From contig NZ_CP012945.1 of the NCBI RefSeq assembly GCF_001402915.1, positions 1,837,501 to 1,901,500 on the forward strand: DNA of 64,000 nucleotides, read 5' to 3'. The stretch is from Devosia sp. A16 (GTDB lineage: Bacteria; Pseudomonadota; Alphaproteobacteria; Rhizobiales; Devosiaceae). Of the stretch, positions 1-64,000 are shown in pieces. A program made the position numbers and the translations under genes. Under the pieces are notes generated by a model. The model was not told where the DNA came from, did no database searches, and was given only the letters and a program-made list of their open reading frames with translations. The number at the start of each line of letters is the position of its first letter. Within the stretch, counting starts at the first letter, position 1.

Positions 1-4
1 CAGA

Positions 5-637
5 CTAGTGAGACGCCCCGGTGGGGGCAAGCTTTGACGTGCCGGCAAATCGAGCGGCAGTGACCGCCAGCCAGAGCATGAAGCCGCCGATCGTCAGACG
101 CTCGAGCAGCCCCGCGATCGGCCACCCGGTCGCCGTCGCAACCCCGGCGACCGCCCCCGACAGGGTGATGACCAGCAGGCAGAGGGCACAGAACCTCGCC
201 ATCCGGCGGTCTCCGGCGCGGCGCCAGGCAATAGCGGACAACAGCACGGCGACGATCGTCGATATGCTGGCCACCGCAGCGAGCCCCAGATGCACGACGC
301 CATGCGCCGATATCGGCACCCCCCGCATGTCCATGGCAAACGGCCACATCAGCAGCCCGGCGCCGGCCGTCACCATGAGGGTGGCAAAGACCGGTCGCCA
401 GTTGCGTCCGGCCAAGCTCCAGCCGACGCCGGCAAAGGCCGCGAGCAGCAGGTTGTAGAGGCCGAAGCCGGCCTCGATCCACCTGATGCTGGGGCGTCCG
501 GCCGCGGTGAGGGCGCTGATCGGGTCGGCCACCGGATCATATCCGGGCAGCACCGCCCCGGCGGCCAGCACAGTGACGACATAGAGCAGCGGCGCTGCGA
601 TGCCTCCCCACAGCGCAAGATGTTCGAGGCGGCTCAA
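5..637 (-). CDS. DUF998-type integral membrane protein
   Basis: The 210-residue protein is almost entirely hydrophobic, with about six membrane segments (roughly residues 10-30, 50-75, 85-105, 115-140, 150-175 and 180-200) and no catalytic motif that I recognise. The pattern, with an early GYDP..DPISALTA segment and a GLYNLL segment, fits the DUF998 family of bacterial membrane proteins of unknown function. I chose a TTG start that overlaps the stop of the upstream stress-protein gene in the sequence TTGA, which suggests translational coupling. It is the last gene of an operon running from the box at 1684. The function is not known; the family assignment is by pattern only. Confidence 0.6.
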   Translation of the reverse strand: MSRLEHLALWGGIAAPLLYVVTVLAAGAVLPGYDPVADPISALTAAGRPSIRWIEAGFGLYNLLLAAFAGVGWSLAGRNWRPVFATLMVTAGAGLLMWPFAMDMRGVPISAHGVVHLGLAAVASISTIVAVLLSAIAWRRAGDRRMARFCALCLLVITLSGAVAGVATATGWPIAGLLERLTIGGFMLWLAVTAARFAGTSKLAPTGASH

Positions 638-1464
638 TGCGACACCAGCACCGGCACGGGGGCCGAGCTCAGGACTTCGCGGGTCGCCCCACCGAGCAGC
701 CACTCGCGCAGCCGCGAATGGCCATAGGCTCCCATGACGATGAGATGCGCGGCAGTCCTCGCGGCCTCGTTGAGAATGGCGGCGCCGGTGTTGGTCCAGC
801 CATCGATGATGTGGACGTCGGCCTTGATGCCGTGCCGGCTCAGGTAGCGACCGACATCCTCGTCCGGCGCGTTGCCCTGCTCCTCGGGCGCGCCGAGGGC
901 TTCGTCGACGATGGCGACGACCACCGACTTCGCGCGCTTCAGCAACGGCATCGCATCGGCGACGGCGCGGGCCGCCTCAGGGGTGTTCTTCCAGGCAAGC
1001 AGCACGTTCTCGCAGACGGAGCGGCGCTGGTACGACGGCGGCACGAACAGGCAGGGCCGACCCGACTGGAACAGCACCGCCTCTTCGATCGCCTGTGCCT
1101 TGTCCGGATCGCCGTAGGGGCGTGTCCCGACGAACAGGTCGGACTGGCGTACCAGGTTCGACATCGCCTCGCCCGCCTGGCGCGGATAGACGTCGAGCCG
1201 CCTCACCTCATAGGGCAGGCCGAACCGGCGAAGGTCTTGATCGGCCGCCTTGACCGCTGCCTCGGCTTCGGCCTCGGACTGCGCCACCAGTCGCCGCAGG
1301 AAGGCCGAGCCGCTCGGATCGGTGATGGCGAGCACCTCGGGCAATTGGTGCAGGTAGATCCCGGTCAGACGCGCATCCAGTGTCCGCGCAACTGCCGCAG
1401 CCTCGCCGATACGGAAGGCGTCCTCGCCCGAGCCGGTCAGGTGAATGGCGATATCGTTGATCAC
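634..1464 (-). CDS. Tandem universal stress protein (UspA family)
   Basis: This 276-residue protein consists of two Usp folds in tandem, a usual length for double-domain UspA proteins. The first domain starts INDIAIHLTG and the second near residue 150 (VLLAWKNTPEAARAV). The C-terminal nucleotide-site segment GAYGHSRLREWLLGG resembles G-2X-G-9X-G but has Gly where ATP-binding members have Ser/Thr. The GTG start follows AGAGG and aligns with the start of the paralogue at 33636-34448 (TTG ATC AAG GAT there, GTG ATC AAC GAT here). It lies 8 nt after a small membrane protein gene and is probably driven by the same box at 1684. It is probably a cytoplasmic stress or dormancy factor; its exact role is unknown. 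Confidence 0.85.
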   Translation of the reverse strand: MINDIAIHLTGSGEDAFRIGEAAAVARTLDARLTGIYLHQLPEVLAITDPSGSAFLRRLVAQSEAEAEAAVKAADQDLRRFGLPYEVRRLDVYPRQAGEAMSNLVRQSDLFVGTRPYGDPDKAQAIEEAVLFQSGRPCLFVPPSYQRRSVCENVLLAWKNTPEAARAVADAMPLLKRAKSVVVAIVDEALGAPEEQGNAPDEDVGRYLSRHGIKADVHIIDGWTNTGAAILNEAARTAAHLIVMGAYGHSRLREWLLGGATREVLSSAPVPVLVSH

Positions 1465-1472
1465 GCCGACCT

Positions 1473-1631
1473 CTATTGCGCGACGAAGTGGCTGCCGATG
1501 AAATAGGGCCAGATGAACAGGGCGAGCACGCCCATCCAGAACTGCAGCTTCAGGTAGCCGATGGTGAAGAGCCAACCGGCAAACCACAGCGCGCCAAGCG
1601 AGCTGTGCTGTGTGACCTGTATCCGTTCCAT
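1473..1631 (-). CDS. Small membrane protein, 52 aa, first gene of a Usp operon
   Basis: The 52-residue protein begins MERIQVTQHSS and then has a Trp-rich hydrophobic stretch (residues 13-45) that could make one or two membrane passes, ending HFVAQ. The ATG has a purine-rich AGGCTCAC-type leader and sits 59.5 nt from the centre of the FNR/FixK-type box at 1684. It is followed 8 nt later by the universal stress protein gene, so the two are probably co-transcribed. I do not recognise a family. A similar arrangement of a tiny membrane protein beside a Usp recurs at 28435-28569. Confidence 0.55.
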   Translation of the reverse strand: MERIQVTQHSSLGALWFAGWLFTIGYLKLQFWMGVLALFIWPYFIGSHFVAQ

Positions 1632-1683
1632 GTGAGCCTCCAAACCGTCTGAGCGCATGTTGTCCAGACACGGGCTGCCGGAT

Positions 1684-1697
1684 TTGATTTCCGTCAA
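1684..1697 (-). promoter_or_regulatory. FNR/FixK-type box
   Basis: TTGATTTCCGTCAA matches TTGA-N6-TCAA. Its centre is 59.5 nt upstream of the small membrane protein start at 1631, and it overlaps the stop codon of the flavodoxin gene. Confidence 0.75.
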
Positions 1698-2182
1698 ACC
1701 GCGGCTCCGGCTCTCAGTCGGCCGGCGAATTCGGCGATCTTCTCGCTCAGGGCAGGACCGCGCACCTCCTCCTCGCGGAAGATCCGGCTTGCCTGCCCCT
1801 TCGATCCGGCGGCGACCTGCATCTCGGCCAGGGCCGGCTCGGGCGGCGAGCTGGGGCTGGTGCCGCGACAGGTAAGAAAGACGGCGGTGGCGTCTGCCGC
1901 CGGCAGCTTCTGCATCGCGCTCAGCACCGGCGGCGCCGCGCGCGCCGCCCAGACCGGGCCGCCGACCACCACCAGGTCGTAATGCGCATCGCGGGGCGCG
2001 ACGACGGTCACGCGTGGACGGTGCCGTGTGAAGATGTCCCAGGCCATGGCGACGGGCCCATACCAGGCGAGGTACGTCTGGCAGGTGATCTCGGCCAGTT
2101 CGGCGCCCAGTTGCTCGGCGAGCGCCCTCGCAACCTTCTGCGTGTTCCCGGTATTGGAGTAATAGAGCACCAGCGCTGTCAT
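1694..2182 (-). CDS. Flavodoxin-family protein
   Basis: This 162-residue protein has the flavodoxin phosphate-binding loop near the N terminus (YSNTGNTQKVA, residues 8-18), a central VVVGGPVWAARAAPP segment where the FMN ring would sit, and a C-terminal LSEKIAEFAGRL helix. It is a likely FMN-binding electron carrier or small quinone/flavin reductase in the cytoplasm. The ATG has GGGAAG upstream. The box at 2235 is centred 59.5 nt upstream, shared with or divergent to the acetyltransferase gene on the other strand. Its redox partner is not evident from the sequence. Confidence 0.8.
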   Translation of the reverse strand: MTALVLYYSNTGNTQKVARALAEQLGAELAEITCQTYLAWYGPVAMAWDIFTRHRPRVTVVAPRDAHYDLVVVGGPVWAARAAPPVLSAMQKLPAADATAVFLTCRGTSPSSPPEPALAEMQVAAGSKGQASRIFREEEVRGPALSEKIAEFAGRLRAGAAV

Positions 2183-2234
2183 CTTCGGTCTTCCCGCGTT
2201 TCACCCACGGGAGCACGGCTCATCGCAGCCCGGC

Positions 2235-2248
2235 TTGATCTGGCTCAA
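2235..2248. promoter_or_regulatory. FNR/FixK-type box between divergent genes
   Basis: TTGATCTGGCTCAA lies 59.5 nt (centre to start) before the flavodoxin gene and 99.5 nt before the acetyltransferase gene. It is the reverse complement of the boxes at 23266 and 32841. Confidence 0.8.
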
Positions 2249-2340
2249 GTCGCAGGGGCGCCCGCCGTGAAAAGGAAGCCTGCAGTTCCTGCAAACGAGC
2301 GGATGGCTATTCGGCGACCGCTCTCATCCCAGCGGTAGAC

Positions 2341-5016
2341 ATGACCATTCGGAACCTCGAGCAGTGCTTTCGTCCCAAGTCCGTCGCCGTGGTGGGGGCC
2401 TCGCAACGTTCCCAATCGGTCGGCGCGATCGTGCTCCGCAATATCCGCGCTGGCGGGTTCGCGGGCGCCATCTACCCGGTCAATCCAAAATACGAGCAGA
2501 TCGAGGGCATGGCCTGCTACCGCAACGCCGCGCAACTGCCCGAAGCGCCCGACCTGGCGGTGATCGTGACCCCGCCCCGCGCCATACCCGGCGTGATTGG
2601 CGAGCTCGGCAGCCGCGGTTGCAAGGCGGCCGTGGTGATCACCGCCGGCGTCGACGCGACGAGTGGGCTCAGGCAGGCCATGCTGGACGCGGCCCGGCCG
2701 CACCTGATGCGTGTCGTCGGCCCCAACACCATCGGCATGCTGTCGCCGCTGGTTTCGCTCAACGCCAGTTTTGCGCATCTGCCGGCGATGGCCGGCCGGC
2801 TGGGCCTCATCTCGCAATCGGGCGCCATCGTCAGCTCGATCGTCGATTGGGCAGCCGCCGAGCGGCTCGGCTTCTCCCAGTTGATATCGCTGGGCGACAT
2901 GGCCGATGTCGATGTCGGTGACTGCCTCAACTGGCTGGCGATGGACGCGGCGACCTCGACCATCCTGATGTATCTGGAATCGGTGCCCGAACCGCGCAAG
3001 TTCATGTCCGCCGCGCGCGCCGCCGCCCGCCTCAAGCCGGTGATCGCGGTCAAGCCCGGCCGGCATGGCGAGGCGGCCCGGGCCGCGATGACCCATACCG
3101 GCGCCCTCACCGGCTCCGATGCGGTGATCGAGGCCGCGCTCGGCCGCGCCGGCGTCATCCGGGTGCGGAACCTCGAGCAACTGTTCTATGCCGCCGAGGT
3201 CACGACCCGCTTCCGGCCGCTGAAGTCCGGCCGTCTCGGCATCGTCACCAATGGCGGCGGCGCCGGCGTGCTCGCCGTCGACGACCTGCTCGATCTGGGC
3301 GGCAGCCTCGCGACCCTCGGGCCCCGAACGATCGCGACGCTCGATGCGGCGCTGCCGGCGACATGGTCGCATGCCAACCCGGTCGACATTATCGGAGACG
3401 CACCACCCGATCGTTACACCGCCGCCGTCTCGGCCGTCGCGGCCGACGCGGCGGTCGACGTGGTGCTGGCGATGAACTGCCCGACCGCCCTCTCCTCCCC
3501 GCTCGACGCCGCCCTGGCCGTCGCCGGGCTCGCCAGCAACGGCACGATCGCCGGCAAACCGACGATCGGCTGCTGGCTCGGCAAGCAGACGGCCGAACCT
3601 GCCAGAAGCGCCCTGCGCGAGCGGGGCATCGTGGCTGTCGACACGCCGGCCGCGGCCGCCCAGGCGGTGGATTTCCTCACTCGCTGGTCGCGACTGCGCG
3701 AGCGGCTGGAGCGTGTCCCCCCAAGCGCCGGCACCGTGCAGAGCGACGCCGAACCGGTGCGATGCATCCTCGGCCAGGTTGCGCGTGACGGCCGGACGGT
3801 GCTGACCGAGCCCGAGGCCAAGGCGGTGCTCGCCGCCTACGGCATACCGGTGCCGGAAACGCGGACGGCCACGACCGAACAGGAGGTGGCCGACATCGCC
3901 ACCGAGCTGCTCGGGCGGCACGACACCCTGGTGGTGAAGCTGCTGGCTCGGCAGGTCACCCACAAATCCGACATCGGCGGCGTGGTCCTCGACCTGACGA
4001 GCCCGGAGCTGGCGCGCAAGGCCGCGGCAGCAATCCGCGCCAGGGCTTCGGCAGCCGGGCTCGCGGCGTTCGAGGGGTTCACGGTGCAGCCGATGATCCG
4101 CCGGCGGCACGCCCACGAGCTGCTGGTGGGGCTCAACACCGATCCGGGCTTCGGGCCCGTCATCGTCTTCGGCGCCGGCGGGGTTTCGGTCGAAGTCGTG
4201 CGCGACACGGCAATGGGCCTGGTGCCGCTCGACGAGGTGCTGGCGGGCGACCTGATCGATGCGACCCGCATCTCGCGGCTCATGGCGGGCTATCGCGACC
4301 AGCCGCCGGCCGCGCGGCCGGCAGTGATAGCGGCGCTGCTCTCGCTCTCGCAACTGGCGATCGAGCAACCGGGCATCGTGGCGATCGACATCAATCCGCT
4401 GTTGGTCGACGAAAGCGGCGCCGTGGCGCTCGATGCCCGCATCGAGATCGCACCCGACCGGCTCGGCGAGCCCGGGCCCAACCGGCGGCTGGCAGTTCGC
4501 CCCTACCCCTCGGGCTGGGAGCAGCGTGTCGACTGCGCCGGCCGCCGCTTCAACATCCGCCCGATGCGACCCGCGGATGCGGCGCTCTATCCCAGATTCC
4601 TCGAACGCGTGACCGCCGAGGACCTGCGTTTGCGTTTCCTCACCCCGATGCGGACGCTCTCGCAGGAAATGATCATCCGGCTCAGCCAGCTCGACTACGA
4701 TCGCGACATCGCGTTCGTCGCGCTCGAAGCCCAAACGGGAGACCTCGCGGGCATCAGCCGGTTCGCCTCCGATCCCGACCACCTGAGCGCCGAGTTCGGC
4801 ATCATGGTGCGGAGCGACCTGCACGGATTGGGGCTGGGCACGGCGCTGATGCGCCAGTTGCTCGACTATGCCCGGGCGGATGGGCTCGCCACGATCGAGG
4901 GAATGATCCTGAGGGAGAATGGCACCATGCTCGACCTCGCCGCCCGCATGGGGTTCTCCCAGGTTCCCGACAGCGAGCCGAACGAAACCGTCAGGGTGAG
5001 GCTGCAGCTCGGCTAG
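2341..5016 (+). CDS. Pat/YfiQ-type protein: ADP-forming acyl-CoA synthetase-like with GNAT domain
   Basis: The 891-residue protein has the order CoA-binding domain (from about residue 10, SVAVVGAS), succinyl-CoA ligase-like domain (about 150-290), ATP-grasp-like domain (about 480-700) and a C-terminal GNAT acetyltransferase domain (about 735-891, with the acetyl-CoA loop LHGLGLGTALM). Proteins of this architecture acetylate lysines, classically acetyl-CoA synthetase. The HTGALTGSD segment at H252 lies where ADP-forming synthetases carry their active-site His, so residual ligase activity cannot be excluded. An acetyltransferase under a low-oxygen box would shut down acyl-CoA synthetases when respiration stops; that is inference. 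It ends 23 nt from the convergent groEL. Confidence 0.85.
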   Translation: MTIRNLEQCFRPKSVAVVGASQRSQSVGAIVLRNIRAGGFAGAIYPVNPKYEQIEGMACYRNAAQLPEAPDLAVIVTPPRAIPGVIGELGSRGCKAAVVITAGVDATSGLRQAMLDAARPHLMRVVGPNTIGMLSPLVSLNASFAHLPAMAGRLGLISQSGAIVSSIVDWAAAERLGFSQLISLGDMADVDVGDCLNWLAMDAATSTILMYLESVPEPRKFMSAARAAARLKPVIAVKPGRHGEAARAAMTHTGALTGSDAVIEAALGRAGVIRVRNLEQLFYAAEVTTRFRPLKSGRLGIVTNGGGAGVLAVDDLLDLGGSLATLGPRTIATLDAALPATWSHANPVDIIGDAPPDRYTAAVSAVAADAAVDVVLAMNCPTALSSPLDAALAVAGLASNGTIAGKPTIGCWLGKQTAEPARSALRERGIVAVDTPAAAAQAVDFLTRWSRLRERLERVPPSAGTVQSDAEPVRCILGQVARDGRTVLTEPEAKAVLAAYGIPVPETRTATTEQEVADIATELLGRHDTLVVKLLARQVTHKSDIGGVVLDLTSPELARKAAAAIRARASAAGLAAFEGFTVQPMIRRRHAHELLVGLNTDPGFGPVIVFGAGGVSVEVVRDTAMGLVPLDEVLAGDLIDATRISRLMAGYRDQPPAARPAVIAALLSLSQLAIEQPGIVAIDINPLLVDESGAVALDARIEIAPDRLGEPGPNRRLAVRPYPSGWEQRVDCAGRRFNIRPMRPADAALYPRFLERVTAEDLRLRFLTPMRTLSQEMIIRLSQLDYDRDIAFVALEAQTGDLAGISRFASDPDHLSAEFGIMVRSDLHGLGLGTALMRQLLDYARADGLATIEGMILRENGTMLDLAARMGFSQVPDSEPNETVRVRLQLG

Positions 5017-5039
5017 AGCGCCCGAACCTCCCCTTGGGC

Positions 5040-6668
5040 TCAGAAGTCGCCGGCCATTTCGGGAGCGGGCTCACGTGCCTTGGGCTCCTCCGGTCCCTCG
5101 GTCATGGTCGCCTCGGTCAGCAGCAGCGTGCTGGCGACGCTCACCGCGTTCTCGAGACCGACCCGCACCACCTTGGTGGGATCGACGATCCCCACCTGCA
5201 GCAGGTCGACATAGGCCTTTTTTGCCGCGTCGAACCCGATGGCCCCCGTGCTTTCGAGCATCCGCGAAACGACCACGCCGCCATCGACCGCAGAGTTCTC
5301 GGCGATCTGTCGCGCCGGCGCCTCGAGCGCTCGCCGCAGGATCTGCAGCCCGGTGCGCTCGTCGCCCTCGGCTGCCGCGATCTCGGCATCCACAGCCGGG
5401 GCGCAGCGCAGCAGCGCCAGCCCGCCACCGGGCACGATGCCCTCGGCCACGGCTGCCTTGGTGGCGCTGATCGCGTCGTCGAGCGCGTCCTTCCTGGCCT
5501 TCATCTCGGCCTCGGTGGCGGCGCCGACGCGGATGACGGCAACGCCGCCGGCCAGCTTGGCGAGCCGCTCCTCGAGTTTTTCCCGATCGTAGTCGCTGGT
5601 CGTCTTCTTGATTTCGCGGCGCAGTTGCTCCGCCCGCCCGGTGATCGCCGCCTTGCTGCCCTTGCCGCCCACGATGGTGGTCGAATCCTTGTCGACCACC
5701 ACCCGGGTGGCCTTGCCGAGCATCTCGATCGTGACGTTTTCGAGCTTGATGCCGAGATCGTGCGAGACGACCTGTCCCCCGGTGAGGGTGGCGATGTCCT
5801 CGAGCATGGCCTTGCGCCGATCGCCGAAGCCGGGCGCCTTGACCGCACAGTTGCGAAACGTGGCGCGCAGGGTGTTGACGATCAGCGTCGCCAGCGCCTC
5901 GCCCTCGACGTCTTCGGCCACGATGAGCAGTGGTGCGCCCGACTTGGCTACCGCTTCGAGCAGGCCCAGCAGGTCGGTGAGACCGCTTACCTTGCCGTCG
6001 ACGATCAGCACCAGGGCATCCTCGAGCACCGCTTCCATCCGCTCGGGATTGGTGACGAAATAGGGCGAGATGTAACCGCGGTCGAACTGCATGCCCTCGA
6101 CCACCTCAAGCGTGGTCTCGGTGGTCTTGGCCTCTTCGACGGTGATCACCCCCTCCTCGCCCACCTTGTCCATGGCGTCGGCGACGATCCTGCCGACATC
6201 GGCGTCGTTGTGCGCCGAGATTGCCGCCACCTGCGCCTTCTCCTCGCGATTGCGGATCGGGCGGGACAGCGCCTTGAGCGCCGCGATCGCGGTTTGCGCC
6301 CCGCGCTCGAGTCCGCGCTTGAGATCGACGGCACTGGCCCCGGCGACGACGTTCCGCACGCCATCGGCGAACATGGCATGCGCGAGAACGGTCGACGTGC
6401 TGGTGCCGTCGCCGACGATGTCGCCGGTCTTTTCTGCCGCCTGCCGGAGCATGCGCGCGCCCAGGTTCTCCTCGGCGTTCTTGAGGCTGAACTCCTTGGC
6501 GATGGTGACCCCGTCATTGCAGACGATCGGCGCGCCCCACTTCTTTTCGATGAGCACCGATTTCGAGCGCGGCCCCAGGGTAATGCTCACCGCATCGGCC
6601 AGTTGCGTGGCCCCCCGGAGGATCCGCTCGCGCGCTTCGGACCGAAACAGCACCTGCTTGTACGGCAT
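5040..6668 (-). CDS. groEL: 60-kDa chaperonin GroEL, solo copy
   Basis: The 542-residue protein is a full-length group I chaperonin with the ATP-site segments [27 protein letters not shown] and [11 protein letters not shown], and the equatorial GGGLALLR segment. There is no groES beside it. The C terminus ends [10 protein letters not shown] rather than the GGM repeat tail of housekeeping GroEL, which suggests a specialised paralogue. I chose MPYKQVLF because AGGGG precedes that ATG, and because the longer frame would run back through the regulatory box at 6757. The box at 6726 is centred 64.5 nt upstream. The housekeeping groESL operon is presumably elsewhere. Confidence 0.93.
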
Positions 6669-6725
6669 GGCCACATTCCCCTGCTGGATTTGCCGCCAGT
6701 GTGGCGTCAACGCGCCTGGCCGGTT

Positions 6726-6739
6726 TTGATCGGCATCAA
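6726..6739 (-). promoter_or_regulatory. FNR/FixK-type box for groEL
   Basis: TTGATCGGCATCAA is a perfect TTGAT-N4-ATCAA palindrome. Its centre is 64.5 nt upstream of the groEL start and 31 bp from the next box. Confidence 0.85.
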
Positions 6740-6756
6740 GTGGCATCCGGCGGAAC

Positions 6757-6770
6757 TTGACCTCGATCAA
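6757..6770 (+). promoter_or_regulatory. FNR/FixK-type box for the cation ATPase operon
   Basis: TTGACCTCGATCAA is centred 67.5 nt upstream of the GTG at 6831. The identical 14-mer occurs at 10356 and 20506. Confidence 0.8.
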
Positions 6771-6830
6771 CCGCCACGGCCCGCCCCACCCTAGGCTGCA
6801 TCGGCCGCCAACCGGCTGGGGAGCGATAAG

Positions 6831-9338
6831 GTGAACACGATCGAAATGGAGCTTCTATCCGGCCTGACCAGCGCCGAGGCCTGGCGCAGACTCGGCGTGT
6901 ATGGCCCCAACAGCCTGCCCTCCGCCCGTCCCCCGACGTTGCGGGATCGGCTGCTGCGCCTGGTGCGGGAGCCCATGCTGATCCTCCTGCTGCTGGCGGC
7001 GGCCATCTATTTCGTTCTCGGCAGCATGGCCGAGGGCATCATGCTGATGCTCTTCGCCCTGTTCAGCATCTCGCTGATGCTGATCCAGGAGCGGCGGAGC
7101 GAGGACGCCCTCGCCGCGCTGCGGCAGCTCGCCGCCCCGATTGCCCGGGTGAGGCGCGACGGCGAGGACATGCGCCTCCCCGCTGCAGACCTGGTGCCCG
7201 GGGATCTGGTCATTCTCAACGAAGGCGAGCGCGTCCCCGCCGATGGCGTCATGCTGTCGGCCACCCAGCTGGCCATCGACGAATCGCTGCTCACCGGGGA
7301 AAGCGTACCCGTGGACAAGACGGTGTCGCCCACCGGCAATCGGGTGTTCGGCAGCACGCTCGTCGTCAGCGGCCACGGTATCGCCCGCCTGACCGAAACC
7401 GGTTCACGCACCGAAACCGGCAAGCTCGGCTCGTCCCTCGCGCGCATCGTGCCCGAGCAAACGCACCTGCAGCAGGCGACAGGCCGGCTCGTCCGCATCT
7501 TCGGCATCCTGGCCCTTGTCGTGTGCGGCGGCCTGGCGGTCTATTACGGGCTGGCGCGGCAGGATTGGACGCAGGGCATCCTTTCCGGCATCGCGCTCGG
7601 CATGGCGATGCTGCCCGAGGAATTCCCGGTGGCGCTGGCCATCTTCCTCGCCATCGGCAGCTGGCGGTTGGCGCAGGTCGGCGTCCTGGTGCGGCGCGCC
7701 GCGGCCGTCGAGGCCCTCGGCGCGACGACCTGCCTGTGCGTCGACAAGACCGGCACCATCACCGAGAACCGCATGCAGCTGCGCTATCTCGACGACGGCG
7801 CGACGCGGCTCGACGCGCGGCAGAAAGCCGTGCTGCCGGCCAGCTTCGTGCCTCTGCTGCGATACGCCCGCTATGCCTCCCGCCGCGGCGGCTACGATCC
7901 GATGGATCTGGCAGTGTTCGACCTCGCGGACAGCGTGCTGGCATCGGACCTCGACGAAGGCTTCGGACTGGAGCGGGAATACGGGCTGACGACCGCCCTC
8001 CTGGCCGTTTCCCAGGCGTGGCGCGACAGCCATGGCCGGCTGTTGGTGGCCACCAAGGGCGCCCCCGAAGCGGTGCTCGGCATGTGCCCGATGCAGGCTG
8101 AGGACGCCGCCTCGATGCTGGACCGCGCCCACGAGCTGGCAAGGCGCGGGCTGCGGGTACTGGCGGTGGCGGAGGCCGACTGGGACGCTGAGGGGTTACC
8201 CGACGATCCGCGCCAGTTCGCTTTCCGCTGCCTGGGCCTCCTCGCCTTCGAGGACCCGGTGCGCGCCAGCGTGCCGGCTGCGGTGGCCGCCGCCCATGCA
8301 GCGGGCGTTCAGGTCAAGATGATCACCGGAGACTTTCCGGCCACCGCCCGCAGCATCGCTGCCGATGCCGGCATTCCTCACGCCGAAATCGTCACCGGCG
8401 AGCAACTGCAGGACGCCGGCCCTGACCAGCTGCAGCAATGGGCCCGCACGGTCAGCGTCTTCGCCCGGGTGCGGCCCGAGCAGAAGCTTCAGCTGGTCGA
8501 CGCGCTGCAGGCCAATGGCGAGACGGTCGCGATGACCGGGGACGGCGTCAACGACGCGCCGGCGCTCAGATCCGCCGACATCGGGATCGCCATGGGCAGG
8601 CGCGGCACCGATGTAGCGCGCGAGGCCGCCGGAATCGTGCTGCTCGACGAGGATTTTGGCCGCATCATCGAGGGAATCCGGCTGGGGCGTCGGATCTTCG
8701 ATAACCTGCGCAAGGTCATCATCTACATTGCTGCAGTGCACGTCCCCATCGCCGGACTGGGCTTTCTTCCCGTGGTCCTCGGCCTGCCCGTCATCATCTG
8801 GCCGCTCCATGTCGTGGTCCTGGAAATGGTCGTCGACTCGATGTCCTCGCTCGCCTTCGAGGACACGCCGCCGGAGCCCGACATCATGTGCCGTCCGCCG
8901 CGCCGGCGCAGCGAGAGCGTCGCCGCGCTGCCGCAGCTGTTCTATGGCCTCGCACAAGGCACGGCGGTGCTCGTCGCGGCGTTCGGCATCTATGCGGGCG
9001 CCCTGGCTATCGGAGTCGACACCGATGTCGCGCGAGCCATGACGATCGTGACCACCATCATCGGCAACCTCGGACTGGTGCTCAGCAACTCGAGCCAGCA
9101 CTCGCTGTTCACCGGTACCCTGCCCCGCCCGCAGCCATTGTTCGTACCCATTGCCGGCGCTACGCTGACCCTGATCGTGCTGGCCCTCTACGTTCCGGCG
9201 CTGCGCGGGATCTTCTATTTCGGCCTGCCTTCCGTGATCGAGCTGGCTGTCGCCGCCGCCGCTGCCCTGAGCGCCTTCGTCCTCGTAGAGGCCGGCAAAC
9301 TGCTGGCGCCGGTACGGCGGATCGTCGGCGCCTTCTGA
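6831..9338 (+). CDS. P2-type cation-translocating ATPase (Ca2+-ATPase-like)
   Basis: The 835-residue inner-membrane pump has the actuator TGES motif (near residue 155), the M4 ion-site motif PEEFP (262-266), the phosphorylation motif DKTGT with D305, and the hinge motif [11 protein letters not shown]. An N-terminal cation-ATPase helix and six C-terminal membrane segments complete the P2 layout. The PEEFP motif resembles the PEGLP of Ca2+ and Mn2+ pumps, but the transported ion is not certain. The GTG start follows GGGGAG. The gene leads an apparent operon: the alcohol dehydrogenase starts 16 nt after it. The box at 6757 is centred 67.5 nt upstream. Pumps of this kind often sit with universal stress genes in microaerobic regulons. 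Confidence 0.88.
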
Positions 9339-9354
9339 GCCCTGGAGGTTTGAA

Positions 9355-10329
9355 ATGCGTGCCATGCGGTTGCACAAGGTCGGCAGTCCCCTGGTGCTCG
9401 ACGACATCCCCATCCCCACCCCGGCGCCGGACGAGCTGCTGATCAGGGTCACCGCCTGCGGCGTCTGCCGCACCGACCTGCACATCGTCGACGGCGACCT
9501 GCCGGCGCATCGGCTGCCCCTTGTGCCGGGGCACGAGATCGTCGGGCTCGTGGCGGCCGGTGCGGCGGGCTTCGCCGTCGGCGACCGGGTCGGCGTGCCC
9601 TGGCTTGGCGGCACCTGTGGGCAGTGCAGGTTCTGCCGCGCCGGACAGGAGAACCTCTGCGACCGGCCGCAATTCACTGGCTATGACCGCGATGGCGGCT
9701 ATGCGGAATACTGCGTCGCCCGCGCTGCCAACTGCGTGCCCCTGCCGCCCGCCGGGGACGACTCCCACCTTGCCCCCCTGCTCTGCGCCGGGCTGATCGG
9801 CTTTCGCTCCTACCGGCGGGCCGGCGAGCCGCAGCGCCTGGGTCTGATGGGCTTCGGCGCGGCGGCCCACATCATCACCCAGTTGGCCCATGCCGACGGC
9901 GTCGCGGTCTACGCTTTCACCAGGCCCGGCGATACCGGCGGCCAGTCCTTCGCCCGCGGTCTTGGCGCCGTCTGGGCCGGTGGGACCAACGAGCACCCCG
10001 CCGAAAAGCTCGATGCGGTCATCATCTTCGCGCCGGCAGGCGAGCTCGTACCGCTTTCGCTGCGGCTGGTGCGCAAGGGCGGCCGGGTCGTCTGCGCCGG
10101 CATCCACATGAGCGACATCCCGACATTTCCCTATGCCGACCTGTGGGGCGAGCGGGAGATCGCCTCGGTGGCAAACCTGACCACGGCGGACGCCACCGAG
10201 TTCTTTGCCCGCCTCGCATCGCTGAGACTGGAGACGACGGTGACACGCTATCGTCTGGACGACGCCAACCGGGCTCTGGCGGACCTCAGGTCCGGCTCCA
10301 TCAAGGGCGCCGCGGTGCTGTCGCCCTGA
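9355..10329 (+). CDS. Zinc-dependent alcohol dehydrogenase
   Basis: The 324-residue medium-chain dehydrogenase has catalytic zinc ligands in CGVCRTDLH and GHEIVG, a four-Cys structural zinc site (CGQCRFCRAGQENLC), and a Rossmann-like segment LGLMGFGAAAH. This segment departs from the usual GxGxxG, but comparable forms occur in this family. It would interconvert alcohols and aldehydes with NAD(P)H in the cytoplasm, plausibly to dispose of reductant when oxygen is scarce. The ATG follows GGAGG and lies 16 nt after the ATPase stop, so the two genes probably share the promoter at 6757. A second, different zinc dehydrogenase lies at 34676-35749. Confidence 0.88.
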   Translation: MRAMRLHKVGSPLVLDDIPIPTPAPDELLIRVTACGVCRTDLHIVDGDLPAHRLPLVPGHEIVGLVAAGAAGFAVGDRVGVPWLGGTCGQCRFCRAGQENLCDRPQFTGYDRDGGYAEYCVARAANCVPLPPAGDDSHLAPLLCAGLIGFRSYRRAGEPQRLGLMGFGAAAHIITQLAHADGVAVYAFTRPGDTGGQSFARGLGAVWAGGTNEHPAEKLDAVIIFAPAGELVPLSLRLVRKGGRVVCAGIHMSDIPTFPYADLWGEREIASVANLTTADATEFFARLASLRLETTVTRYRLDDANRALADLRSGSIKGAAVLSP

Positions 10330-10355
10330 TGGCCTGAAGGAGCCCCTTCCGATGC

Positions 10356-10369
10356 TTGACCTCGATCAA
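10356..10369 (+). promoter_or_regulatory. FNR/FixK-type box for the SDR gene
   Basis: TTGACCTCGATCAA is centred 61.5 nt upstream of the ATG at 10424. It is identical to the boxes at 6757 and 20506. Confidence 0.8.
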
Positions 10370-10423
10370 GAGGCCCGCGGCGGTCGACTGACATTCTCGG
10401 CCGACTGCGGAAGGAGAAGTAGC

Positions 10424-11179
10424 ATGCGCGTCAAGGACAAGGTTGCCGTCGTCACAGGAGCGGGCTCCGGCATGGGGCTGGCCATTGCCAGGCTGTTGGT
10501 CGAACAGGGCGCCAAAGTCCTCGCCGCCGATTGGCACGGCGAGGCGGTGGCAACGGCCGCGGCCGCGATCGGTGGCAGCATCGTGCCGATGACCGTCGAC
10601 GTGTCGGACGAAGCCCAGTGTTCGGGGATGATCGACCGCGCGATCGCTGAATTCGGCCGCCTCGACATCCTGGTGAACAATGCCGGCGTGATGGACCTGT
10701 TCGCTTCTGTCGCAGATGTCGATAATCAGACCTGGCGCCGAGTGCTCGCAGTCAACCTCGACGGGCCGATGTTCGCCATGCGCCGCGCCGTGCCCTTGAT
10801 GCTCGGACAGGGCGGCGGCGCCATCGTCAACATCGCGTCGGTTGCTGGCCTGGGTGGAGGGTCTGCGGGCGCGGCCTACACCGCGTCGAAGCATGGGCTG
10901 ATCGGCCTGACGCGGAGTACGGCATTCCAATATGCGAAATCCGGCCTCCGCTGCAACGTGGTGGCCTCCGGCGGGGTGTCGACCAACATCATGCAAAGCG
11001 TCGATCAAGCCCGTCTCGATCAGGCGGCGCTTGCCCGGCTCGGCGCCTATCACGCTGTCAACCCGGGTATGCTGGAGCCGATCGATATCGCCAACGTCGT
11101 GCTGTTCCTCGCCTCCGACGAGGCCCGCCACATCAACGGCGCCGTGCTGCCCGCCGACATGGGATGGACCAGCGCTTGA
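10424..11179 (+). CDS. Short-chain dehydrogenase/reductase
   Basis: The 251-residue classical SDR has the nucleotide-binding TGAGSGMG motif (residues 10-17), the NNAG motif, a catalytic Ser in NIASVAG and the Tyr-Lys pair in AAYTASKHG. The C-terminal region (GAVLPADMGWTSA) is typical of FabG-like SDRs. The substrate is unknown. I chose the internal ATG because AAGGAG precedes it with good spacing and because the upstream frame runs through the box at 10356. The VIT-family gene follows 49 nt later and is probably co-transcribed. Confidence 0.88.
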   Translation: MRVKDKVAVVTGAGSGMGLAIARLLVEQGAKVLAADWHGEAVATAAAAIGGSIVPMTVDVSDEAQCSGMIDRAIAEFGRLDILVNNAGVMDLFASVADVDNQTWRRVLAVNLDGPMFAMRRAVPLMLGQGGGAIVNIASVAGLGGGSAGAAYTASKHGLIGLTRSTAFQYAKSGLRCNVVASGGVSTNIMQSVDQARLDQAALARLGAYHAVNPGMLEPIDIANVVLFLASDEARHINGAVLPADMGWTSA

Positions 11180-11228
11180 GCCGGATGCGACGCCCGTGGG
11201 GTCGGCAGGCAGGATAAAGGATTCTCTT

Positions 11229-11930
11229 ATGACCAGGATGAAGATCCATACCGAAGATCATCAGGTCGGTCGTGTCGGCTGGCTCAGGGCCGCAGTGCTC
11301 GGCGCCAATGATGGAATCGTCTCGACCGCAAGCCTGATCATCGGGGTTGCGGCAGCCTCGGGGGACAAGAGTGCCATTCTCGTCGCGGGGGTGGCTGGGC
11401 TGGTCGCCGGCGCCATGTCGATGGCGGCTGGGGAGTATGTTTCGGTGAGCTCGCAGTCCGATACCGAGACAGCCAGCCTGGCCAAGGAAGCCTGGGAACT
11501 TGCCAACCAACCCGCTGCGGAGCATGCCGAGCTCACCGCGATCTACGTGGCGCGCGGGCTCGACGAGCCCCTCGCCGCGCAAGTCGCCAACCAGCTGATG
11601 GCCAAGGATGCCCTCGGTGCTCACGCCCGCGACGAGCTTGGGCTGTCGGAGGTCTCCACCGCGCGCCCGGTACAGGCAGCGCTTACCTCGGCCGTGACCT
11701 TTTCGGTGGGGGCGGCGTTGCCGCTGCTTGCCGTGCTGGTGGCGCCGAGCGCCTGGCTGATCTGGGCGGTCGCCCTTGCTTCACTGGTGTTTCTGGGGGC
11801 ACTCGGCGCCATCGGCGCTGCCGCGGGCGGGGCTTCGCCGTGGAAGCCGACCGCCCGGGTCGTGTTCTGGGGCGCCCTCGCCATGCTGATCACGGCCGCC
11901 ATCGGCGCCCTTTTCGGCACGGTCGTCTAG
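11229..11930 (+). CDS. VIT1/CCC1-family iron/manganese transporter
   Basis: The 233-residue membrane protein matches the VIT family: the N-terminal segment RAAVLGANDGIVSTASLIIGVAAA, then AMSMAAGEYVSVSSQSDTE, a hydrophilic metal-binding-type helical region rich in Glu (about 75-140), and three C-terminal membrane segments. Family members move Fe2+ or Mn2+ out of the cytoplasm. The ATG follows AGGATAAAGG. I see no box of its own, so it is likely read from the promoter at 10356. Low oxygen raises free Fe2+, which would make co-regulation sensible; that is inference. Confidence 0.88.
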   Translation: MTRMKIHTEDHQVGRVGWLRAAVLGANDGIVSTASLIIGVAAASGDKSAILVAGVAGLVAGAMSMAAGEYVSVSSQSDTETASLAKEAWELANQPAAEHAELTAIYVARGLDEPLAAQVANQLMAKDALGAHARDELGLSEVSTARPVQAALTSAVTFSVGAALPLLAVLVAPSAWLIWAVALASLVFLGALGAIGAAAGGASPWKPTARVVFWGALAMLITAAIGALFGTVV

Positions 11931-11953
11931 GGCCAAGGCCTCGCCCCGTTCAG

Positions 11954-12256
11954 TCAGGCGTCGTAGCCCTCCAGAGGGTCATCATCCTCCTCCTCGTCGT
12001 CTTCGCGATGGCGCGACGGCTTGGCCTTGGCGGCAACGAGGTCCTCGGCGGTGCAGAGCACCGTGCCGTTGATGCGGCGGCCATCCGGCAACATGAAGGT
12101 GCCCTCGGCCTCACTGCCCACTCCGGCGGCGCGGCAGTGGTCGTAGATGAGGTCGGGCGTGAGCTGGCCGCGGATGTCGGCCGCGGCGGCCGGCAGCGCG
12201 CCGAGCAGACAGATCCCGCATGCCGTTGCAGCGAGCCTAGCGATAGTTCTGGTCAT
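11954..12256 (-). CDS. Small periplasmic protein with acidic tail
   Basis: The 100-residue protein has a clear signal peptide (MTRTIARLAATACGICLLGALPAAAA, cut near residue 26), one Cys in the N-terminal half of the mature part and one later, and a C-terminal tail HREDDEEEDDDPLEGYDA with nine acidic residues in eleven. I do not recognise a family. The ATG has a strong AAAGGAGGAG site and overlaps the end of apbE by 20 nt, so the gene is translationally coupled to it. The acidic tail could bind cations, and a similar acidic cluster occurs in the sensor kinase of the divergent operon. No function is assigned. Confidence 0.7.
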   Translation of the reverse strand: MTRTIARLAATACGICLLGALPAAAADIRGQLTPDLIYDHCRAAGVGSEAEGTFMLPDGRRINGTVLCTAEDLVAAKAKPSRHREDDEEEDDDPLEGYDA

Positions 12257-13220
12257 GGTAGCTCCTCCTTTCAGGGGCCGGGGTGGTCGGTCGATCAACG
12301 TCGGTCGGATCGATGCCGCGCTCGGCGAACAGCACCTCGAGGTCGAGTGTCGATGCGAGTTCGCTACCGCGTTCGGGACCGAGGACCATCAGGGCGGTTG
12401 CCCAGGCATCCGCCTGCATTGCGGTCGCGGCGCGTACGGTTACTGAAGCCGGGCCGTTGCGGAGCGGAACCTGCCGCCGCGGGTCGATAGTGTGGCTGTA
12501 GCGGTCACCGCGGAATTCGACCGCATGCCGGTAGTCGCCCGAGGTGGCAAGCGCCGCTCCGGTGATCTCGACCACCCCGTCGGCGGCGCGACGCCCGAAC
12601 TCGGGACGCTCCACGGCAACGCGCCAGCCGGAGCCATCCGGTTTGGGCGCTCCGGCCCGCAACTCGCCGTCGATCGCAACCAGATAGCGCTGGATACCGT
12701 GACTCTCGAGCACGCGGGCCAGTTCGTCCACGCCATAGCCCTTGGCGATGCCGGAAAGGTCGAGCCTCATCGGGCTATGCTTGCGCACGCGTCTGCCGAC
12801 AAGATCCAGTTCGATGGCAAGATGCGCCGGCACGCGCCCTACGACACCCGCGGCCGCGATGGCGTCGGGGTCCGGCGCGCCTGTACCGGGACCGAAGCCC
12901 CATGCAGAGACGAGCTCGCCGACGCCGATATCGAAGGCGCCGCCGGAAACCTGTCCCACCTGCAGGGCTGCCGCCAATACGGTCGTCAGTTGTTCGGGCA
13001 CGTCGATCCAGGTCCCGACCGGGGCGCCATTGAGCAGCATCAGGTTGGACCCCGGCTTCCAGGTGGACATCTGGGCGTCGACAGCATCGACACTCTGCTG
13101 CAACGCCTCATGCAGCTCGGCCAGCGGTCGATCCGGCCTGCCGAAGAACACTGCCGAGTAGCGGGTTCCCATTGTAGGCCCGTTGAGAGTCAGGCGGACC
13201 AGCCCGGTTTCAGTAAGCAT
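12237..13220 (-). CDS. apbE: FAD:protein FMN transferase (ApbE)
   Basis: The 327-residue protein has ApbE hallmarks: an N-terminal TMGTRYSAVFFG strand, the segment DLSGIAKGYGVD, and SHTIDPRRQ corresponding to the family H-x-x-DP motif. ApbE moves FMN from FAD onto Ser/Thr of extracytoplasmic flavoproteins. The start MLTETGLV overlaps the stop of the reductase gene by 11 nt. No signal peptide or lipobox is visible in this start, which is unusual for an exported ApbE, so the protein may act in the cytoplasm or be exported by another route. Its target is not obvious here, since no RnfG/NqrC-like FMN-binding domain is in the window. Confidence 0.88.
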   Translation of the reverse strand: MLTETGLVRLTLNGPTMGTRYSAVFFGRPDRPLAELHEALQQSVDAVDAQMSTWKPGSNLMLLNGAPVGTWIDVPEQLTTVLAAALQVGQVSGGAFDIGVGELVSAWGFGPGTGAPDPDAIAAAGVVGRVPAHLAIELDLVGRRVRKHSPMRLDLSGIAKGYGVDELARVLESHGIQRYLVAIDGELRAGAPKPDGSGWRVAVERPEFGRRAADGVVEITGAALATSGDYRHAVEFRGDRYSHTIDPRRQVPLRNGPASVTVRAATAMQADAWATALMVLGPERGSELASTLDLEVLFAERGIDPTDVDRPTTPAPERRSYHDQNYR

Positions 13221-15402
13221 CTTCAAGATAAAGTCCCCGCCGTTTGAGGGTGTCGACGGAAAGGCCCAGCGGCGCGAGGCAGGCGTCCATCGCCTCGCGG
13301 ACGCCGCTCGCCATGTCGCGGCCGCCACAGACCATGATCTGAGCGCCTCGCTCGACCAGCTCGCGGACCCGTGCCCCTTCCTCGAGCAGGCGATCCTGCA
13401 CGTAGCCGCCGCCCAGCACGCGCGAGAACGCGGTCGTGAGCGAGGTGAGGCGCCCTTCGGCCAGCGCTTCCTGCATCTCGTCGCGATAGAGGAAATCCGA
13501 TCCCGGATCGCGGGCGCCGAAGAACAGGTGAACGGGGCGATGCCGGTTGCGGCGAACGAACCCGGCGAGCGGGGCGACGCCTGCCCCCGCCCCGACGAGG
13601 ATCAGTGGTCGACGGCTGCGGTTGGGCCGGAAATCGGGGTTGCGCCGGATAAAGGCCTCCACCGTGTCACCCGGCACGAGCGCATGCAGAAACTCCGAGC
13701 AAAGGCCGCTCGCCTGTTTGCGGACACAGATTTCGAGCACGCCCTCCGACGAGGCGCTGGCTATCGAATAGTAGCGCGGCACATCGCTGCCCGGTGGCAG
13801 TATGCCGACGAGATCCCCCGCTTCGAAACGGGGCAGCTTCTGGCGTCCGAGCCTGAGCCTGCGACTGCGCTCCGGCATGGTGAACCGCAGCATCGCGACC
13901 GGGGCCTGCACCTCGGCCCCGAACAACGCACGCTCATCCAGCACGAACTGGCTGGTGCGCGGGCGGGGTGGCACGTGGGAGAGCGCGAGCGCAAGGCCGA
14001 GCCGCTCGCCCAGGATATTGCCCCAGGCGGCGAAATCGGCAGGGGACTGGCGGTCAATGCCATAGACCGGCAGAAACGGCTCGAGCCCGCGCTCGGCCAG
14101 CGCGGCCTCGACACTGGCGGCATAGCCGCAGAACTGTGGAAAGCTCTGGTCGCCGAAACCCAACACGGCGAAGGCAGGCCGCGAACTGAACGATCCGAGC
14201 CGCGTCAGAAACTGACGCGCCGAGGCAGGCGCCGTTCCGTCACCGTAGGTGGCGGTGAGAACAAGCAGGCGGGCCGCCCCGGGATAGGAGCGGCGAAGAT
14301 CGTTCATGCCGGCAAGGTGCACGCGGTGGCCGCAGGCAACGAGCCCCTCATGGAGGTTGGCGGCGAAGCCCCAGGTGCTGCCGGACTCGCTGCCGACCAG
14401 GATGATGGTATCGGCATCCCGCCACGACGCATTGTGCACAACGCGCGGCATGCTGCGGCGACGCAACCACCAGATCGCCGAACCGGTGAGTGCCAGGGCC
14501 GGCGCGGTGAGGGCGCCCACACCGAGCAGCACCGCCAGCACCGCAGCCCCCTGGCCGGTATGGAGCATGTAGATCAGCTCGTAAGCCTGCTGCCACACGC
14601 TGTTGGGCGTGAACGAGAGCAGCGCGCCCGTCGACTGGTCGACATAGCCCTCGCCGGAGCTGGTGGTGACGGTGAACACATCGCCGGGATCGTTCGCGGC
14701 GGGAAAGACCAGTTCGCGCAAGTCACTGAGCGGAATGCCCGCCAGCCCATCGAGCGAGGCAATGGGAGCCGGGGTTCCGCCGCTACCGCTCGGCGCGAAG
14801 GAGAACTCCGCGCCGGAGCTGGGGAGCAACTCGAAATAGGCCGCCGACATATAGATACCGGTGGACGCGGTGAGGAGGAGCGCCAGTACTGCAGCCCGGG
14901 CGAGGCTGGTGTGCAGTCGTTGCGCTCCGCTACCGCGAGGTGTCGCCAGAAGCTGCCGCCAGCCGCCCATCTTGCGGACCAGCAAGCCGATGCCACTCAC
15001 GGAAAGAACCAGGATGGCGAGCGCGCCGACGCCGGCGATGCCGTGGCCGGCCGGGCCGAGGAAGAGCGAACGGTGCAGCTCGGAGATGAAGGAGAATATC
15101 GGTGAAGGGGCATAGGCGCCGACCACGGTCCCGTTCGAGGGATCCACGATCACGGCGCTGCGGCTCGCGCCCTCGCGGCCATAGGCAACGAGCTGGCCCG
15201 ACGCCAGCCGCACCAGCCGCTCGAGCCCCGGTACCGCATCGTTTACCCGCGCTGCAACGGCGGCGACGCTGGGCGTACCGACGCTCGGTGCGGCGCCGAT
15301 TGTCTCCAGCACCGGCTGCAGCGACAGCACGAAGCCGGTGATTGCCATGAAGGTGACCAGAGCCAGGCCCAGGAGGCCGGCCAGAGCGTGCAAGCGGCGC
15401 AT
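13210..15402 (-). CDS. PepSY-membrane / flavodoxin / FAD-NAD(P)H reductase fusion
   Basis: The 730-residue protein starts with a PepSY-associated membrane region with segments near residues 5-30, 120-143, 168-188 and 285-313, with conserved-type His at H110, H120, H164 and H281. It continues with an FMN flavodoxin domain (about 331-475, SESGSTWGFA and TATYGDG), an FAD domain (RYYSIASAS) and a NAD(P)H-binding domain to the end (VGAGAGVAPLAGF). The C-terminal part resembles sulfite reductase flavoprotein CysJ. I infer electron flow from cytoplasmic NADPH via FAD and FMN across the membrane, possibly through haem on the His residues, to a periplasmic acceptor such as ferric or other metal chelates. 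It sits 9 nt after the DUF2271 gene and overlaps apbE. Confidence 0.85.
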   Translation of the reverse strand: MRRLHALAGLLGLALVTFMAITGFVLSLQPVLETIGAAPSVGTPSVAAVAARVNDAVPGLERLVRLASGQLVAYGREGASRSAVIVDPSNGTVVGAYAPSPIFSFISELHRSLFLGPAGHGIAGVGALAILVLSVSGIGLLVRKMGGWRQLLATPRGSGAQRLHTSLARAAVLALLLTASTGIYMSAAYFELLPSSGAEFSFAPSGSGGTPAPIASLDGLAGIPLSDLRELVFPAANDPGDVFTVTTSSGEGYVDQSTGALLSFTPNSVWQQAYELIYMLHTGQGAAVLAVLLGVGALTAPALALTGSAIWWLRRRSMPRVVHNASWRDADTIILVGSESGSTWGFAANLHEGLVACGHRVHLAGMNDLRRSYPGAARLLVLTATYGDGTAPASARQFLTRLGSFSSRPAFAVLGFGDQSFPQFCGYAASVEAALAERGLEPFLPVYGIDRQSPADFAAWGNILGERLGLALALSHVPPRPRTSQFVLDERALFGAEVQAPVAMLRFTMPERSRRLRLGRQKLPRFEAGDLVGILPPGSDVPRYYSIASASSEGVLEICVRKQASGLCSEFLHALVPGDTVEAFIRRNPDFRPNRSRRPLILVGAGAGVAPLAGFVRRNRHRPVHLFFGARDPGSDFLYRDEMQEALAEGRLTSLTTAFSRVLGGGYVQDRLLEEGARVRELVERGAQIMVCGGRDMASGVREAMDACLAPLGLSVDTLKRRGLYLEDAY

Positions 15403-15411
15403 CTGTCTTGC

Positions 15412-15879
15412 CTACATGCTGATCGACAGCTTGCTGACGTAGCCGGTGCCATCGACCGTGCCTGGCGCCGATGTCACGGCGATCACGGCGTCGTCGGAGT
15501 ATTGGCCGCCATCCTCGATTGCCGTATCCACGTGCACCTGGTAGCCGGCATCGATCAGCGTGTCGGCCAGACTGGCGTGCACGGTCAGCGTTTCGCCGCC
15601 ACCGACGCTGGCACCGGTGATGCCGTCGAGGTTGAGCGAACCGGCCTGCGATACGCCCTGGGCCCAGCCGCGCAGCGCGCCATAGTACCTGGTCTTGTGC
15701 CCCGAAACCCAGAGCGTCGACTGATAAGCCCCGGACGGATCGGTGAGATAGACCGCCAGGTAGGCGGGACGTCCCGAGTAGCGCACCATCTGCGCCTCGA
15801 TGGTCACATCCCGGGCCCAGGCCGTGGCCGGCGCCACCAGCGCGGTCGCCAGCATCAGCATCGCGGCAAGCTTCTTCAT
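15412..15879 (-). CDS. DUF2271-family periplasmic protein
   Basis: The 155-residue protein has a signal peptide (MKKLAAMLMLATALVAPATAWA, cut near residue 22) and a compact beta-rich mature domain containing GRPAYLAVYLTDPSGAY, SGHKTRYYGALRGWAQG and DGITGASVGGG. This matches the DUF2271 family, which commonly accompanies PepSY-membrane reductases and ApbE. The function of the domain is not established, but the context points to a periplasmic partner of the reductase. The ATG follows TGGAG. It is the first gene of the four-gene operon and faces the response regulator gene across 138 bp. Confidence 0.75.
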   Translation of the reverse strand: MKKLAAMLMLATALVAPATAWARDVTIEAQMVRYSGRPAYLAVYLTDPSGAYQSTLWVSGHKTRYYGALRGWAQGVSQAGSLNLDGITGASVGGGETLTVHASLADTLIDAGYQVHVDTAIEDGGQYSDDAVIAVTSAPGTVDGTGYVSKLSISM

Positions 15880-15929
15880 CTGCCGAACTCCATAATATGC
15901 AAACTCTGCTGGAGGTTCGAACATGCCAA

Positions 15930-15941
15930 CCTGACGTCAGG
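15930..15941. promoter_or_regulatory. 12-bp palindrome between divergent metal-module operons
   Basis: CCTGACGTCAGG is a perfect palindrome 51 nt upstream of the DUF2271 start and 77 nt upstream of the response regulator start. It is a candidate operator. OmpR-type regulators more often bind direct repeats, so its owner is uncertain. Confidence 0.3.
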
Positions 15942-16017
15942 CTGAAGCCGCTGCGATTTCTCGTTCAGCTTGGCGTAAGGTTGCGCGCCTAGGTGCAGCC
16001 AAGGAGCTCGGGACGCC

Positions 16018-16674
16018 TTGCGCATATTGCTGATCGAGGACGACCACGTACTGGGCGCGGCCATCCGCGACTACCTGCTATCGGCCGGCCATGCCGCCGA
16101 TTGGATGCAGCGGATCGACGATGCGCGGCATGCCCTCGGTGGCGTCCCCTATGAACTGGTCGTGCTCGACCTTGGCCTGCCCGATGGCCGTGGGCTCGAC
16201 CTGCTGCGCGAACTGCGCACTGCCGGCAATGCCGTGCCGGTGATCATCGCCACCGCGCAGGATCAGATCGCCGTCCGCGTCGAAGGCCTCAATGCCGGAG
16301 CCGATGATTATCTGGTCAAGCCATTCGATCTGGCCGAAATGGCCGCTCGCATCGCTGCTGTCGTCCGCCGCTATGGCGGCAGCCCCATACCCACCCTCGT
16401 CGCCGCGGGGGTCGCTGTCGACCTCGCGCACCGCCGGGTCAGCGTCAATGGCAAGCCGGTCGGCCTCACGGCCCGCGAATGGGCAGTCCTGGAGCGGCTG
16501 CTTGCGCGCCGCGGCGCGATCGTCACCAGATCGGAAATTGAGGATTCGCTCTACGCTTTCGGCGCTGAAATCGAAAGCAACGCCGTGGAGGTCTACATCA
16601 GCCGATTGCGCAAGAAGCTGGGACGGGAGTTCGTCCACACCAACCGTGGGCTCGGCTACCAGGTGCAGCAATGA
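16018..16674 (+). CDS. OmpR/PhoB-family response regulator
   Basis: The 218-residue regulator has a receiver domain with the acidic pocket EDD (7-9), phospho-acceptor D51 (VVLDLGLPDG) and the conserved Lys in LVKPF, followed by a winged-helix DNA-binding domain (about 125-218, ending HTNRGLGYQVQQ). The TTG start follows AAGGAG with 11 nt spacing. Its stop overlaps the kinase start in ATGA. The receiver and effector resemble QseB/PmrA-type regulators. It probably controls this operon and the divergent DUF2271-reductase-apbE operon. Confidence 0.92.
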   Translation: MRILLIEDDHVLGAAIRDYLLSAGHAADWMQRIDDARHALGGVPYELVVLDLGLPDGRGLDLLRELRTAGNAVPVIIATAQDQIAVRVEGLNAGADDYLVKPFDLAEMAARIAAVVRRYGGSPIPTLVAAGVAVDLAHRRVSVNGKPVGLTAREWAVLERLLARRGAIVTRSEIEDSLYAFGAEIESNAVEVYISRLRKKLGREFVHTNRGLGYQVQQ

Positions 16675-18056
16675 GCCGCCGCCCGTCTATCGCGCTGCAA
16701 CTGGCGCTCGGCCTCAGCGCCGGCATGGCGCTGCTGTGGGTCGGCGCGGCCAGCATCTCGGCTGCAGTCATGCAGCGCGAACTCAACGAAGCCTATGACG
16801 ACAGCCTGCGCGAGAGCGCGCTGCGACTGCTGCCCCTGGCCGTGCACGATCTGCGGGAGCGCGACCACGGCATCGAACGATTGATCGTCGGTGCCGAGCA
16901 GGAAGACGGTGATGGCGATGATGACGACCACCCCCGGAGCGGCGTCGCGCACGACGCGAGCTTCACTTATCTCGTGCGCGACGGGGACGGGGCTCTGGTG
17001 CTCCGCGACGAGCATGCGCCCGACGACATCGCCGTCAGCAGTCCGGCCGGTTTTGGCGAAATGAACGGGCAGCGGACCTTCACGCTCTCCGATCCCAGGT
17101 CGGGCTACTCGATCGTCATCATCGAGTTGAGCGATCGCCGCATCACCGCATTTCGCGACAGCATCGCGGCGCTCGGCCTGCCGCTATTGGCCCTCATCCC
17201 ACTGATCGCGGGGGGCGTGTGGCTGGCCATGCGGCTGGCCTTGCGCCCGCTTCAGGCCCTCCGGCGGGACATCGCCCAACGCGATAGTCGCAACCTCGAA
17301 CCGCTGCGCTCCGACCGGCACCCGGTCGAACTCGCGCCGATTGCCGAAGCGGTCGGCGCTTTGCTGGAGCGATTGAAAGCGGCGCTCGATGCCGAACGGG
17401 CCTTTGCCGCCCGCAGCGCCCACGAACTCCGGACCCCGCTCGCCGGTGCCCTGGCCCAGACGCAGCAGCTGGCCGAGGAACTTGCCAACAAGCCGGGGAT
17501 CGAGCGCGTCCGGGAGATCGAGGCGGCCCTCAAACGGCTGTCGCAGTTGTCAGAAAAACTGCTGCAGCTGGCCCGGATCGAAGCGGGCTTCGCCAGGACG
17601 GACGACGAGATCGACCAAATGCCTGTGCTGAACATGGTCATCCGCGACATCAACGCCGGCACGGCCTGGCGCGACCGAGTGCAGTTCGACCCTGGCGCGG
17701 CAACGCGCCTGCCTGCCAGCATCGATCCCGATGCATTGGCCATCGTGGTGCGCAACCTCATCGAGAACGGCTTGAAGCATGGCTCGCCGTCGGCACCAGT
17801 GCGGGTGTTCGTTGTCCCATCCGGAGCCCTGCACATCCAGAACGAGGGGCCGCCGCTGGACGCCGCCGAGCTGGCGCAGCTCGGCCAACCCTTCGTGCGT
17901 GGCGGAACCACTGCGGACGGCAGCGGTCTCGGCCTGTCGATCGCGCGGGGAATCATCGAGCAGGCAGGAGGGCGCCTGACGCTCCACTCCCCCATCGACG
18001 GCAAGGATGACGGCTTCGATGCGGTGGTCGACCTGCCGCGCCGGGTGACGCAATGA
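16671..18056 (+). CDS. Sensor histidine kinase with acidic periplasmic loop
   Basis: The 461-residue kinase has membrane segments near residues 10-33 and 168-190, a periplasmic sensor of about 130 residues, a HAMP region (190-240), the H-box SAHELRTPLAG with H251, an N-box (NLIENGLKHG) and a G-box (GSGLGLSIA). The sensor contains EQEDGDGDDDDH (residues 76-87), a cluster suited to binding divalent cations; PhoQ uses acidic patches in a comparable way. It overlaps its regulator by ATGA and the P1B ATPase by ATGA, so the three are one translational unit. The signal is therefore probably a metal; which one is unknown. Confidence 0.92.
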   Translation: MSRRPSIALQLALGLSAGMALLWVGAASISAAVMQRELNEAYDDSLRESALRLLPLAVHDLRERDHGIERLIVGAEQEDGDGDDDDHPRSGVAHDASFTYLVRDGDGALVLRDEHAPDDIAVSSPAGFGEMNGQRTFTLSDPRSGYSIVIIELSDRRITAFRDSIAALGLPLLALIPLIAGGVWLAMRLALRPLQALRRDIAQRDSRNLEPLRSDRHPVELAPIAEAVGALLERLKAALDAERAFAARSAHELRTPLAGALAQTQQLAEELANKPGIERVREIEAALKRLSQLSEKLLQLARIEAGFARTDDEIDQMPVLNMVIRDINAGTAWRDRVQFDPGAATRLPASIDPDALAIVVRNLIENGLKHGSPSAPVRVFVVPSGALHIQNEGPPLDAAELAQLGQPFVRGGTTADGSGLGLSIARGIIEQAGGRLTLHSPIDGKDDGFDAVVDLPRRVTQ

Positions 18057-19918
18057 CCGACACCCAGCTCGCATCACAGCCCCGCTGGAGGGCAGCCCTG
18101 CCGATGTCGCCCCGACTGGCCCTGGTGGTGCTGGCCGTTGCGGGCCTGACGGTCGGCGGCATCGCCGCTGTCGTCGGCGCGTCCGAGCTGTCGCGCGTCA
18201 TCTGGTCGGGGGCGACCGCACCGGTTCTCGTGGTGCTGCTCGTCGAAATCGTCACCAGCCTGCGCCGGGGCTCGGTCGGGCTGGATCTCGTCGCGGCGCT
18301 TTCGATGGGTGCGGCGCTGCTGTTCGGCGAGGCGCTCGCCGCCAATGTGGTGGGGCTCATGTATGCCGGCGGCCAGCTCCTCGAGCAGTTCGCCGAAGGA
18401 CGGGCAAAGCGCGAGCTCACGGCCTTGCTGGGACGCGTGCCCCGCACGGCTATGCGCAAGCGCGACGGGGCGCTGGAGCAGGTGCCGATTGGCGAGCTTG
18501 TGCCCGGCGACCTGATCCTGATCCGCGCCGGCGATACCTTGCCGGTGGATGGAACGGTCGTGGCGACGACGGCGGTGGTGAACGAGGCAGCGCTGACCGG
18601 CGAACCTTTGCCGGTGAAGCACAAGGCAGGCGAGGCGCTGCTGAGTGGCTCGATCAATGCCGGCGACGCTTTCGAGATGACGGTCACGCATCCCGCCGCC
18701 CAGAGCACCTTTGCGCACATCGTCAGGCTGGTGGAACAGGCGCAGCAGACCAAGGCGCCCGTAGTCCGCGTCGCCGACCGCCTGGCGGTCTGGTTCCTGC
18801 TGGTCACGGTGGCAATCGCCGGTGCGGCATGGTGGTGGAGTGGCGACCACCTGCGGGCGCTGGCGGTGCTGGTGGTAGCGACGCCCTGCCCGCTGATCCT
18901 CGCCCTGCCTGTGGCGCTGATCTCGGGCATCTCGCGAGCCGCTGGCCAGGGCATCCTGATCAAGGATGGCGGGGCTCTCGAGGCCCTGAGCCGTGTGCGC
19001 ACGGTGATTGTCGACAAGACCGGTACGCTCACTCATGGGGTGGCCCACGTCGCCGAAATCCGCACCATCGACGCAAGCTGGGACGCCGACGAACTGCTGC
19101 GTCTGGTCGCTTCGCTCGACCAGGCGTCCAACCACGTCATCGCGCAGGCGCTGGTTGCCGAAGCGCGCGAGCGGGGGCTGGTGCTTACGCCCCCCTCCGC
19201 AGTGGCGGAAGTAACCGGATCGGGCATCAGCGGCCAGGTCGAGGGACACGAGCTCTCTGCGGGGGGGAGCCGCTACGTGGCGGCCCGAAGTACCGGCGAT
19301 CCCTATACTCTCAGGGCAGGGCTGGAGCCCGGCACCGCCGTGGTCGCCGCAGCCCTCGACGGCAAGCTCGTTGGCATCATCGTGCTGCACGATCCGCTCA
19401 GAACCGACGCTGCCGACGTCATCGCGGGCTTCGCCCGGCACGGGGTCGAGCGGATCGTCCTCGCCTCGGGGGACCGGCAGGATGTGGTGGACGCGCTGGC
19501 CAACCGCGTGCCGCTCAGCGCCGCCATCGGCGACCTCTCACCCGAGGCCAAGCTCCAGCTGGTGCGGCAGGAGGTTTCCCAAGCCCCCACCATGATGGTT
19601 GGCGACGGCGTGAACGATGCGCCGGCCCTGGCGGCCGCCAGCGTCGGCGTGGCAATGGGCGCGCGCGGATCGGCGGCATCGGCGCAGACGGCCGGTGTGG
19701 TGATCCTGGTGGACCGGCTCGACCGCGCGCTCGGCGCGCTGGAGATCGCTGCGCGCACCCGGACCATCGCCACCCAGAGCGTCGTCGGCGGCCTGCTGCT
19801 GTCGCTTGTCGGTATGCTGTTCGCAGCGTTCGGGCTGCTGCCGCCGATAGCCGGCGCCTTGTTTCAGGAAGCCATCGACGTCGTGGTCATCCTTAACGCC
19901 TTGCGGGCCTTGCGGTAA
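18053..19918 (+). CDS. P1B-type heavy-metal ATPase
   Basis: The 621-residue pump lacks an N-terminal metal-binding domain. It has the actuator TGE motif (about 182-184), TPCP at 277-280 in the ion-path membrane helix, phospho-acceptor D321 in DKTGTLT, and the hinge [10 protein letters not shown]. The nucleotide-domain HP motif that marks P1B pumps appears altered: the local sequence is QASNHVIAQAL, with Val where Pro is expected. TPCP rather than CPC suggests Zn2+, Mn2+ or a similar divalent ion rather than Cu+, but this is not decisive. The ATG overlaps the kinase stop. It ends 7 nt from a convergent gene. Confidence 0.88.
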   Translation: MTDTQLASQPRWRAALPMSPRLALVVLAVAGLTVGGIAAVVGASELSRVIWSGATAPVLVVLLVEIVTSLRRGSVGLDLVAALSMGAALLFGEALAANVVGLMYAGGQLLEQFAEGRAKRELTALLGRVPRTAMRKRDGALEQVPIGELVPGDLILIRAGDTLPVDGTVVATTAVVNEAALTGEPLPVKHKAGEALLSGSINAGDAFEMTVTHPAAQSTFAHIVRLVEQAQQTKAPVVRVADRLAVWFLLVTVAIAGAAWWWSGDHLRALAVLVVATPCPLILALPVALISGISRAAGQGILIKDGGALEALSRVRTVIVDKTGTLTHGVAHVAEIRTIDASWDADELLRLVASLDQASNHVIAQALVAEARERGLVLTPPSAVAEVTGSGISGQVEGHELSAGGSRYVAARSTGDPYTLRAGLEPGTAVVAAALDGKLVGIIVLHDPLRTDAADVIAGFARHGVERIVLASGDRQDVVDALANRVPLSAAIGDLSPEAKLQLVRQEVSQAPTMMVGDGVNDAPALAAASVGVAMGARGSAASAQTAGVVILVDRLDRALGALEIAARTRTIATQSVVGGLLLSLVGMLFAAFGLLPPIAGALFQEAIDVVVILNALRALR

Positions 19919-19925
19919 CAACCGG

Positions 19926-20471
19926 TCAGAGCGCCGGCGCCGGCTCGGTGTCGACCCGCGACAGGATGTAGTCGAGCCGCTCTTCGACCGGCAGCACGGG
20001 CACCCGCTCTACCGGGCAGCCGAGTCCCTCGTATACCTCGAGCAACAGCCCATGGATCCGGGTTTGGGCGAGCGAATCCTCGGTTCGCGCATAGTCCCTG
20101 GCCAGCGGCAGCAGATCGAGCGCGAATACCTTCCGGTAGGAGGCCGTCTTGAGCGCATCCAGCAATTCCGGCTCCGGCTCCAACCCCAAGTAGCGATAGT
20201 AGGCGAGCGAGTCGGGGAGCGCGCGGTCGAGGAAGCACAGCTGGTTCGGATCCAGCGCCTGTTCCTGCCTCAGTTGCATCATCAGGACCGACCGCTGAAA
20301 TTCCCGCTGGTTGGCCCGGATCTCGGCCACGGTTCGCCCGGTGACCCGTTGGGTGTCGATGAAATGGCGCGCGTGCTCGATGGTCGTGTGATAGCCGCGC
20401 TGTGCCAGCAGGCGGATCATCGTCGTCTTGCCCGAACTCGGGCCCCCGGTGATGACATGCCAGTTCGTCAT
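19926..20471 (-). CDS. AAA-family ATPase/kinase-like protein
   Basis: The 181-residue protein has a P-loop (GGPSSGKTT, residues 9-17) at the very N terminus, an early IEHARHFID segment and a FLDRALPDSLAYYR segment that carries the Walker B-like Asp. This fits the small AAA_28/NadR-like NTPase group whose substrates are unknown. I chose MTNWHVITGG. The longer TTG start would lie inside the box at 20506, whose centre is only 41.5 nt from this ATG, so a class II promoter would give an almost leaderless mRNA. The role is unassigned; a nucleoside or cofactor kinase is one possibility. Confidence 0.75.
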   Translation of the reverse strand: MTNWHVITGGPSSGKTTMIRLLAQRGYHTTIEHARHFIDTQRVTGRTVAEIRANQREFQRSVLMMQLRQEQALDPNQLCFLDRALPDSLAYYRYLGLEPEPELLDALKTASYRKVFALDLLPLARDYARTEDSLAQTRIHGLLLEVYEGLGCPVERVPVLPVEERLDYILSRVDTEPAPAL

Positions 20472-20505
20472 CCCTAAAGACTGCCATTGCCTCGCTCCCG
20501 CTGGT

Positions 20506-20519
20506 TTGACCTCGATCAA
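20506..20519. promoter_or_regulatory. FNR/FixK-type box shared by divergent genes
   Basis: TTGACCTCGATCAA is centred 41.5 nt from the start of the ATPase gene at 20471 and 57.5 nt from the oxidoreductase start at 20570. It is the only box between the two. Confidence 0.8.
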
Positions 20520-20569
20520 TGCCGGGTGAGCGGCGGGGAGCCACGATGCCTCCAGCTGCAGGAGGCTCC

Positions 20570-21154
20570 ATGCGCATCTACGTCCTCTTCGCTCACCCCG
20601 ACCCTGAGAGCTTCAACGGCCGCCTCGCGGACGCCTACTGCGCATCTGCAGTCAGCGTCGGACATCAGGTGCGGCGCCGGAACCTTTCGGAGTTGCAGTT
20701 CGATCCCATTCTGCATTTCGGGCTCCGGCGCGTTCAGCCGCTGGAGAACGACCTGGCCGCGGCCCAGGAGAATCTGAGCTGGTGTGAACACTTCGCGCTG
20801 TTCTATCCGGTCTGGTGGGGCAACGTGCCTGCCCTGCTCAAGGGGTTCTTCGATCGGACGCTCTATTCCGAGTTCACCTTCCGGCACGATGTGAACGACC
20901 CGTTCTGGCGCAAGCTGCTCGACGGCCGATCAGCCGACATCGTGACGACCTCGGACGCGAGCGCGTCATGGCTGCGCACCAGATATCGCGACGCCGACAT
21001 CCATGCTGTCAGGAATGCCACCCTCGAGATTTGCGGCATGCACCCGGTGCGAGTGACGCGTGTGGGCGGCGTCAAGGACCTCAAGCCGCCTCAACAGGAC
21101 GCCTGGGTGGCGCGCCTCACGAAGCTCCCGACTTCGCTCCCGCTGCAGCACTAG
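20570..21154 (+). CDS. NAD(P)H-quinone/flavin oxidoreductase, flavodoxin-2 family
   Basis: The 194-residue protein has the flavodoxin-2 (NQO1/KefF/MdaB-like) pattern: the N-terminal LFAHPDPESFNGRLADA loop for the FMN phosphate, FYPVWWGNVPALLKGFFDR as the flavin-contact segment, and a TTSDASASWLR segment. It would carry out two-electron reduction of quinones or related acceptors in the cytoplasm. The ATG follows GGAGG. The box at 20506 is centred 57.5 nt upstream. Confidence 0.85.
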   Translation: MRIYVLFAHPDPESFNGRLADAYCASAVSVGHQVRRRNLSELQFDPILHFGLRRVQPLENDLAAAQENLSWCEHFALFYPVWWGNVPALLKGFFDRTLYSEFTFRHDVNDPFWRKLLDGRSADIVTTSDASASWLRTRYRDADIHAVRNATLEICGMHPVRVTRVGGVKDLKPPQQDAWVARLTKLPTSLPLQH

Positions 21155-21189
21155 CCCCTCAACGATCGGCACAGCCGATGTGCAGGCGC

Positions 21190-21211
21190 GGCCTCGCCCG
21201 AAGCGGAGGCC
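21190..21211 (+). terminator. Candidate hairpin terminator after the oxidoreductase gene
   Basis: A 6-bp stem GGCCTC/GAGGCC with a 10-nt loop lies 36 nt after the stop. No T-run follows, so rho-independent action is uncertain. Confidence 0.35.
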
Positions 21212-21238
21212 GGGAGGCCATCCCCTGGCGTGGCCGAT

Positions 21239-21252
21239 TTGTTCCAGGTCAA
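21239..21252 (+). promoter_or_regulatory. Degenerate FNR/FixK-type box
   Basis: TTGTTCCAGGTCAA has one mismatch in the left half-site. It lies 126 nt upstream of the truncated oxidoreductase at 21378, farther than usual for this window. Confidence 0.4.
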
Positions 21253-21377
21253 ATCGCACCGCGCAGCTGCCGGCTAGACTGGCTCGCCGGGTGCCTGTCG
21301 ATACCCGTCCAAATGCAGGCGGTCGAGCGTAGCTTTGCGAGGTGTCGCGGCCGGCCCGAAGCGAAGGAGTTTTCGAA

Positions 21378-21638
21378 ATGTCGCACATCGTCGTTCTGGG
21401 AGCCGGCCTCGGCGGGACCATCATGACCTGCAACCTGCGGAACCGGCCTGGATCGCAGCATCGGATTTCAGGGCGGAACAGGGGACGCCACTATCACTTC
21501 GTGCCCTCCAGACCATGGGGTGCCGTCGGTTGGCGCGAGCGCCGGCAGGTCGATCTGGAGCCTGTCTTCGGGCGGCGAGACAACGCCCTCTGCCCGCAAG
21601 GCGCCGAACGGCTGGATCCTGCGGCGAAGCCAGCATGA
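21378..21638 (+). pseudogene. N-terminal remnant of a sulfide:quinone reductase-like flavoprotein
   Basis: The 86-residue frame begins MSHIVVLGAGLGGTIMTCNLR, an FAD-binding GxGxxG start, and continues with YHFVPSRPWGAVGWRERR. This matches the FVPSNPWVAVGWR segment of sulfide:quinone reductase and related type II dehydrogenases. Those proteins are about 380-430 residues, so roughly 300 residues, including the redox Cys and quinone site, are missing. The part after residue 30 also looks scrambled. A good GAAGGAG site precedes the ATG, and the stop overlaps the next start in ATGA. The fragment may survive as a leader for the flavodoxin. Confidence 0.65.
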
Positions 21639-22102
21639 ACATCACCGTCATCTACGACAGCATCTACGGCAACACGGCCAGGGTCGCGTCGGCGATCGCT
21701 GCCGCTTTGGAGCCCGACAATTCGGTCAGGCTCATGCCAGTGCAGCAGGCGCGGCAAGCCGATCTCGGGACGACCAATCTGCTTATCGTCGGCTCGCCGA
21801 CGCGCGGCTTCCGACCGACCCCGCAGATTTCCGACCTGCTGGCGGGGCTCGCCCCGCCGTCCGCCGCGGCCGAGGTGGCGGTGTTCGACACCCGGCTCGC
21901 TCCGGCCGCGGTCCGGCCCGGTGCACTGCGATGGGTAGTAGAAGTTGGCGGCTATGCCGCCAGCCGTATGGACGAAATCCTCCACCGCAGGGGGTATGTG
22001 CGCCGGGGCGAGATCGCCGGCTTTCTCGTGGATGGCATGAAGGGGCCGCTCAAGCCGGGTGAGGTCGAGCGTGCCGCTGAGTGGGCCAGGAGTCTGGTGT
22101 GA
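21635..22102 (+). CDS. Flavodoxin
   Basis: The 155-residue protein has the flavodoxin phosphate loop YDSIYGNTARVA (residues 7-18), a SPTRGFRPTPQ segment near the FMN site, and a DTRL...VVEVGGYAA segment. This is close to short FMN flavodoxins, a cytoplasmic electron carrier. The ATG overlaps the stop of the truncated flavoprotein upstream, so its translation probably depends on that remnant. It is the third flavodoxin-fold protein in the first 22 kb. It ends facing a convergent Usp gene. Confidence 0.82.
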   Translation: MNITVIYDSIYGNTARVASAIAAALEPDNSVRLMPVQQARQADLGTTNLLIVGSPTRGFRPTPQISDLLAGLAPPSAAAEVAVFDTRLAPAAVRPGALRWVVEVGGYAASRMDEILHRRGYVRRGEIAGFLVDGMKGPLKPGEVERAAEWARSLV

Positions 22103-22127
22103 GCGAACGGAGCGCCGTCCACGACGA

Positions 22128-22157
22128 CCGGTCCGGGCGATGGGTCATCCGGACCGG
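22128..22157. terminator. Inverted repeat between convergent genes
   Basis: CCGGTCCGG and CCGGACCGG form a perfect 9-bp stem with a 12-nt loop between the flavodoxin and Usp stops. It is a candidate bidirectional terminator. Confidence 0.45.
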
Positions 22158-22202
22158 AGTCCGGAGGTGCCAGAAGACCACGGGTGTCCGACCAGGGGGA
22201 GG

Positions 22203-23009
22203 CTAGTTCGACAGGAACAGGTTGAGAGCGGGTTGCTCGAGCAGGTCCTGGGTCATGCCGCCCAGAAACCACTCCCTGAACCGGCTATGCCCATATCCTC
22301 CGGCGACGATCAAATCGGCTCCGACCGCCGCGGCGGCGTTATGGACGGTTTGGGCGAGGCTCCGCCCCATCGGCAGCACTTCGCCGCGGGCCGGCACACC
22401 GTGCAGATGCAGCCAGGAGACGATGGTCTCAAGGCGCGCCCGCTCGCTGCTGTAGTCGCCTTCGTCCACAGTAGCCACCAGCACCTGGTCGGCGCCCCGC
22501 AGGAACGGCAGGGCGTCGGCAATTGCGCGCCTTGCCTCGCGGGTGTCTTTCCAGGCAACGACGATGTTGCCTGCCTTGAGCCGTTCTGCGGTTGGGGCGA
22601 GCGCGAGAACAGGCCGTCCCGTGGTCAGCACCAGCTCCCCGATATCGGGGTGAGCGCTATACTCGAGGAGCCCCGGGCGGGCCTCGACGATCAGCAGGTC
22701 GCTCGCCAGTGACTCGCGCCGCAGGGCCTGGGTGGGGTTCTCGATGATGCTGATGAAGCTGCGCACCAGATCGTGCGGCACCCTGGCTTCGAAATCGGCC
22801 TTCGTCACCGCCAGCGCCTCCTCGAGCTCGGCGCGTGCGGCACTGTATTGATCGATGCCGGCCGGCCCCTCCAGCAGCATCGGCGACGGTTCGGCCGCCG
22901 CCAGCCCGGTGAGAGTTGCCCTGAAGCGGCGGGCAATGTCCACTGCGATGCTCAGGGTCGTCGGCGCAATTCTCGGCTCGAGGCTGACCAGAACGCTCTG
23001 GATGTCCAT
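22203..23009 (-). CDS. Tandem universal stress protein
   Basis: The 268-residue protein has two Usp domains. The second starts near residue 150 (NIVVAWKDTREARRAI) and ends with GGYGHSRFREWFLGGMTQ, again with Gly in place of Ser/Thr after the last glycine of the nucleotide motif. The N-terminal domain (MDIQSVLVSLEPR) is more divergent. The ATG follows AAGGAG. The box at 23062 is centred 59.5 nt upstream, and a second box at 23096 lies 34 bp beyond. Confidence 0.87.
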   Translation of the reverse strand: MDIQSVLVSLEPRIAPTTLSIAVDIARRFRATLTGLAAAEPSPMLLEGPAGIDQYSAARAELEEALAVTKADFEARVPHDLVRSFISIIENPTQALRRESLASDLLIVEARPGLLEYSAHPDIGELVLTTGRPVLALAPTAERLKAGNIVVAWKDTREARRAIADALPFLRGADQVLVATVDEGDYSSERARLETIVSWLHLHGVPARGEVLPMGRSLAQTVHNAAAAVGADLIVAGGYGHSRFREWFLGGMTQDLLEQPALNLFLSN

Positions 23010-23061
23010 CTGTCGGCTCCTTGTTCCTGCCGACACGCTAGCAGTCGGGGCTGGACTGCCC

Positions 23062-23075
23062 TTGATGTAGCTCAA
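23062..23075 (-). promoter_or_regulatory. FNR/FixK-type box for the Usp gene
   Basis: TTGATGTAGCTCAA is centred 59.5 nt upstream of the Usp start at 23009. Confidence 0.8.
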
Positions 23076-23095
23076 GCGTCGTTGCGAGAGCGGGT

Positions 23096-23109
23096 TTGAC
23101 AAATGTCAA
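23096..23109. promoter_or_regulatory. Orphan FNR/FixK-type box
   Basis: TTGACAAATGTCAA is centred 93.5 nt from the Usp start and 226.5 nt from the gene at 23329. It could be an accessory site or serve an RNA on the + strand. Confidence 0.65.
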
Positions 23110-23200
23110 GGCTGCGCCGGGCGGGGCGGATGAGGTTGGCAGGGCATGGGTACCACTCCATGCAGCACCTCCGTCACCCAGCGGGTCCCGCCGAGGTGCA

Positions 23201-23234
23201 GACCCCGGTCCCAGGTGGCTCTCGGACCGGGGTC
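23201..23234 (+). other. 11-bp perfect inverted repeat
   Basis: GACCCCGGTCC and GGACCGGGGTC are separated by 12 nt. No T-run follows. It could be the 3' hairpin of a short transcript from the box at 23096. Confidence 0.4.
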
Positions 23235-23265
23235 ACCCTTGCCCGCAAGACCCCGTGGACACCGC

Positions 23266-23279
23266 TTGAGCCAGATCAA
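23266..23279 (+). promoter_or_regulatory. FNR/FixK-type box for the 133-aa protein gene
   Basis: TTGAGCCAGATCAA is centred 56.5 nt upstream of the ATG at 23329. It is identical to the box at 32841. Confidence 0.8.
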
Positions 23280-23328
23280 GATCCGATCCATGGGACCTGC
23301 TTTGCTTGCGGGGAGAGGAGAACCAGGA

Positions 23329-23730
23329 ATGGCCGATCAAGTACTCCCCCGACTGCCCGAGGCGCGACGCGGACACGCGAGCCGCGTCCGGCTGGAACGG
23401 TGCCCGCAGCTCAGATGCTTCGACGGCGATCCGGCCACCGGTTACGAACTGACGCTGCCCCTCGACCCCGACGGCGAGATCGACGCACTGGCGTTGTCAC
23501 ACTCCCCTTCGTCCTGGCAGGTGCGACGTTTCGAAAAAGGAGGCAACGATCTGGTCGGCAGTCTCGTCCGCGACCGTCTGGGAGCCTGGATGGCTCGCTA
23601 CGACAAGGGCGAGGCTTCGCGATCCGACTGTTTCTCGGGTTCGGTCCGTTTCCGTGCCAACAGCATCATCAACGTGGTCGAGGGCGCCGAGGTCTGGGCC
23701 TATCGCGTCGCGTCCGTCGTTCCCGTCTGA
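23329..23730 (+). CDS. Unrecognised 133-aa protein in the stress regulon
   Basis: I do not recognise a family. The protein is soluble, without a signal peptide or membrane segment. It has two Cys near the N terminus (residues 25 and 30, CPQLRC), a segment WQVRRFEKGGNDLVGSLVRDRLGAW, and a beta-rich end SGSVRFRANSIINVVEGAEVWAYRV. The ATG follows a GGGGAGAGGAG region. The box at 23266 is centred 56.5 nt upstream, which argues for a real, regulated gene. It ends 9 nt from the convergent single-domain Usp gene. Confidence 0.6.
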   Translation: MADQVLPRLPEARRGHASRVRLERCPQLRCFDGDPATGYELTLPLDPDGEIDALALSHSPSSWQVRRFEKGGNDLVGSLVRDRLGAWMARYDKGEASRSDCFSGSVRFRANSIINVVEGAEVWAYRVASVVPV

Positions 23731-23739
23731 GCCGAGGGT

Positions 23740-24258
23740 TTATGCGACAACCAGCACGTCGGCCGCTATGTGGTGCAGCACCTTCTGCGACACGCTGCCA
23801 AGGACGAGCTCATTCAAGCCGCTCAGGCCGCGCCGTCCCACCACCACAAGATCGGCGCCGGCTGCCTTGGCAACTGCAACGATCTGCTGCGCCGGATCAC
23901 CCGATGCGGAGACCGTGTGCACGTCCCTGATCCCCGCTGCCTCAGCTGTGGCCTCAGCGTCCGCGAGGATCCGATCCGAGACAAGTTGCGCCACCGCTCC
24001 TGATTGAGCATCCAGCGTCTCGACGCCGTCGAGCGTGCTGATGCCGTACCTGCTCAACAGAGGAAGCGGTAGAGGCTGCAGGGTCGTGGCCGGCAACTCG
24101 GCCTGAACGAAGCGCTTGAGCGACTGACCGACCGGTATGACGTCGAGCACGTTGACGATGGTGAGGGCCGCGTCGAACTGCTTCGCCATGTCGATCGCCC
24201 TTGCCAGGGCCTTGCCGGACAGCACCGAGCCGTCCGTGGCAACGAGGATGCTCTTCAT
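23740..24258 (-). CDS. Single-domain universal stress protein, ATP-binding type
   Basis: The 172-residue protein has one Usp domain starting MKSILVATDGSVLSGKA and ending GRRGLSGLNELVLGSVS, an exact G-2X-G-9X-G-S motif, so it should bind ATP, unlike the four tandem Usp proteins here. It carries an insert (about residues 45-90) rich in Leu and Pro compared with a 140-residue UspA. The ATG follows GGGAG. The box at 24314 is centred 62.5 nt upstream, overlapping the end of the phosphoribosyltransferase gene. Confidence 0.88.
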   Translation of the reverse strand: MKSILVATDGSVLSGKALARAIDMAKQFDAALTIVNVLDVIPVGQSLKRFVQAELPATTLQPLPLPLLSRYGISTLDGVETLDAQSGAVAQLVSDRILADAEATAEAAGIRDVHTVSASGDPAQQIVAVAKAAGADLVVVGRRGLSGLNELVLGSVSQKVLHHIAADVLVVA

Positions 24259-24313
24259 CTCGATCTCCCGTGCGATGATGGAACGACGAGAGCATGGCCC
24301 GTCCGGGGCCGGC

Positions 24314-24327
24314 TTGATGCACATCAA
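24314..24327 (-). promoter_or_regulatory. FNR/FixK-type box for the single-domain Usp gene
   Basis: TTGATGCACATCAA is a perfect TTGAT-N4-ATCAA site centred 62.5 nt upstream of 24258. It overlaps the stop codon of the upstream gene on the same strand. Confidence 0.85.
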
Positions 24328-24998
24328 GCCGGCGACGATCGCCTTGGCAGAGCCGCCGCCTCGAGCGCCGCAACGACCTGCTCGTCGGAGACTTGGCGGA
24401 AGTCGCTGTAGTAATTGCCGATCGCTCCGAAGAATGCGTGCGTCTCCAGGCACTCGATCTCGTCGGCGTGATCCCTGAGGGCCTCGATGGTATCGATCGG
24501 GGCAACCGGGGTCGCCAGCACCAGCCGGCGCGGCCGGCCGAGGCGCAGGGCCCTGAGTGCGGCACGCATCGTCGCGCCGGTCGCGATGCCGTCGTCGACG
24601 ACGATCACCGTGCGCCCCTTGAGCTCCGGCTGCGGCCGCTCGCCCAGATACCTGCGCCGACGCCGCTCGATCTCCACGATCTCGGCATCCTTGATCCTGT
24701 CGAACTCGACCTCGGACAATCGGGCCATTCCGATGACCGCGTCGTTGCGAACCACGATCGGCGTCGTCGCGTCCACCACCGCGCCGGCGGCAAGCTCGGG
24801 CTGCTGCGGCACGCCGATCTTGCGCACGATCAGCAGGTCCAGCGGGGCATCGAGCGCCCGCGCCACTTCGAGGGCAACGGGGACGCCACCGCGCGGTAGA
24901 GCGAGAATGAGCGGCTCGTCGTCTCGATAGCGCATCAGCGCGGCGCCAAGGCGCTTGCCGGCATCGGCACGGTCAAGAAAGCTCACTGTGGCCCCCAT
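24324..24998 (-). CDS. Phosphoribosyltransferase-family protein
   Basis: The 224-residue protein has the PRPP-binding motif VIVVDDGIATGATM (about residues 132-145) and an N-terminal LILALPRGGVPVALEVA segment, typical of the PRTase-type proteins found with stress genes in proteobacteria. The base or product is unknown, and these proteins lack a recognisable base-specific hood. The ATG follows GAGG; a TTG 9 nt earlier is an alternative. No box lies immediately upstream; the HSP20 gene ends 75 nt away on the same strand, so read-through from the box at 25656 is possible. Confidence 0.85.
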   Translation of the reverse strand: MGATVSFLDRADAGKRLGAALMRYRDDEPLILALPRGGVPVALEVARALDAPLDLLIVRKIGVPQQPELAAGAVVDATTPIVVRNDAVIGMARLSEVEFDRIKDAEIVEIERRRRRYLGERPQPELKGRTVIVVDDGIATGATMRAALRALRLGRPRRLVLATPVAPIDTIEALRDHADEIECLETHAFFGAIGNYYSDFRQVSDEQVVAALEAAALPRRSSPA

Positions 24999-25073
24999 CA
25001 ACCTCAATGCCCGTTCGGACCGCCGGAAGGAGGCTGCCCGGCCGTGGCTGGACCGGGGCAGCCTTGGATCTGT

Positions 25074-25595
25074 TCACCCGTGCGAGGTCACGGCGATCTT
25101 CTTTTCGGGCTTCAGCGCCGCGGCCGCCTTGGGCAGGGACACGGTGAGGACGCCCTTGTTGAAATGCGCCTCGATCTTGTCGGGCTCGACACCATCGGGG
25201 AGCGTGAAGCTGCGTTCGAACGAGCCGAACTGCCGCTCATGCAGGTAGTAGTCCTTGGATTTCTCTTCCTTCTCGTCCTGCTTCTCGCCCCTGATGACGA
25301 TGTTGCCGTTGCGCAAGGTCACCTCGATGTTCTTCTCATCGAGGCCGGGCAGCTCGGCGGTGATCTCGAAGGACTTGTCCTTCTCGACGATGTCCACAGC
25401 GGGGCTGTTCCACGCCATCTCGCCGCGCAGCAGCTCGAGGGTCGGCAGACTCGGGCGGAACGGCCGGAGCCACCCGCCATTGAAATCCTCGAACAACCGA
25501 TCGACTTCGCGGCGAAGGTCGTCGAAAGGATGCCAGGCAGGTGCCACGCCAGTCTTCTTGCCCTCTGTCTTCACGGGCAGCTTGGTCTCAGCCAT
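25074..25595 (-). CDS. HSP20-family small heat-shock protein
   Basis: The 173-residue protein has an N-terminal region with WHPFDDLRREVDRLFEDF, then an alpha-crystallin domain (about 63-170) with PAVDIVEKDKSFEI, AELPGLDEKNIEV and FNKGVLTVSLPK. It lacks a C-terminal IxI motif; the end is KKIAVTSHG. It is a cytoplasmic ATP-independent holdase. The ATG follows GGAGG, and the box at 25656 is centred 67.5 nt upstream, so control seems tied to oxygen or energy state. I saw no CIRCE element or ROSE-type hairpin. Confidence 0.92.
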   Translation of the reverse strand: MAETKLPVKTEGKKTGVAPAWHPFDDLRREVDRLFEDFNGGWLRPFRPSLPTLELLRGEMAWNSPAVDIVEKDKSFEITAELPGLDEKNIEVTLRNGNIVIRGEKQDEKEEKSKDYYLHERQFGSFERSFTLPDGVEPDKIEAHFNKGVLTVSLPKAAAALKPEKKIAVTSHG

Positions 25596-25655
25596 GATCG
25601 GATCCTCCGTTTTTGCTGAACGCGGCCAGACTAGGTCCGCGACGAACCGCCGGGT

Positions 25656-25669
25656 TTGATCCGCGTCAA
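25656..25669 (-). promoter_or_regulatory. FNR/FixK-type box for hsp20
   Basis: TTGATCCGCGTCAA is centred 67.5 nt upstream of the HSP20 start. It is identical to the box at 29950. Confidence 0.8.
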
Positions 25670-25712
25670 ACGTCGCGCTGGGATCGGCGGGTCGGGCACG
25701 GCAGCGTGGGAC

Positions 25713-25726
25713 TTGAGCTGGATCAA
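25713..25726 (+). promoter_or_regulatory. FNR/FixK-type box for the BON-protein gene
   Basis: TTGAGCTGGATCAA is centred 78.5 nt upstream of the ATG at 25798. It is identical to the box at 34594. Confidence 0.78.
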
Positions 25727-25797
25727 GCCTCGCGGAGAGCTTTGGTGCTCCCCTCGCAGACTGACGGCCATGGGCCGCTCACGAGTGGAGAACCCAG

Positions 25798-26445
25798 ATG
25801 AACGACAGCAGCATCAGACAGAACATTCTCGACGAACTCGAATTCGAGCCGTCCATCGATGCCAATGACATTGGCGTTGCGGTCGAGGACGGCATCGTGA
25901 CCCTTTCTGGCCACGTGCCGAACTATAGCCAGAAGCAGGCGGCCGAACGGGTCGTCGCGCGGGTGAAGGGGGTTCGCGGCATCGCCGAGGAAATCGAGGT
26001 GCGCTATCCCGGCGGTTCCGGCGTTGCCGACGATGAAATCGCCAAACGCGTGCTCAATACCCTCAAGTGGGGAACCCTCGTTCCCGATGAGCGGGTGCAG
26101 GTAACGGTGCAGAAGGGCTGGGTCACGCTGACCGGCAAGCTCGACTGGAACTATCAGAAGGTCGGCGTCGCCAATGCCATCCGCGACCTAAAAGGCGTCA
26201 CCGGCGTCACCAACAAGATCGAACTCAAGCCGCAGGTGACTTCGGTCGATGTGAGGAAGCGCATTCAGGAGGCCCTCAAGCGCAGCGCCGAAATCGAAGC
26301 GCAGGACATCAAGATCGATGTCGCCGCCGACAAGGTGACGCTCAAGGGTCACGTCAAGACCTGGAACGAACGCTGGCTGGTCGAGGACACCGCCTGGGCG
26401 ACGCCCGGCGTCACCCACGTGTCGGATCAGCTGACTGTGGGCTGA
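25798..26445 (+). CDS. Protein with three BON domains
   Basis: The 215-residue protein is three BON domains in a row (about residues 3-70, 77-145 and 150-215), each with a GIVTLSGHV-like or GWVTLTGKL-like strand. BON domains bind phospholipid or other hydrophobic ligands and are common in OsmY-like stress proteins. There is no signal peptide, so unlike OsmY it is probably cytoplasmic. The ATG has a GTGGAG leader, and the box at 25713 lies upstream. A strong hairpin follows the stop. Confidence 0.9.
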   Translation: MNDSSIRQNILDELEFEPSIDANDIGVAVEDGIVTLSGHVPNYSQKQAAERVVARVKGVRGIAEEIEVRYPGGSGVADDEIAKRVLNTLKWGTLVPDERVQVTVQKGWVTLTGKLDWNYQKVGVANAIRDLKGVTGVTNKIELKPQVTSVDVRKRIQEALKRSAEIEAQDIKIDVAADKVTLKGHVKTWNERWLVEDTAWATPGVTHVSDQLTVG

Positions 26446-26450
26446 TCCAT

Positions 26451-26473
26451 GGCGCCCCGCGATATGGGGCGCC
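26451..26473 (+). terminator. Hairpin after the BON-protein gene
   Basis: GGCGCCCC and GGGGCGCC form a perfect 8-bp stem with a 7-nt loop, 5 nt after the stop. The following sequence is TCCTCCTC rather than a T-run. Confidence 0.6.
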
Positions 26474-26539
26474 TCCTCCTCGCAAGCCAAATGTCGCTGT
26501 CGCGATACAGCAGCAGGCGAACCTGACGGCGGCGCTCGA

Positions 26540-26746
26540 TCAGCCGCCTGACCGCCGCCCCGAACCGGTTGGAGGATCGCCGTCGGGTACCGCATCCGAC
26601 TTCGGGAGAGGTAGCTTTCGCGCCAACTCCGCTGCGAGCAGACTCTCGAGCAGCTTGCGCCTCTCGGGGTCGGTCTCGGTCGCGAGCTTGCTCTGGAACT
26701 GGCGGATATTCTCCCGGTGGACGAATTCGTTGAATCGGTCCGGCAT
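26540..26746 (-). CDS. Small conserved-type hypothetical protein, 68 aa
   Basis: The 68-residue protein starts MPDRFNEFVHRENIRQFQSKLATETDPERRKLLESLLAAE. This helical pattern resembles short hypothetical proteins that I associate with Hyphomicrobiales, followed by a Pro/Gly/Ser-rich tail. No function is known to me. The ATG has a strong GGAGGG site at good spacing. No regulatory box is visible upstream. Confidence 0.6.
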   Translation of the reverse strand: MPDRFNEFVHRENIRQFQSKLATETDPERRKLLESLLAAELARKLPLPKSDAVPDGDPPTGSGRRSGG

Positions 26747-27096
26747 GACCAACCCTCCGACAATCAGCGATGTTCCCCAAGTCGCAGTATTGTAGCGCTG
26801 ACTAAACGCGACTTCCAAGTAAGAAATCCCTGATGTCGCCACCGCCTCAATATGGGCTTGTTCAACAAAGACTTGCCATCGCTTGTGCGCTGACGACAAT
26901 CGTGATGGAAAGTTCGATTGCGGCAATAATCAGCCAGCCCAGCACCAGCAACCATGCAGAGCGCCAAGCGAACCTGCCGTTTCGGTCAGGCGGCTGTGCC
27001 GCGGGGCGCGCCCGCTTGCCGGCCTGGCGATCGGCGCCTGCCGGAGGCAGGCGGACGGGGAGGCGTATCGCGCGAAGTGATACGCCTCGCATCGGC
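26747..27096. other. Intergenic stretch without a convincing gene
   Basis: About 350 bp hold no box and no gene that I trust. A minus-strand frame at 26862-27092 contains one hydrophobic segment, but it has no start with a ribosome site and runs into the hairpin at 27060-27088. Confidence 0.5.
27060..27088 (-). terminator. Hairpin terminator of the 130-aa secreted protein gene
   Basis: GAGGCGTATC and GATACGCCTC form a perfect 10-bp stem with a 9-nt loop just beyond the stop of the gene at 27097-27489. No T-run follows. Confidence 0.55.
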
Positions 27097-27489
27097 CTAG
27101 CGGAGATAGACCGAGAAGCTCTTCTTCTCGGGATAGTGAACGATCGCCACCACGTCGTTCACGTTGTAGTCGTTCGCCTTGAACAGCGAAACGACTTCCG
27201 GATCGTTGGCGAGCGCAGCCCGGAGCTTCTTGAGACCGGCTACGTCCATCGCCGAACAAGCCATCTCATAGTCGTCGAAGTTGTAAGAGTCCGGAACGTG
27301 GAAGAAGGCGACGGTGTCTGCCATCGACATGTCCAGCACGTCGAAATCGTCGAACTTCCCCATATAGTTGATCAACTCGCTCACGGGAACGATCTTGTTT
27401 GGATCCGCCTTGACCACTTTGGGTGCGGCCATGGCAACTGTTGACAGCGCGCAAGTCATCGCCGCTGCAATGGCAATAATTCCCTTCAT
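27097..27489 (-). CDS. Secreted/periplasmic protein of unknown function
   Basis: The 130-residue protein has a signal peptide (MKGIIAIAAAMTCALSTVAMA, cut near residue 21) and an acidic mature domain with YMGKFDDFDVLDMSMADTVAFFHV and a single Cys near residue 79. I do not recognise the fold. The ATG follows CGGAG. A perfect box at 27624 lies 141.5 nt upstream (centre), farther than for other genes here, so its control by that box is uncertain. Local sequence is richer in A+T than the surroundings. Confidence 0.65.
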   Translation of the reverse strand: MKGIIAIAAAMTCALSTVAMAAPKVVKADPNKIVPVSELINYMGKFDDFDVLDMSMADTVAFFHVPDSYNFDDYEMACSAMDVAGLKKLRAALANDPEVVSLFKANDYNVNDVVAIVHYPEKKSFSVYLR

Positions 27490-27869
27490 GATGTGCTCCG
27501 ATTTTTGGTATACTCGGGCTCACGGCGGCCTGTATGAAGGCCATCCGTCGATCCGAATACAGTTTCCACCCGCGCTTTATCCAGCCGGCTATCGGGATAT
27601 ACGTTCACAACTGGATCTCACCATTGACTTATGTCAATCTGCCAGCAATCGGACGCCAGCTTCCAGGAGCCCCCCAGACCATCGGTCGCCAGGCTCTCCT
27701 CGGGCAGGCCCACGCCGGCGCGGAACTCGCTGACGCCTGTGAACGGAAGCATCGTCGGGCCCGGCATGTTGATTGTAAATATAAGCAAGCGAGAAACGTT
27801 GGGAGGCGATTTTCTTCCGGTGCGAACTGGATTACTATTTGTTGAACAGTATGTCCGCAGGAGGATTGA
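27490..27869. other. Divergent intergenic region with one box
   Basis: This 380-bp stretch is A+T-richer than its surroundings and holds the box at 27624. A short minus-strand frame of 47-49 codons (about 27640-27780) lacks a ribosome site, and I do not call it. An A+T-rich patch (TTGATTGTAAATATAAG, about 27769-27785) could be part of the promoter of the outer-membrane protein gene. Confidence 0.45.
27624..27637. promoter_or_regulatory. FNR/FixK-type box, long palindrome
   Basis: TTGACTTATGTCAA extends to ATTGAC-N4-GTCAAT. Its centre is 141.5 nt from the secreted protein start and 239.5 nt from the outer-membrane protein start. Confidence 0.75.
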
Positions 27870-28403
27870 GTGCGATTCTCGACGTTTCTTTTGCTCGCGG
27901 CATGTGGAGCTGCAGCCTGTACAGGCGGCGCAACGGCCCAGGAGTTGGGGGTTCCGGAGGCCGTCTCGGGCGGCACGGTGGACTGGAACGGCTTCTACGC
28001 AGGGCTTGGAGCGGAGTTCAAGGATGTGACCGGCCCCGGCGGAGGCAAGGATCAGATCGTTTACGGTACGCTCTATGCGGGCGCCAATTTCACCGAAAGG
28101 GGTTGGCTCTTCGGCGCAGAGGCGTTCGGTTCGACCTACCGCGACCTCGGAGGCTTTCCGTCATCGATCGAGATCGGCGCGGAGGCTCGGGTCGGCTTGC
28201 TGGTTTCCGAGGCCATGGCGCTCTACCTTTCGGCGGGCGCTGCGTACGATTTCCAGTACGCCTGGAGCGCCATCGCTGGCGGCGGCGTGGAGGCGATGAT
28301 CGCACCCGGGATCAGCATCGACGTCGAGTACCAGCACGGATGGGACCTCGATGCGCCTTACACATCCAACCAGTTGCTGAGCTCTGCCCTGTTCCACTTC
28401 TAA
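27870..28403 (+). CDS. Outer-membrane beta-barrel protein
   Basis: The 177-residue protein has a signal peptide (MRFSTFLLLAACGAAACTGGATAQ), then alternating strands such as WNGFYAGLGAEF, TLYAGANFTERGWLFGAEAFG and GISIDVEYQHGW, and ends with Phe (LFHF) as outer-membrane barrels do. It resembles the small Omp25/Omp31-like porin-family barrels of Hyphomicrobiales but is short. The Cys at residue 12 or 17 could suggest a lipobox, but the spacing is poor. The GTG follows GGAGG. Whether the box at 27624 controls it is uncertain. Confidence 0.75.
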   Translation: MRFSTFLLLAACGAAACTGGATAQELGVPEAVSGGTVDWNGFYAGLGAEFKDVTGPGGGKDQIVYGTLYAGANFTERGWLFGAEAFGSTYRDLGGFPSSIEIGAEARVGLLVSEAMALYLSAGAAYDFQYAWSAIAGGGVEAMIAPGISIDVEYQHGWDLDAPYTSNQLLSSALFHF

Positions 28404-28434
28404 CCCAGGGGGGCCGCGGGCGCGAGCAACTTGC

Positions 28435-28569
28435 TTACGGCAGGTAACCGCCAGCGACAGCTGCGAGGAACAAGACGATCAACAGCGCCCCCGCCACAAA
28501 TACTGTGAGCGTCCAGAAACCCACCGCCGGGCCGACGCCGCCCGATCTCCGATCTTCGGCTCGCCGCAT
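28435..28569 (-). CDS. Small single-pass membrane protein, 44 aa
   Basis: The 44-residue protein begins MRRAEDRRSGGVGPAVG and then has one hydrophobic helix (residues 18-41) ending GGYLP. The ATG follows GAGAGGGG, and the gene starts 14 nt after the stop of the tandem Usp gene, so it is probably the last gene of the DUF2267-Usp operon driven from 29916. I do not recognise a family. It parallels the 52-residue membrane protein beside the Usp at 634-1464. Confidence 0.5.
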   Translation of the reverse strand: MRRAEDRRSGGVGPAVGFWTLTVFVAGALLIVLFLAAVAGGYLP

Positions 28570-28583
28570 TCGGGGGCCCCTCT

Positions 28584-29411
28584 CTAGTTCGACATGAAGC
28601 GATGAACTGTTCGATCGCTGAGCAGGTCGCGCGTCATGCCGCCGAACAGCCACTCGCGCATCCGGCCGTGGCCATACCCGCCGGTGACGATGAGGTCCGC
28701 CTCCAGCTTGCTGGCCAATGCTTCCAGCGCCTCCGCCGGTCCGCCGCCCGAAGCGGGGACGGTGTCGGCCCTTGATTCGACGCCGTGGCGGCGCAACCAG
28801 CCAACCACGTCCTCGAGGCTGGCCTTCTCCTCGCCGAGGTCTGCCTCGTGGATGGTAGCGATGGTCACTTGGGTAGCCGCGAGCAGCAACGGCAGCGCAT
28901 CGACGATGGCGCGACGAGCCTCGCGGCTGTCCTTCCAGCCGACGACGATCCGGTTGGCCCTGATTTCAGACAGACCTACCCCGGCGATGATGACGGGACG
29001 CCCTGCTTTGACCAGCAACTCTCCGGTATCGATTGAACGATTTGGACTTCTGGTGGGCCCGCCGAAGTTCGATCCGGTGATGATCAGGTCGGCGCAGCGG
29101 GCGATCCGTGCCACCGTCGCGTTGGGTTGTCCTACATAGCCGCGCCAGGCGGCCGGGATGCCGGCCGGGACGGCTTTGCGGAACAGAGCCTCGAGCTGCG
29201 CCAGGCGGCCTTCGATGTCGCGCTGTTCCTGCTCGAACAGGAGGCCGACGGCGGCTGCGCCCTCATATCCCATCGCGGCGACGTTCGGCGCGGCCGCCGA
29301 GATGCCGATCAGGCCGGCGTCGAACCGCTTCGCCAGCCCTACCGCGCACCCGACCAGGGTGGGAGAGAACAGATCGATATCGACGTTCACCAGGATTTCG
29401 CGGACGTGCAT
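28584..29411 (-). CDS. Tandem universal stress protein
   Basis: The 275-residue protein has two Usp domains: the first from MHVREILVNVDIDLFS, the second from NRIVVGWKDSREARRAI (about residue 155), ending GGYGHGRMREWLFGGMTRD. As in the other tandem copies, the last nucleotide-site position is Gly. The ATG follows AGAGGA. It starts 13 nt after the DUF2267 gene and probably shares its promoter at 29916. Confidence 0.88.
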   Translation of the reverse strand: MHVREILVNVDIDLFSPTLVGCAVGLAKRFDAGLIGISAAAPNVAAMGYEGAAAVGLLFEQEQRDIEGRLAQLEALFRKAVPAGIPAAWRGYVGQPNATVARIARCADLIITGSNFGGPTRSPNRSIDTGELLVKAGRPVIIAGVGLSEIRANRIVVGWKDSREARRAIVDALPLLLAATQVTIATIHEADLGEEKASLEDVVGWLRRHGVESRADTVPASGGGPAEALEALASKLEADLIVTGGYGHGRMREWLFGGMTRDLLSDRTVHRFMSN

Positions 29412-29424
29412 CGGGACAATTCCT

Positions 29425-29862
29425 CTAGTTGGCGGCCGGCTCGGGCCACAAGGCGCGCAGCGGTTTCTGCAGTCCGTTGCGCATCTGGTTGAGCTGGCCG
29501 GGGGAGACGTGCTGGTTGAGCACGGAAAACACCGCCCCGATCTCGAGGTCGGGGTTGCGCAACGGATCGGCACGGAAGTGGGTCTGCACCGCGGCGACGA
29601 AGTCGTCCTTACCGTGCGGATGCCGAGGCGTGCCTGAGGGGTTCCAGCCCTCGTAGTAGATGCCGCGGACCAGCACCGGCAGTTGCGCTCCCAGATCTGC
29701 GGCCTGATCGGCGCCGACCCAGTCGCGCAACGCGTGAAGTGTGGCCCGCAGCAACCGATAGGCGTGGTGCCGGTCGTCGCAGCGGGCCGCCTGATCCACT
29801 TCATCGATCCAGATTTCGGCCTGGTGCGCCGCCGCATCGAGTACGGGAATGCCAACGGACAT
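29425..29862 (-). CDS. DUF2267-family protein
   Basis: The 145-residue soluble protein is Trp- and His-rich, with RHHAYRLLRATLHALRDWVGADQAADLGAQLP followed by GIYYEGWNPSGTP and a VFSVLNQHVSPGQLNQMRNGL segment. This is the DUF2267 pattern, a domain often seen with universal stress and BON proteins. The function is not known. The ATG follows AGGGAG, and the box at 29916 is centred 60.5 nt upstream. It heads an operon with the Usp gene and probably the 44-residue membrane protein. Confidence 0.82.
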   Translation of the reverse strand: MSVGIPVLDAAAHQAEIWIDEVDQAARCDDRHHAYRLLRATLHALRDWVGADQAADLGAQLPVLVRGIYYEGWNPSGTPRHPHGKDDFVAAVQTHFRADPLRNPDLEIGAVFSVLNQHVSPGQLNQMRNGLQKPLRALWPEPAAN

Positions 29863-29915
29863 AACGGTTCTCCCTGTTCGGTCAGGTGAGAATAGCGGCT
29901 TGGCGCGGTACCGAT

Positions 29916-29929
29916 TTGATGCGGGTCAA
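29916..29929 (-). promoter_or_regulatory. FNR/FixK-type box for the DUF2267-Usp operon
   Basis: TTGATGCGGGTCAA is centred 60.5 nt upstream of 29862 and 34 bp from the divergent partner box. Confidence 0.8.
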
Positions 29930-29949
29930 GTACGACGTCGGCTGGCGGC

Positions 29950-29963
29950 TTGATCCGCGTCAA
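29950..29963 (+). promoter_or_regulatory. FNR/FixK-type box for the PRPP synthetase gene
   Basis: TTGATCCGCGTCAA is centred 62.5 nt upstream of the ATG at 30019. It is identical to the box at 25656. Confidence 0.8.
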
Positions 29964-30018
29964 AGCCGACCGCCCTCGATCTGGCAGCATTGCTTTGCAG
30001 CAGACCGGGAGATTTGCC

Positions 30019-30981
30019 ATGCGCCTGTTCGCTCTTAAGGGATCGGACCGCCTGGGCGCCGCAGTCGCGGCACGCATGCACATCGAACTCGACCCGCTCG
30101 AGGAGCGGGAGTTTTCCGACGGAGAACACAAGTCGCGTCCGCTGGTCAGCGTGCGTGGCGAGGATGTTTTCGTGCTGCACACGCTGCATGGCGCCCCGCG
30201 ATCACCGGCCGAGCGGCTGTTGCGACTGCTGTTCTTCATCGCCACCTGCCGGGAGAATGGCGCGGCCCGCGTTACCGCGGTGACGCCCTACCTCGCCTTC
30301 ATGCGCAAGGATCAGCAGACCAAGCCGCGCGACCCGGTGACCTCGCGCTATGTCGCACAGCTGTTCGAGGCGGTGGGAACCGACATGGTCGTCACCATCG
30401 ACGTGCACAACGTTTCAGCCTTTCAGAACGCCTTCCGCCATAGCACGCTGCTTGGCATGCAGCACGCCTTCGTCCCCAGGATCAGGGAGCTGGTGGGGAC
30501 CGGCCGCATGGTACTGGTGTCGCCCGACGGCGGCGGCATCCGGCGCGTGCGCCAGCTGCAGGACGCCTACACCGCCGAGATGGGCGTCGCGGTCGAGCTG
30601 GCGATGCTGGAAAAGCACCGCAGCGATGATATCGTAACCGGCGGGCTGTTCGCAGGCGATGTCGCGGGCGCCGACGTCGTCATCCTCGACGATATGATCG
30701 CCAGTGGCGGAACGATGGTGCGCACAGCGCGCGCCTGCCGGCAGCGCGGCGCCCGGCATGTCCATGCCATGGCGACGCACGCACTGCTCACCACCGCATC
30801 CGAAGCGCTGTTCGCGCCGGAGATCGACACGATTACCGTGTCCAGCAGCGTACCGCTGTCGTTCGAGCGGGGCGCATTTGGCAAGCTGTCCGTCATCGAT
30901 TGCGCCCCGCTGCTGGCCGAGGCGATCGAGCGACTGCACGCCGGCGGATCGATCAACCGCCTGCTCAACCCCCAGCCTTGA
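30019..30981 (+). CDS. Ribose-phosphate diphosphokinase (PRPP synthetase) paralogue
   Basis: The 320-residue protein has the Prs fold: an N-terminal EREFSDGEHKSRPL strand-loop, HTLHG..SPAERLLRLLFFIATCRENGAARVTAVTPYLAF, a VTIDVHN segment where canonical Prs has DLH, and the PRPP loop VVILDDMIASGGTM where housekeeping enzymes read DDMIDTAGT. It should make PRPP from ribose 5-phosphate and ATP. The divergence suggests a specialised paralogue rather than the housekeeping prs. The ATG follows CGGGAG. Its 3' end overlaps the convergent kinase-like gene by 17 nt. Confidence 0.82.
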   Translation: MRLFALKGSDRLGAAVAARMHIELDPLEEREFSDGEHKSRPLVSVRGEDVFVLHTLHGAPRSPAERLLRLLFFIATCRENGAARVTAVTPYLAFMRKDQQTKPRDPVTSRYVAQLFEAVGTDMVVTIDVHNVSAFQNAFRHSTLLGMQHAFVPRIRELVGTGRMVLVSPDGGGIRRVRQLQDAYTAEMGVAVELAMLEKHRSDDIVTGGLFAGDVAGADVVILDDMIASGGTMVRTARACRQRGARHVHAMATHALLTTASEALFAPEIDTITVSSSVPLSFERGAFGKLSVIDCAPLLAEAIERLHAGGSINRLLNPQP

Positions 30982-31993
30982 AGCACTCCCGTTCGGCAAG
31001 ATCGAGATAGCGCGCCGCCTCGCCGGGCCACCGCTCGGCCTGCATTGGCACGGGATCGAGCAGATGGGCGACGCAGATCCGGGCCCTCAGTATGGCGCGG
31101 AACGCCCCGTAGGTGGCCAGCAGCCGCGGTTCGGGCTGTCCACCCAGATAGCCGTCGACGATGTCCAGCAGCACCGGGCGTACCCAGCTTGCTCCCAGAA
31201 ACTCGCACTCGAGGCCGAGATAGTTGACCTCGTCATAGGGATCGAGCAACCGCATGTTGCGGTCGAACTCCAGGCAGTCGATGATCTGCGGCGGGCGTGT
31301 CAGGCATACATGTTCGGGCCGCAGGTCGCCGTGCCCTTCCACGATCCAGCCGTTTGCGGCGCGCCCCGCGATGGTGGGGACGAACTCGGCGACAAGCACC
31401 TCGACCCGGCCCAGCAGCTGCTGCGCACGAGCTCGCGGCACCGGGCAATCCGCCCGCGTCAGCACCTGACGGTTGACGGCGGTCTCGGTCTGTAGATGTT
31501 CGAGATAGGCGCCAGCGTTGCGCCGCTCCGGCCGGGCCCCTGCATAGAACCGGCCGAGCACGGCTCCGACTTCGACGATGGCATCGGTGGTCAGGTGGCC
31601 GGCTAGCAGCCGCCTATCGAGCATGTCGCCCTCCGCCAGGCGCTCCATCTCGACCAGCCATTCAACTGTCTCACCGTCGCCGCTGAGGGTCAGCTCGCCA
31701 GTGCGAGTCAGCCGCAGCGGCACGAGCTTCCGATAGACGTGGGGCGCCAGCCGACGATTGAGCCGCAGTTCGTCCGCGCAATGTCGGCGACGCCGATCGA
31801 GCGTGCTGAAATCGAGAAACGGGTAGCGCACCGGCTTCTTGAACTTGTAGACGCGTTCGCCCGCGAGGAAGACCCATGACATATGGGTCTCGATAACGCG
31901 GACCGGGAGCTGGCCGGCATAGGCGTGCGTCGAGCCGAGGAAGCGAACCTTCTGCTCGGTCGTAACCACCTCGTCGCATGGTGGAGTGGTCAT
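30965..31993 (-). CDS. Aminoglycoside phosphotransferase-like kinase (COG2187 type)
   Basis: The 342-residue protein has a protein-kinase-like fold: YKFKKPVRYPFLDFS near residue 50 (a Lys typical of COG2187), the catalytic-loop-like VEGHGDLRPEHVC (about 215-227) and the metal-site-like IIDCLEFDRNMR. It lacks the extra P-loop domain found in longer members. The substrate is unknown; it is not a proven resistance gene. The box at 32053 is centred 66.5 nt upstream of the ATG, a spacing typical of this island. No strong ribosome site is visible. Confidence 0.78.
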   Translation of the reverse strand: MTTPPCDEVVTTEQKVRFLGSTHAYAGQLPVRVIETHMSWVFLAGERVYKFKKPVRYPFLDFSTLDRRRRHCADELRLNRRLAPHVYRKLVPLRLTRTGELTLSGDGETVEWLVEMERLAEGDMLDRRLLAGHLTTDAIVEVGAVLGRFYAGARPERRNAGAYLEHLQTETAVNRQVLTRADCPVPRARAQQLLGRVEVLVAEFVPTIAGRAANGWIVEGHGDLRPEHVCLTRPPQIIDCLEFDRNMRLLDPYDEVNYLGLECEFLGASWVRPVLLDIVDGYLGGQPEPRLLATYGAFRAILRARICVAHLLDPVPMQAERWPGEAARYLDLAERECFKAGG

Positions 31994-32052
31994 TTGCTGC
32001 CCAAGGTGGATCGGCGCCGATGATCAGACTAATCGGCAGTCACCGGTCGGGC

Positions 32053-32066
32053 TTGATATGGCTCAA
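32053..32066 (-). promoter_or_regulatory. FNR/FixK-type box for the kinase-like gene
   Basis: TTGATATGGCTCAA is centred 66.5 nt upstream of 31993. Its ATATGG core contains the ATG that would start the CBS fragment on the other strand. Confidence 0.75.
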
Positions 32067-32324
32067 ATCTCCGGGGGGAGGCAGCTGGCGACGGCCTCCG
32101 TCGATGGCTCGATCGAGCCGTTGCTCCGCTACCCTGACCGCTTCCTGCTGCCGGGGCTCAACGTCGCCGACGCGGCCAAGCTGTTCCAGCAGGCCGAGAG
32201 CGAAGAGCTGGCGGTCGTCGATAACCTCGGCAATCGCAAGGTCGTGGGCCTGCTCACCGAACAATACCTGCTGCGGCGATATGCCGAAGAACTGGACAAG
32301 GGACTGAAAGACCTGACGGGCTGA
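32058..32324 (+). pseudogene. CBS-domain remnant like the C terminus of a ClC chloride channel
   Basis: From about residue 28 the frame reads YPDRFLLPGLNVADAAKLFQ, AVVDNLGNRKVVGLLTEQY and LLRRYAEELDKGL. This resembles the last CBS motif of ClC-type chloride channels that carry a cytoplasmic CBS pair. The membrane domain and first CBS motif are absent. The only ATG lies inside the box at 32053, with no ribosome site before it. I therefore read it as a remnant, although a short CBS protein from a non-ATG start after GGGGGAGG is possible. Confidence 0.5.
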
Positions 32325-32365
32325 CCGCCCCATCCTGACTGCTGGACGGGCCGGGACGACGCTGC

Positions 32366-32379
32366 TTGACGCAGATCAA
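32366..32379 (+). promoter_or_regulatory. FNR/FixK-type box for the VOC protein gene
   Basis: TTGACGCAGATCAA is centred 100.5 nt upstream of the ATG at 32473, or 88.5 nt from the alternative ATG at 32461. Confidence 0.75.
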
Positions 32380-32472
32380 GACGCGAACCGCAGTCGACGC
32401 CAACCTGAAGCGTCCCCTGATGGCACGGCACTCGCCTTTGCCGTCGATCCCCGCCACGCGATGGAGGCAGGC

Positions 32473-32844
32473 ATGCCCGGTTTCATTCATGTCGACATCG
32501 GTGCCGATGACCCCCAGCGGGCCGCAGACTTTTACCGTCGAGTGTTCGGCTGGAAGGTTCGGAAGCTGGATGGTCCGGTCCCGTACTGGCTCCTGGTGCC
32601 ACCCGCTGGCGCTGGTGGCGGCATTGCCAGGCGCGAGCAGCCCTGGCAGACGGCAATCCCCACGATCGACGTCGCTTCGGCGGAGCAAGCGGCGCGGCTC
32701 GTCGTCGAACAAGGCGGCGAGATCATCGTCCCCAACACCACCATCCCCGGGGTCGGGAAGCTGTTCACCTTCAGGGACACCGAGGGCAACGTGCTTTCGG
32801 CGGTTGAGCTGGCGCTTGGCGACGCCCCGGCGCCAACTGGTTGA
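32473..32844 (+). CDS. VOC (glyoxalase/bleomycin-resistance fold) family protein
   Basis: The 123-residue protein has paired VOC modules: FIHVDIGADDPQRAADFYRRVFGWKV and, after residue 60, AIPTIDVASAEQAARLVVEQGG, with FTFRDTEGNVLSAVE at the end. His in FIHVDI and Glu near the end could be metal ligands. The reaction is unknown. I prefer the second ATG because GGAGG lies just before it; the first ATG contains that GGAGG. The stop codon lies inside the box that serves the next gene. Confidence 0.82.
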   Translation: MPGFIHVDIGADDPQRAADFYRRVFGWKVRKLDGPVPYWLLVPPAGAGGGIARREQPWQTAIPTIDVASAEQAARLVVEQGGEIIVPNTTIPGVGKLFTFRDTEGNVLSAVELALGDAPAPTG

Positions 32845-32854
32845 GCCAGATCAA
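32841..32854 (+). promoter_or_regulatory. FNR/FixK-type box for the SH3/crystallin protein gene
   Basis: TTGAGCCAGATCAA is centred 64.5 nt upstream of the ATG at 32912. It includes the stop codon of the preceding gene. Confidence 0.8.
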
Positions 32855-32911
32855 GTTCCCTCCCCCGGTGCCGGCTAGAGTCGCGACATTCAACGTCCTT
32901 GGAGACTGGAA

Positions 32912-33553
32912 ATGACGCTCAACTTCGGCCTTGCCGCTGGCCTCGGTGTTGCGGCTATCGCTCTCTCGCCGGTGGCGGCCCTTGCCGTCGATGCCATGGC
33001 CACGGGCTCGGCAAACGTGCGGTCCGGCCCGGGAACCAGCTACTCGATCGTGGACACGCTCAGCAGCGGCGAGATGGTCGAGGTGGTCGAGTGCAACGGT
33101 TCGCAGACCTGGTGCCGCATCACGCATCCCGGACCCGACGGCTGGGTCTCCCGCAGTCTGCTCGGGGCTCCCGACAATGCCACCGACGGCGATGGCAACC
33201 AGGTACAGTTCGGCATGACGATGCCCTTGCCCGGCGGCGGCTCGATCACCTTCGGAACCCCCGGATACCAGCCGCCCCAGCCACCCCCGCCGCCGCCCGG
33301 CCCCAAGCAGGTCTGCGTCTATGACTTCGCGAACTATGGTGGACAGAGCGTCTGCGTCAACGCGGGCATGAGTGCCACCAACGTTCCAGGCTGGTGGAAC
33401 AACCGGGTCAGCTCGCTGAGAGTGTTCGGCGGCGCACATGTCCGGCTTTGCCAGGATCCGAACTTCGGCGGGTTCTGCAACGTGTTCGGCACCGACGTGC
33501 CCCAGCTTGGCGCGCCCCTCAACAACAAGTCCTCGTCCTATCAGGTCTGGTAG
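32912..33553 (+). CDS. Secreted protein with SH3b and beta/gamma-crystallin-like domains
   Basis: The 213-residue protein has a signal peptide (cut near residue 25), a bacterial SH3 domain (about 28-85: ANVRSGPGTSYSIVDTL and WCRITHPGPDGWVSRSLL), a proline-rich linker (PPQPPPPPPGP, about 120-130), and a C-terminal crystallin-like domain (VCVYDFANYGGQSVCV and VRLCQDPNFGGFCNVF). The last domain resembles peptidase-inhibitor I36/crystallin proteins, with Cys pairs suited to disulfides. SH3b domains often bind peptidoglycan. The box at 32841 is centred 64.5 nt upstream. A strong hairpin follows the stop. Confidence 0.85.
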   Translation: MTLNFGLAAGLGVAAIALSPVAALAVDAMATGSANVRSGPGTSYSIVDTLSSGEMVEVVECNGSQTWCRITHPGPDGWVSRSLLGAPDNATDGDGNQVQFGMTMPLPGGGSITFGTPGYQPPQPPPPPPGPKQVCVYDFANYGGQSVCVNAGMSATNVPGWWNNRVSSLRVFGGAHVRLCQDPNFGGFCNVFGTDVPQLGAPLNNKSSSYQVW

Positions 33554-33563
33554 GGGGCACGAG

Positions 33564-33591
33564 GAGCGGCGCCCCGAGGCGGGCGCCGCTC
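33564..33591 (+). terminator. Hairpin terminator
   Basis: GAGCGGCGCCC and GGGCGCCGCTC form a perfect 11-bp stem with a 6-nt loop, 10 nt after the stop. No clear T-run follows. Confidence 0.6.
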
Positions 33592-33635
33592 AGCTTCGTC
33601 TGCCTTCGGCCCTTCCGGTCCCCCCCGGCACAACC

Positions 33636-34448
33636 TCAGCGCGCCATCAGCACGGCGATGTCGGCATGTGCAAGCACATGGCGGGTCGCGCCGCCGAGGA
33701 CCCATTCCCGAAACCGCGAATGCCCGTATCCGCCCATGACCAGCAGGCTGGCGTCGACCCGCCGCGCCTCGGCCAGCAGCGCCGCGCCGGCGCCGTCGGT
33801 CCCCGGCTCGGCGGCATGGACCACCGCTGCTATGCCGTGCCGGCTGAGATGGCGGGCAATGTCGCCGCCCGGCGCGGTTCCATCATCCTCGCGCACCACC
33901 AAGACGATCACCTGGCTGGCCTGCTCGAGCAGGGGCATGGCTTCGGCGACGGCACGGGCTGCCTCGCGGCTGCCGTTCCAGGCAACCACCACCGTCCCGA
34001 ACCCCTTGGGGGCTAGCCCGTCGGGCGGCACGAACAGCGAGGCCCGTCCGGACTCGAACAGCACCGACACTTCCATATGCACCTCGTCGGCCGGATCCCC
34101 GTAGGGTCGGGTGGCGACAAACAGATCCGCGGTACGAGCTTCATCGCTCAGGGCAGCCCCGGCGGTGCCCGACAATACATCCAGTCGGCGCACCTCGTGC
34201 GGCATGCCGAGCCGGTCGAAGCGTGCTGTCAGGCGCTCGAACGTTTGCGTCGCCTGGCTGTCGGACTCTTCGAACCATGCCTCCAACCCCACCATTCCCG
34301 CGGGGTCGCCGCCGATGACTTCCGGCAGCAGGTGCGTATAGAGCCCGGTCAGATGCGCCTGGAAGCGCTCGCTGAGGGTTTCGGCATAGGCCAGGCGAAC
34401 CTCGTCTTCCTCCGAGCCGGTGAGATGCACTGCAATATCCTTGATCAA
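33636..34448 (-). CDS. Tandem universal stress protein
   Basis: The 270-residue protein is the closest paralogue in the window of the Usp at 634-1464: both begin with I(K/N)DIA(V/I)HLTGS and have the order two Usp domains, with GTVVVAWNGSREAARAV and GGYGHSRFREWVLGGATRH in the second. The TTG start follows GGGAGACGAGA. No box lies at the usual distance; the nearest, at 34594, is 152 nt upstream (centre to start) and is better placed for the divergent dehydrogenase. Confidence 0.86.
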   Translation of the reverse strand: MIKDIAVHLTGSEEDEVRLAYAETLSERFQAHLTGLYTHLLPEVIGGDPAGMVGLEAWFEESDSQATQTFERLTARFDRLGMPHEVRRLDVLSGTAGAALSDEARTADLFVATRPYGDPADEVHMEVSVLFESGRASLFVPPDGLAPKGFGTVVVAWNGSREAARAVAEAMPLLEQASQVIVLVVREDDGTAPGGDIARHLSRHGIAAVVHAAEPGTDGAGAALLAEARRVDASLLVMGGYGHSRFREWVLGGATRHVLAHADIAVLMAR

Positions 34449-34593
34449 TCTCGTCTCCCATGGACGCTGTTGGCAGTTCGCTCCGGGCCGTGGCGACAAC
34501 CGCCACGCCCTGCTCACCACGGGCAACCCTCGCTGGTGCGGCGGCTGCGCCTCGCTGATCCCCCGCATAAACGCCTCCGCCAGGGGCTGGTCT

Positions 34594-34607
34594 TTGAGCT
34601 GGATCAA
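34594..34607 (+). promoter_or_regulatory. FNR/FixK-type box for the second alcohol dehydrogenase
   Basis: TTGAGCTGGATCAA is centred 75.5 nt upstream of the ATG at 34676. It is identical to the box at 25713 and is the last box in the island. Confidence 0.78.
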
Positions 34608-34675
34608 GAGAGCCATCCGGCGACAGGTCCATGGTCCCGCCAGCCCGGCCGCTCGGGCCATCAAGGAGACAAGAC

Positions 34676-35749
34676 ATGGTCAAGACGATGAGAGCCGCAG
34701 TGGTGCTGGCATTCGGCAAGCCGCTGTCGATCGAGGATGTGCCGGTTCCGGTGCCCGGTCCGGGCGAGATCCTGGTCAAGGTGTTCGCCTGCGGCGTGTG
34801 CCACACCGATCTGCACGCCGCCAACGGCGACTGGCCGGTCAAGCCGACGCCGCCATTCATTCCAGGTCACGAAGTCGCCGGCATCGTCGCCGCCATAGGT
34901 CCTGGCGCCACCGGGCTCAAGCTGGGCGAGGCCGTGGGGGTCGCCTGGCTGCATGATGCATGCCGGGCCTGCGAGTTCTGCGAAACCGGCTGGGAAACGC
35001 TGTGCGAGAGCCAGCACAACACCGGCTACAGCGTCAATGGCGGGTTTGCCGAGTATGTCATCGCCGACGCTGCCTTCGTCGCGCGGCTGCCGACGACGGT
35101 CGACTTTGCTGCCATCGCGCCGATCCTCTGTGCCGGTGTAACCACGTATAAGGGCCTCAAGGAGACGGAAGCGCGCCCCGGTGAGTGGGTGGCCATCTCC
35201 GGACTGGGCGGGCTGGGCCACATCGCCGTCCAGTATGCAAGGGCCATGGGCCTGCATGTGGTTGGTCTCGACATCGCGCCCGACAAACTGGCCCTCGCCA
35301 AGGCGGCCGGAGCGGACCTCGCAATCGACGCACGCTCGCCCGACGCCATCGACCAGGTGCTGAAGGCCACCGGTGGAGGAGCACATGGCGTGCTGGTCAC
35401 GGCGGTGTCGCCGCCGGCCTTCGGCCAGGCGTTGCAGCTGGTGCGCCGCCGCGGCACGGTCAGCCTGGTAGGCCTGCCGCCGGGAGATTTTCCCACCTCC
35501 ATTTTCGATGTCGTGCTCAAGCGCATCACTTTGCGCGGCTCGATAGTGGGGTCACGGCGCGATCTGGACGAGGCCGTCGCCTTCGCGCTCGAAGGCAAGA
35601 TCAAGGCTCACATCACCAAGGCGCCGCTCGGCGACATCAACGCGATTTTCTCGCGCCTCGCCGCCGGCAAAGTGGATGGACGCATGGTGCTGGACTTCTC
35701 CGAGGGCGCCGCCGCGGGCCCCGCCGCGAAGGCGGTCATGACGGCCTGA
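34676..35749 (+). CDS. AdhP-like zinc alcohol dehydrogenase
   Basis: The 357-residue medium-chain dehydrogenase has catalytic zinc ligands in CGVCHTDLH and GHEVAG, structural-site Cys residues in CRACEFCETGWETLC, and the NAD-binding GLGGLGHIAVQYA. This matches the AdhP/AdhA ethanol-active group. The C terminus is about 15 residues longer than usual (SEGAAAGPAAKAVMTA). The ATG follows AAGGAG. It would oxidise or form alcohols with NAD(H), plausibly as a redox outlet under low oxygen. A 10-bp hairpin follows the stop. Confidence 0.9.
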   Translation: MVKTMRAAVVLAFGKPLSIEDVPVPVPGPGEILVKVFACGVCHTDLHAANGDWPVKPTPPFIPGHEVAGIVAAIGPGATGLKLGEAVGVAWLHDACRACEFCETGWETLCESQHNTGYSVNGGFAEYVIADAAFVARLPTTVDFAAIAPILCAGVTTYKGLKETEARPGEWVAISGLGGLGHIAVQYARAMGLHVVGLDIAPDKLALAKAAGADLAIDARSPDAIDQVLKATGGGAHGVLVTAVSPPAFGQALQLVRRRGTVSLVGLPPGDFPTSIFDVVLKRITLRGSIVGSRRDLDEAVAFALEGKIKAHITKAPLGDINAIFSRLAAGKVDGRMVLDFSEGAAAGPAAKAVMTA

Positions 35750-35757
35750 GATCACAC

Positions 35758-35786
35758 GCCGGTGCAGAGATTTCCGCTGCACCGGC
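35758..35786 (+). terminator. Hairpin terminator after the alcohol dehydrogenase
   Basis: GCCGGTGCAG and CTGCACCGGC form a perfect 10-bp stem with a 9-nt loop, 8 nt after the stop. Confidence 0.6.
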
Positions 35787-35888
35787 GACGTCCAACCACA
35801 TCTGGCAAACAGCAAGGGACAGAATGTGGGTCAATGACGAACTGCGATCGACGTATCGCAGCGAAAACGGAGCATTGGGAATGGGGAG

Positions 35889-35978
35889 TGGCGGAGAGGG
35901 AGGGATTTGAACCCCCGATGGAGTTGCCCCCATGCCGCATTTCGAGTGCGGTGCAATCGACCACTCTGCCACCTCTCC
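35889..35978 (-). tRNA. tRNA-Ser (anticodon CGA)
   Basis: The minus strand gives a 90-nt tRNA including an encoded CCA. The 7-bp acceptor stem is GGAGAGG/CCTCTCC, the anticodon stem is CCGCA/TGCGG around CTCGAAA with anticodon CGA, there is a long variable arm as expected for serine, and the T-arm has GTTCAAATC. It reads UCG codons. It stands alone in the 324-bp gap between the dehydrogenase and the gamma-glutamylcyclotransferase-like gene. Confidence 0.97.
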
Positions 35979-36073
35979 GCGAGGTCGAACACGCGTTGCC
36001 GCGGCTGGTCGAGACGGGCGGGCTTATGGCATAGCATGATCGAGGCTGCAACACTCTTTGGCGCACGCGCTGC

Positions 36074-36523
36074 ATGACTCTTCCGCTCTTCGTTTATGGC
36101 ACCCTGCGCGACCCCGATCTGCTGGCCGCCGTGCTCGGCCGTCCGCTGCGGGCCGGTGGACAGCATGTCGCCCGCGCGCCGGGGTTTCGCGCCATTCACT
36201 ACCCCAACCGCATCTATCCGGCCCTGGTCCGCGCGCCCGGCGCGGCCGCCCAGGGATTGCTGCTCATCGACTTGACCTCGTTCGAACGCGATCTGCTCGA
36301 CGCCTTCGAAGGCGAAGAATACCGGCGCACGCCGTTGGCCGCGCTGGTCGAAGAGGATCTGTTCGAAGCCGATGCCTATCTGCCAGCGATCGCCGTCGCC
36401 AATACCGGGGCCGAGTGGTCGCTGTCGCACTGGCAGGCCGAACATAAGGCGCGGGTGCTCGGCGCCGAAGCGGCAAGCGCCGCCGAGATCCGTTCGAAGC
36501 TGATCGCGGTGCGGCCGAACTAG
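36074..36523 (+). CDS. Gamma-glutamylcyclotransferase/AIG2-like protein
   Basis: The 149-residue protein has the GGCT/AIG2 start LFVYGTLRDPDLL, an AIHYPNRIYPALVRAPG segment and LLDAFEGEEYRRTPLAA, where the family's catalytic Glu is expected. Such proteins release 5-oxoproline from gamma-glutamyl amines or are simply AIG2-like with unknown substrates. The ATG has no strong ribosome site. It stands alone upstream of rplU. Confidence 0.82.
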   Translation: MTLPLFVYGTLRDPDLLAAVLGRPLRAGGQHVARAPGFRAIHYPNRIYPALVRAPGAAAQGLLLIDLTSFERDLLDAFEGEEYRRTPLAALVEEDLFEADAYLPAIAVANTGAEWSLSHWQAEHKARVLGAEAASAAEIRSKLIAVRPN

Positions 36524-36755
36524 CTGCCGCCCCCCCGGGACATGCGGCCTTGACTCGCGTGGCGTTTCCCACGATAAGGCCGCTCGAATTGCGTGCGGCG
36601 TCTGCTGCGCGCATTTTTGGTTTGTTCAACCGCTGTCCGAGGCCGCCGCCGAACCTGGTGTTCGGCAGCCTATCTGGAAGCCCGCAGGATCAGGCATCGC
36701 CTGCGGCGCCACAGGGCGCGATAACGAAGAGGTCCGGGAGCTCCCCGGGACGACA

Positions 36756-37376
36756 ATGACGTTTGCAGTGATCAAGACCGGCGGCAAGCAGTACAAGGTT
36801 GCCGCCAATGATGTGGTGAAGATCGAAAAGATCGACGCTCAGCCGGGCGACGTGGTCACCTTCGACCAGGTCCTGATGGTTGGCGAAGGCGACGCGGTCA
36901 CCGTTGGCGCGCCTCTCGTGGAAGGTGCTCTGGTCGCAGGCCAGTTCATCGCCACCGAGAAAGAGCGCACCATCATCATCCTGAAGAAGGAGCGCCGCCA
37001 GCACTACGATCGCCGCAATGGCCATCGTCAGCGCCTGTCGACCGTGCGCATCACCGAGATCCTGACCGGCGGCAAGAAGCCGACCACCAAGGTCGACGAG
37101 ATCGCCAAGGCCCGCGCCGAAAAGCGCGCTGCCGCCGCTGCGGCTTCGGCCAGCGTGACCGAAGCCCCGAAGGCCGCGGCCAAGCCCGTCGCCAAGAAGG
37201 CCCCGGCCAAGAAGGCGACGACCAAGGCGGCTCCGGCTGCCGAGGCTGCCGAGACCCAGGCGCCGGCCAAAAAGGCTGCTGCTCCCAAGAAGGAAGCCGC
37301 GCCCAAGGCTGACAAGCCCGCTGCTGAAAAGAAGCCTGCGGCCAAGAAGGCCGCTCCCAAGGCTGACAAGGAATAA
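36756..37376 (+). CDS. rplU: 50S ribosomal protein bL21 with long Lys/Ala tail
   Basis: Residues 1-103 are a normal bL21 ([13 protein letters not shown] and [21 protein letters not shown]). Residues 104-206 are a low-complexity tail rich in Lys, Ala and Pro ([15 protein letters not shown] pattern), doubling the usual length. Tails of this kind are known on bL21 in some Alphaproteobacteria. The leader before the ATG contains a near palindrome (CCGGGAGCTCCCCGG) that could mask the ribosome site. rpmA starts 12 nt after the stop. Confidence 0.95.
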
Positions 37377-37388
37377 GGAGAGTTACCG

Positions 37389-37658
37389 ATGGCACATAAG
37401 AAGGCAGGCGGTTCCTCCCGCAATGGTCGCGATACGGCTGGCCGACGCCTCGGCGTCAAGAAGTTCGGCGGCGAAGCTGTGATCGGCGGCAACATCATCA
37501 TCCGCCAACGCGGCACCAAGTGGCATCCGGGCACCGGCGTCGGTATGGGCATCGACCATACCATTTACGCCCTTATTCCCGGCACCGTGGCGTTCAAAAC
37601 CCGCGCCAACTCCAAAGTCTACGTGTCGGTACTCCCGGCAGCAGAAGCAGCAGAATAA
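37389..37658 (+). CDS. rpmA: 50S ribosomal protein bL27
   Basis: The 89-residue protein begins [20 protein letters not shown], the conserved N-terminal arm of bL27 that reaches the peptidyl-transferase centre, and continues with the usual [10 protein letters not shown] motif. The ATG follows AAGGAG, 12 nt after rplU. A strong terminator follows the stop after about 80 nt. Confidence 0.98.
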
Positions 37659-37737
37659 CCCGGTGCGGCCTAGCAAACCCTGCCGGAGACCAGCTCCCCG
37701 GCAAGGCGACTAGGCAGTCGACCGCGCGACGAAAAGT

Positions 37738-37776
37738 AAAGGGGAGCCGGGAATCCGGTTCCCCTTTTGTCTTTTT
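37738..37776 (+). terminator. Rho-independent terminator of rplU-rpmA
   Basis: A 13-bp stem (AAAGGGGAGCCGG with CCGGTTCCCCTTT, one G-T pair) with loop GAAT is followed by TGTCTTTTT. It is the clearest terminator in the window. Confidence 0.9.
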
Positions 37777-37796
37777 CGTCGTGAGGGCGGCTGAAA

Positions 37797-38522
37797 ATGA
37801 GACTGTATCTGAGCTCCTATCGGATCGGCGACCGCGCCGGTTCACTCCTCGCGCTCCTGAGCGGCGGTCAGGAAAAGTTGCAGACTTTTCCGGTTCGACC
37901 GCGCGACCACTCGAACACCAACGGCCGGCATGCCGCGGTCATCGAGAACGCACTCGACAACATCTCCCCCGGCGCTCGCGATCTCTACCGCAGCGAGGCC
38001 TATGATCCGGCGGCCGAACTGGGCGCGCTGGGTATCGCGGCCACCCCGCTCGACCTCCGCCAGTATTTTGGCGATCCCCACGGGCTGCGCGCCCGGCTGA
38101 GCCAGTTCGACCTCGTCTGGGTCACCGGCGGCAACGCCTTCGTTTTGCGCCGCGCCATGAAGCAGTCGGGATTCGATGACGTGATCGTCGACATGCTCGA
38201 CAATGACGAGATCGTCTATGGCGGTTTCTCGGCCGGCGCCGTGGTGGCGGCGCCCAGCCTCGAAGGCATTCACCTGATGGACGACCCCGATGAGGCGCCC
38301 GCCGGCTACGACCGCGAGACCATCTGGGATGGCCTCGGGCTGATCGACCACGCGATCGTGCCGCACTACCGCTCGCCGAACCCGGAAAGCGCCGCGGCCG
38401 AGCGCGCCGTCCGGCACCTGTGCAGCCGTGGGCTGCGCTATCGAGCGTTGTGCGACGGCGAAGTGATCGTGTGGACCGAGAACCGGATGGCGTCGGTGGA
38501 CCCGACACGGAGGATTGCCTGA
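37797..38522 (+). CDS. Peptidase E-like (S51) protein with in-frame repeat insertion
   Basis: The 241-residue protein has the S51/type 1 amidotransferase-like pattern: MRLYLSSYRIGDRAG, VWVTGGNAFVLRRAMKQSG, and YGGFSAGAVVAAPS, which holds the nucleophile-elbow Ser. Family members hydrolyse Asp-X dipeptides. Residues 24-37 (GQEKLQTFPVRPRD) are encoded by a 40-bp palindromic repeat also found outside genes at 44852-44891, and the next residues to about 43 also look extra. The insertion keeps the frame and falls between the first helix and the second strand, so the enzyme may still fold. The stop overlaps the next start in TGATG. Confidence 0.78.
   Translation: MRLYLSSYRIGDRAGSLLALLSGGQEKLQTFPVRPRDHSNTNGRHAAVIENALDNISPGARDLYRSEAYDPAAELGALGIAATPLDLRQYFGDPHGLRARLSQFDLVWVTGGNAFVLRRAMKQSGFDDVIVDMLDNDEIVYGGFSAGAVVAAPSLEGIHLMDDPDEAPAGYDRETIWDGLGLIDHAIVPHYRSPNPESAAAERAVRHLCSRGLRYRALCDGEVIVWTENRMASVDPTRRIA
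37868..37907 (+). repeat. Palindromic repeat copy A, inside a coding sequence
   Basis: The core GGAAAAGT-TGCAG-ACTTTTCC is a perfect 8-bp hairpin. The 40-bp unit matches copy B (reverse strand) at 38 of 40 positions, by my reading. It adds about 13 codons to the peptidase E-like gene. Confidence 0.85.
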
Positions 38523-39160
38523 TGACCACGCTCGAGGACGACGACGACTATGTGCCGCGGCGGCGGACCCAGCTGATGGGACCTGCCGCCCAGACCAAGG
38601 CGCTGGCCGAGGCGGCTGCGAAACTGGCGGCCCGTCGCCAGCGCGATGCGCTGCCGCACCGGATCGAGACCCCACGGCTGGTGCTGCGCGCCCCCATCCG
38701 GGGCGATGTGCCCGACCTGGTCAGGCTCGCCGACAATAAGGCGATCGCCGAAAAACTGTCGCGTCTGCCGCACCCCTATACCCGTGCCGACGGTATCGGC
38801 TTCGTCGAGATCATCGCCCAGCGCGCCGACGAACGACCGTATGCCATCACCCTCGACGATCAGTTCATCGGTGTGGTCGGCTTAACCTTCCACGCGGGTC
38901 AACCGCCCGAACTCGGCTATTGGCTGGGCGAACCCCATTGGGGTCGTGGCATCATGAGCGAGGCGGTGAAGGGGCTGATCGAAGCCGCCTTTGCCACGCA
39001 CCTGTTCCCGCGCATCAAAGGGCGAGCCCTCGCTAGCAATACCGGCTCGCTCAATGTGATGCAGAAGGCCGGCTTCGTCCGCGTCGGTGAAGGCCCTGAT
39101 CCTGCCGGCCGGGACAGACCGACCATCTATCTCGAGCTGGAGCAGCCGAAATGGAGCTGA
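38522..39160 (+). CDS. GNAT acetyltransferase (RimJ/RimL type)
   Basis: The 212-residue protein has an unusual N-terminal extension of about 45 residues (acidic DDDDY, then an Ala-rich helix) before the RimJ/L-type domain: RIETPRLVLRAP, ELGYWLGEPHWGRGIMSEAV as the acetyl-CoA loop, and ALASNTGSLNVMQKAGFVRVGEG. The target could be a ribosomal protein N terminus or a small molecule. The ATG overlaps the previous stop by one base. Confidence 0.87.
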   Translation: MTTLEDDDDYVPRRRTQLMGPAAQTKALAEAAAKLAARRQRDALPHRIETPRLVLRAPIRGDVPDLVRLADNKAIAEKLSRLPHPYTRADGIGFVEIIAQRADERPYAITLDDQFIGVVGLTFHAGQPPELGYWLGEPHWGRGIMSEAVKGLIEAAFATHLFPRIKGRALASNTGSLNVMQKAGFVRVGEGPDPAGRDRPTIYLELEQPKWS

Positions 39161-39181
39161 CCGTAACCGCCGGAGCGTGGG

Positions 39182-39291
39182 GACCCCCACCCCTGTCCCC
39201 TCCCCCTATTGGGGAGGGAGACCCTCGCACAACCGCCGCGGCAATCGCCTCCCTCCCCCTCCTTCAGGGGGAGGGATCAAGGGTGGGGGTC
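39182..39291. repeat. Miniature palindromic element, family 2, copy 1
   Basis: The 110-bp element has 11-bp perfect terminal inverted repeats (GACCCCCACCC and GGGTGGGGGTC) and internal GGGGGAGG-type hairpins. It shares GGGATCAAGGGTGGGGGT with the copy at 45464-45560. Confidence 0.65.
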
Positions 39292-39329
39292 AGCCCGCAC
39301 CGGTTCTTCGTTGAGTTTGGTACACGCTC

Positions 39330-39887
39330 ATGGACGTAACGCTCCGCACCCCGCGCCTCACGCTGCGCCAGCCGGTGCTCGACGACGCCTCGCGCATCGC
39401 GCGCTACCTCGACAACTTCGCCGTGGCGGGAAATCTCAGCCGCGTGCCCTACCCCTATCGGCTCGCCGACGCCAAGGCGTGGCTCAGGACCTGGCGGCCG
39501 GACACTCCGGCCGGCGAGACGGGCTTCATGATCGATCTCGACGGCGAGGGGGTGATCGGCAATGTCGGCTATCATCGCGACATCGAGGGCACGGTAATCG
39601 GCTACTGGCTGGCGCAGCCGTTCTGGAACCGCGGCCTGATGAGCGAAGCGGTGCGCGCCAGCCTCGACTGGTATTTCGAGACCACCGCGGCGCCCTCGCT
39701 CGCCTCGGGAGTGTTTCATTTCAACAAGGCCTCGCTCGCCATCCAGAAGAAGGTCGGATTCGTCGAGATCGGCACCTCATCGCGCCTTTGCCTTGCGCGC
39801 GGCGAGGAGGTGCGCCATATCGACACCCAACTGACACGCGCCGCCTGGCTGGCCCACCGACAGGCCACCCAAGAGAGTTTGAGATGA
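39330..39887 (+). CDS. GNAT acetyltransferase (RimJ/RimL type)
   Basis: The 185-residue protein has the RimJ/L pattern [39 protein letters not shown] as the acetyl-CoA-binding region, and [18 protein letters not shown]. It is a paralogue of the gene upstream, without the N-terminal extension. Its stop overlaps the obgE start in ATGA, so the two are translationally coupled. A GNAT gene just before obgE is common in Hyphomicrobiales. Confidence 0.88.
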
Positions 39888-40927
39888 AATTCCTCGACCA
39901 AGCCAAGGTCTTCGTGCGCTCCGGCAATGGCGGTGCCGGCGCGGTGTCGTTCCTGCGCGAGAAATTCGTCGAGTTCGGCGGCCCCAATGGCGGCAATGGC
40001 GGACGCGGCGGCGACGTCATCATCCGCTGCGTCGATGGCCTCAACACGCTGATCGACTACCGCTACCAGCAGCACTTCAAGGCCGAGACCGGCACCCATG
40101 GCATGGGTAAGGACCGGCATGGCGCCAAGGGCGGCGACGTGATCCTCAAGGTGCCGGTCGGCACCCAGGTGTTCGAGGAAGACGGCGAGACGCTGATCGC
40201 CGACTTCACCGAGGTCGGCCAGGAACTGACCCTGCTCGAGGGCGGCAATGGCGGCTTCGGCAACGCCCATTTCAAGACCAGCGCCAACCAGGCGCCGCGG
40301 CGCGCCAATCCGGGCCAGCTCGGCACCGAGAAATGGATCTGGCTGCGGCTGAAGCTGATTGCCGATGCCGGCCTCGTCGGCCTGCCCAATGCCGGCAAGT
40401 CGACCTTCCTCGCCGCGGTTTCCGCCGCCAAGCCGAAGATCGCCGACTACCCCTTCACCACGCTTCACCCCAATCTGGGCGTCGTTACCATCGGCGAGCG
40501 CGACCTGGTGCTGGCCGATATTCCCGGCCTGATCGAAGGGGCGCATGAAGGCCAGGGGCTGGGCGACCGCTTCCTCGGTCATGTCGAGCGCTGCGCCATT
40601 CTCGTGCACCTGATCGACGGCACCCAGGAAGACGTCAAGACCGCCTACAAGACCATCCGTGGCGAGCTTGCCGCCTATGCCGAAGAGCTGGCGGAAAAGC
40701 CGGAGATCGTCGTCCTCAACAAGACGGACGCCATCGATCCTGACGCGGTGAAGGACAAGGTCAAGGTGCTGAAACGCGCCAGCAAGGCCGAGGTCTTTAC
40801 CTGCTCGGGCGTCACCGGCGAAGGCGTCGACAAGGTGCTCTACCGCATCATCGCGCAGATGGATGCCGACAAGGCCGAGCGCGAGGAACTCGAACGCCGC
40901 AAAGCCGAGCCCACCTGGGTGCCGTGA
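39884..40927 (+). CDS. obgE: GTPase ObgE/CgtA
   Basis: The 347-residue protein has the glycine-rich Obg fold (residues 1-158, [14 protein letters not shown]), followed by the G domain with G1 GLPNAGKS, G3 DIPGLIEGA and G4 NKTD. The C-terminal extension is short (RKAEPTWVP). ObgE acts in 50S subunit maturation and the stringent response. I chose the ATG that overlaps the preceding stop; the frame is open further upstream only because it reads through the GNAT gene. Confidence 0.97.
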
Positions 40928-40960
40928 TGAACCTCGCACTTCACAGCGCTTGGCTACCTT

Positions 40961-41051
40961 TCACCCTAACCCTCTCCCCGGAGGGGAGAGGGGATATGGC
41001 GAGATCGCGCCCCAACGCCCCCTCGCCCCTCTGGGGAGAGGGCCGGGGTGA
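40961..41051. repeat. Miniature palindromic element, family 3
   Basis: The 91-bp element has imperfect 19-bp terminal inverted repeats (TCACCCTAACCCTCTCCCC against TCACCCCGGCCCTCTCCCC, 16 of 19). It lies between obgE and proB. Confidence 0.6.
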
Positions 41052-41078
41052 GGGGCGCCCCACGACGGATGGCGCATC

Positions 41079-42215
41079 ATGACCAACGCGCTCGCGCCCT
41101 ACCGGCGTCTCACCATCAAGATCGGCTCGGCGCTGCTGGTCGACGGCAAGACCGGCAGGCTCCGCGCCGAATGGCTCGCCTCGCTCGCTGCCGACCTTGC
41201 GGCGCTTAAAGCCCAGGGCGTGTCGCTGGTGATCGTCTCCTCGGGCGCCATCGCGCTCGGCCGGCGGTTGCTGAACCTCGATGCGCGCAGCCTGCCGCTC
41301 GAGCAGAGCCAGGCTGCCGCCAGCGCCGGGCAAATCGCCCTCAGCCAGGCCTGGGCCGCGGCGCTCGCCGAGCACCAGATCGTCACCGGGCAGATCCTGC
41401 TCACCCCCAATATCACCGAGGAGCGGCGGTACTTCCTCAACGCGCGCACCACCATCTCGACCCTGCTGGGCCTCGGCGCCATCCCCATCATCAACGAGAA
41501 CGACTCGGTGGCCACCGCCGAAATCCGCTATGGCGACAATGATCGCCTCTCGGCGCGCGTCGCCACCATGATCGAAGCGGATTGCCTGATCCTGCTGTCC
41601 GATGTCGACGGGCTATACACCGCGCCGCCGAGCAGGGATCCGAACGCCGAGCATTTGCCCTTCGTTGCCGCCATCACGCCCGAGATCGACGCCATGGCCG
41701 GTGGCGCCGCCAGCCACCTGAGCCGCGGCGGCATGACCACCAAGGTCGAGGCCGGCAAGATCGCGACGCAGGCCGGCACCGCGATGATCATCGCCAAGGG
41801 CACCGAGAACCATCCGCTGCGCGGCCTCACCGAAGGGGTGCGCCACACCCTGTTCGCCCCCGCTGAAAGCCGGGCGCAGGCGCGCAAACGCTGGATCATG
41901 GGACACCTCGAGCTGCTCGGCGCCATCCATGTCGATGCCGGTGCGGCCCGCGCCCTGCTCGATGGCAAGAGCCTCCTTCCGATCGGTGTCACCCGCGTCA
42001 CCGGCGAATTCGGCCGCGGCGATGCCGTCGCGATCCTCGGCCCCGACGGACGGGAGATCGCCCGCGGCCTCGCCGGCCTCGGGCGTGAGCAGGCCGATCT
42101 GGTCAAAGGCAAGAACTCGAGCGTCGTAGCCGAACTGCTCGGCATCGGCACGCGATCCGAACTCATCCACCGTGACAACATGGTGGTGCTGATGGGCCTG
42201 GAGGCCAAAGTCTGA
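41079..42215 (+). CDS. proB: Glutamate 5-kinase
   Basis: The 378-residue enzyme has the amino-acid kinase domain ([36 protein letters not shown] and [13 protein letters not shown]) followed by a C-terminal PUA domain (about 285-375). It phosphorylates glutamate in the first step of proline synthesis and is normally inhibited by proline. Its stop overlaps the proA start by one base. Confidence 0.97.
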
Positions 42216-43498
42216 TGAGTGCTGTCGAGGCCATTGCCAGCGATCTCGCCGCCGTCATGCTGGAAATCGGCCAGCGCGCCCGCGCCGCTGCCGGCGTGCT
42301 GGCCTTCGCCAGCCCGCAAAGCAAGGTGCAGGCGCTGCTTGCGGCCGCCGACGCCATCGACGATCGGCGCGACGACATCCTCTCGGCCAACGCCCTCGAC
42401 ATGCGCGCGGCCGAAGGCAAGGGAATCTCGAAGGCTTTCCTCGACCGGCTGCAGCTTAACGACAAGCGCATCGACGCCATGATCGAGGGGCTGCGCACCA
42501 TTGCCGAGCTGCCCGACCCGGTGGGGCGCGTGCTGGCCGAATGGACCCGCCCCAACGGCATGACCATCCGGCGGGTGTCGACCCCGCTGGGCGTCATCGG
42601 CGTGATCTTCGAGAGCCGCCCCAACGTCACCGCCGATGCCGGCGCGCTGACGCTGAAGGCCGGCAACGCGGTGATCCTGCGCGGCGGTTCGGACAGCGTG
42701 AACTCGTCGCGCGCCATCCACGCCTGCCTCGTCGCGGGCCTCACGGCGGCGGGCCTGCCGGCCGATGCCATCCAGATCGTCCCCACTACCGATCGCGCCG
42801 CGGTCGGCGAAATGCTGGCCGGGCTCGGCGGCGCCATCGACGTGATCGTGCCGCGCGGCGGCAAGACGCTGGTCGCCCGGGTCCAGGCGGAAGCGCGGGT
42901 CCCGGTCTTCGCTCATCTCGAGGGCATCTGCCACACCTATATCGACAAGTCCGCCGAGCTGCAGATGGCGGTCGACGTTACCCTCAACGCCAAGATGCGC
43001 CGCACCGGCATCTGCGGCGCCACCGAAACGCTGCTGCTGCACCGCGACATGGTCGCGACCCACCTCAAGCCGGTCATCGCCGCGCTCATTGCGAAGGGGT
43101 GCGAGATCCGCGGCGACGCCACGGTGATGTCGCTGATCCCCCAGGCGATCGCGGCGACGGAGCAGGACTGGCACACCGAATACGAGGACGCCATCATCTC
43201 GGTGAAGGTGGTGGCCGATGTCGGCGAGGCCATCGCCCATATCGGCAAGTACTCCTCACACCACACCGAAGCGATCATCACCGAAGACGCCGGCTCCGTC
43301 GCCCGCTGGTTCAACGAGATCGACAGCGCCATCCTGCTGCACAACGCCTCCACCCAGTTCGCCGATGGCGGCGAGTTCGGCTTCGGCGGCGAAATCGGCA
43401 TCGCCACCGGCAAGTTCCACGCCCGTGGGCCGGTGGGGGTCGAGCAGCTGACGAGCTTCAAATATCTGGTCGAAGGCACGGGGCAGACGCGGCCGTGA
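42215..43498 (+). CDS. proA: Glutamate-5-semialdehyde dehydrogenase
   Basis: The 427-residue enzyme has the ProA pattern [26 protein letters not shown] and the catalytic Cys in [13 protein letters not shown]. It reduces glutamyl phosphate from ProB to glutamate semialdehyde with NADPH. It overlaps proB by one base, so the two are coupled. A 126-bp palindromic element follows within 7 nt of the stop. Confidence 0.97.
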
Positions 43499-43504
43499 CC
43501 GAGA

Positions 43505-43630
43505 GAGACGGCCCCCTCCCGGCCTCCCCCATGAAGGGTGAGGTGAAGAGTCGAGGCTGTGGCCCGACAGTGCCAGACACTCGATGCGGCACCTCCCCCT
43601 TCATGGGGGAGGATGGGAGGGGGCCGTCTC
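43505..43630 (+). repeat. MITE-like element, family 1, copy 1
   Basis: The 126-bp element has perfect 16-bp terminal inverted repeats (GAGACGGCCCCCTCCC). It contains two internal GGGGGAGG-type arms and a unique centre. It matches the reverse complement of 50368-50492 over almost its whole length. Confidence 0.8.
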
Positions 43631-43649
43631 TATCAGTCGGCACGCTCAA

Positions 43650-44273
43650 ATGACCCTCCCCCCCGACATCACCGCGCTCCCGCCGTTCGGCTCGGGCCTG
43701 CGCATTGGCCTGTTCGGCGGCAGCTTCAACCCGATCCACGAGGGCCATCGCCTCGTTGCCGAGCAGTGCCTCAAGCGGTTGAACCTCGATGCGGTCTGGC
43801 TGCTGGTCTCGCCCGGCAATCCGCTGAAGGATCATGCCGAGCTGGCGCCGCTCGAAACCCGCGTCCGCGCCGCGCGTGAACTCACCGCCAATCCCCGTAT
43901 CTACGCCACCGGGGTCGAGGCGGCGCACCGCTTCCACTATACCGTCGATACGCTCGAGTGGCTGGTCGCCGCCTGCCCCGATACCCGCTTCGTCTGGATC
44001 ATGGGCGCCGACAATCTCAGCCAGTTCGACCGTTGGGAGCGCTGGCAGGATATCGCCGCGCTGCTGCCGATCGCCGTCTACGCCCGCCCCGGCTCGACCT
44101 TTCGCGCAACAGTAAGCAAGGCGGCCATTGCGCTGAAGAAGCACCGCCTGCCCGAGGAGGCCGCCGAGGCGCTGGCGGGCAGCGAGCCACCCGCCTGGGT
44201 GTATCTGCACGGCATCACCTCGCCGCAGTCTTCGAGCGCCATCCGGGCCCGCCGCAAAGCTTCGGCAGAATGA
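43650..44273 (+). CDS. nadD: Nicotinate-nucleotide adenylyltransferase
   Basis: The 207-residue enzyme has the nucleotidyltransferase motif GLFGGSFNPIHEGHRLVAE (about residues 21-39) and SSSAIRARRKA near the end (family ISSTxIR). It joins ATP with nicotinate mononucleotide in NAD synthesis. I chose MTLPPD because the longer frame runs back through the repeat element. Confidence 0.96.
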   Translation: MTLPPDITALPPFGSGLRIGLFGGSFNPIHEGHRLVAEQCLKRLNLDAVWLLVSPGNPLKDHAELAPLETRVRAARELTANPRIYATGVEAAHRFHYTVDTLEWLVAACPDTRFVWIMGADNLSQFDRWERWQDIAALLPIAVYARPGSTFRATVSKAAIALKKHRLPEEAAEALAGSEPPAWVYLHGITSPQSSSAIRARRKASAE

Positions 44274-44455
44274 TTGGCGACCCCCGCCTTGCAGAACGCC
44301 AGACGAAGCGTCATATTGAGGGAGTAGTGGTTATTTCGCCACTCAGGATGGGACAGGATTGATAGCTACGCTTTCGCTAGCCTTTCGACCCAACAACCAA
44401 GGACAGCTGAAACACGCATGAACCGTGCTCGTGTAGCATGGGCTGAGGCCATTTG

Positions 44456-44842
44456 ATGGCATCGCCCCGGAAAAAGACCGAAACCGCCCCGGTTGCAGAA
44501 GCGCCGGAACCCCACATGATCGATCTGGTGCTGCAGAGCCTTGACGATGCCAAGGCTGAACAGACCGTTGCCATCGACATCACCGGCAAGTCGTCGCTCA
44601 CCGACCATATGGTGGTGACCTCCGGCCGGTCGAACCGTCACGTCAGCGCCGTCGCCGACCAACTGGTGAAATCGCTGCGCGAGCATGGCTTCGGCAAGCC
44701 GCGGATCGAAGGACTGCCGCACGCCGATTGGGTGCTGGTCGATGCCGGTGACGTCATCGTTCACATCTTCCGGCCCGAAGTGCGCGAGTTCTACAACATC
44801 GAAAAGATGTGGGCGGCCGATTTCGCTGCCGACGGCCGCTAG
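44456..44842 (+). CDS. rsfS: Ribosome silencing factor RsfS
   Basis: The 128-residue protein has the RsfS pattern AIDITGKSSLTDHMVVTSGRS, EGLPHADWVLVDAGDVIVHIF and REFYNIEKMW. It binds uL14 and blocks subunit joining under starvation. The ATG follows TTG and a GAGG site; the TTG one codon earlier is an alternative. Confidence 0.97.
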   Translation: MASPRKKTETAPVAEAPEPHMIDLVLQSLDDAKAEQTVAIDITGKSSLTDHMVVTSGRSNRHVSAVADQLVKSLREHGFGKPRIEGLPHADWVLVDAGDVIVHIFRPEVREFYNIEKMWAADFAADGR

Positions 44843-44851
44843 CCTTGTTGT

Positions 44852-44891
44852 GTCGCGTGATCGAACCGGAAAAGTCTGCAACTTTTCCTGA
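44852..44891 (-). repeat. Palindromic repeat copy B, intergenic
   Basis: It lies between rsfS and rlmH. Read on the minus strand it matches copy A (37868-37907) except for two positions near its end. Confidence 0.85.
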
Positions 44892-44915
44892 TCACGCTTA
44901 GGCGGCACGTTCGCC

Positions 44916-45395
44916 TTGCGCATCGCCATCGCTGCCATCGGCCGGATGAAGCAGGGTCCCGAGCGTGAGCTGGTGGCGCGCTATCTCGATCGCGCCAAGG
45001 CGGCGGGCAAGCCGCTGGCGCTGACGGGCTTCGATGTGCTCGAATTTGCCGAGTCTCGTGCCGCCACTACCGAAACGCGCAAGGCCGACGAAGCGAGTAC
45101 GCTTCGCTCTGCCCTCCCCGAAGGCATCCGCATCGCGCTCGACGAGCACGGCAAGACCATGCCGTCCGCCCAGTTCGCCACCCAGCTCGCCCGCTGGCGC
45201 GACGACGGCCGCCCGGCGATCAGTTTCATCATCGGCGGCGCCGACGGGCTCGACCCGAGTTTCGTGCGCGAGGCCGATCTGACCCTCAGCTTTTCTCCGC
45301 TCACCTGGCCGCACCAGCTGGTCCGCATCATGCTGGCCGAGCAGCTCTATCGGGCCACGACGATCCTTTCGGGGCATCCTTATCATCGGGAGTAA
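44916..45395 (+). CDS. rlmH: 23S rRNA pseudouridine1915 N3-methyltransferase RlmH
   Basis: The 159-residue SPOUT methyltransferase has ALDEHGKTMPSAQFA, FIIGGADGLDPSF and the C-terminal knot segment LTWPHQLVRIMLAEQLYRA, ending GHPYHRE. It methylates pseudouridine 1915 of 23S rRNA in the 70S ribosome. The TTG start gives MRIAIAAIGR, matching the family start. Confidence 0.96.
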   Translation: MRIAIAAIGRMKQGPERELVARYLDRAKAAGKPLALTGFDVLEFAESRAATTETRKADEASTLRSALPEGIRIALDEHGKTMPSAQFATQLARWRDDGRPAISFIIGGADGLDPSFVREADLTLSFSPLTWPHQLVRIMLAEQLYRATTILSGHPYHRE

Positions 45396-45463
45396 AGGGG
45401 GCTGCTTCGCGATTGCTGCTCCACCCCACCCAGCTCCACTAGGCCGCCGAGGCGGCCAGCTTC

Positions 45464-45560
45464 GCTACCCTCCCCATCAAGGGGAAGGAGACGCAAGAAC
45501 CGAGGGCCTGCAGTCGGATCTCCCTCCCCCTTGTGGTGAGGGATCAAGGGTGGGGGTAGC
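45464..45560. repeat. Miniature palindromic element, family 2, copy 2
   Basis: The 97-bp element has imperfect terminal repeats (GCTACCC... and ...GGGGGTAGC). The right end shares GGGATCAAGGGTGGGGGT with copy 1. Confidence 0.55.
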
Positions 45561-45667
45561 CCCAGGCACCACACCCGCGTTATCCGCCATCCAAAAGACA
45601 AACCCCCGGACTATCGGGCTGTGCGCTATGGTCGCGAGATCATGATTCGGGTGAACCGGGAAGTTTG

Positions 45668-47149
45668 ATGCCGGCAACGGGCTGGTCGAGACGTGCAATC
45701 GCGGCGGGCGCCACCCTGGCGCTGGCGCTTGCCACCGCCGCGCTGGCGCAGCAGGCAACGCCGGAGACGCCGGCGGATGCGGCGCCCAGCGCCGCCCCCT
45801 CCGACATCACCCCTGCAATCCCGGCACCCGCAACCGCACCGGGAGCGACCCCCGCCGCAACCGATCTCGACCTCCGCCCGGCCGTCGATGCAACGGCGCC
45901 GACCACGCCGGCCGCTGTCTCGCCGGCCGATCCCGAGATGGCGGCGCAGCAGAAGGCGCTCGATGAGATCGAGGCCTCGATCACCGTATCCAAGGAGCGC
46001 TCCGACGCGCTCAAGAAAGAGATCGCCGACATGCAGGGCGATCGCACCAAGCAGAATGCGGCGCTCATCGCCGCCGCCGAGCGGGTGAAGCGCGCCGAAA
46101 CCGAAATCGCCGCTCTCGAGGACAAGCTGGGCGAACTGATCGTCGAGGAACTGGAAGTGCGCGGCCGGCTCGATGGCGCGGACGAGAACATTTCCAACGT
46201 TCTCGCGGCGCTGGAGCGCATTTCCCGCAACCCGCCGCCGGCACTGATCGTCAACCCGTCCGACGCACTCGGCTCGGCCCGCTCCGCCATCCTGCTCTCG
46301 GCCATCATGCCCGAGCTGCAGAAAAAGGCCGATACCGTGATGGCCGACCTGACCGAGCTCGGCAAGATCAAGGCCGATGCGCTCGAGCAGCAGGGCAAGC
46401 TCGAAGCCAACCTTCAGATCCTCGAGGAAGAGCAGTTGCGCATCGCCTCGCTGATCGCGGCGCGCAAGGAAAACGAGAACCGCGCCACCACGGCGCTGGC
46501 TGCAGAGGAGGCGGAGGCTCAGGCGCTGGCCGACAAGGCCACCTCGCTGAAGCAGCTGATCGACGACCTGCAGAAGCGCGCCGCCGCCGTGGCGACCGCG
46601 GCCGAGGCCACCGCCACGGCCAATGCCGGCGGCAGCACCCCGACGCTCGACAAGGACACCGTCCGTATTGCCCTCGCCAACACCAACCGCACCGAACCGG
46701 CCGTGCCCTTCGCCCAGGCCAAAGGCTTCCTCACCATGCCCTCGAGCGGCGTGACGGTGATCGACTACGGTGCCGGCGACGGTTTCGGCGGCATCTCGCG
46801 CGGCCTTTCGGTGGTCACCCGCGCCGATGCCCAGGTCGTCTCACCCGCCGATGGCTGGGTGATGTTCCAGGGCGACTACCTCAATTATGGCCAAATCGTC
46901 ATCCTCAATGCCGGACAGGATTACACCATCCTGTTGGCGGGACTCGCCAAGGTCGATGTGCAGATCGGCCAGTTCGTGATGATGGGAGAACCCGTCGGCA
47001 CCATGGGATCACAGACAATTGGCCGTACCGTTGCGACCAGTGCTGGTGTCTCCCGACCGACCCTCTATATTGAAATGCGAAAGAACAATGAGCCCGTCGA
47101 CCCCACCGGGTGGTGGTCCACGGCTTCGGTTCCAACCCAGAGTGGATAG
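45668..47149 (+). CDS. EnvC-like murein hydrolase activator
   Basis: The 493-residue protein has a signal peptide (residues 1-27), a Pro/Ala-rich region (28-90), long coiled coils (about 95-330) and a C-terminal LytM/M23-like domain (about 380-480, VVSPADGWVMFQGDYLNYGQIVIL). The M23 zinc ligands seem absent: TRADAQVVSPADGWV lacks the early His, and ILLAGLAKV replaces the HxH region. It is therefore likely an activator of amidases, not an enzyme, as EnvC is. ctpA follows after 6 nt. Confidence 0.88.
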   Translation: MPATGWSRRAIAAGATLALALATAALAQQATPETPADAAPSAAPSDITPAIPAPATAPGATPAATDLDLRPAVDATAPTTPAAVSPADPEMAAQQKALDEIEASITVSKERSDALKKEIADMQGDRTKQNAALIAAAERVKRAETEIAALEDKLGELIVEELEVRGRLDGADENISNVLAALERISRNPPPALIVNPSDALGSARSAILLSAIMPELQKKADTVMADLTELGKIKADALEQQGKLEANLQILEEEQLRIASLIAARKENENRATTALAAEEAEAQALADKATSLKQLIDDLQKRAAAVATAAEATATANAGGSTPTLDKDTVRIALANTNRTEPAVPFAQAKGFLTMPSSGVTVIDYGAGDGFGGISRGLSVVTRADAQVVSPADGWVMFQGDYLNYGQIVILNAGQDYTILLAGLAKVDVQIGQFVMMGEPVGTMGSQTIGRTVATSAGVSRPTLYIEMRKNNEPVDPTGWWSTASVPTQSG

Positions 47150-47155
47150 AATTTG

Positions 47156-48517
47156 ATGCGCCTGACGCCCCTCCGCATAGTTGCCTCGATGGCCGCCGTG
47201 TTCGCACTCGGCCTCGCCTGTGCTCCGCTGATCGCGCAGGACCAGACACCGCCGGCAGCCGCCGATGCCGCGGCGCCGGCCAGCGGGCCGCGCACCCCCG
47301 ACGAGGTCTACTCCGATCTCGATCTGTTCGGCGAAGTGTTCGACCGCATCCGCGCCGAGTATGTCGAGGCCCCCGACGAGCGCAAGCTCATCCATGCGGC
47401 CCTGCAGGGCATGCTGACCTCGCTCGACCCGCATTCGGGCTATATGGAGCCGGTCGAGTATTCCGACGTGCAGGAAGATACCTCGGGCCAGTTCGGCGGG
47501 CTGGGCATCGAAGTGCAGATGGAAGACGGGGTGATCAAGGTCGTCTCGCCCATCGACGACACGCCGGCGGCCAAGGCCGGCATCCTCGCCAACGATTTCA
47601 TCGTCGAGCTCGACGGCACCCAGGTACAGGGCCTGACCCTCGATCAGGCGGTCGAGAAGATGCGCGGCCAGGTGGGCACCAAGATCACCGTCACCGTGGT
47701 GCGCGAAGGCGTCACCGAGCCGCTGAAGTTCGAACTCACCCGTGACATCATCGCCACCCGCGCCGCCCGCATGAGCATGGAAGGCGATGTCGGCGTCATT
47801 CGCCTCGCCCGCTTCTCCGAGCAGGCCTTCGTGGGCATCCAGAAAGCCATCGACGACATCTACAAGGCCGGCGACGGCAAGGCGCCCAAGGGCATCGTGC
47901 TCGACCTGCGCAACAACCCGGGCGGGCTGGTGGACCAGGCCGTGCTCGTCTCCGACGCCTTCCTCAAGCAGGGCGCCGTGGTGCTGACCCGCGGCCGCGT
48001 CGACAGCGAGAGCTCGCGCTATGACGCCAAGCCGGACGCGCTGGACGCCAAGCTCGCCGACGTGCCGATGGTGGTGCTGATCAACGGCGGCTCGGCCTCG
48101 GCGGCCGAAATCGTCGCCGGCGCGCTGCAGGATCACAAGCGCGCGACGCTGGTGGGCACTCGCTCGTTCGGCAAGGGCTCGGTGCAGTCGATCATCCCGC
48201 TCGGCGCCGATGGCGCCATGCGCCTCACCACGGCGCGCTACTACACCCCGAACAACCGTTCGATCCAGGCCTCCGGCATCCAGCCCGACATCGTCATCAC
48301 CCAGGATGTCCCCGAGGAGTTCAAAGGCCGCGACGAGATCATCGGTGAAGCCGCCCTTCCCGGCGAAATCGGCGGCGGCACCGAGGAAAAGGCCACGGTC
48401 GGCTCGTCGGTCTATGTCCCGGCCGAGAAGGACAAGGACAACCAGCTGCAATACGCCATCAAGCTGATCGACGGCGTCGAGACCAACGCCGCCTATCCGC
48501 CCAAGGCGGCCGGCTGA
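47156..48517 (+). CDS. ctpA: Carboxyl-terminal processing protease (S41)
   Basis: The 453-residue protease has a signal peptide (MRLTPLRIVASMAAVFALGLACA), a PDZ domain (about 90-170, GLGIEVQMEDGVIKVVSPIDDTPAAKAGI), and an S41 core with Ser in NGGSASAAEI and Lys in SFGKGSVQS. It cleaves periplasmic proteins at the C terminus and often controls murein hydrolases. It lies 6 nt after the EnvC-like gene, a pairing typical of Alphaproteobacteria. Confidence 0.95.
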   Translation: MRLTPLRIVASMAAVFALGLACAPLIAQDQTPPAAADAAAPASGPRTPDEVYSDLDLFGEVFDRIRAEYVEAPDERKLIHAALQGMLTSLDPHSGYMEPVEYSDVQEDTSGQFGGLGIEVQMEDGVIKVVSPIDDTPAAKAGILANDFIVELDGTQVQGLTLDQAVEKMRGQVGTKITVTVVREGVTEPLKFELTRDIIATRAARMSMEGDVGVIRLARFSEQAFVGIQKAIDDIYKAGDGKAPKGIVLDLRNNPGGLVDQAVLVSDAFLKQGAVVLTRGRVDSESSRYDAKPDALDAKLADVPMVVLINGGSASAAEIVAGALQDHKRATLVGTRSFGKGSVQSIIPLGADGAMRLTTARYYTPNNRSIQASGIQPDIVITQDVPEEFKGRDEIIGEAALPGEIGGGTEEKATVGSSVYVPAEKDKDNQLQYAIKLIDGVETNAAYPPKAAG

Positions 48518-48680
48518 TCCACAGCGACCTGCGGCAACAGGGTTAACGCTTCGTTACCCTTTGCCGGCGAGAAATAGAGCCGATGCGGGGTGGCGATTCG
48601 CCGCCCCGTTTGATTCCGACCGGGCGATGTCGGACCTCTCGACGCGCCGCAGTCAAAGCCTTGGGATGAAGGCAGACCCG

Positions 48681-49826
48681 ATGACGGAGCTCAGCGCGCC
48701 CCTCGTTCGCCGCAAGGCCAGGCTGGCCCGGACAGCCCAGCTCAGGGCCGCCGGCAAGGCTCGCCATGTTCCCGTCACCCGTATCGCCCTCGGCCTGCTC
48801 GCGCTGATCGCCATCGGCGTCGGCGCCCGCGTCATGCTGGTCAGCGATCCCGAGGGCGGCCGCCCCAGTTCCACCGTCGACATTGCCGGCGCCAACCCCT
48901 CCAACAGCGTGGCCGGGGCCGTATCGACGCCGGGCGGCGCGACCATCACCGCCGACCCCGAAATGTTCCCCGTCGCACAGGCCGCGGCCACGGCCGAGGC
49001 CTCCACTGCCCCGATCATCGACCCCACGGCGCTCGATCCCCAACTGCTCGAGCAGACCGAGTTCGGCGCCATCCCGCGCATCTCGGGCACCGGCATTCGC
49101 CCATTCGATGTCTACTCGCGTCCCTCGGACACGCCCGCCACCTCCGGCGGCAAGCCTCTGGTCGCCATCATCGTCTCGGGCCTCGGCCTCAACACCGAAG
49201 GCACGCTCGACGCTATCGGCAAACTGCCGGAGGAGGCGACGCTGGCCTTCGCCCCGTATGGCAAGACCCTGGAGCGTACCGTCGGGGCCGCCCGGGCCGA
49301 AGGACACGAGCTGTTTCTCGAAGTGCCGCTGGAGCCGTTCGACTACCCCGAGAACGATCCGGGGCCCGATACGCTGCTCACCGGCCAGGCGCCACGCGAC
49401 AACCTTTCGAAGCTGTTCAAGGTGATGAGCAGCTTTTCGGGCTATGTCGGGCTGATCAACAACATGGGCGCCCGCTTCACGGCCTCCGGCGCCGATTTCG
49501 GCCCGATGATGGAGGAACTCGGAGCCCGCGGTCTGGGTTATCTCGACGATGGGTCGTCCAACCGCTCGCTTGCTCCGCAACTGGCGCGCGCCAACCGCGT
49601 GCCGTTCGGTCGGGTCAACGCCGTGATCGATGCTAACCCGGCGCGCGGCCCCATCCTCGCCGCGCTGGCCGATCTCGAGGCGGAGGCCCGCGACAAGGGG
49701 TACGCCATCGGCATCGTCTCGGCCTTGCCGGTCTCGGTCGAAGCGGTTACCGAGTGGGCCAAGAGCCTTGGCGAACGCGGCATCGAACTGGTGCCGGCCA
49801 GCGCCCTGATGGGAGATGACAGCTGA
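48681..49826 (+). CDS. Divergent polysaccharide deacetylase family protein
   Basis: The 381-residue protein has one N-terminal membrane segment (about residues 32-50), a variable linker and a C-terminal divergent polysaccharide deacetylase domain (about 150-381: VAIIVSGLGLNTEGTLDAIGKLPEEATLAFAPYG and FLEVPLEPFDYPENDPG). It is probably periplasmic and anchored. The start is uncertain: MTELSAPL follows AAGG, while ATGs 15 nt and 54 nt earlier have weaker sites. The stop overlaps rppH by one base. The genes envC-like, ctpA, this gene and rppH form a common alphaproteobacterial cluster. Confidence 0.85.
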   Translation: MTELSAPLVRRKARLARTAQLRAAGKARHVPVTRIALGLLALIAIGVGARVMLVSDPEGGRPSSTVDIAGANPSNSVAGAVSTPGGATITADPEMFPVAQAAATAEASTAPIIDPTALDPQLLEQTEFGAIPRISGTGIRPFDVYSRPSDTPATSGGKPLVAIIVSGLGLNTEGTLDAIGKLPEEATLAFAPYGKTLERTVGAARAEGHELFLEVPLEPFDYPENDPGPDTLLTGQAPRDNLSKLFKVMSSFSGYVGLINNMGARFTASGADFGPMMEELGARGLGYLDDGSSNRSLAPQLARANRVPFGRVNAVIDANPARGPILAALADLEAEARDKGYAIGIVSALPVSVEAVTEWAKSLGERGIELVPASALMGDDS

Positions 49827-50350
49827 TGCCACGGCGCGAAGAGATGCCCTACCGTGATTGCGTCGGCATCGCGGTGTTCAACGCCGAAGGCCTGGTGTTC
49901 GTCGGCCGGCGCAAGCCCGAGGGCAATCCCGAGCACACCACGGTCAACGATTCCCCTTGGCAGATGCCGCAGGGCGGCATCGACAAGGGCGAAACCCCGA
50001 TCGACGCGGCCTGGCGCGAGCTGTTCGAAGAAACCTCCATCAGGACAGCCGACCTCATTACCGAGGCGCCGGAGTGGATCTACTACGACCTGCCCGACGA
50101 GGCCCTGGGCATCGCGCTCCGCGGCAAGTATCGCGGCCAGCGCCAGCGCTGGTTCGCGTTCCGCTTCACCGGCGACGAAGCCGAGATCAACGTCGAGTCC
50201 CCCGGCGGCGGCGCCCACCCGGCCGAGTTCGACAAGTGGCGCTGGGAAAGGCTCGAAACTCTTCCAGACCTCATCGTCCCGTTCAAGCGCGACGCCTATC
50301 TGCAGGTGGTCGAGGCGTTCAAGCACGTGCCGGCTGGCGTGCGGGGATAG
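49826..50350 (+). CDS. rppH: RNA pyrophosphohydrolase
   Basis: The 174-residue Nudix enzyme begins YRDCVGIAVFNAEGLVFVGRR and has the Nudix box GGIDKGETPIDAAWRELFEETSI, in which the usual Gly after EET is Ser. QWFAFRF-like (QRWFAFRFTG) and EFDKWRW follow, as in RppH. It removes pyrophosphate from 5' ends of mRNAs and starts decay. It overlaps the previous stop by one base. Confidence 0.94.
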   Translation: MPRREEMPYRDCVGIAVFNAEGLVFVGRRKPEGNPEHTTVNDSPWQMPQGGIDKGETPIDAAWRELFEETSIRTADLITEAPEWIYYDLPDEALGIALRGKYRGQRQRWFAFRFTGDEAEINVESPGGGAHPAEFDKWRWERLETLPDLIVPFKRDAYLQVVEAFKHVPAGVRG

Positions 50351-50367
50351 CGTTCTTTAGCCGAAGC

Positions 50368-50492
50368 AGACGGCCCCCTCCCATCCTCCCCCATAAAGGG
50401 GGAGGTGCCCGCCGGTGCGTTTGGCACAATTGAAGACAGAGTCTCGACTCTTCACCTCCCCCTTTATGGGGGAGGCCGGGAGGGGGCCGTCT
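50368..50492 (-). repeat. MITE-like element, family 1, copy 2 (inverted)
   Basis: The 125-bp element has 15-bp perfect terminal repeats (AGACGGCCCCCTCCC and its complement). It is the same element as 43505-43630 in the opposite orientation. Confidence 0.8.
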
Positions 50493-50541
50493 CTCAGTCG
50501 GCACTCTTGTCTTGCGAGAAGTTCCGCGCCATCAGTGGCTT

Positions 50542-51228
50542 ATGAAAACCATCGGCCTCATCGGCGGCATGAGCTGGGAATCCACCGCTCACTACTACGC
50601 CATCCTCAACCGCGAGACGGCGGCCCGGCTGGGCGGCCTCCACTCCGCGCCGGTCATCGTCCATTCCGTGGATTTCGCCCCGATCGAGGCGATGCAGCGG
50701 GCCGGCGACTGGGACGGCGCCGGGCAGGTGCTCGCCGGCATTGCTGCTTCGCTCGAAGCGCAGGGCGCCGCCGTGGTCGGGCTTGCCACCAACACCATGC
50801 ATATCTGCGCGCCACAGATCGTCGCCGCGCTGACGGTCCCGTTCGTCCACATCGCGACGCCCACCGCCGACGCACTGCTCGCCGATGGAATCGGGAAAGT
50901 CGGGTTGCTCGGCACCCGCTTCACCATGGAGAAGCGCTTCTATATCGAAGGCCTCGAGCAACGCGGCCTCGAGGTGTTGGTGCCCGATATCGGCATCACC
51001 AACCTCAACGGCATCATCTACGAGGAGCTCTGCCTCGGCATCGTCCGCGACGAGTCCCGGCGCATCTACGTCGACGCCATCGCCCGGCTCAAGGCCCGCG
51101 GCGCCGAGGCGGTGATCCTGGGCTGCACCGAGATCGGTATGCTGATCGATGACAGTGTGAGCCCGCTGCCGACCTACGACACCACCGATCTGCACGCCAG
51201 GGCGCTGGTGGCAGCGGCGTTGGGCTAG
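50542..51228 (+). CDS. Aspartate/glutamate racemase family protein (YgeA-like)
   Basis: The 228-residue protein has KTIGLIGGMSWESTAHYY, then GLATNTMH with Thr83 in place of the first catalytic Cys, and LGCTEIGM with Cys195. The Thr/Cys pair is that described for YgeA, a broad-specificity amino-acid racemase, rather than the Cys/Cys of aspartate racemase. It is a likely D-amino acid producer for the cell wall or signalling. It stands between two copies of the family 1 repeat. Confidence 0.87.
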   Translation: MKTIGLIGGMSWESTAHYYAILNRETAARLGGLHSAPVIVHSVDFAPIEAMQRAGDWDGAGQVLAGIAASLEAQGAAVVGLATNTMHICAPQIVAALTVPFVHIATPTADALLADGIGKVGLLGTRFTMEKRFYIEGLEQRGLEVLVPDIGITNLNGIIYEELCLGIVRDESRRIYVDAIARLKARGAEAVILGCTEIGMLIDDSVSPLPTYDTTDLHARALVAAALG

Positions 51229-51240
51229 CCAGCCAACAGG

Positions 51241-51353
51241 GAGGGCCCCGGTGAAGCGAAGGTGAGGGGTCGAGGCTCTCGATCTTCGATCGTGCCAAAC
51301 GCCCCGGCAGAGCACCTCCCCCGTTATTATGGGGGGAGAATGGGAGACGCCTT
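51241..51353 (+). repeat. Degenerate family 1 element, copy 3
   Basis: The core GTGAGGGGTCGAGGCTCT and the GCACCTCCCCC arm match copy 1, and TGCCAAACGC matches the centre of copy 2. The terminal repeats are eroded. Confidence 0.5.
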
Positions 51354-51378
51354 CTGCCCGAGGCGATCTCGGACCCTC

Positions 51379-53190
51379 TCAGAACTCAGCCCAGTCCTGC
51401 GCCACTGCGGTGTTGCCGTTGCTGAGATAGGTGCGCGCCGCCGCCTTCACCTTCTGCTGCAGCGCCTTGACCCCGCCGACGCGCGGCTCGCTCTGCATCG
51501 GTATCGCTGCCCCCGCATCGTCGATGGTGAACACGTCGACGATCTTGTCGAGTTCGGTGGCTTGCCCCTCGGTCTGCTCGATCGCCGCATTGGTCTGCTC
51601 GACCAGCGCCGCGTTCTGCTGCGTCATCTCGTCGAGCACCCGCACCGCGGAGCTGACCTCTTCGATGGCACCCGCCTGCTCGCGGCTCGCCGTGGCGATG
51701 CCTTCGATCAGGCTCGAACTCTCGCGGGCCGTCTCCAGCATGGCGACCAGCTTCTGCGCCGCCTCGGCCACCAGCTTCGAGCCACCGGCGACTTCCGCGC
51801 CGGACTGCTCGATCAGCGCCTTCACTTCCGAAGAGGCGCTAGCCGCCGATTGCGCGAGGCGCCGGACTTCCACCGCCACCACGGCAAAGCCCTTGCCGGC
51901 ATCGCCGGCCCGCGCCGCTTCCACCGACGCGTTCAGTGCCAGGAGGTTCGTCTGGAAGGCGATATCGTCGATCATGCCGATAATGTTGGAGATCTTGCCC
52001 GAGGAGGTGGTGATCCGTTCCATGGCGGCGGTCGCCTTCTCCATCACCGCGCCGCCCTCAGTGGCGGTCTTGCTGACATCCTGCGCCTTGCTGGAGGCGT
52101 CGGCCGCCCGCTTGGCGTTCTCGCTGACCGTCGAAGCGAGCTGCTCCATCGAGGCGGAGGTCTCCTCGATCGTTGCGGCCTGCTTGGTGGTGCGTTCGCT
52201 GAGATCGTTGGCGCCGGACAGGATCTCCCCGGTCGCCGTCTTCAGGGCCCGCGAGGTGGTCTGCAGCGAGGTGACGATCTCGGTGATCCGTTCCAGCGAG
52301 GCGTTGAAGGCCTGCCGCAGGCCCTCGTACTGCCCGCTGAACTCTGTATCCACCCGCCCGCCGAGGTCGCCATCGGCCATGCGCGCCAGCGAGGTCTTCA
52401 GCAGTTCGATGATCGCTTCGGAGCGCTTGCGCTCCGAGATGTCGCTGGCGAACTTGACCACCTTCATCGGCTTGCCGGCGGCGTCGAACACCGGGTTGTA
52501 GGAAGCCATGATCCAGACTTCCTTGCCACCCTTGCCCACGCGCTTGAACTCGGACGAGACGAATTCGCCACCGCGCAGCCGGGCCCAGAACTGCTCATAT
52601 TCGGCGCTCGCGCCGTAGCCGGGCTCGACGAACATGCGGTGATGCCGGCCCTGAACTTCATCGAGCCGGTAGCCGAGCGTCGAAAGGAAGTTCTCGTTGG
52701 CGGTGAGAATGGTGCCGTCGAGCTTGAACTCGATCACCGCCTGCGCCCGACTGATCGCTGCCACCTGCCCGGCCATGTCGGCGGCGCGGTTCTTCTGTTC
52801 GGTGATATCGGAAGCAAACTTGATCACCTTGATCGGCTTGCCCGCCTTGTCGAGGATCGGGTTGTAGCTGGCCTGCAGCCAGATCTCCTTGCCGCCCTTG
52901 GCGAAGCGTCGGTACTCGCCCGACTGGAACTGGCCGGCACCCAGGGCGCGCCAGAACTCGACATACTCCACGCTCTGTGCCAACGCCGGATCGACGAACA
53001 TCCGATGATGCTTGCCCTGGATCTCGTCGAGCGCGTAGCCTACTGCGCCGAGGAAGTTGCCGTTGGCGGTGAGGATGGTGCCGTCGAGCGCGAACTCGAT
53101 CACCGCCTGGCTGCGCATGATGGCGGCCACCGTGCTGCGATCGTCCTCACGCGAACCACCGGCGAACCGGCTCAATAGTGATTGACCCAT
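51379..53190 (-). CDS. Soluble PAS-PAS methyl-accepting chemotaxis protein
   Basis: The 603-residue chemoreceptor has no membrane segment. Two near-duplicate PAS domains (about 25-140 and 150-265, each with [11 protein letters not shown] or [11 protein letters not shown] and HHRMFV) precede the signalling domain with the hairpin tip [26 protein letters not shown]. It ends AQDWAEF; DWAEF fits the W-x-x-F pentapeptide that tethers CheR or CheB. PAS pairs of this type often bind haem or flavin and sense oxygen or redox. The ATG gives MGQSLLSRF. Confidence 0.93.
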
Positions 53191-53334
53191 GACTTCTGCC
53201 CCCAAAACCGCTTCTGCGGAACCGCGGCAATCTCAGCGCCGATCGGCTTGAAGAACCCCCAAGCCGGGCATGCGTATTAACGCGCGGTACACCATCAGAC
53301 TGCGCCGCTGGGGCTCGGGGCGCAGTTACTGCTC

Positions 53335-53356
53335 ATCTACGCAGTGCTGCGTAGAT
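53335..53356. promoter_or_regulatory. Inverted repeat upstream of the soluble chemoreceptor gene
   Basis: ATCTACGCA and TGCGTAGAT form a perfect 9-bp repeat with a 4-nt spacer, 145 nt before the start at 53190. It could be an operator or part of the upstream gene's termination region. Confidence 0.35.
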
Positions 53357-53381
53357 CGGCGAGATGGCCGGCCACAATGAC

Positions 53382-53405
53382 AAAGGGCGCCCGACGGCGC
53401 CCTTT
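53382..53405 (-). terminator. Terminator of the second chemoreceptor gene
   Basis: AAAGGGCGCC and GGCGCCCTTT form a perfect 10-bp stem with a 4-nt loop, 30 nt beyond the stop at 53435. The stem ends in TTT on either strand. Confidence 0.8.
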
Positions 53406-53434
53406 CGCAGGTTGCGGCAGTGAGCAGCTTCTGA

Positions 53435-55459
53435 CTAGAACTCGTCCCAGTCCGTGCTGATCGCGGCATTGCCCTGGCTCAGGTAGACCTGTCGCGCTCC
53501 GGCCTTCGCCACCGAGGGCGCAGCCGCCTCGGCAACAGTAAAGATATCGACGATCCGATCGAGCTCGCCGGCCTGCGATTCAGTCTGCTCGATCGCTGCA
53601 TTGGTTTGTTCGACCAGCGCGGCATTGTGCTGGGTCATCTCGTCCAGCGTCCGCACCGCGACGTTCACCTCCTCGATCGAGGAGGCCTGGGCGCGGCTCT
53701 CCCCGGCGATGCCCTGCAGCAGCTCGTAGTTGGTGCGGGCGCCCTCGAGCATCAGGGCGAGCTTGCTCGCCGCCTCGGCGACCAGCCGCGAGCCACCGGC
53801 GACTTCGGTGCCCGATTGCTCGATCAGCGCCTTCACTTCGCTCGACGCGCTCGCCGCCGACTGCGCCAGCCGCCGCACTTCCACCGCAACCACCGCAAAG
53901 CCCTTGCCGGCATCGCCGGCGCGCGCCGCTTCCACCGAGGCGTTGAGCGCCAACAGGTTAGTCTGGAAGGCGATGTCGTCGATCAGCCCGATGATGTTGG
54001 AGATCTTGGCCGAGGACTGGGTGATCCGCTCCATCGCCGCGGTGGCCTCGCGCATCACCTCGCCGCCCTGCTCGGCGGTCTGCGACACGTCGGCGGCATT
54101 GCTGCTTGCCGCCTCGGCCCGCCTGGCGTTTTCCAGCACGGTCACCGCGAGTTGCTCCATCGCCGCCGAGGTCTCCTCGATCGTCGCCGCCTGCTTGGTG
54201 GTCCGCTCGCTGAGGTCATTGGCTCCCGAGAGGATTTCCCCGGTCGCCACCTTGAGGGACCGTGACGTCGAGCGGAGGTTTGTCACCACTTCGGCCAACC
54301 GATCGCCGACGGCATTGGTATCGTCCATCAGCTTGCGCAGCGCGCCCGAGTAGCTGCCCTGCATGCGTCGCGTCAGGTCGGCCTGGGCCAGCGCGCCGAG
54401 CACCGTGCCGGTTTCGCTGATCGAACCGTCGACAGTACCGAGCAACTGGTTGATGCGCTGCGCCAGCTCGCGCAACTCCGCTTCGGGCTGGTCTTCGGCT
54501 ACCCGGCGGCTGAAGTCCCCCTCCAGCGCTGCGCTCACGGCGGCACCGATCTCGTCGTTCAGCGCTGCTGCTGCCTCCGCTCGGGTCGCCACGTGCCGGG
54601 CGCTGGTCGCCGCCTCGCCTGCCAGGGTATCGCGATTGATCAGCGCCTCGCGAAACACCCCGAGCACCTCGGCGAGCGCGGCGACTTCCGCGACCCGCTG
54701 CCGCCCGCCGGTCTCCACTGTGAGATCGCCATCGGCGAGCCGACCGAACCCCTTCGCCACCAGTCCCAACGGCTTGGCGACGAGGCGCTGGCTCAACACC
54801 AGGGTCCCGACCGCGAGCAACAGCAGCAGCGCCAATCCGCCCCATATGACAGCGCTGGAGAGGTCGTGGTTGGTCTTGACCGCCCGGGTCTGGGCCGCGT
54901 TGGCGTCCTCGATGGCGTCCGAGACGGCCGACATCTCGCCTTCCAGCACCTTGAAGCTTTCATCGAACGCCGGCAGGTCGGCCTGCGCCCCGGCAATGTC
55001 GAACTTGGCGGCCTTGCCCACCAGGGCAGTGGCCGCGGCGATATAGGCGTCGAGCGGCGCGCGCACTCCGTCCAGGGCTTCCCGGATATGCACCGGCACG
55101 TCGAAGTCCTTCTGCGAGTTCAGCGCCTGCTTGAACGAGGCGCCGTAGCTCATCACGTCGCCATAGGTCGCCTTGGCCGCCTCGAGGTCGCCCGAGATCA
55201 CCGAATAGAGCGCCCGGTAGACGAGACCGCGCATGCTGTCATGCAGCATGTCGGCAGTCATGTGCGCCCGCATCGACGACATCAGCTCGGCCGATGTCCG
55301 GCTGCTGCGTTCGAACTCGCCGGCGACATAGATATTGGCGGCTGAAACGACCGCCCCGGTGGCGGCCATCACCAGGGCGAGCCCGACGACCATGCTGCGC
55401 AGGGAAACACCGCGCGACGGCTTGCCGCCGGCGGTCTTGGTGGTCACGTCCTTCTTCAT
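53435..55459 (-). CDS. Membrane methyl-accepting chemotaxis protein
   Basis: The 674-residue chemoreceptor has membrane segments near residues 20-42 and 193-212, a helical periplasmic ligand domain between them, HAMP modules (about 215-390, including a second HAMP-like [11 protein letters not shown] segment), and the signalling domain. It ends STDWDEF, again a W-x-x-F tether. The ATG (MKKDVTTK) has only a weak GGGG site. The signalling part is nearly the same as in the flanking receptors, including [17 protein letters not shown]. Confidence 0.92.
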
Positions 55460-55620
55460 TCTGAAGCCCCGTCGGCCGCGCGCCGCTTTCTTACGGCCTG
55501 CCTGGCACCGGCGGCCCGTCCCGCGCCAAGGTAAACAAAGCATGCCGGATCGGGGTTAACGCGTAGTGAAACCCGCCTCCCCGTTACCCGGCTGTGCAGC
55601 TCTCCCGTGCGCCCCCGCGG

Positions 55621-57642
55621 TCAGAACTCGGCCCAGTCGTCGGCCTTGAGCGCGGTGTTGCCACGGCCCAGATAGGTCTTGGCCGCCGCCCTGACCCGTT
55701 GCTCCAGCGCCTTGATCCCGCGCTGCGGCGGCAGGTCCGCCATCGGCGTCGCCGTGGCCTCGGCATGGCTGTCGGTGGTGAACACCGCGACGATCCGGTC
55801 GAGTTCGCTGGCCTGCGCTTCGGTCTGCTCGATCGCCGCGTTGGTCTGTTCGACCAGCGCCGCATTGTGCTGGGTCATCTCATCCATCTGCCTGACCGCG
55901 GTGTTGACCTCCTCGATCGCCGAGGCCTGCTCGCGGCTGTCCCTTGCGATCCCCTCAAGCAGTTCGCGGTTGCCGCGGACCGCCACCAGCATCTGCTCGA
56001 GCTTGGCTGCGGCCTCCGCCACCAGCCTGGAGCCGCCCTGTACCTCGTTGGCCGATTGCTCGATCAGCGCCTTTACCTCCGCCGAGGCACTGGCCGCCGA
56101 TTGCGCCAGGCGCCGCACTTCGACGGCAACGACCGCAAAACCCTTGCCGGCATCGCCGGCGCGCGCCGCCTCAACTGAAGCATTGAGCGCGAGGAGGTTG
56201 GTCTGAAAGGCGATGTCGTCGATCAGCCCGATGATGTTGGAGATCTTGGCCGAGCTCTCGGTGATCCGCCCCATGGCGGCGTTGGCGCTGAGCATCACGG
56301 CGCCGCCGGCCTCGGCAGTCGTCGTCACCTCGGCGGCATTTTCCGAGGCACCGGCGGCGCGCTGCGCATTGGCCAGCACCGTGGTCGCCAGTTGCTCCAT
56401 GGCAGCCGAGGTCTCCTCGATCGTCGCCGCCTGCTTGGTGGTGCGTTCGGAAAGGTCGTTGGCGCCCGACAGGATCTCACTGGTGGCGGTCTTCAGGTCG
56501 AACGAGGTCCGCTTGAGCTGCGTAACGATCTCGCTGAGCTTCTCGGCCACCGTATTGGTATTGTGCTTCAGCCGCGCGAACTCGCCCTCATAGGCGCCGG
56601 CCATGCGCCGCGTCAGGTCCGCTTCGGCCAATGCCTCGAGCACATCGCCAGCTTCATTCAGGCCGCCCGCTACCGTATCCATCAGCCGGTTGAAATTGCT
56701 GGCGATGCGCTCGATGTCGGCGTCTTCGAAGCGGGCGTCGATACGCTGTGTCAGGTCGCCCTTGAGCGTCGCCGCCACCACGCCGTCAAAGGCGCTCTGG
56801 AAGCCCTGCATCAGCGCCGCCCGCTCGGCCGCCTTCGCATGCCGGGTCCGCTCGTCTTCGTTCATTTCGGCCACCCGGATGCCGTTCTCCTTGAACACCT
56901 GCACCGCAGCCGCCATCTGGCCGATCTCGTTCTTCTCATCGGCATAGGGAACCTCGGTTGCAAGGTCGCCCTCTGCCAGCCGCACCATGGTGTCGGTAAC
57001 GCGGGCCAACGGCTGGGAAACGTAGCGGGTGCCGACATAGAGGGCCGCACCGACGCCAGCGAGCAACCCTAGCAGCGTTGCGCCGCCCACGACGGGCAGG
57101 ATCAGCGCCTCGAAGCCATCGATCTCTGCCTTGATCGCCTCGAACCTGGCTCGGTCGGCCTCGACCACGGCGTCGATCTCAGCCTGGTACGCCTTGCGGT
57201 TGGCGCGATTGGCGTCGTTGTTCCCCTGCGCGTTGGCCTGCGCCGGATCGATGGCCGCAAGCCGTGCGGTCTCGGCCCGGAACTGCCGGAACTCCGCTGT
57301 ACGCGCCACAACCTGGTCGAACGCCGGCCGGTCGGCCGCCGGTACCAGCGGCTGCCATTGGGCGAGGTGCGCGTCGATCTGGTCGAGCGACTTCAACAGC
57401 CCGGCGGCAAACGGCGCCGCCTTCTCGACATCAGGCGCCGCGTAGATCCCGCGGGCATCCATCACCACGGCGGTGACCAGCCGATTGAGATGCTCGCCGT
57501 TGAAGGCCCGCTGCGATGCTGCCTCGAGCTGCTGGGTGCGCTCGGTGAACGACGCGGTGACGAACACGGCAAGGCCGCCGATCGCCGCGACCACGAGGCC
57601 CATGACGGCAACGATGAGGAAAAGACGGGTCCGGATCTTCAC
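55621..57642 (-). CDS. Membrane methyl-accepting chemotaxis protein
   Basis: The 673-residue chemoreceptor has membrane segments near residues 5-28 and 180-203, a helical periplasmic domain rich in Ala and Arg, tandem HAMP-like modules (about 205-390), and a signalling domain with the same hairpin tip as its neighbours. It ends ADDWAEF. I chose the GTG giving [15 protein letters not shown], since the sequence before it is not membrane-protein-like. An ATG 57 nt upstream is an alternative. Confidence 0.9.
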
Positions 57643-57987
57643 TTGGCAGCGCTCGCTCTGGTTCTGGAGTGGACGGAATGGAGATGTGACGGTGCGCATC
57701 CGGAACGGCTTCCGGCAGACGACACGGCGATGGTGAGGGACACTGGGCGCGGCTCCGTAACTGGCCGCGGCTGTCCTGGCCACGACACGGTTCGACTTGC
57801 TGCATTCCCGAGAATGACAGTTACGCAGTTTACCTTAAGGGATGGTGAATTGCTTCGGATCGCGCATTTAGCCCTGCGCCTGCGGGCAGGATGCGCCGAC
57901 GGCACCATCGGTCTACAGGAGCGATGCCCCCAGAAAGCAAAACGGGCGCCCCGGAGGACGCCCGCTTCGAATTCCGTATCTGTCCGC
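57643..57987. other. Intergenic region between chemoreceptor and atpC
   Basis: About 345 bp contain the terminator of the atp operon at their far end (57933-57964) and presumably the chemoreceptor promoter. I see no gene or box. Confidence 0.5.
57933..57964 (-). terminator. Rho-independent terminator of atpHAGDC
   Basis: On the minus strand CGGGCGTCC and GGGCGCCCG form a 9-bp stem (one G-T) with a 4-nt loop, followed by TTTTGCTTTC. It lies 23 nt after the atpC stop. Confidence 0.85.
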
Positions 57988-58413
57988 TTAGTGTGCGGTC
58001 GAACCTGTGCCCACCGATGCGTCGAGCAAGAGGTTGCGCCAGCCGTCGATCTCTTCCTGCAGCCGCATCTCCTCGTCCGCAGTGTTCGCGGCCTGCTGGG
58101 CGGTGAGCCCGGCGGCGATCAGCCCTTCGATCTTGGCGCGGTCGAATTCGGCGATGTCCTGCGCCTCTTCGGCGAGGATGGTCAGCCCTTCGGGTGACAC
58201 GTCGGCAAAGCCGCCGCGCACATAGTAGACGTGGCTGATCCCATCATTGCGAACCACCGTCACGAAGCCCGGCTTCAGCGTGGTCATCAGCGGTGCGTGG
58301 TCGCCCAGCACGGTGAAATATCCATCGGCGCCCGGCACGGTCACCGACTTCACGGTCTCCGACAGCAGCAGCCGCTCGGGCGAGACGATTTCGAGTTTGG
58401 TGCCTTCGGCCAT
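57988..58413 (-). CDS. atpC: ATP synthase F1 epsilon subunit
   Basis: The 141-residue protein begins KLEIVSPERLLLSETVKSVTVPGADGYFTVL, the beta-sandwich of epsilon, with GGFADVSPEGLTILAEEA and a C-terminal helix pair. It links gamma to the c-ring and can inhibit hydrolysis. It is the last gene of the operon, 61 nt after atpD. Confidence 0.97.
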   Translation of the reverse strand: MAEGTKLEIVSPERLLLSETVKSVTVPGADGYFTVLGDHAPLMTTLKPGFVTVVRNDGISHVYYVRGGFADVSPEGLTILAEEAQDIAEFDRAKIEGLIAAGLTAQQAANTADEEMRLQEEIDGWRNLLLDASVGTGSTAH

Positions 58414-58474
58414 GGTCCTGCCTTTGGGTTGAGCTGGGTCCGCCCGCAGGCGAACCCGAGTTCGTCAGATCAGC

Positions 58475-60019
<1,545 letters not shown>

Positions 60020-60033
60020 TTACCTCGTTCCTG

Positions 60034-60912
60034 CTAGAGCGCTTCCGCGCCCGAAATGATTTCGATGAGTTCTTTGGTGATCTGTGCCTGGCGCTGCCGG
60101 TTGTAGACCAGCGTCAGCTTCTTGATCATCTCGCCGGCGTTGCGCGTCGCGTTGTCCATGGCGCTCATCTGCGCGCCGAAGAACGAGGCGTTGTTCTCGA
60201 GCAGTGCCCGGAAGATCTGCACCGAGATGTTGCGCGGCAGCAGGTCCTCGAGGATTGCTTCCTCATCCGGCTCGTATTCGTAGTTCAGCGTCTCCGGTGC
60301 GTCCGCGGCGGGAGCCTCGAACTTGGCCGGGATCAGCTGGTGCGCCGTCGGGATCTGCGCGATCACCGAGCGGAAGCGCGAGTAGAACAGCGTCGCCACA
60401 TCGAACTCGCCCGCCGCATACATGGCGAGCACCTTCTCGCCGACGCTGGCGGCGTTGACATAGCCGAGCTGGCGCACGTCGCGGAACGAGATCGTCTCGA
60501 CGATCTTGTCGGCGAAGCCACGCTTCAGGATATCGTTGCCCTTGCGGCCGACAGTGAGGATCTTCACCGTCTTGCCTTCGGCGAGGAGCTTCTGCGCCGT
60601 CTCGCGGGCCAGGCGGGCGATCGAAGAGTTGAAGCCGCCGGCAAGGCCACGCTCACCGGTCGCCACGACCAAGAGGTGCACCTGGTCACGGCCATTGCCG
60701 GCGAGCAGCGCCGGAGCGTCGGCACGGCCGGCATAGGCTGCGCCCAACGCCGCGAGCACGTTGCCCATGCGCTCGGCATAGGGACGCGCCGCCTCGGCTG
60801 CTTCCTGGGCGCGACGGAGCTTGGCCGCTGCCACCATCTGCATGGCCTTGGTGATCTTCTGGGTCGATTTGACCGAGGCGATCCGGTTCTTGAGGTCCTT
60901 TAGCGAGGGCAT
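60034..60912 (-). CDS. atpG: ATP synthase F1 gamma subunit
   Basis: The 292-residue protein starts [36 protein letters not shown] and ends with [34 protein letters not shown], the two helices of the rotor shaft. The ATG follows GGGAG. A perfect hairpin lies between atpA and this gene. Confidence 0.98.
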
Positions 60913-60932
60913 CGGGCCGCTCTACTCCCATA

Positions 60933-60956
60933 GCGCGGTCCGTTTGGGGACCGCGC
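60933..60956 (-). other. Hairpin between atpA and atpG
   Basis: GCGCGGTCC and GGACCGCGC form a 9-bp stem with a 6-nt loop in the 61-nt gap. It could limit read-through or stabilise the upstream mRNA, helping set the 3:1 alpha to gamma ratio. Confidence 0.5.
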
Positions 60957-60973
60957 GTTGTCTTTGAAAGGGC

Positions 60974-62505
<1,532 letters not shown>

Positions 62506-62506
<1 letters not shown>

Positions 62507-63066
62507 TATCCGACCTCTTTCATCGCGATCTTCATCGCCGTGAGCTTGGTTTTGAGTGAGCTGTCGATCATCTGGCTGCCGACCTTGACCACGAGGCCAC
62601 CGATCAGGCTGGGATCGACATGTTGGTTGAGCGTGACGGACTTGCCGATCTTCGCCTTGAGCGTATCGGCCAGCGTCTTGACCTGGGCCGCAGTGAGCGG
62701 GGTCGCCGAGGTCACGTCGGCATTGACTTCGCCGCGGGCGCCGGCGGCGCGTTCGCGGAACGCCTGGATGATCGCCGGCAGCGCAAACAGCCGGCCGTTA
62801 CGGGCGACGACACGCACGAAGTTGCCCACCGTGGTGTGCGCCTTGGCGCGCTCCAGCACCGCGTGGATGGCCTGCGCCTTCTCTTCGGTGTTGATCACCG
62901 GGGAGCGAAGGAACCGGGCAAAATCCGGGCTTTGTTCAGACAGGGCGAGCAGGTTTACCAGCCCCTGCTCGACCGCTGCGACGGAACCGTCGGCTGCGGC
63001 AAGATCGTAGAGCGCCGACGCATACGGCCGCGCGATCTGGGTAAGCACTGAATTCTGCGCTGCCAA
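62506..63066 (-). CDS. atpH: ATP synthase F1 delta subunit
   Basis: The 186-residue protein begins [19 protein letters not shown] and ends [31 protein letters not shown], the family's C-terminal motif. It attaches the peripheral stalk to the F1 head. The only start at the family position is TTG, after GAGG. It is the first gene of the operon; no Fo genes are in the window, as usual in Alphaproteobacteria. Confidence 0.96.
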
Positions 63067-63272
63067 TGCCCCGTCACCCTCGTGCTGCGCAACCCGAACC
63101 CGGCCGATGGAGGCGCCGGAGGCTGCTTTCGCTTATGATTGTTCGCCGGGCGAGGCAGATAGCCCCCCGGATTTCGCGCCCCCTCTAACATGCAAGATCG
63201 GCACCTGCAAGGCACCGGAACACGAGTCTTTCGGGGAGTTTTGTCGCAGGCTTCGAACCGTCCCTGAAAGGG

Positions 63273-63297
63273 CAAATCGCTCCAGTGGAGCGATTTG
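63273..63297. repeat. Perfect hairpin between priA and atpH
   Basis: CAAATCGCTCC and GGAGCGATTTG form an 11-bp stem with a 3-nt loop. It may be a priA terminator or a palindromic repeat unit; only one copy is in this window. Confidence 0.45.
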
Positions 63298-63358
63298 AGG
63301 TGAGAAGGCCATGAGAGCTGCGCTCGAATGGCGGGCGGCGAGCGCGGAAACCGATGAT

Positions 63359-64000
63359 CTAGAGAAAACTCTGCGGGTCGATGTCTACCTGCACCCTGAG
63401 GTTGCCGGTGGTCTTGGGCGCCTGCTCCAGCCAGAACCGCACATAGCCGCTGAGGTCGAAGTCCTTGCCCGACTGGGCCAGGAGCCGCACCCGGTGGCGG
63501 CCGCGGATCATCGAGATCGGCGCATCGGCCGGGCCGAACAGCTTCAGCCCCTCGGCCAGCGGCGCAACGCTGAGCAGTTGCCTGGCATAAGCGAAGGCCG
63601 GGTCGTGCTCGTTGGCCGAGACGATCAGCGCCGCCAGCCGTCCGAACGGCGGCAGCCCGCCGGCCTCGCGCGCCAGCAGTTCGTGCCTGTAGAATGCCTC
63701 GCGATCGCCTTTGACCATCGCCTTCATTACCGGATGATCGGGATGATAGGTCTGGAGGAACGCCTTGCCCGCCCGGTTGGCTCGCCCGGCGCGCCCGGTC
63801 ACCTGGGTGAGGATCTGAAAGGTCCGCTCGGCAGCGCGCGGGTCGCCGCGGTCGAGCCCGAGATCGGCATCGAGCACCCCGACCAGCGTCAGCTTTTCGA
63901 AATGGTGGCCCTTGGCCACCAGCTGTGTGCCCACCACCAGGTCGTATTCGCCCCGCTCGATATCGGCGAACCGCTCCCTGAGCTGCTGGTTCGATCCCAT
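63359..64000 (-). CDS. priA: Primosomal protein N' (PriA helicase), C-terminal part
   Basis: This is the last 213 residues of PriA, cut by the window edge. It holds helicase motifs of the second RecA-like lobe (VVGTQLVAKGHHFEKLTLVGVLDAD, and QVTGRAGRANRAG for motif VI) and the C-terminal domain with PPFGRLAALIVSA, where the conserved PP loop lies. PriA restarts stalled replication forks. Its location before atpH on the same strand is usual in Hyphomicrobiales. Confidence 0.95.
   Translation of the reverse strand: MGSNQQLRERFADIERGEYDLVVGTQLVAKGHHFEKLTLVGVLDADLGLDRGDPRAAERTFQILTQVTGRAGRANRAGKAFLQTYHPDHPVMKAMVKGDREAFYRHELLAREAGGLPPFGRLAALIVSANEHDPAFAYARQLLSVAPLAEGLKLFGPADAPISMIRGRHRVRLLAQSGKDFDLSGYVRFWLEQAPKTTGNLRVQVDIDPQSFL

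Follow-up and report, generated by a model that had tools for sequence, protein, structure and literature searches.

Why does one part of the Devosia sp. A16 genome carry the palindrome TTGA-N6-TCAA at high density, and do these boxes mark one response to low oxygen? We examined the whole stretch of 64,000 nucleotides presented here (the window) together with its surroundings in the contig, the rest of the genome and related loci elsewhere. We judge it roughly 80% probable, from sequence, that the boxes belong to a self-contained, 70-kb low-oxygen regulon of the FixLJ-FixK/FNR type. Such a cluster resembles a ready-made emergency kit for oxygen loss, of a kind known from a few other bacteria. 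Unless stated otherwise, coordinates are window positions, followed by the strand where one was assigned.

Distribution of the boxes

The window holds 19 exact copies of TTGA-N6-TCAA, the first at 1684 and the last at 34594-34607, at all the positions listed by the first-pass annotation; 100 dinucleotide shuffles of the window gave 0.27 on average and 2 at most. There are none from 34608 to 64000, as had been reported for 35.7-64 kb. The extent originally given to the island, 1684-34607, does contain these boxes but proved too small, the true cluster being about twice as large. Twelve further boxes lie within the 36 kb to the left of the window, and the cluster spans contig positions 1801646-1872107 (70.5 kb, 31 boxes). 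Its flanks are free of boxes over 16.6 kb on the left and 38.9 kb on the right. It makes up 1.4% of the genome length and holds 31 of the 73 boxes in the genome. The 42 boxes in the other 4.96 Mb or so are not far above the 29 copies of a reversed-pattern control in the genome. Motif density over the whole genome had been set beforehand as the refuting test; no similar density was found outside the cluster. Within it, a stretch of 10.1 kb (10370-20505) is box-free, and this block carries its own two-component system.

Several boxes share the same 14-mer, and the four recurring sequences named by the first-pass annotation were all found again at multiple positions: TTGACCTCGATCAA at 6757, 10356 and 20506, TTGATCCGCGTCAA at 25656 and 29950, TTGAGCTGGATCAA at 25713 and 34594, and TTGAGCCAGATCAA at 23266, at 32841 and, as the reverse complement, at 2235. 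On the assumption that the six inner box positions are independent, there are 8 identical pairs among the 19 window boxes where 1.2 are expected (P about 0.0015), and 11 among all 31 cluster boxes where 3.2 are expected (P = 0.01). The surplus of identical 14-mers is modest.

Promoter geometry and the genes behind the boxes

For the promoter analysis we used 27 oriented promoters, derived from 25 of the 31 sites, six sites contributing none; we excluded 3 of 30 oriented promoters, whose start codons are 99-141 nt from the box. Of the 27, 17 have a YANNNT -10 element beginning 28 or 29 nt beyond the centre of the box and 10 lack it, whereas nine other 4-nt windows contain YANNNT in 0-2 promoters each. 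The pattern and window were picked after the profile in the Devosia genome had been viewed, and the independent check is provided by 80 loci from relatives, several of which are close kin. There the YANNNT peak again falls at +28/+29; these two positions together hold 176 occurrences, compared with about 10 at each of the others. This spacing predicts a box centred at -41.5, the class II FNR geometry. Genome-wide, 21 of the 32 promoters that combine a box with a -10 element lie inside the cluster; the reversed control gave 2.

The distance to the start codon is also restricted. Sixteen of the 31 box centres lie 50-70 nt ahead of a start supported by a Shine-Dalgarno sequence, against 1.2 expected. 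The first-pass annotation had given 56-68 nt for most boxes with a clear target, and 13 of the 19 boxes in the window agree (3 of these 13 starts showing no clear Shine-Dalgarno sequence in a crude scan); for the other six, the nearest plausible start is about 75-141 nt away. A rule that the TTGAT half points to the gene fitted 13 of 15 heterotypic sites in the cluster but only 29 of 54 in 79 other loci and was discarded.

At the left end of the window, the box at 1684-1697 (-; -10 at +28) probably serves a universal stress protein (Usp) gene (634-1671, -; Pfam Usp 7.8e-13; true start uncertain). The box at 2235-2248 separates two genes. On one side, with its start 59 nt from the centre, is that of a flavodoxin-like protein (1694-2182, -; Pfam Flavodoxin_4 1.7e-6); on the other, at 99 nt, is the acetyltransferase gene, which encodes an acyl-CoA-synthetase-like protein with a GNAT domain (2341-5016, +). 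A Cpn60 chaperonin (5040-6770, -; Pfam 6.4e-65; start probably 6668) has its box at 6726-6739 (-; centre 64 nt from the start, -10 at +29), and the P-type cation ATPase (6831-9338, +) at 6757-6770 (+; 67 nt, +28). Next come a Zn-type alcohol dehydrogenase (9355-10329, +) and a short-chain dehydrogenase (SDR; 10424-11179, +) with a box at 10356-10369 (+; 61 nt, +29). Beyond the box-free block, the box at 20506-20519 has a -10 element on both sides. It lies 57 nt from a Flavodoxin_2/NAD(P)H-FMN oxidoreductase (20519-21154, +; start about 20570) and 41 nt from an AAA_28 ATPase (19926-20519, -), which would be leaderless from this box if its start is 20471.

Two more Usp genes follow. The one at 22203-23102 (-; Pfam Usp 8.6e-7; start probably 23009) is preceded by a box at 23062-23075 (-; 59 nt, +28) and a second one at 23096-23109 (93 nt), and the one at 23740-24258 (-; 7.4e-31) by a box at 24314-24327 (-; 62 nt); between them, the box at 23266-23279 (+) stands 56 nt ahead of a 133-aa frame. 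Hsp20/alpha-crystallin (25074-25595, -) has a box at 25656-25669 (-; 67 nt, +29), and a three-BON-domain protein (25798-26445, +) one at 25713-25726 (+; 78 nt). Own boxes were looked for in the Devosia cluster and not found for PfkB, the alcohol dehydrogenase at 9355 and a phosphoribosyltransferase (24324-25007, -). The box at 27624-27637 is 141 nt from a 130-aa frame and has no clear target. A DUF2267 protein (29425-29862, -; box 29916-29929, -, 60 nt, +28) has a Usp-like gene downstream (28584-29424, -; start uncertain), as it does in a relative.

The PRPP-synthetase-like enzyme (30019-30981, +; box 29950-29963, +, 62 nt, +28) adjoins a protein of the APH/choline-kinase fold (30965-31993, -; box 32053-32066, -, 66 nt, +28) for which no Pfam or NCBIfam match was obtained at the cut-offs used. 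Further right, a box at 32366-32379 (+; -10 at +28) lies 100 nt upstream of a glyoxalase-like gene (32461-32844, +), and boxes at 32841-32854 (+; 64 nt, +28) and 34594-34607 (+; 75 nt, +29) precede a bacterial SH3-domain protein (32912-33553, +) and a Zn alcohol dehydrogenase (34676-35749, +), with another Usp (33636-34664, -; 4.6e-12; start uncertain) in between. A tRNA-Ser(CGA) (35889-35978, -) lies at the right edge. Over its whole length the cluster encodes six Usp, Hsp20, Cpn60, BON proteins, PfkB, PRPP synthetase and a PPDK/PEP-synthase-type enzyme, and it contains cbb3 oxidase genes. The oxidase had seemed broken, as ccoN was missed by gene calling; its reading frame, however, is open and has a COX1 match.

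Regulators inside the cluster

The first-pass annotation had proposed locating the fnr/fixK homologues. FixK and an FnrL-type regulator are both inside the cluster, together with FixL and FixJ. The heme PAS domain of FixL shows clear homology to FixL heme domains of solved structure (1d06, E = 2.2e-58), with alignment of the His of the HDGY stretch, which we take to be the heme ligand; the full-length protein scores 499 against an equivalog cut-off of 850. FixJ exceeds its NCBIfam cut-off (NF006900, 297 bits against 255). FixK reaches 173 bits with the Caulobacter-type equivalog NF050806 (cut-off 300), and its best PDB match is FixK2 (4i2o). The FnrL-type protein scores 192 of 300 with its NCBIfam equivalog. 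Both proteins keep the ETVSR recognition helix, and an N-terminal Cys cluster is present in the FnrL-type protein and absent from FixK. The FnrL-type gene has a box 57 nt ahead of its start. The 260 nt upstream of fixK yielded no box, and a one-mismatch box lies ahead of the small receiver-like gene adjoining it.

In the mechanism we propose, the heme PAS kinase FixL would detect falling oxygen and phosphorylate FixJ, and phosphorylated FixJ would raise FixK. FixK, with or in place of the Fe-S regulator FnrL, would bind TTGA-N6-TCAA at -41.5 and bring RNA polymerase to some two dozen promoters. The resulting proteins (cbb3 oxidase, Usp, Hsp20, Cpn60, BON proteins, flavodoxins, dehydrogenases and the cation pump, and also the PPDK/PEP-synthase-type enzyme and PRPP synthetase with the kinase) would sustain the cells when respiration stalls. 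We infer low-oxygen induction from the families to which the regulators belong and from publications on Burkholderia cenocepacia and Bradyrhizobium; the assignment of regulator to box and survival as the outcome are likewise presumptive.

Alternatively, the boxes could serve FnrL or else a third member of the Crp/Fnr family, such as an NO-sensing DNR/NnrR type, with FixLJ-FixK confined to a smaller, separate job. The FnrL-type gene, with its Cys cluster, ETVSR helix and upstream box, fits this proposal, as does an additional Crp/Fnr gene at genome position 2614401, between boxes at 2610785 and 2615356. However, FixLJ-FixK lies in the cluster too, and no denitrification gene was noticed among the cluster proteins searched by family. 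Sequence cannot tell FixK and FnrL types apart, as both are expected to recognise this box. As ten proteins in the genome score above the Pfam cut-off for HTH_Crp_2, a regulator other than FixK or the FnrL type may also act at the boxes. We regard the alternative as tenable though somewhat improbable.

Related loci, known systems and mobility

Out of 363 confirmed relatives we kept 80 loci, each centred on a homologue of the APH-fold kinase. The box occurs 337 times in them, whereas the most frequent of 23 other palindromes composed of the same letters occurs 38 times. Alpha- and Betaproteobacteria have a related core in which both the boxes and the -10 spacing recur, in part on plasmids; the nearest named relatives are Devosia. 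Twelve of the 80 loci have no box, including all 4 gammaproteobacterial and 3 of the 13 betaproteobacterial ones. For counts per gene, a whole contig stood in for its locus L045 and the plasmid locus L125 was added, giving 81 loci. A PRPP synthetase gene lies at most 300 nt from the kinase in 66 of these, and a box precedes 182 of the 380 homologous genes with readable upstream DNA. Among readable homologues, the box is found before Cpn60 in 20 of 22 and before the Usp of the 22203 type in 27 of 32; it is found before Hsp20 in 10 of 24, PRPP synthetase in 31 of 72, the kinase in 32 of 88, PfkB in 2 of 9 and the phosphoribosyltransferase in 4 of 27. A box is not present ahead of every gene. The recurring core comprises the APH-fold kinase, PRPP synthetase, Usp, Hsp20 and Cpn60, and many of these genes have class II FNR boxes upstream.

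The clustering could be historical only, bringing together unrelated stress genes, each an ordinary FNR target, that do not act as a unit. Such an origin would suit the box-less block with its two-component system and the gene order, which is reshuffled in a same-genus relative (G001). But clusters of these families with boxes are seen in many genomes, and on plasmids too, and we find this explanation unlikely. The original view of one low-oxygen programme stands overall, supported by density, -10 spacing, regulators and relatives; it has to accommodate the box-less block. A dispersed palindromic repeat or compositional artefact, for which the eight identical 14-mer pairs might be cited, is rejected because the spacing from box to -10 is fixed, as is that to start codons, while the box flanks differ from one another and neither the reversed pattern nor any of 23 other palindromes is common.

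The closest described counterpart is the lxa locus of B. cenocepacia J2315, a contiguous 50-gene cluster (BCAM0275-BCAM0323); as reported, it includes an FNR-family gene (BCAM0287), FNR-box-like motifs are given for many microaerobically induced genes, and the locus is missing from some strains, e.g. H111 (PMC6127331, PMC4505428, PMC9104464, PMC3759415, PMC9733578). It encodes six Usp, Hsp20, BON, a Zn-type alcohol dehydrogenase, acetoacetyl-CoA reductase (an SDR) and phosphofructokinase (PMC6127331). Usp, Hsp20, BON, Zn-type alcohol dehydrogenase, SDR, PfkB and an in-locus FNR-family protein are common to both, going by the published accounts (PMC6127331, PMC4505428). Unlike lxa, the Devosia cluster combines FixL-FixJ-FixK, an FnrL-type gene and cbb3, and PRPP synthetase with the APH-fold kinase and Cpn60 are prominent in it; the likeness is by gene families, taken from descriptions.

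Bradyrhizobium diazoefficiens has the same sensor-regulator chain, FixLJ-FixK2. According to two reports, its microoxia-induced products include Usp, cbb3, PfkB, GroEL, Hsp20, alcohol dehydrogenase, PRPP synthetase and HlyD-family proteins, some of the induced proteins being FixK2-dependent (PMC6515984, PMC2908626). Judged from locus-tag numbers, the genes of these products are scattered over the genome, whereas those of Devosia form one 70-kb cluster. The conjugative plasmid pSF45436d of Sinorhizobium fredii (NZ_CP029234) shares with Devosia Usp, Hsp20, PEP synthase, GroEL, PfkB, HlyD/FtsX/ABC genes and an APH-fold kinase adjoining PRPP synthetase. Its locus has 12 boxes in 41 kb and, unlike the Devosia cluster, is plasmid-borne and shows no FixL/FixJ annotation in those 41 kb. 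The regulator family and operator of DosR differ from the FixK/FNR type. The DosR hypoxia regulon of Mycobacterium tuberculosis is Usp-rich and has alpha-crystallin and phosphofructokinase, a comparison drawn in PMC6127331; it is an analogy only.

Beyond papers on FixK2 and Fnr and unrelated ones, the open-licence papers searched gave no account of such a cluster in Devosia or of the gene core. As read here, the Devosia cluster would be a FixLJ-FixK/FNR regulon of an already known kind, resembling lxa; new are its extent, the control genes within it and the conserved, unnamed kinase beside PRPP synthetase. Low-oxygen regulons are frequently dispersed over the genome. In Devosia, sensor, regulator, terminal oxidase and survival genes are together, and with this arrangement the response could be removed as a unit and the effect on anoxic persistence tested.

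We looked for signs of mobility. A classical integrase island with repeats at the tRNA end was sought without success: no PF00589 integrase lies in the cluster (the nearest is at genome position 1905555), and 13-mers of the tRNA region have no second copy within 126 kb. The tRNA-Ser and its following gene are kept in 8 of 8 relatives examined. No box-rich island was seen beside it in the 0.3-15.2 kb covered in these relatives; in one, SDR and P1B ATPase homologues lie 10-14 kb away. The kinase marker is patchy within the genus (5 of 19 genomes, including this one), and in G001 the reshuffled island is on a contig other than that of the tRNA-Ser. The presence of the core in rhizobia, Polaromonas and a conjugative plasmid suggests that oxygen-starvation tolerance can spread as a package. 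More tentatively, and with rather less than even confidence, the cluster may be one of a widespread class of hypoxia-survival islands that spread horizontally among Proteobacteria; these would share the recurring core and, in some copies such as this one, carry an oxygen sensor and a regulator of their own. Within them the kinase and PRPP synthetase would carry out a hypoxia-induced step of ribose/nucleotide salvage. The unnamed kinase family in the core merits an assay. In the kinase tree, betaproteobacterial rows occupy two or more separate positions, a weak hint of horizontal transfer, and the six Devosia rows, that of the window included, form one supported group with one uncultured Rhizobiales row.

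Extent of the box cluster and geometry of its promoters

The 19 TTGA-N6-TCAA sites of the FixK/FNR type that the first-pass annotation had placed in the window were all reproduced by pattern search at the positions it listed, against 0.27 expected from dinucleotide shuffles. The window corresponds to positions 1837501-1901500 of one 5.03-Mb contig, which holds 73 such boxes, compared with 29 occurrences of the reversed control pattern. The island had been described as dense and box-free to its right, and so it is, but because 31 of the 73 boxes fall within genome positions 1801646-1872107 (70.5 kb), the cluster extends 36 kb past the left end of the window. No further box was found by the exact-pattern search in the 16.6 kb to its left or the 38.9 kb to its right. 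A similar density elsewhere, named beforehand as the refuting outcome, was not seen: outside the cluster the motif is near background (42 sites).

Sixteen of the 31 box centres lie 50-70 nt upstream of an SD-supported start, while 1.2 would be expected. Gene-oriented cases with a start 50-84 nt away numbered 27 and came from 25 of the 31 sites. In 17 of them a YANNNT hexamer starts at a distance of 28 or 29 nt from the centre of the box, and the count in nine other 4-nt windows is 0 to 2. Class II FNR/FixK promoters, whose operator is at -41.5, have this spacing. A genome-wide search for a box with a -10 element at +28/+29 gave 32 matches (17 and 15), 21 of them inside the cluster, whose share of the genome is 1.4%. 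With the reversed pattern as control, there were 2. One of the 11 matches outside the cluster is directly upstream of another Usp gene (4788684). A second, small set of such promoters, also outside the island, occupies genome positions 115437-117446. Some divergent pairs have a separate box for each gene, namely Cpn60/ATPase, Hsp20/BON and DUF2267/PRPP synthetase. The box at window 20506-20519 has -10 elements on both flanks, and to its left the start of AAA_28 would coincide with the transcription start, making it leaderless.

Regulators inside the cluster

Homologues of fnr and fixK, which the first-pass annotation had left to be located, lie in the cluster itself. FixL (L003:17457-18998), FixJ (L003:16823-17464) and FixK (L003:15665-16321) are encoded on the minus strand directly left of the window, in the stretch numbered L003, and an FnrL-type gene is found near the left end of the cluster, beside a HemN-type gene. 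The PAS domain of FixL can be aligned to solved FixL heme domains, and the histidine of its HDGY stretch, which we take to be the heme ligand, is in place. FixJ scores above the curated cut-off, and FixK, with 173 of 300 bits, below that of the Caulobacter-type equivalog. The best solved relative of FixK is FixK2, and the ETVSR helix is common to both. The FnrL-type protein (192 of 300 bits) shares the ETVSR helix and has a cluster of cysteines at its N-terminus; it and FixK are expected to recognise the same box. The genome encodes ten HTH_Crp_2 proteins that score above cut-off. We infer that the island responds to oxygen through FixLJ-FixK.

Between FixJ and FixK, on the minus strand, is a small receiver-like frame of 119 aa (L003:16403-16762) that has no Pfam match. 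A box with one mismatch precedes it and has a -10 at +29; we would guess at a FixT-like feedback protein. No box was found in the 260 nt upstream of fixK itself.

Gene content and similarity to known systems

Six Usp proteins are encoded at genome 1828823-1829656 and window 634-1671, 22203-23102, 23740-24258, about 28584-29424 and 33636-34664. They are accompanied by Hsp20, Cpn60, DUF2267 and two BON proteins, by two SDRs, two Zn-ADHs and a GNAT/acyl-CoA-synthetase-like protein, and by PRPP synthetase, PfkB, phosphoribosyltransferase, a PPDK/PEP-synthase-type enzyme and a DeoC-type aldolase. The cluster also encodes cbb3 oxidase subunits, FixG and HemN, as well as flavodoxins, thioredoxin, hemerythrin, P-type ATPases and an HlyD/FtsX/ABC set. 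A role of the island in survival appears probable. The cluster belongs to an already known kind of system, of which it is a new member, since its gene families match those of the B. cenocepacia lxa locus (PMC6127331) and those of proteins induced by microoxia in B. diazoefficiens (PMC6515984). For lxa, an FNR protein encoded within the locus has been reported, and many genes induced under microaerobic conditions reportedly have FNR-box-like motifs (PMC4505428).

The exact-pattern search found no box in window 10370-20505. Because this block holds genes (ApbE, a PepSY flavodoxin-reductase, DUF2271, a response regulator/histidine kinase pair and a P1B ATPase), part of the island lies outside box control; the block looks like a separately controlled module of flavin electron transfer and metal functions. 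On the plus strand at window 21342-22062, frames resemble, by eye, pieces of an FAD/NAD-linked oxidoreductase in different frames, possibly a gene remnant; a Pfam search with the first piece gave no match.

The frame at window 30965-31993 (minus strand) had no match in Pfam and NCBIfam searches at the cut-offs used. Its model (mean pLDDT 94.4) resembles the choline kinase/aminoglycoside phosphotransferase fold (Foldseek, best E 1.3e-6, TM about 0.5), and H221, D223, L224, R225 and D239 are invariant; we infer that it acts as a kinase. The neighbouring PRPP synthetase (window 30019-30981, plus strand) is a divergent paralogue that shares about 33% identity with the two other copies in the genome.

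Conservation in relatives and mobility

Scanning genome contigs with the kinase, we kept 80 of 363 homologous loci. Over their 1.415 Mb they contain 337 boxes; of 23 other palindromes made of the same letters, the most frequent reaches 38. At least one box is present in 68 of the 80 and none in 12; boxes occur in 10/13 betaproteobacterial and 0/4 gammaproteobacterial loci. The -10 hexamer again peaks at +28/+29 (176 in the two positions versus about 10 per position elsewhere) and is found on at least one side of 149 of the 337 boxes. Since several of the loci are close kin, these counts are not independent. In the 81 loci used for the cluster-protein search, PRPP synthetase is present at 60% coverage or more in 73; it lies within 300 nt of the kinase in 66 and is convergent with it in 65. 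Other cluster proteins are less frequent: PRTase 28, the Usp 22203 type 27, Hsp20 24, Cpn60 22, DUF2267 19, the PEP-synthase type 17 and BON2 15. Upstream DNA could be read for 380 homologues, and a box precedes 182 of them; among the common ones the share goes from 20/22 for Cpn60 down to 4/27 for PRTase.

For a cluster protein, the nearest named homologues come from Devosia (72% identity). Within the genus, the kinase was found in 5 of the 19 genomes, counting this one. Kinase homologues also occur in 103 plasmid records (19 typed as conjugative), with identity down to about 31% among the matches listed. On S. fredii pSF45436d, 12 boxes lie in 41 kb along with much of the core; a Variovorax plasmid carries 9 boxes in the same length, with several Usp, Hsp20 and BON genes. 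Equal stretches of plasmids from Paraburkholderia phymatum and Rhizobium binae hold 5 and 6 boxes.

The right edge of the cluster is tRNA-Ser(CGA). In all eight relatives examined, this tRNA is conserved together with the following gene, and no box-rich island was seen on the other side of the tRNA in the stretch covered, which ranged from 0.3 to 15.2 kb; one of the eight carries a homologous island, in reshuffled order, on a different contig. A clean empty site is countered by one relative in which homologues of an SDR (75% identity) and of the P1B ATPase (56%) lie 10-14 kb from the tRNA, one with an ABC ATPase of 35% identity no more than 0.5 kb from it, and another with a single box 0.4 kb away. 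The cluster contains no integrase, and a search for repeats of the tRNA gave none, so these comparisons of sequence do no more than suggest horizontal transfer of the island.

A Phage_integrase-family (tyrosine recombinase) gene is located at genome 1905555-1905998, about 32 kb right of tRNA-Ser.
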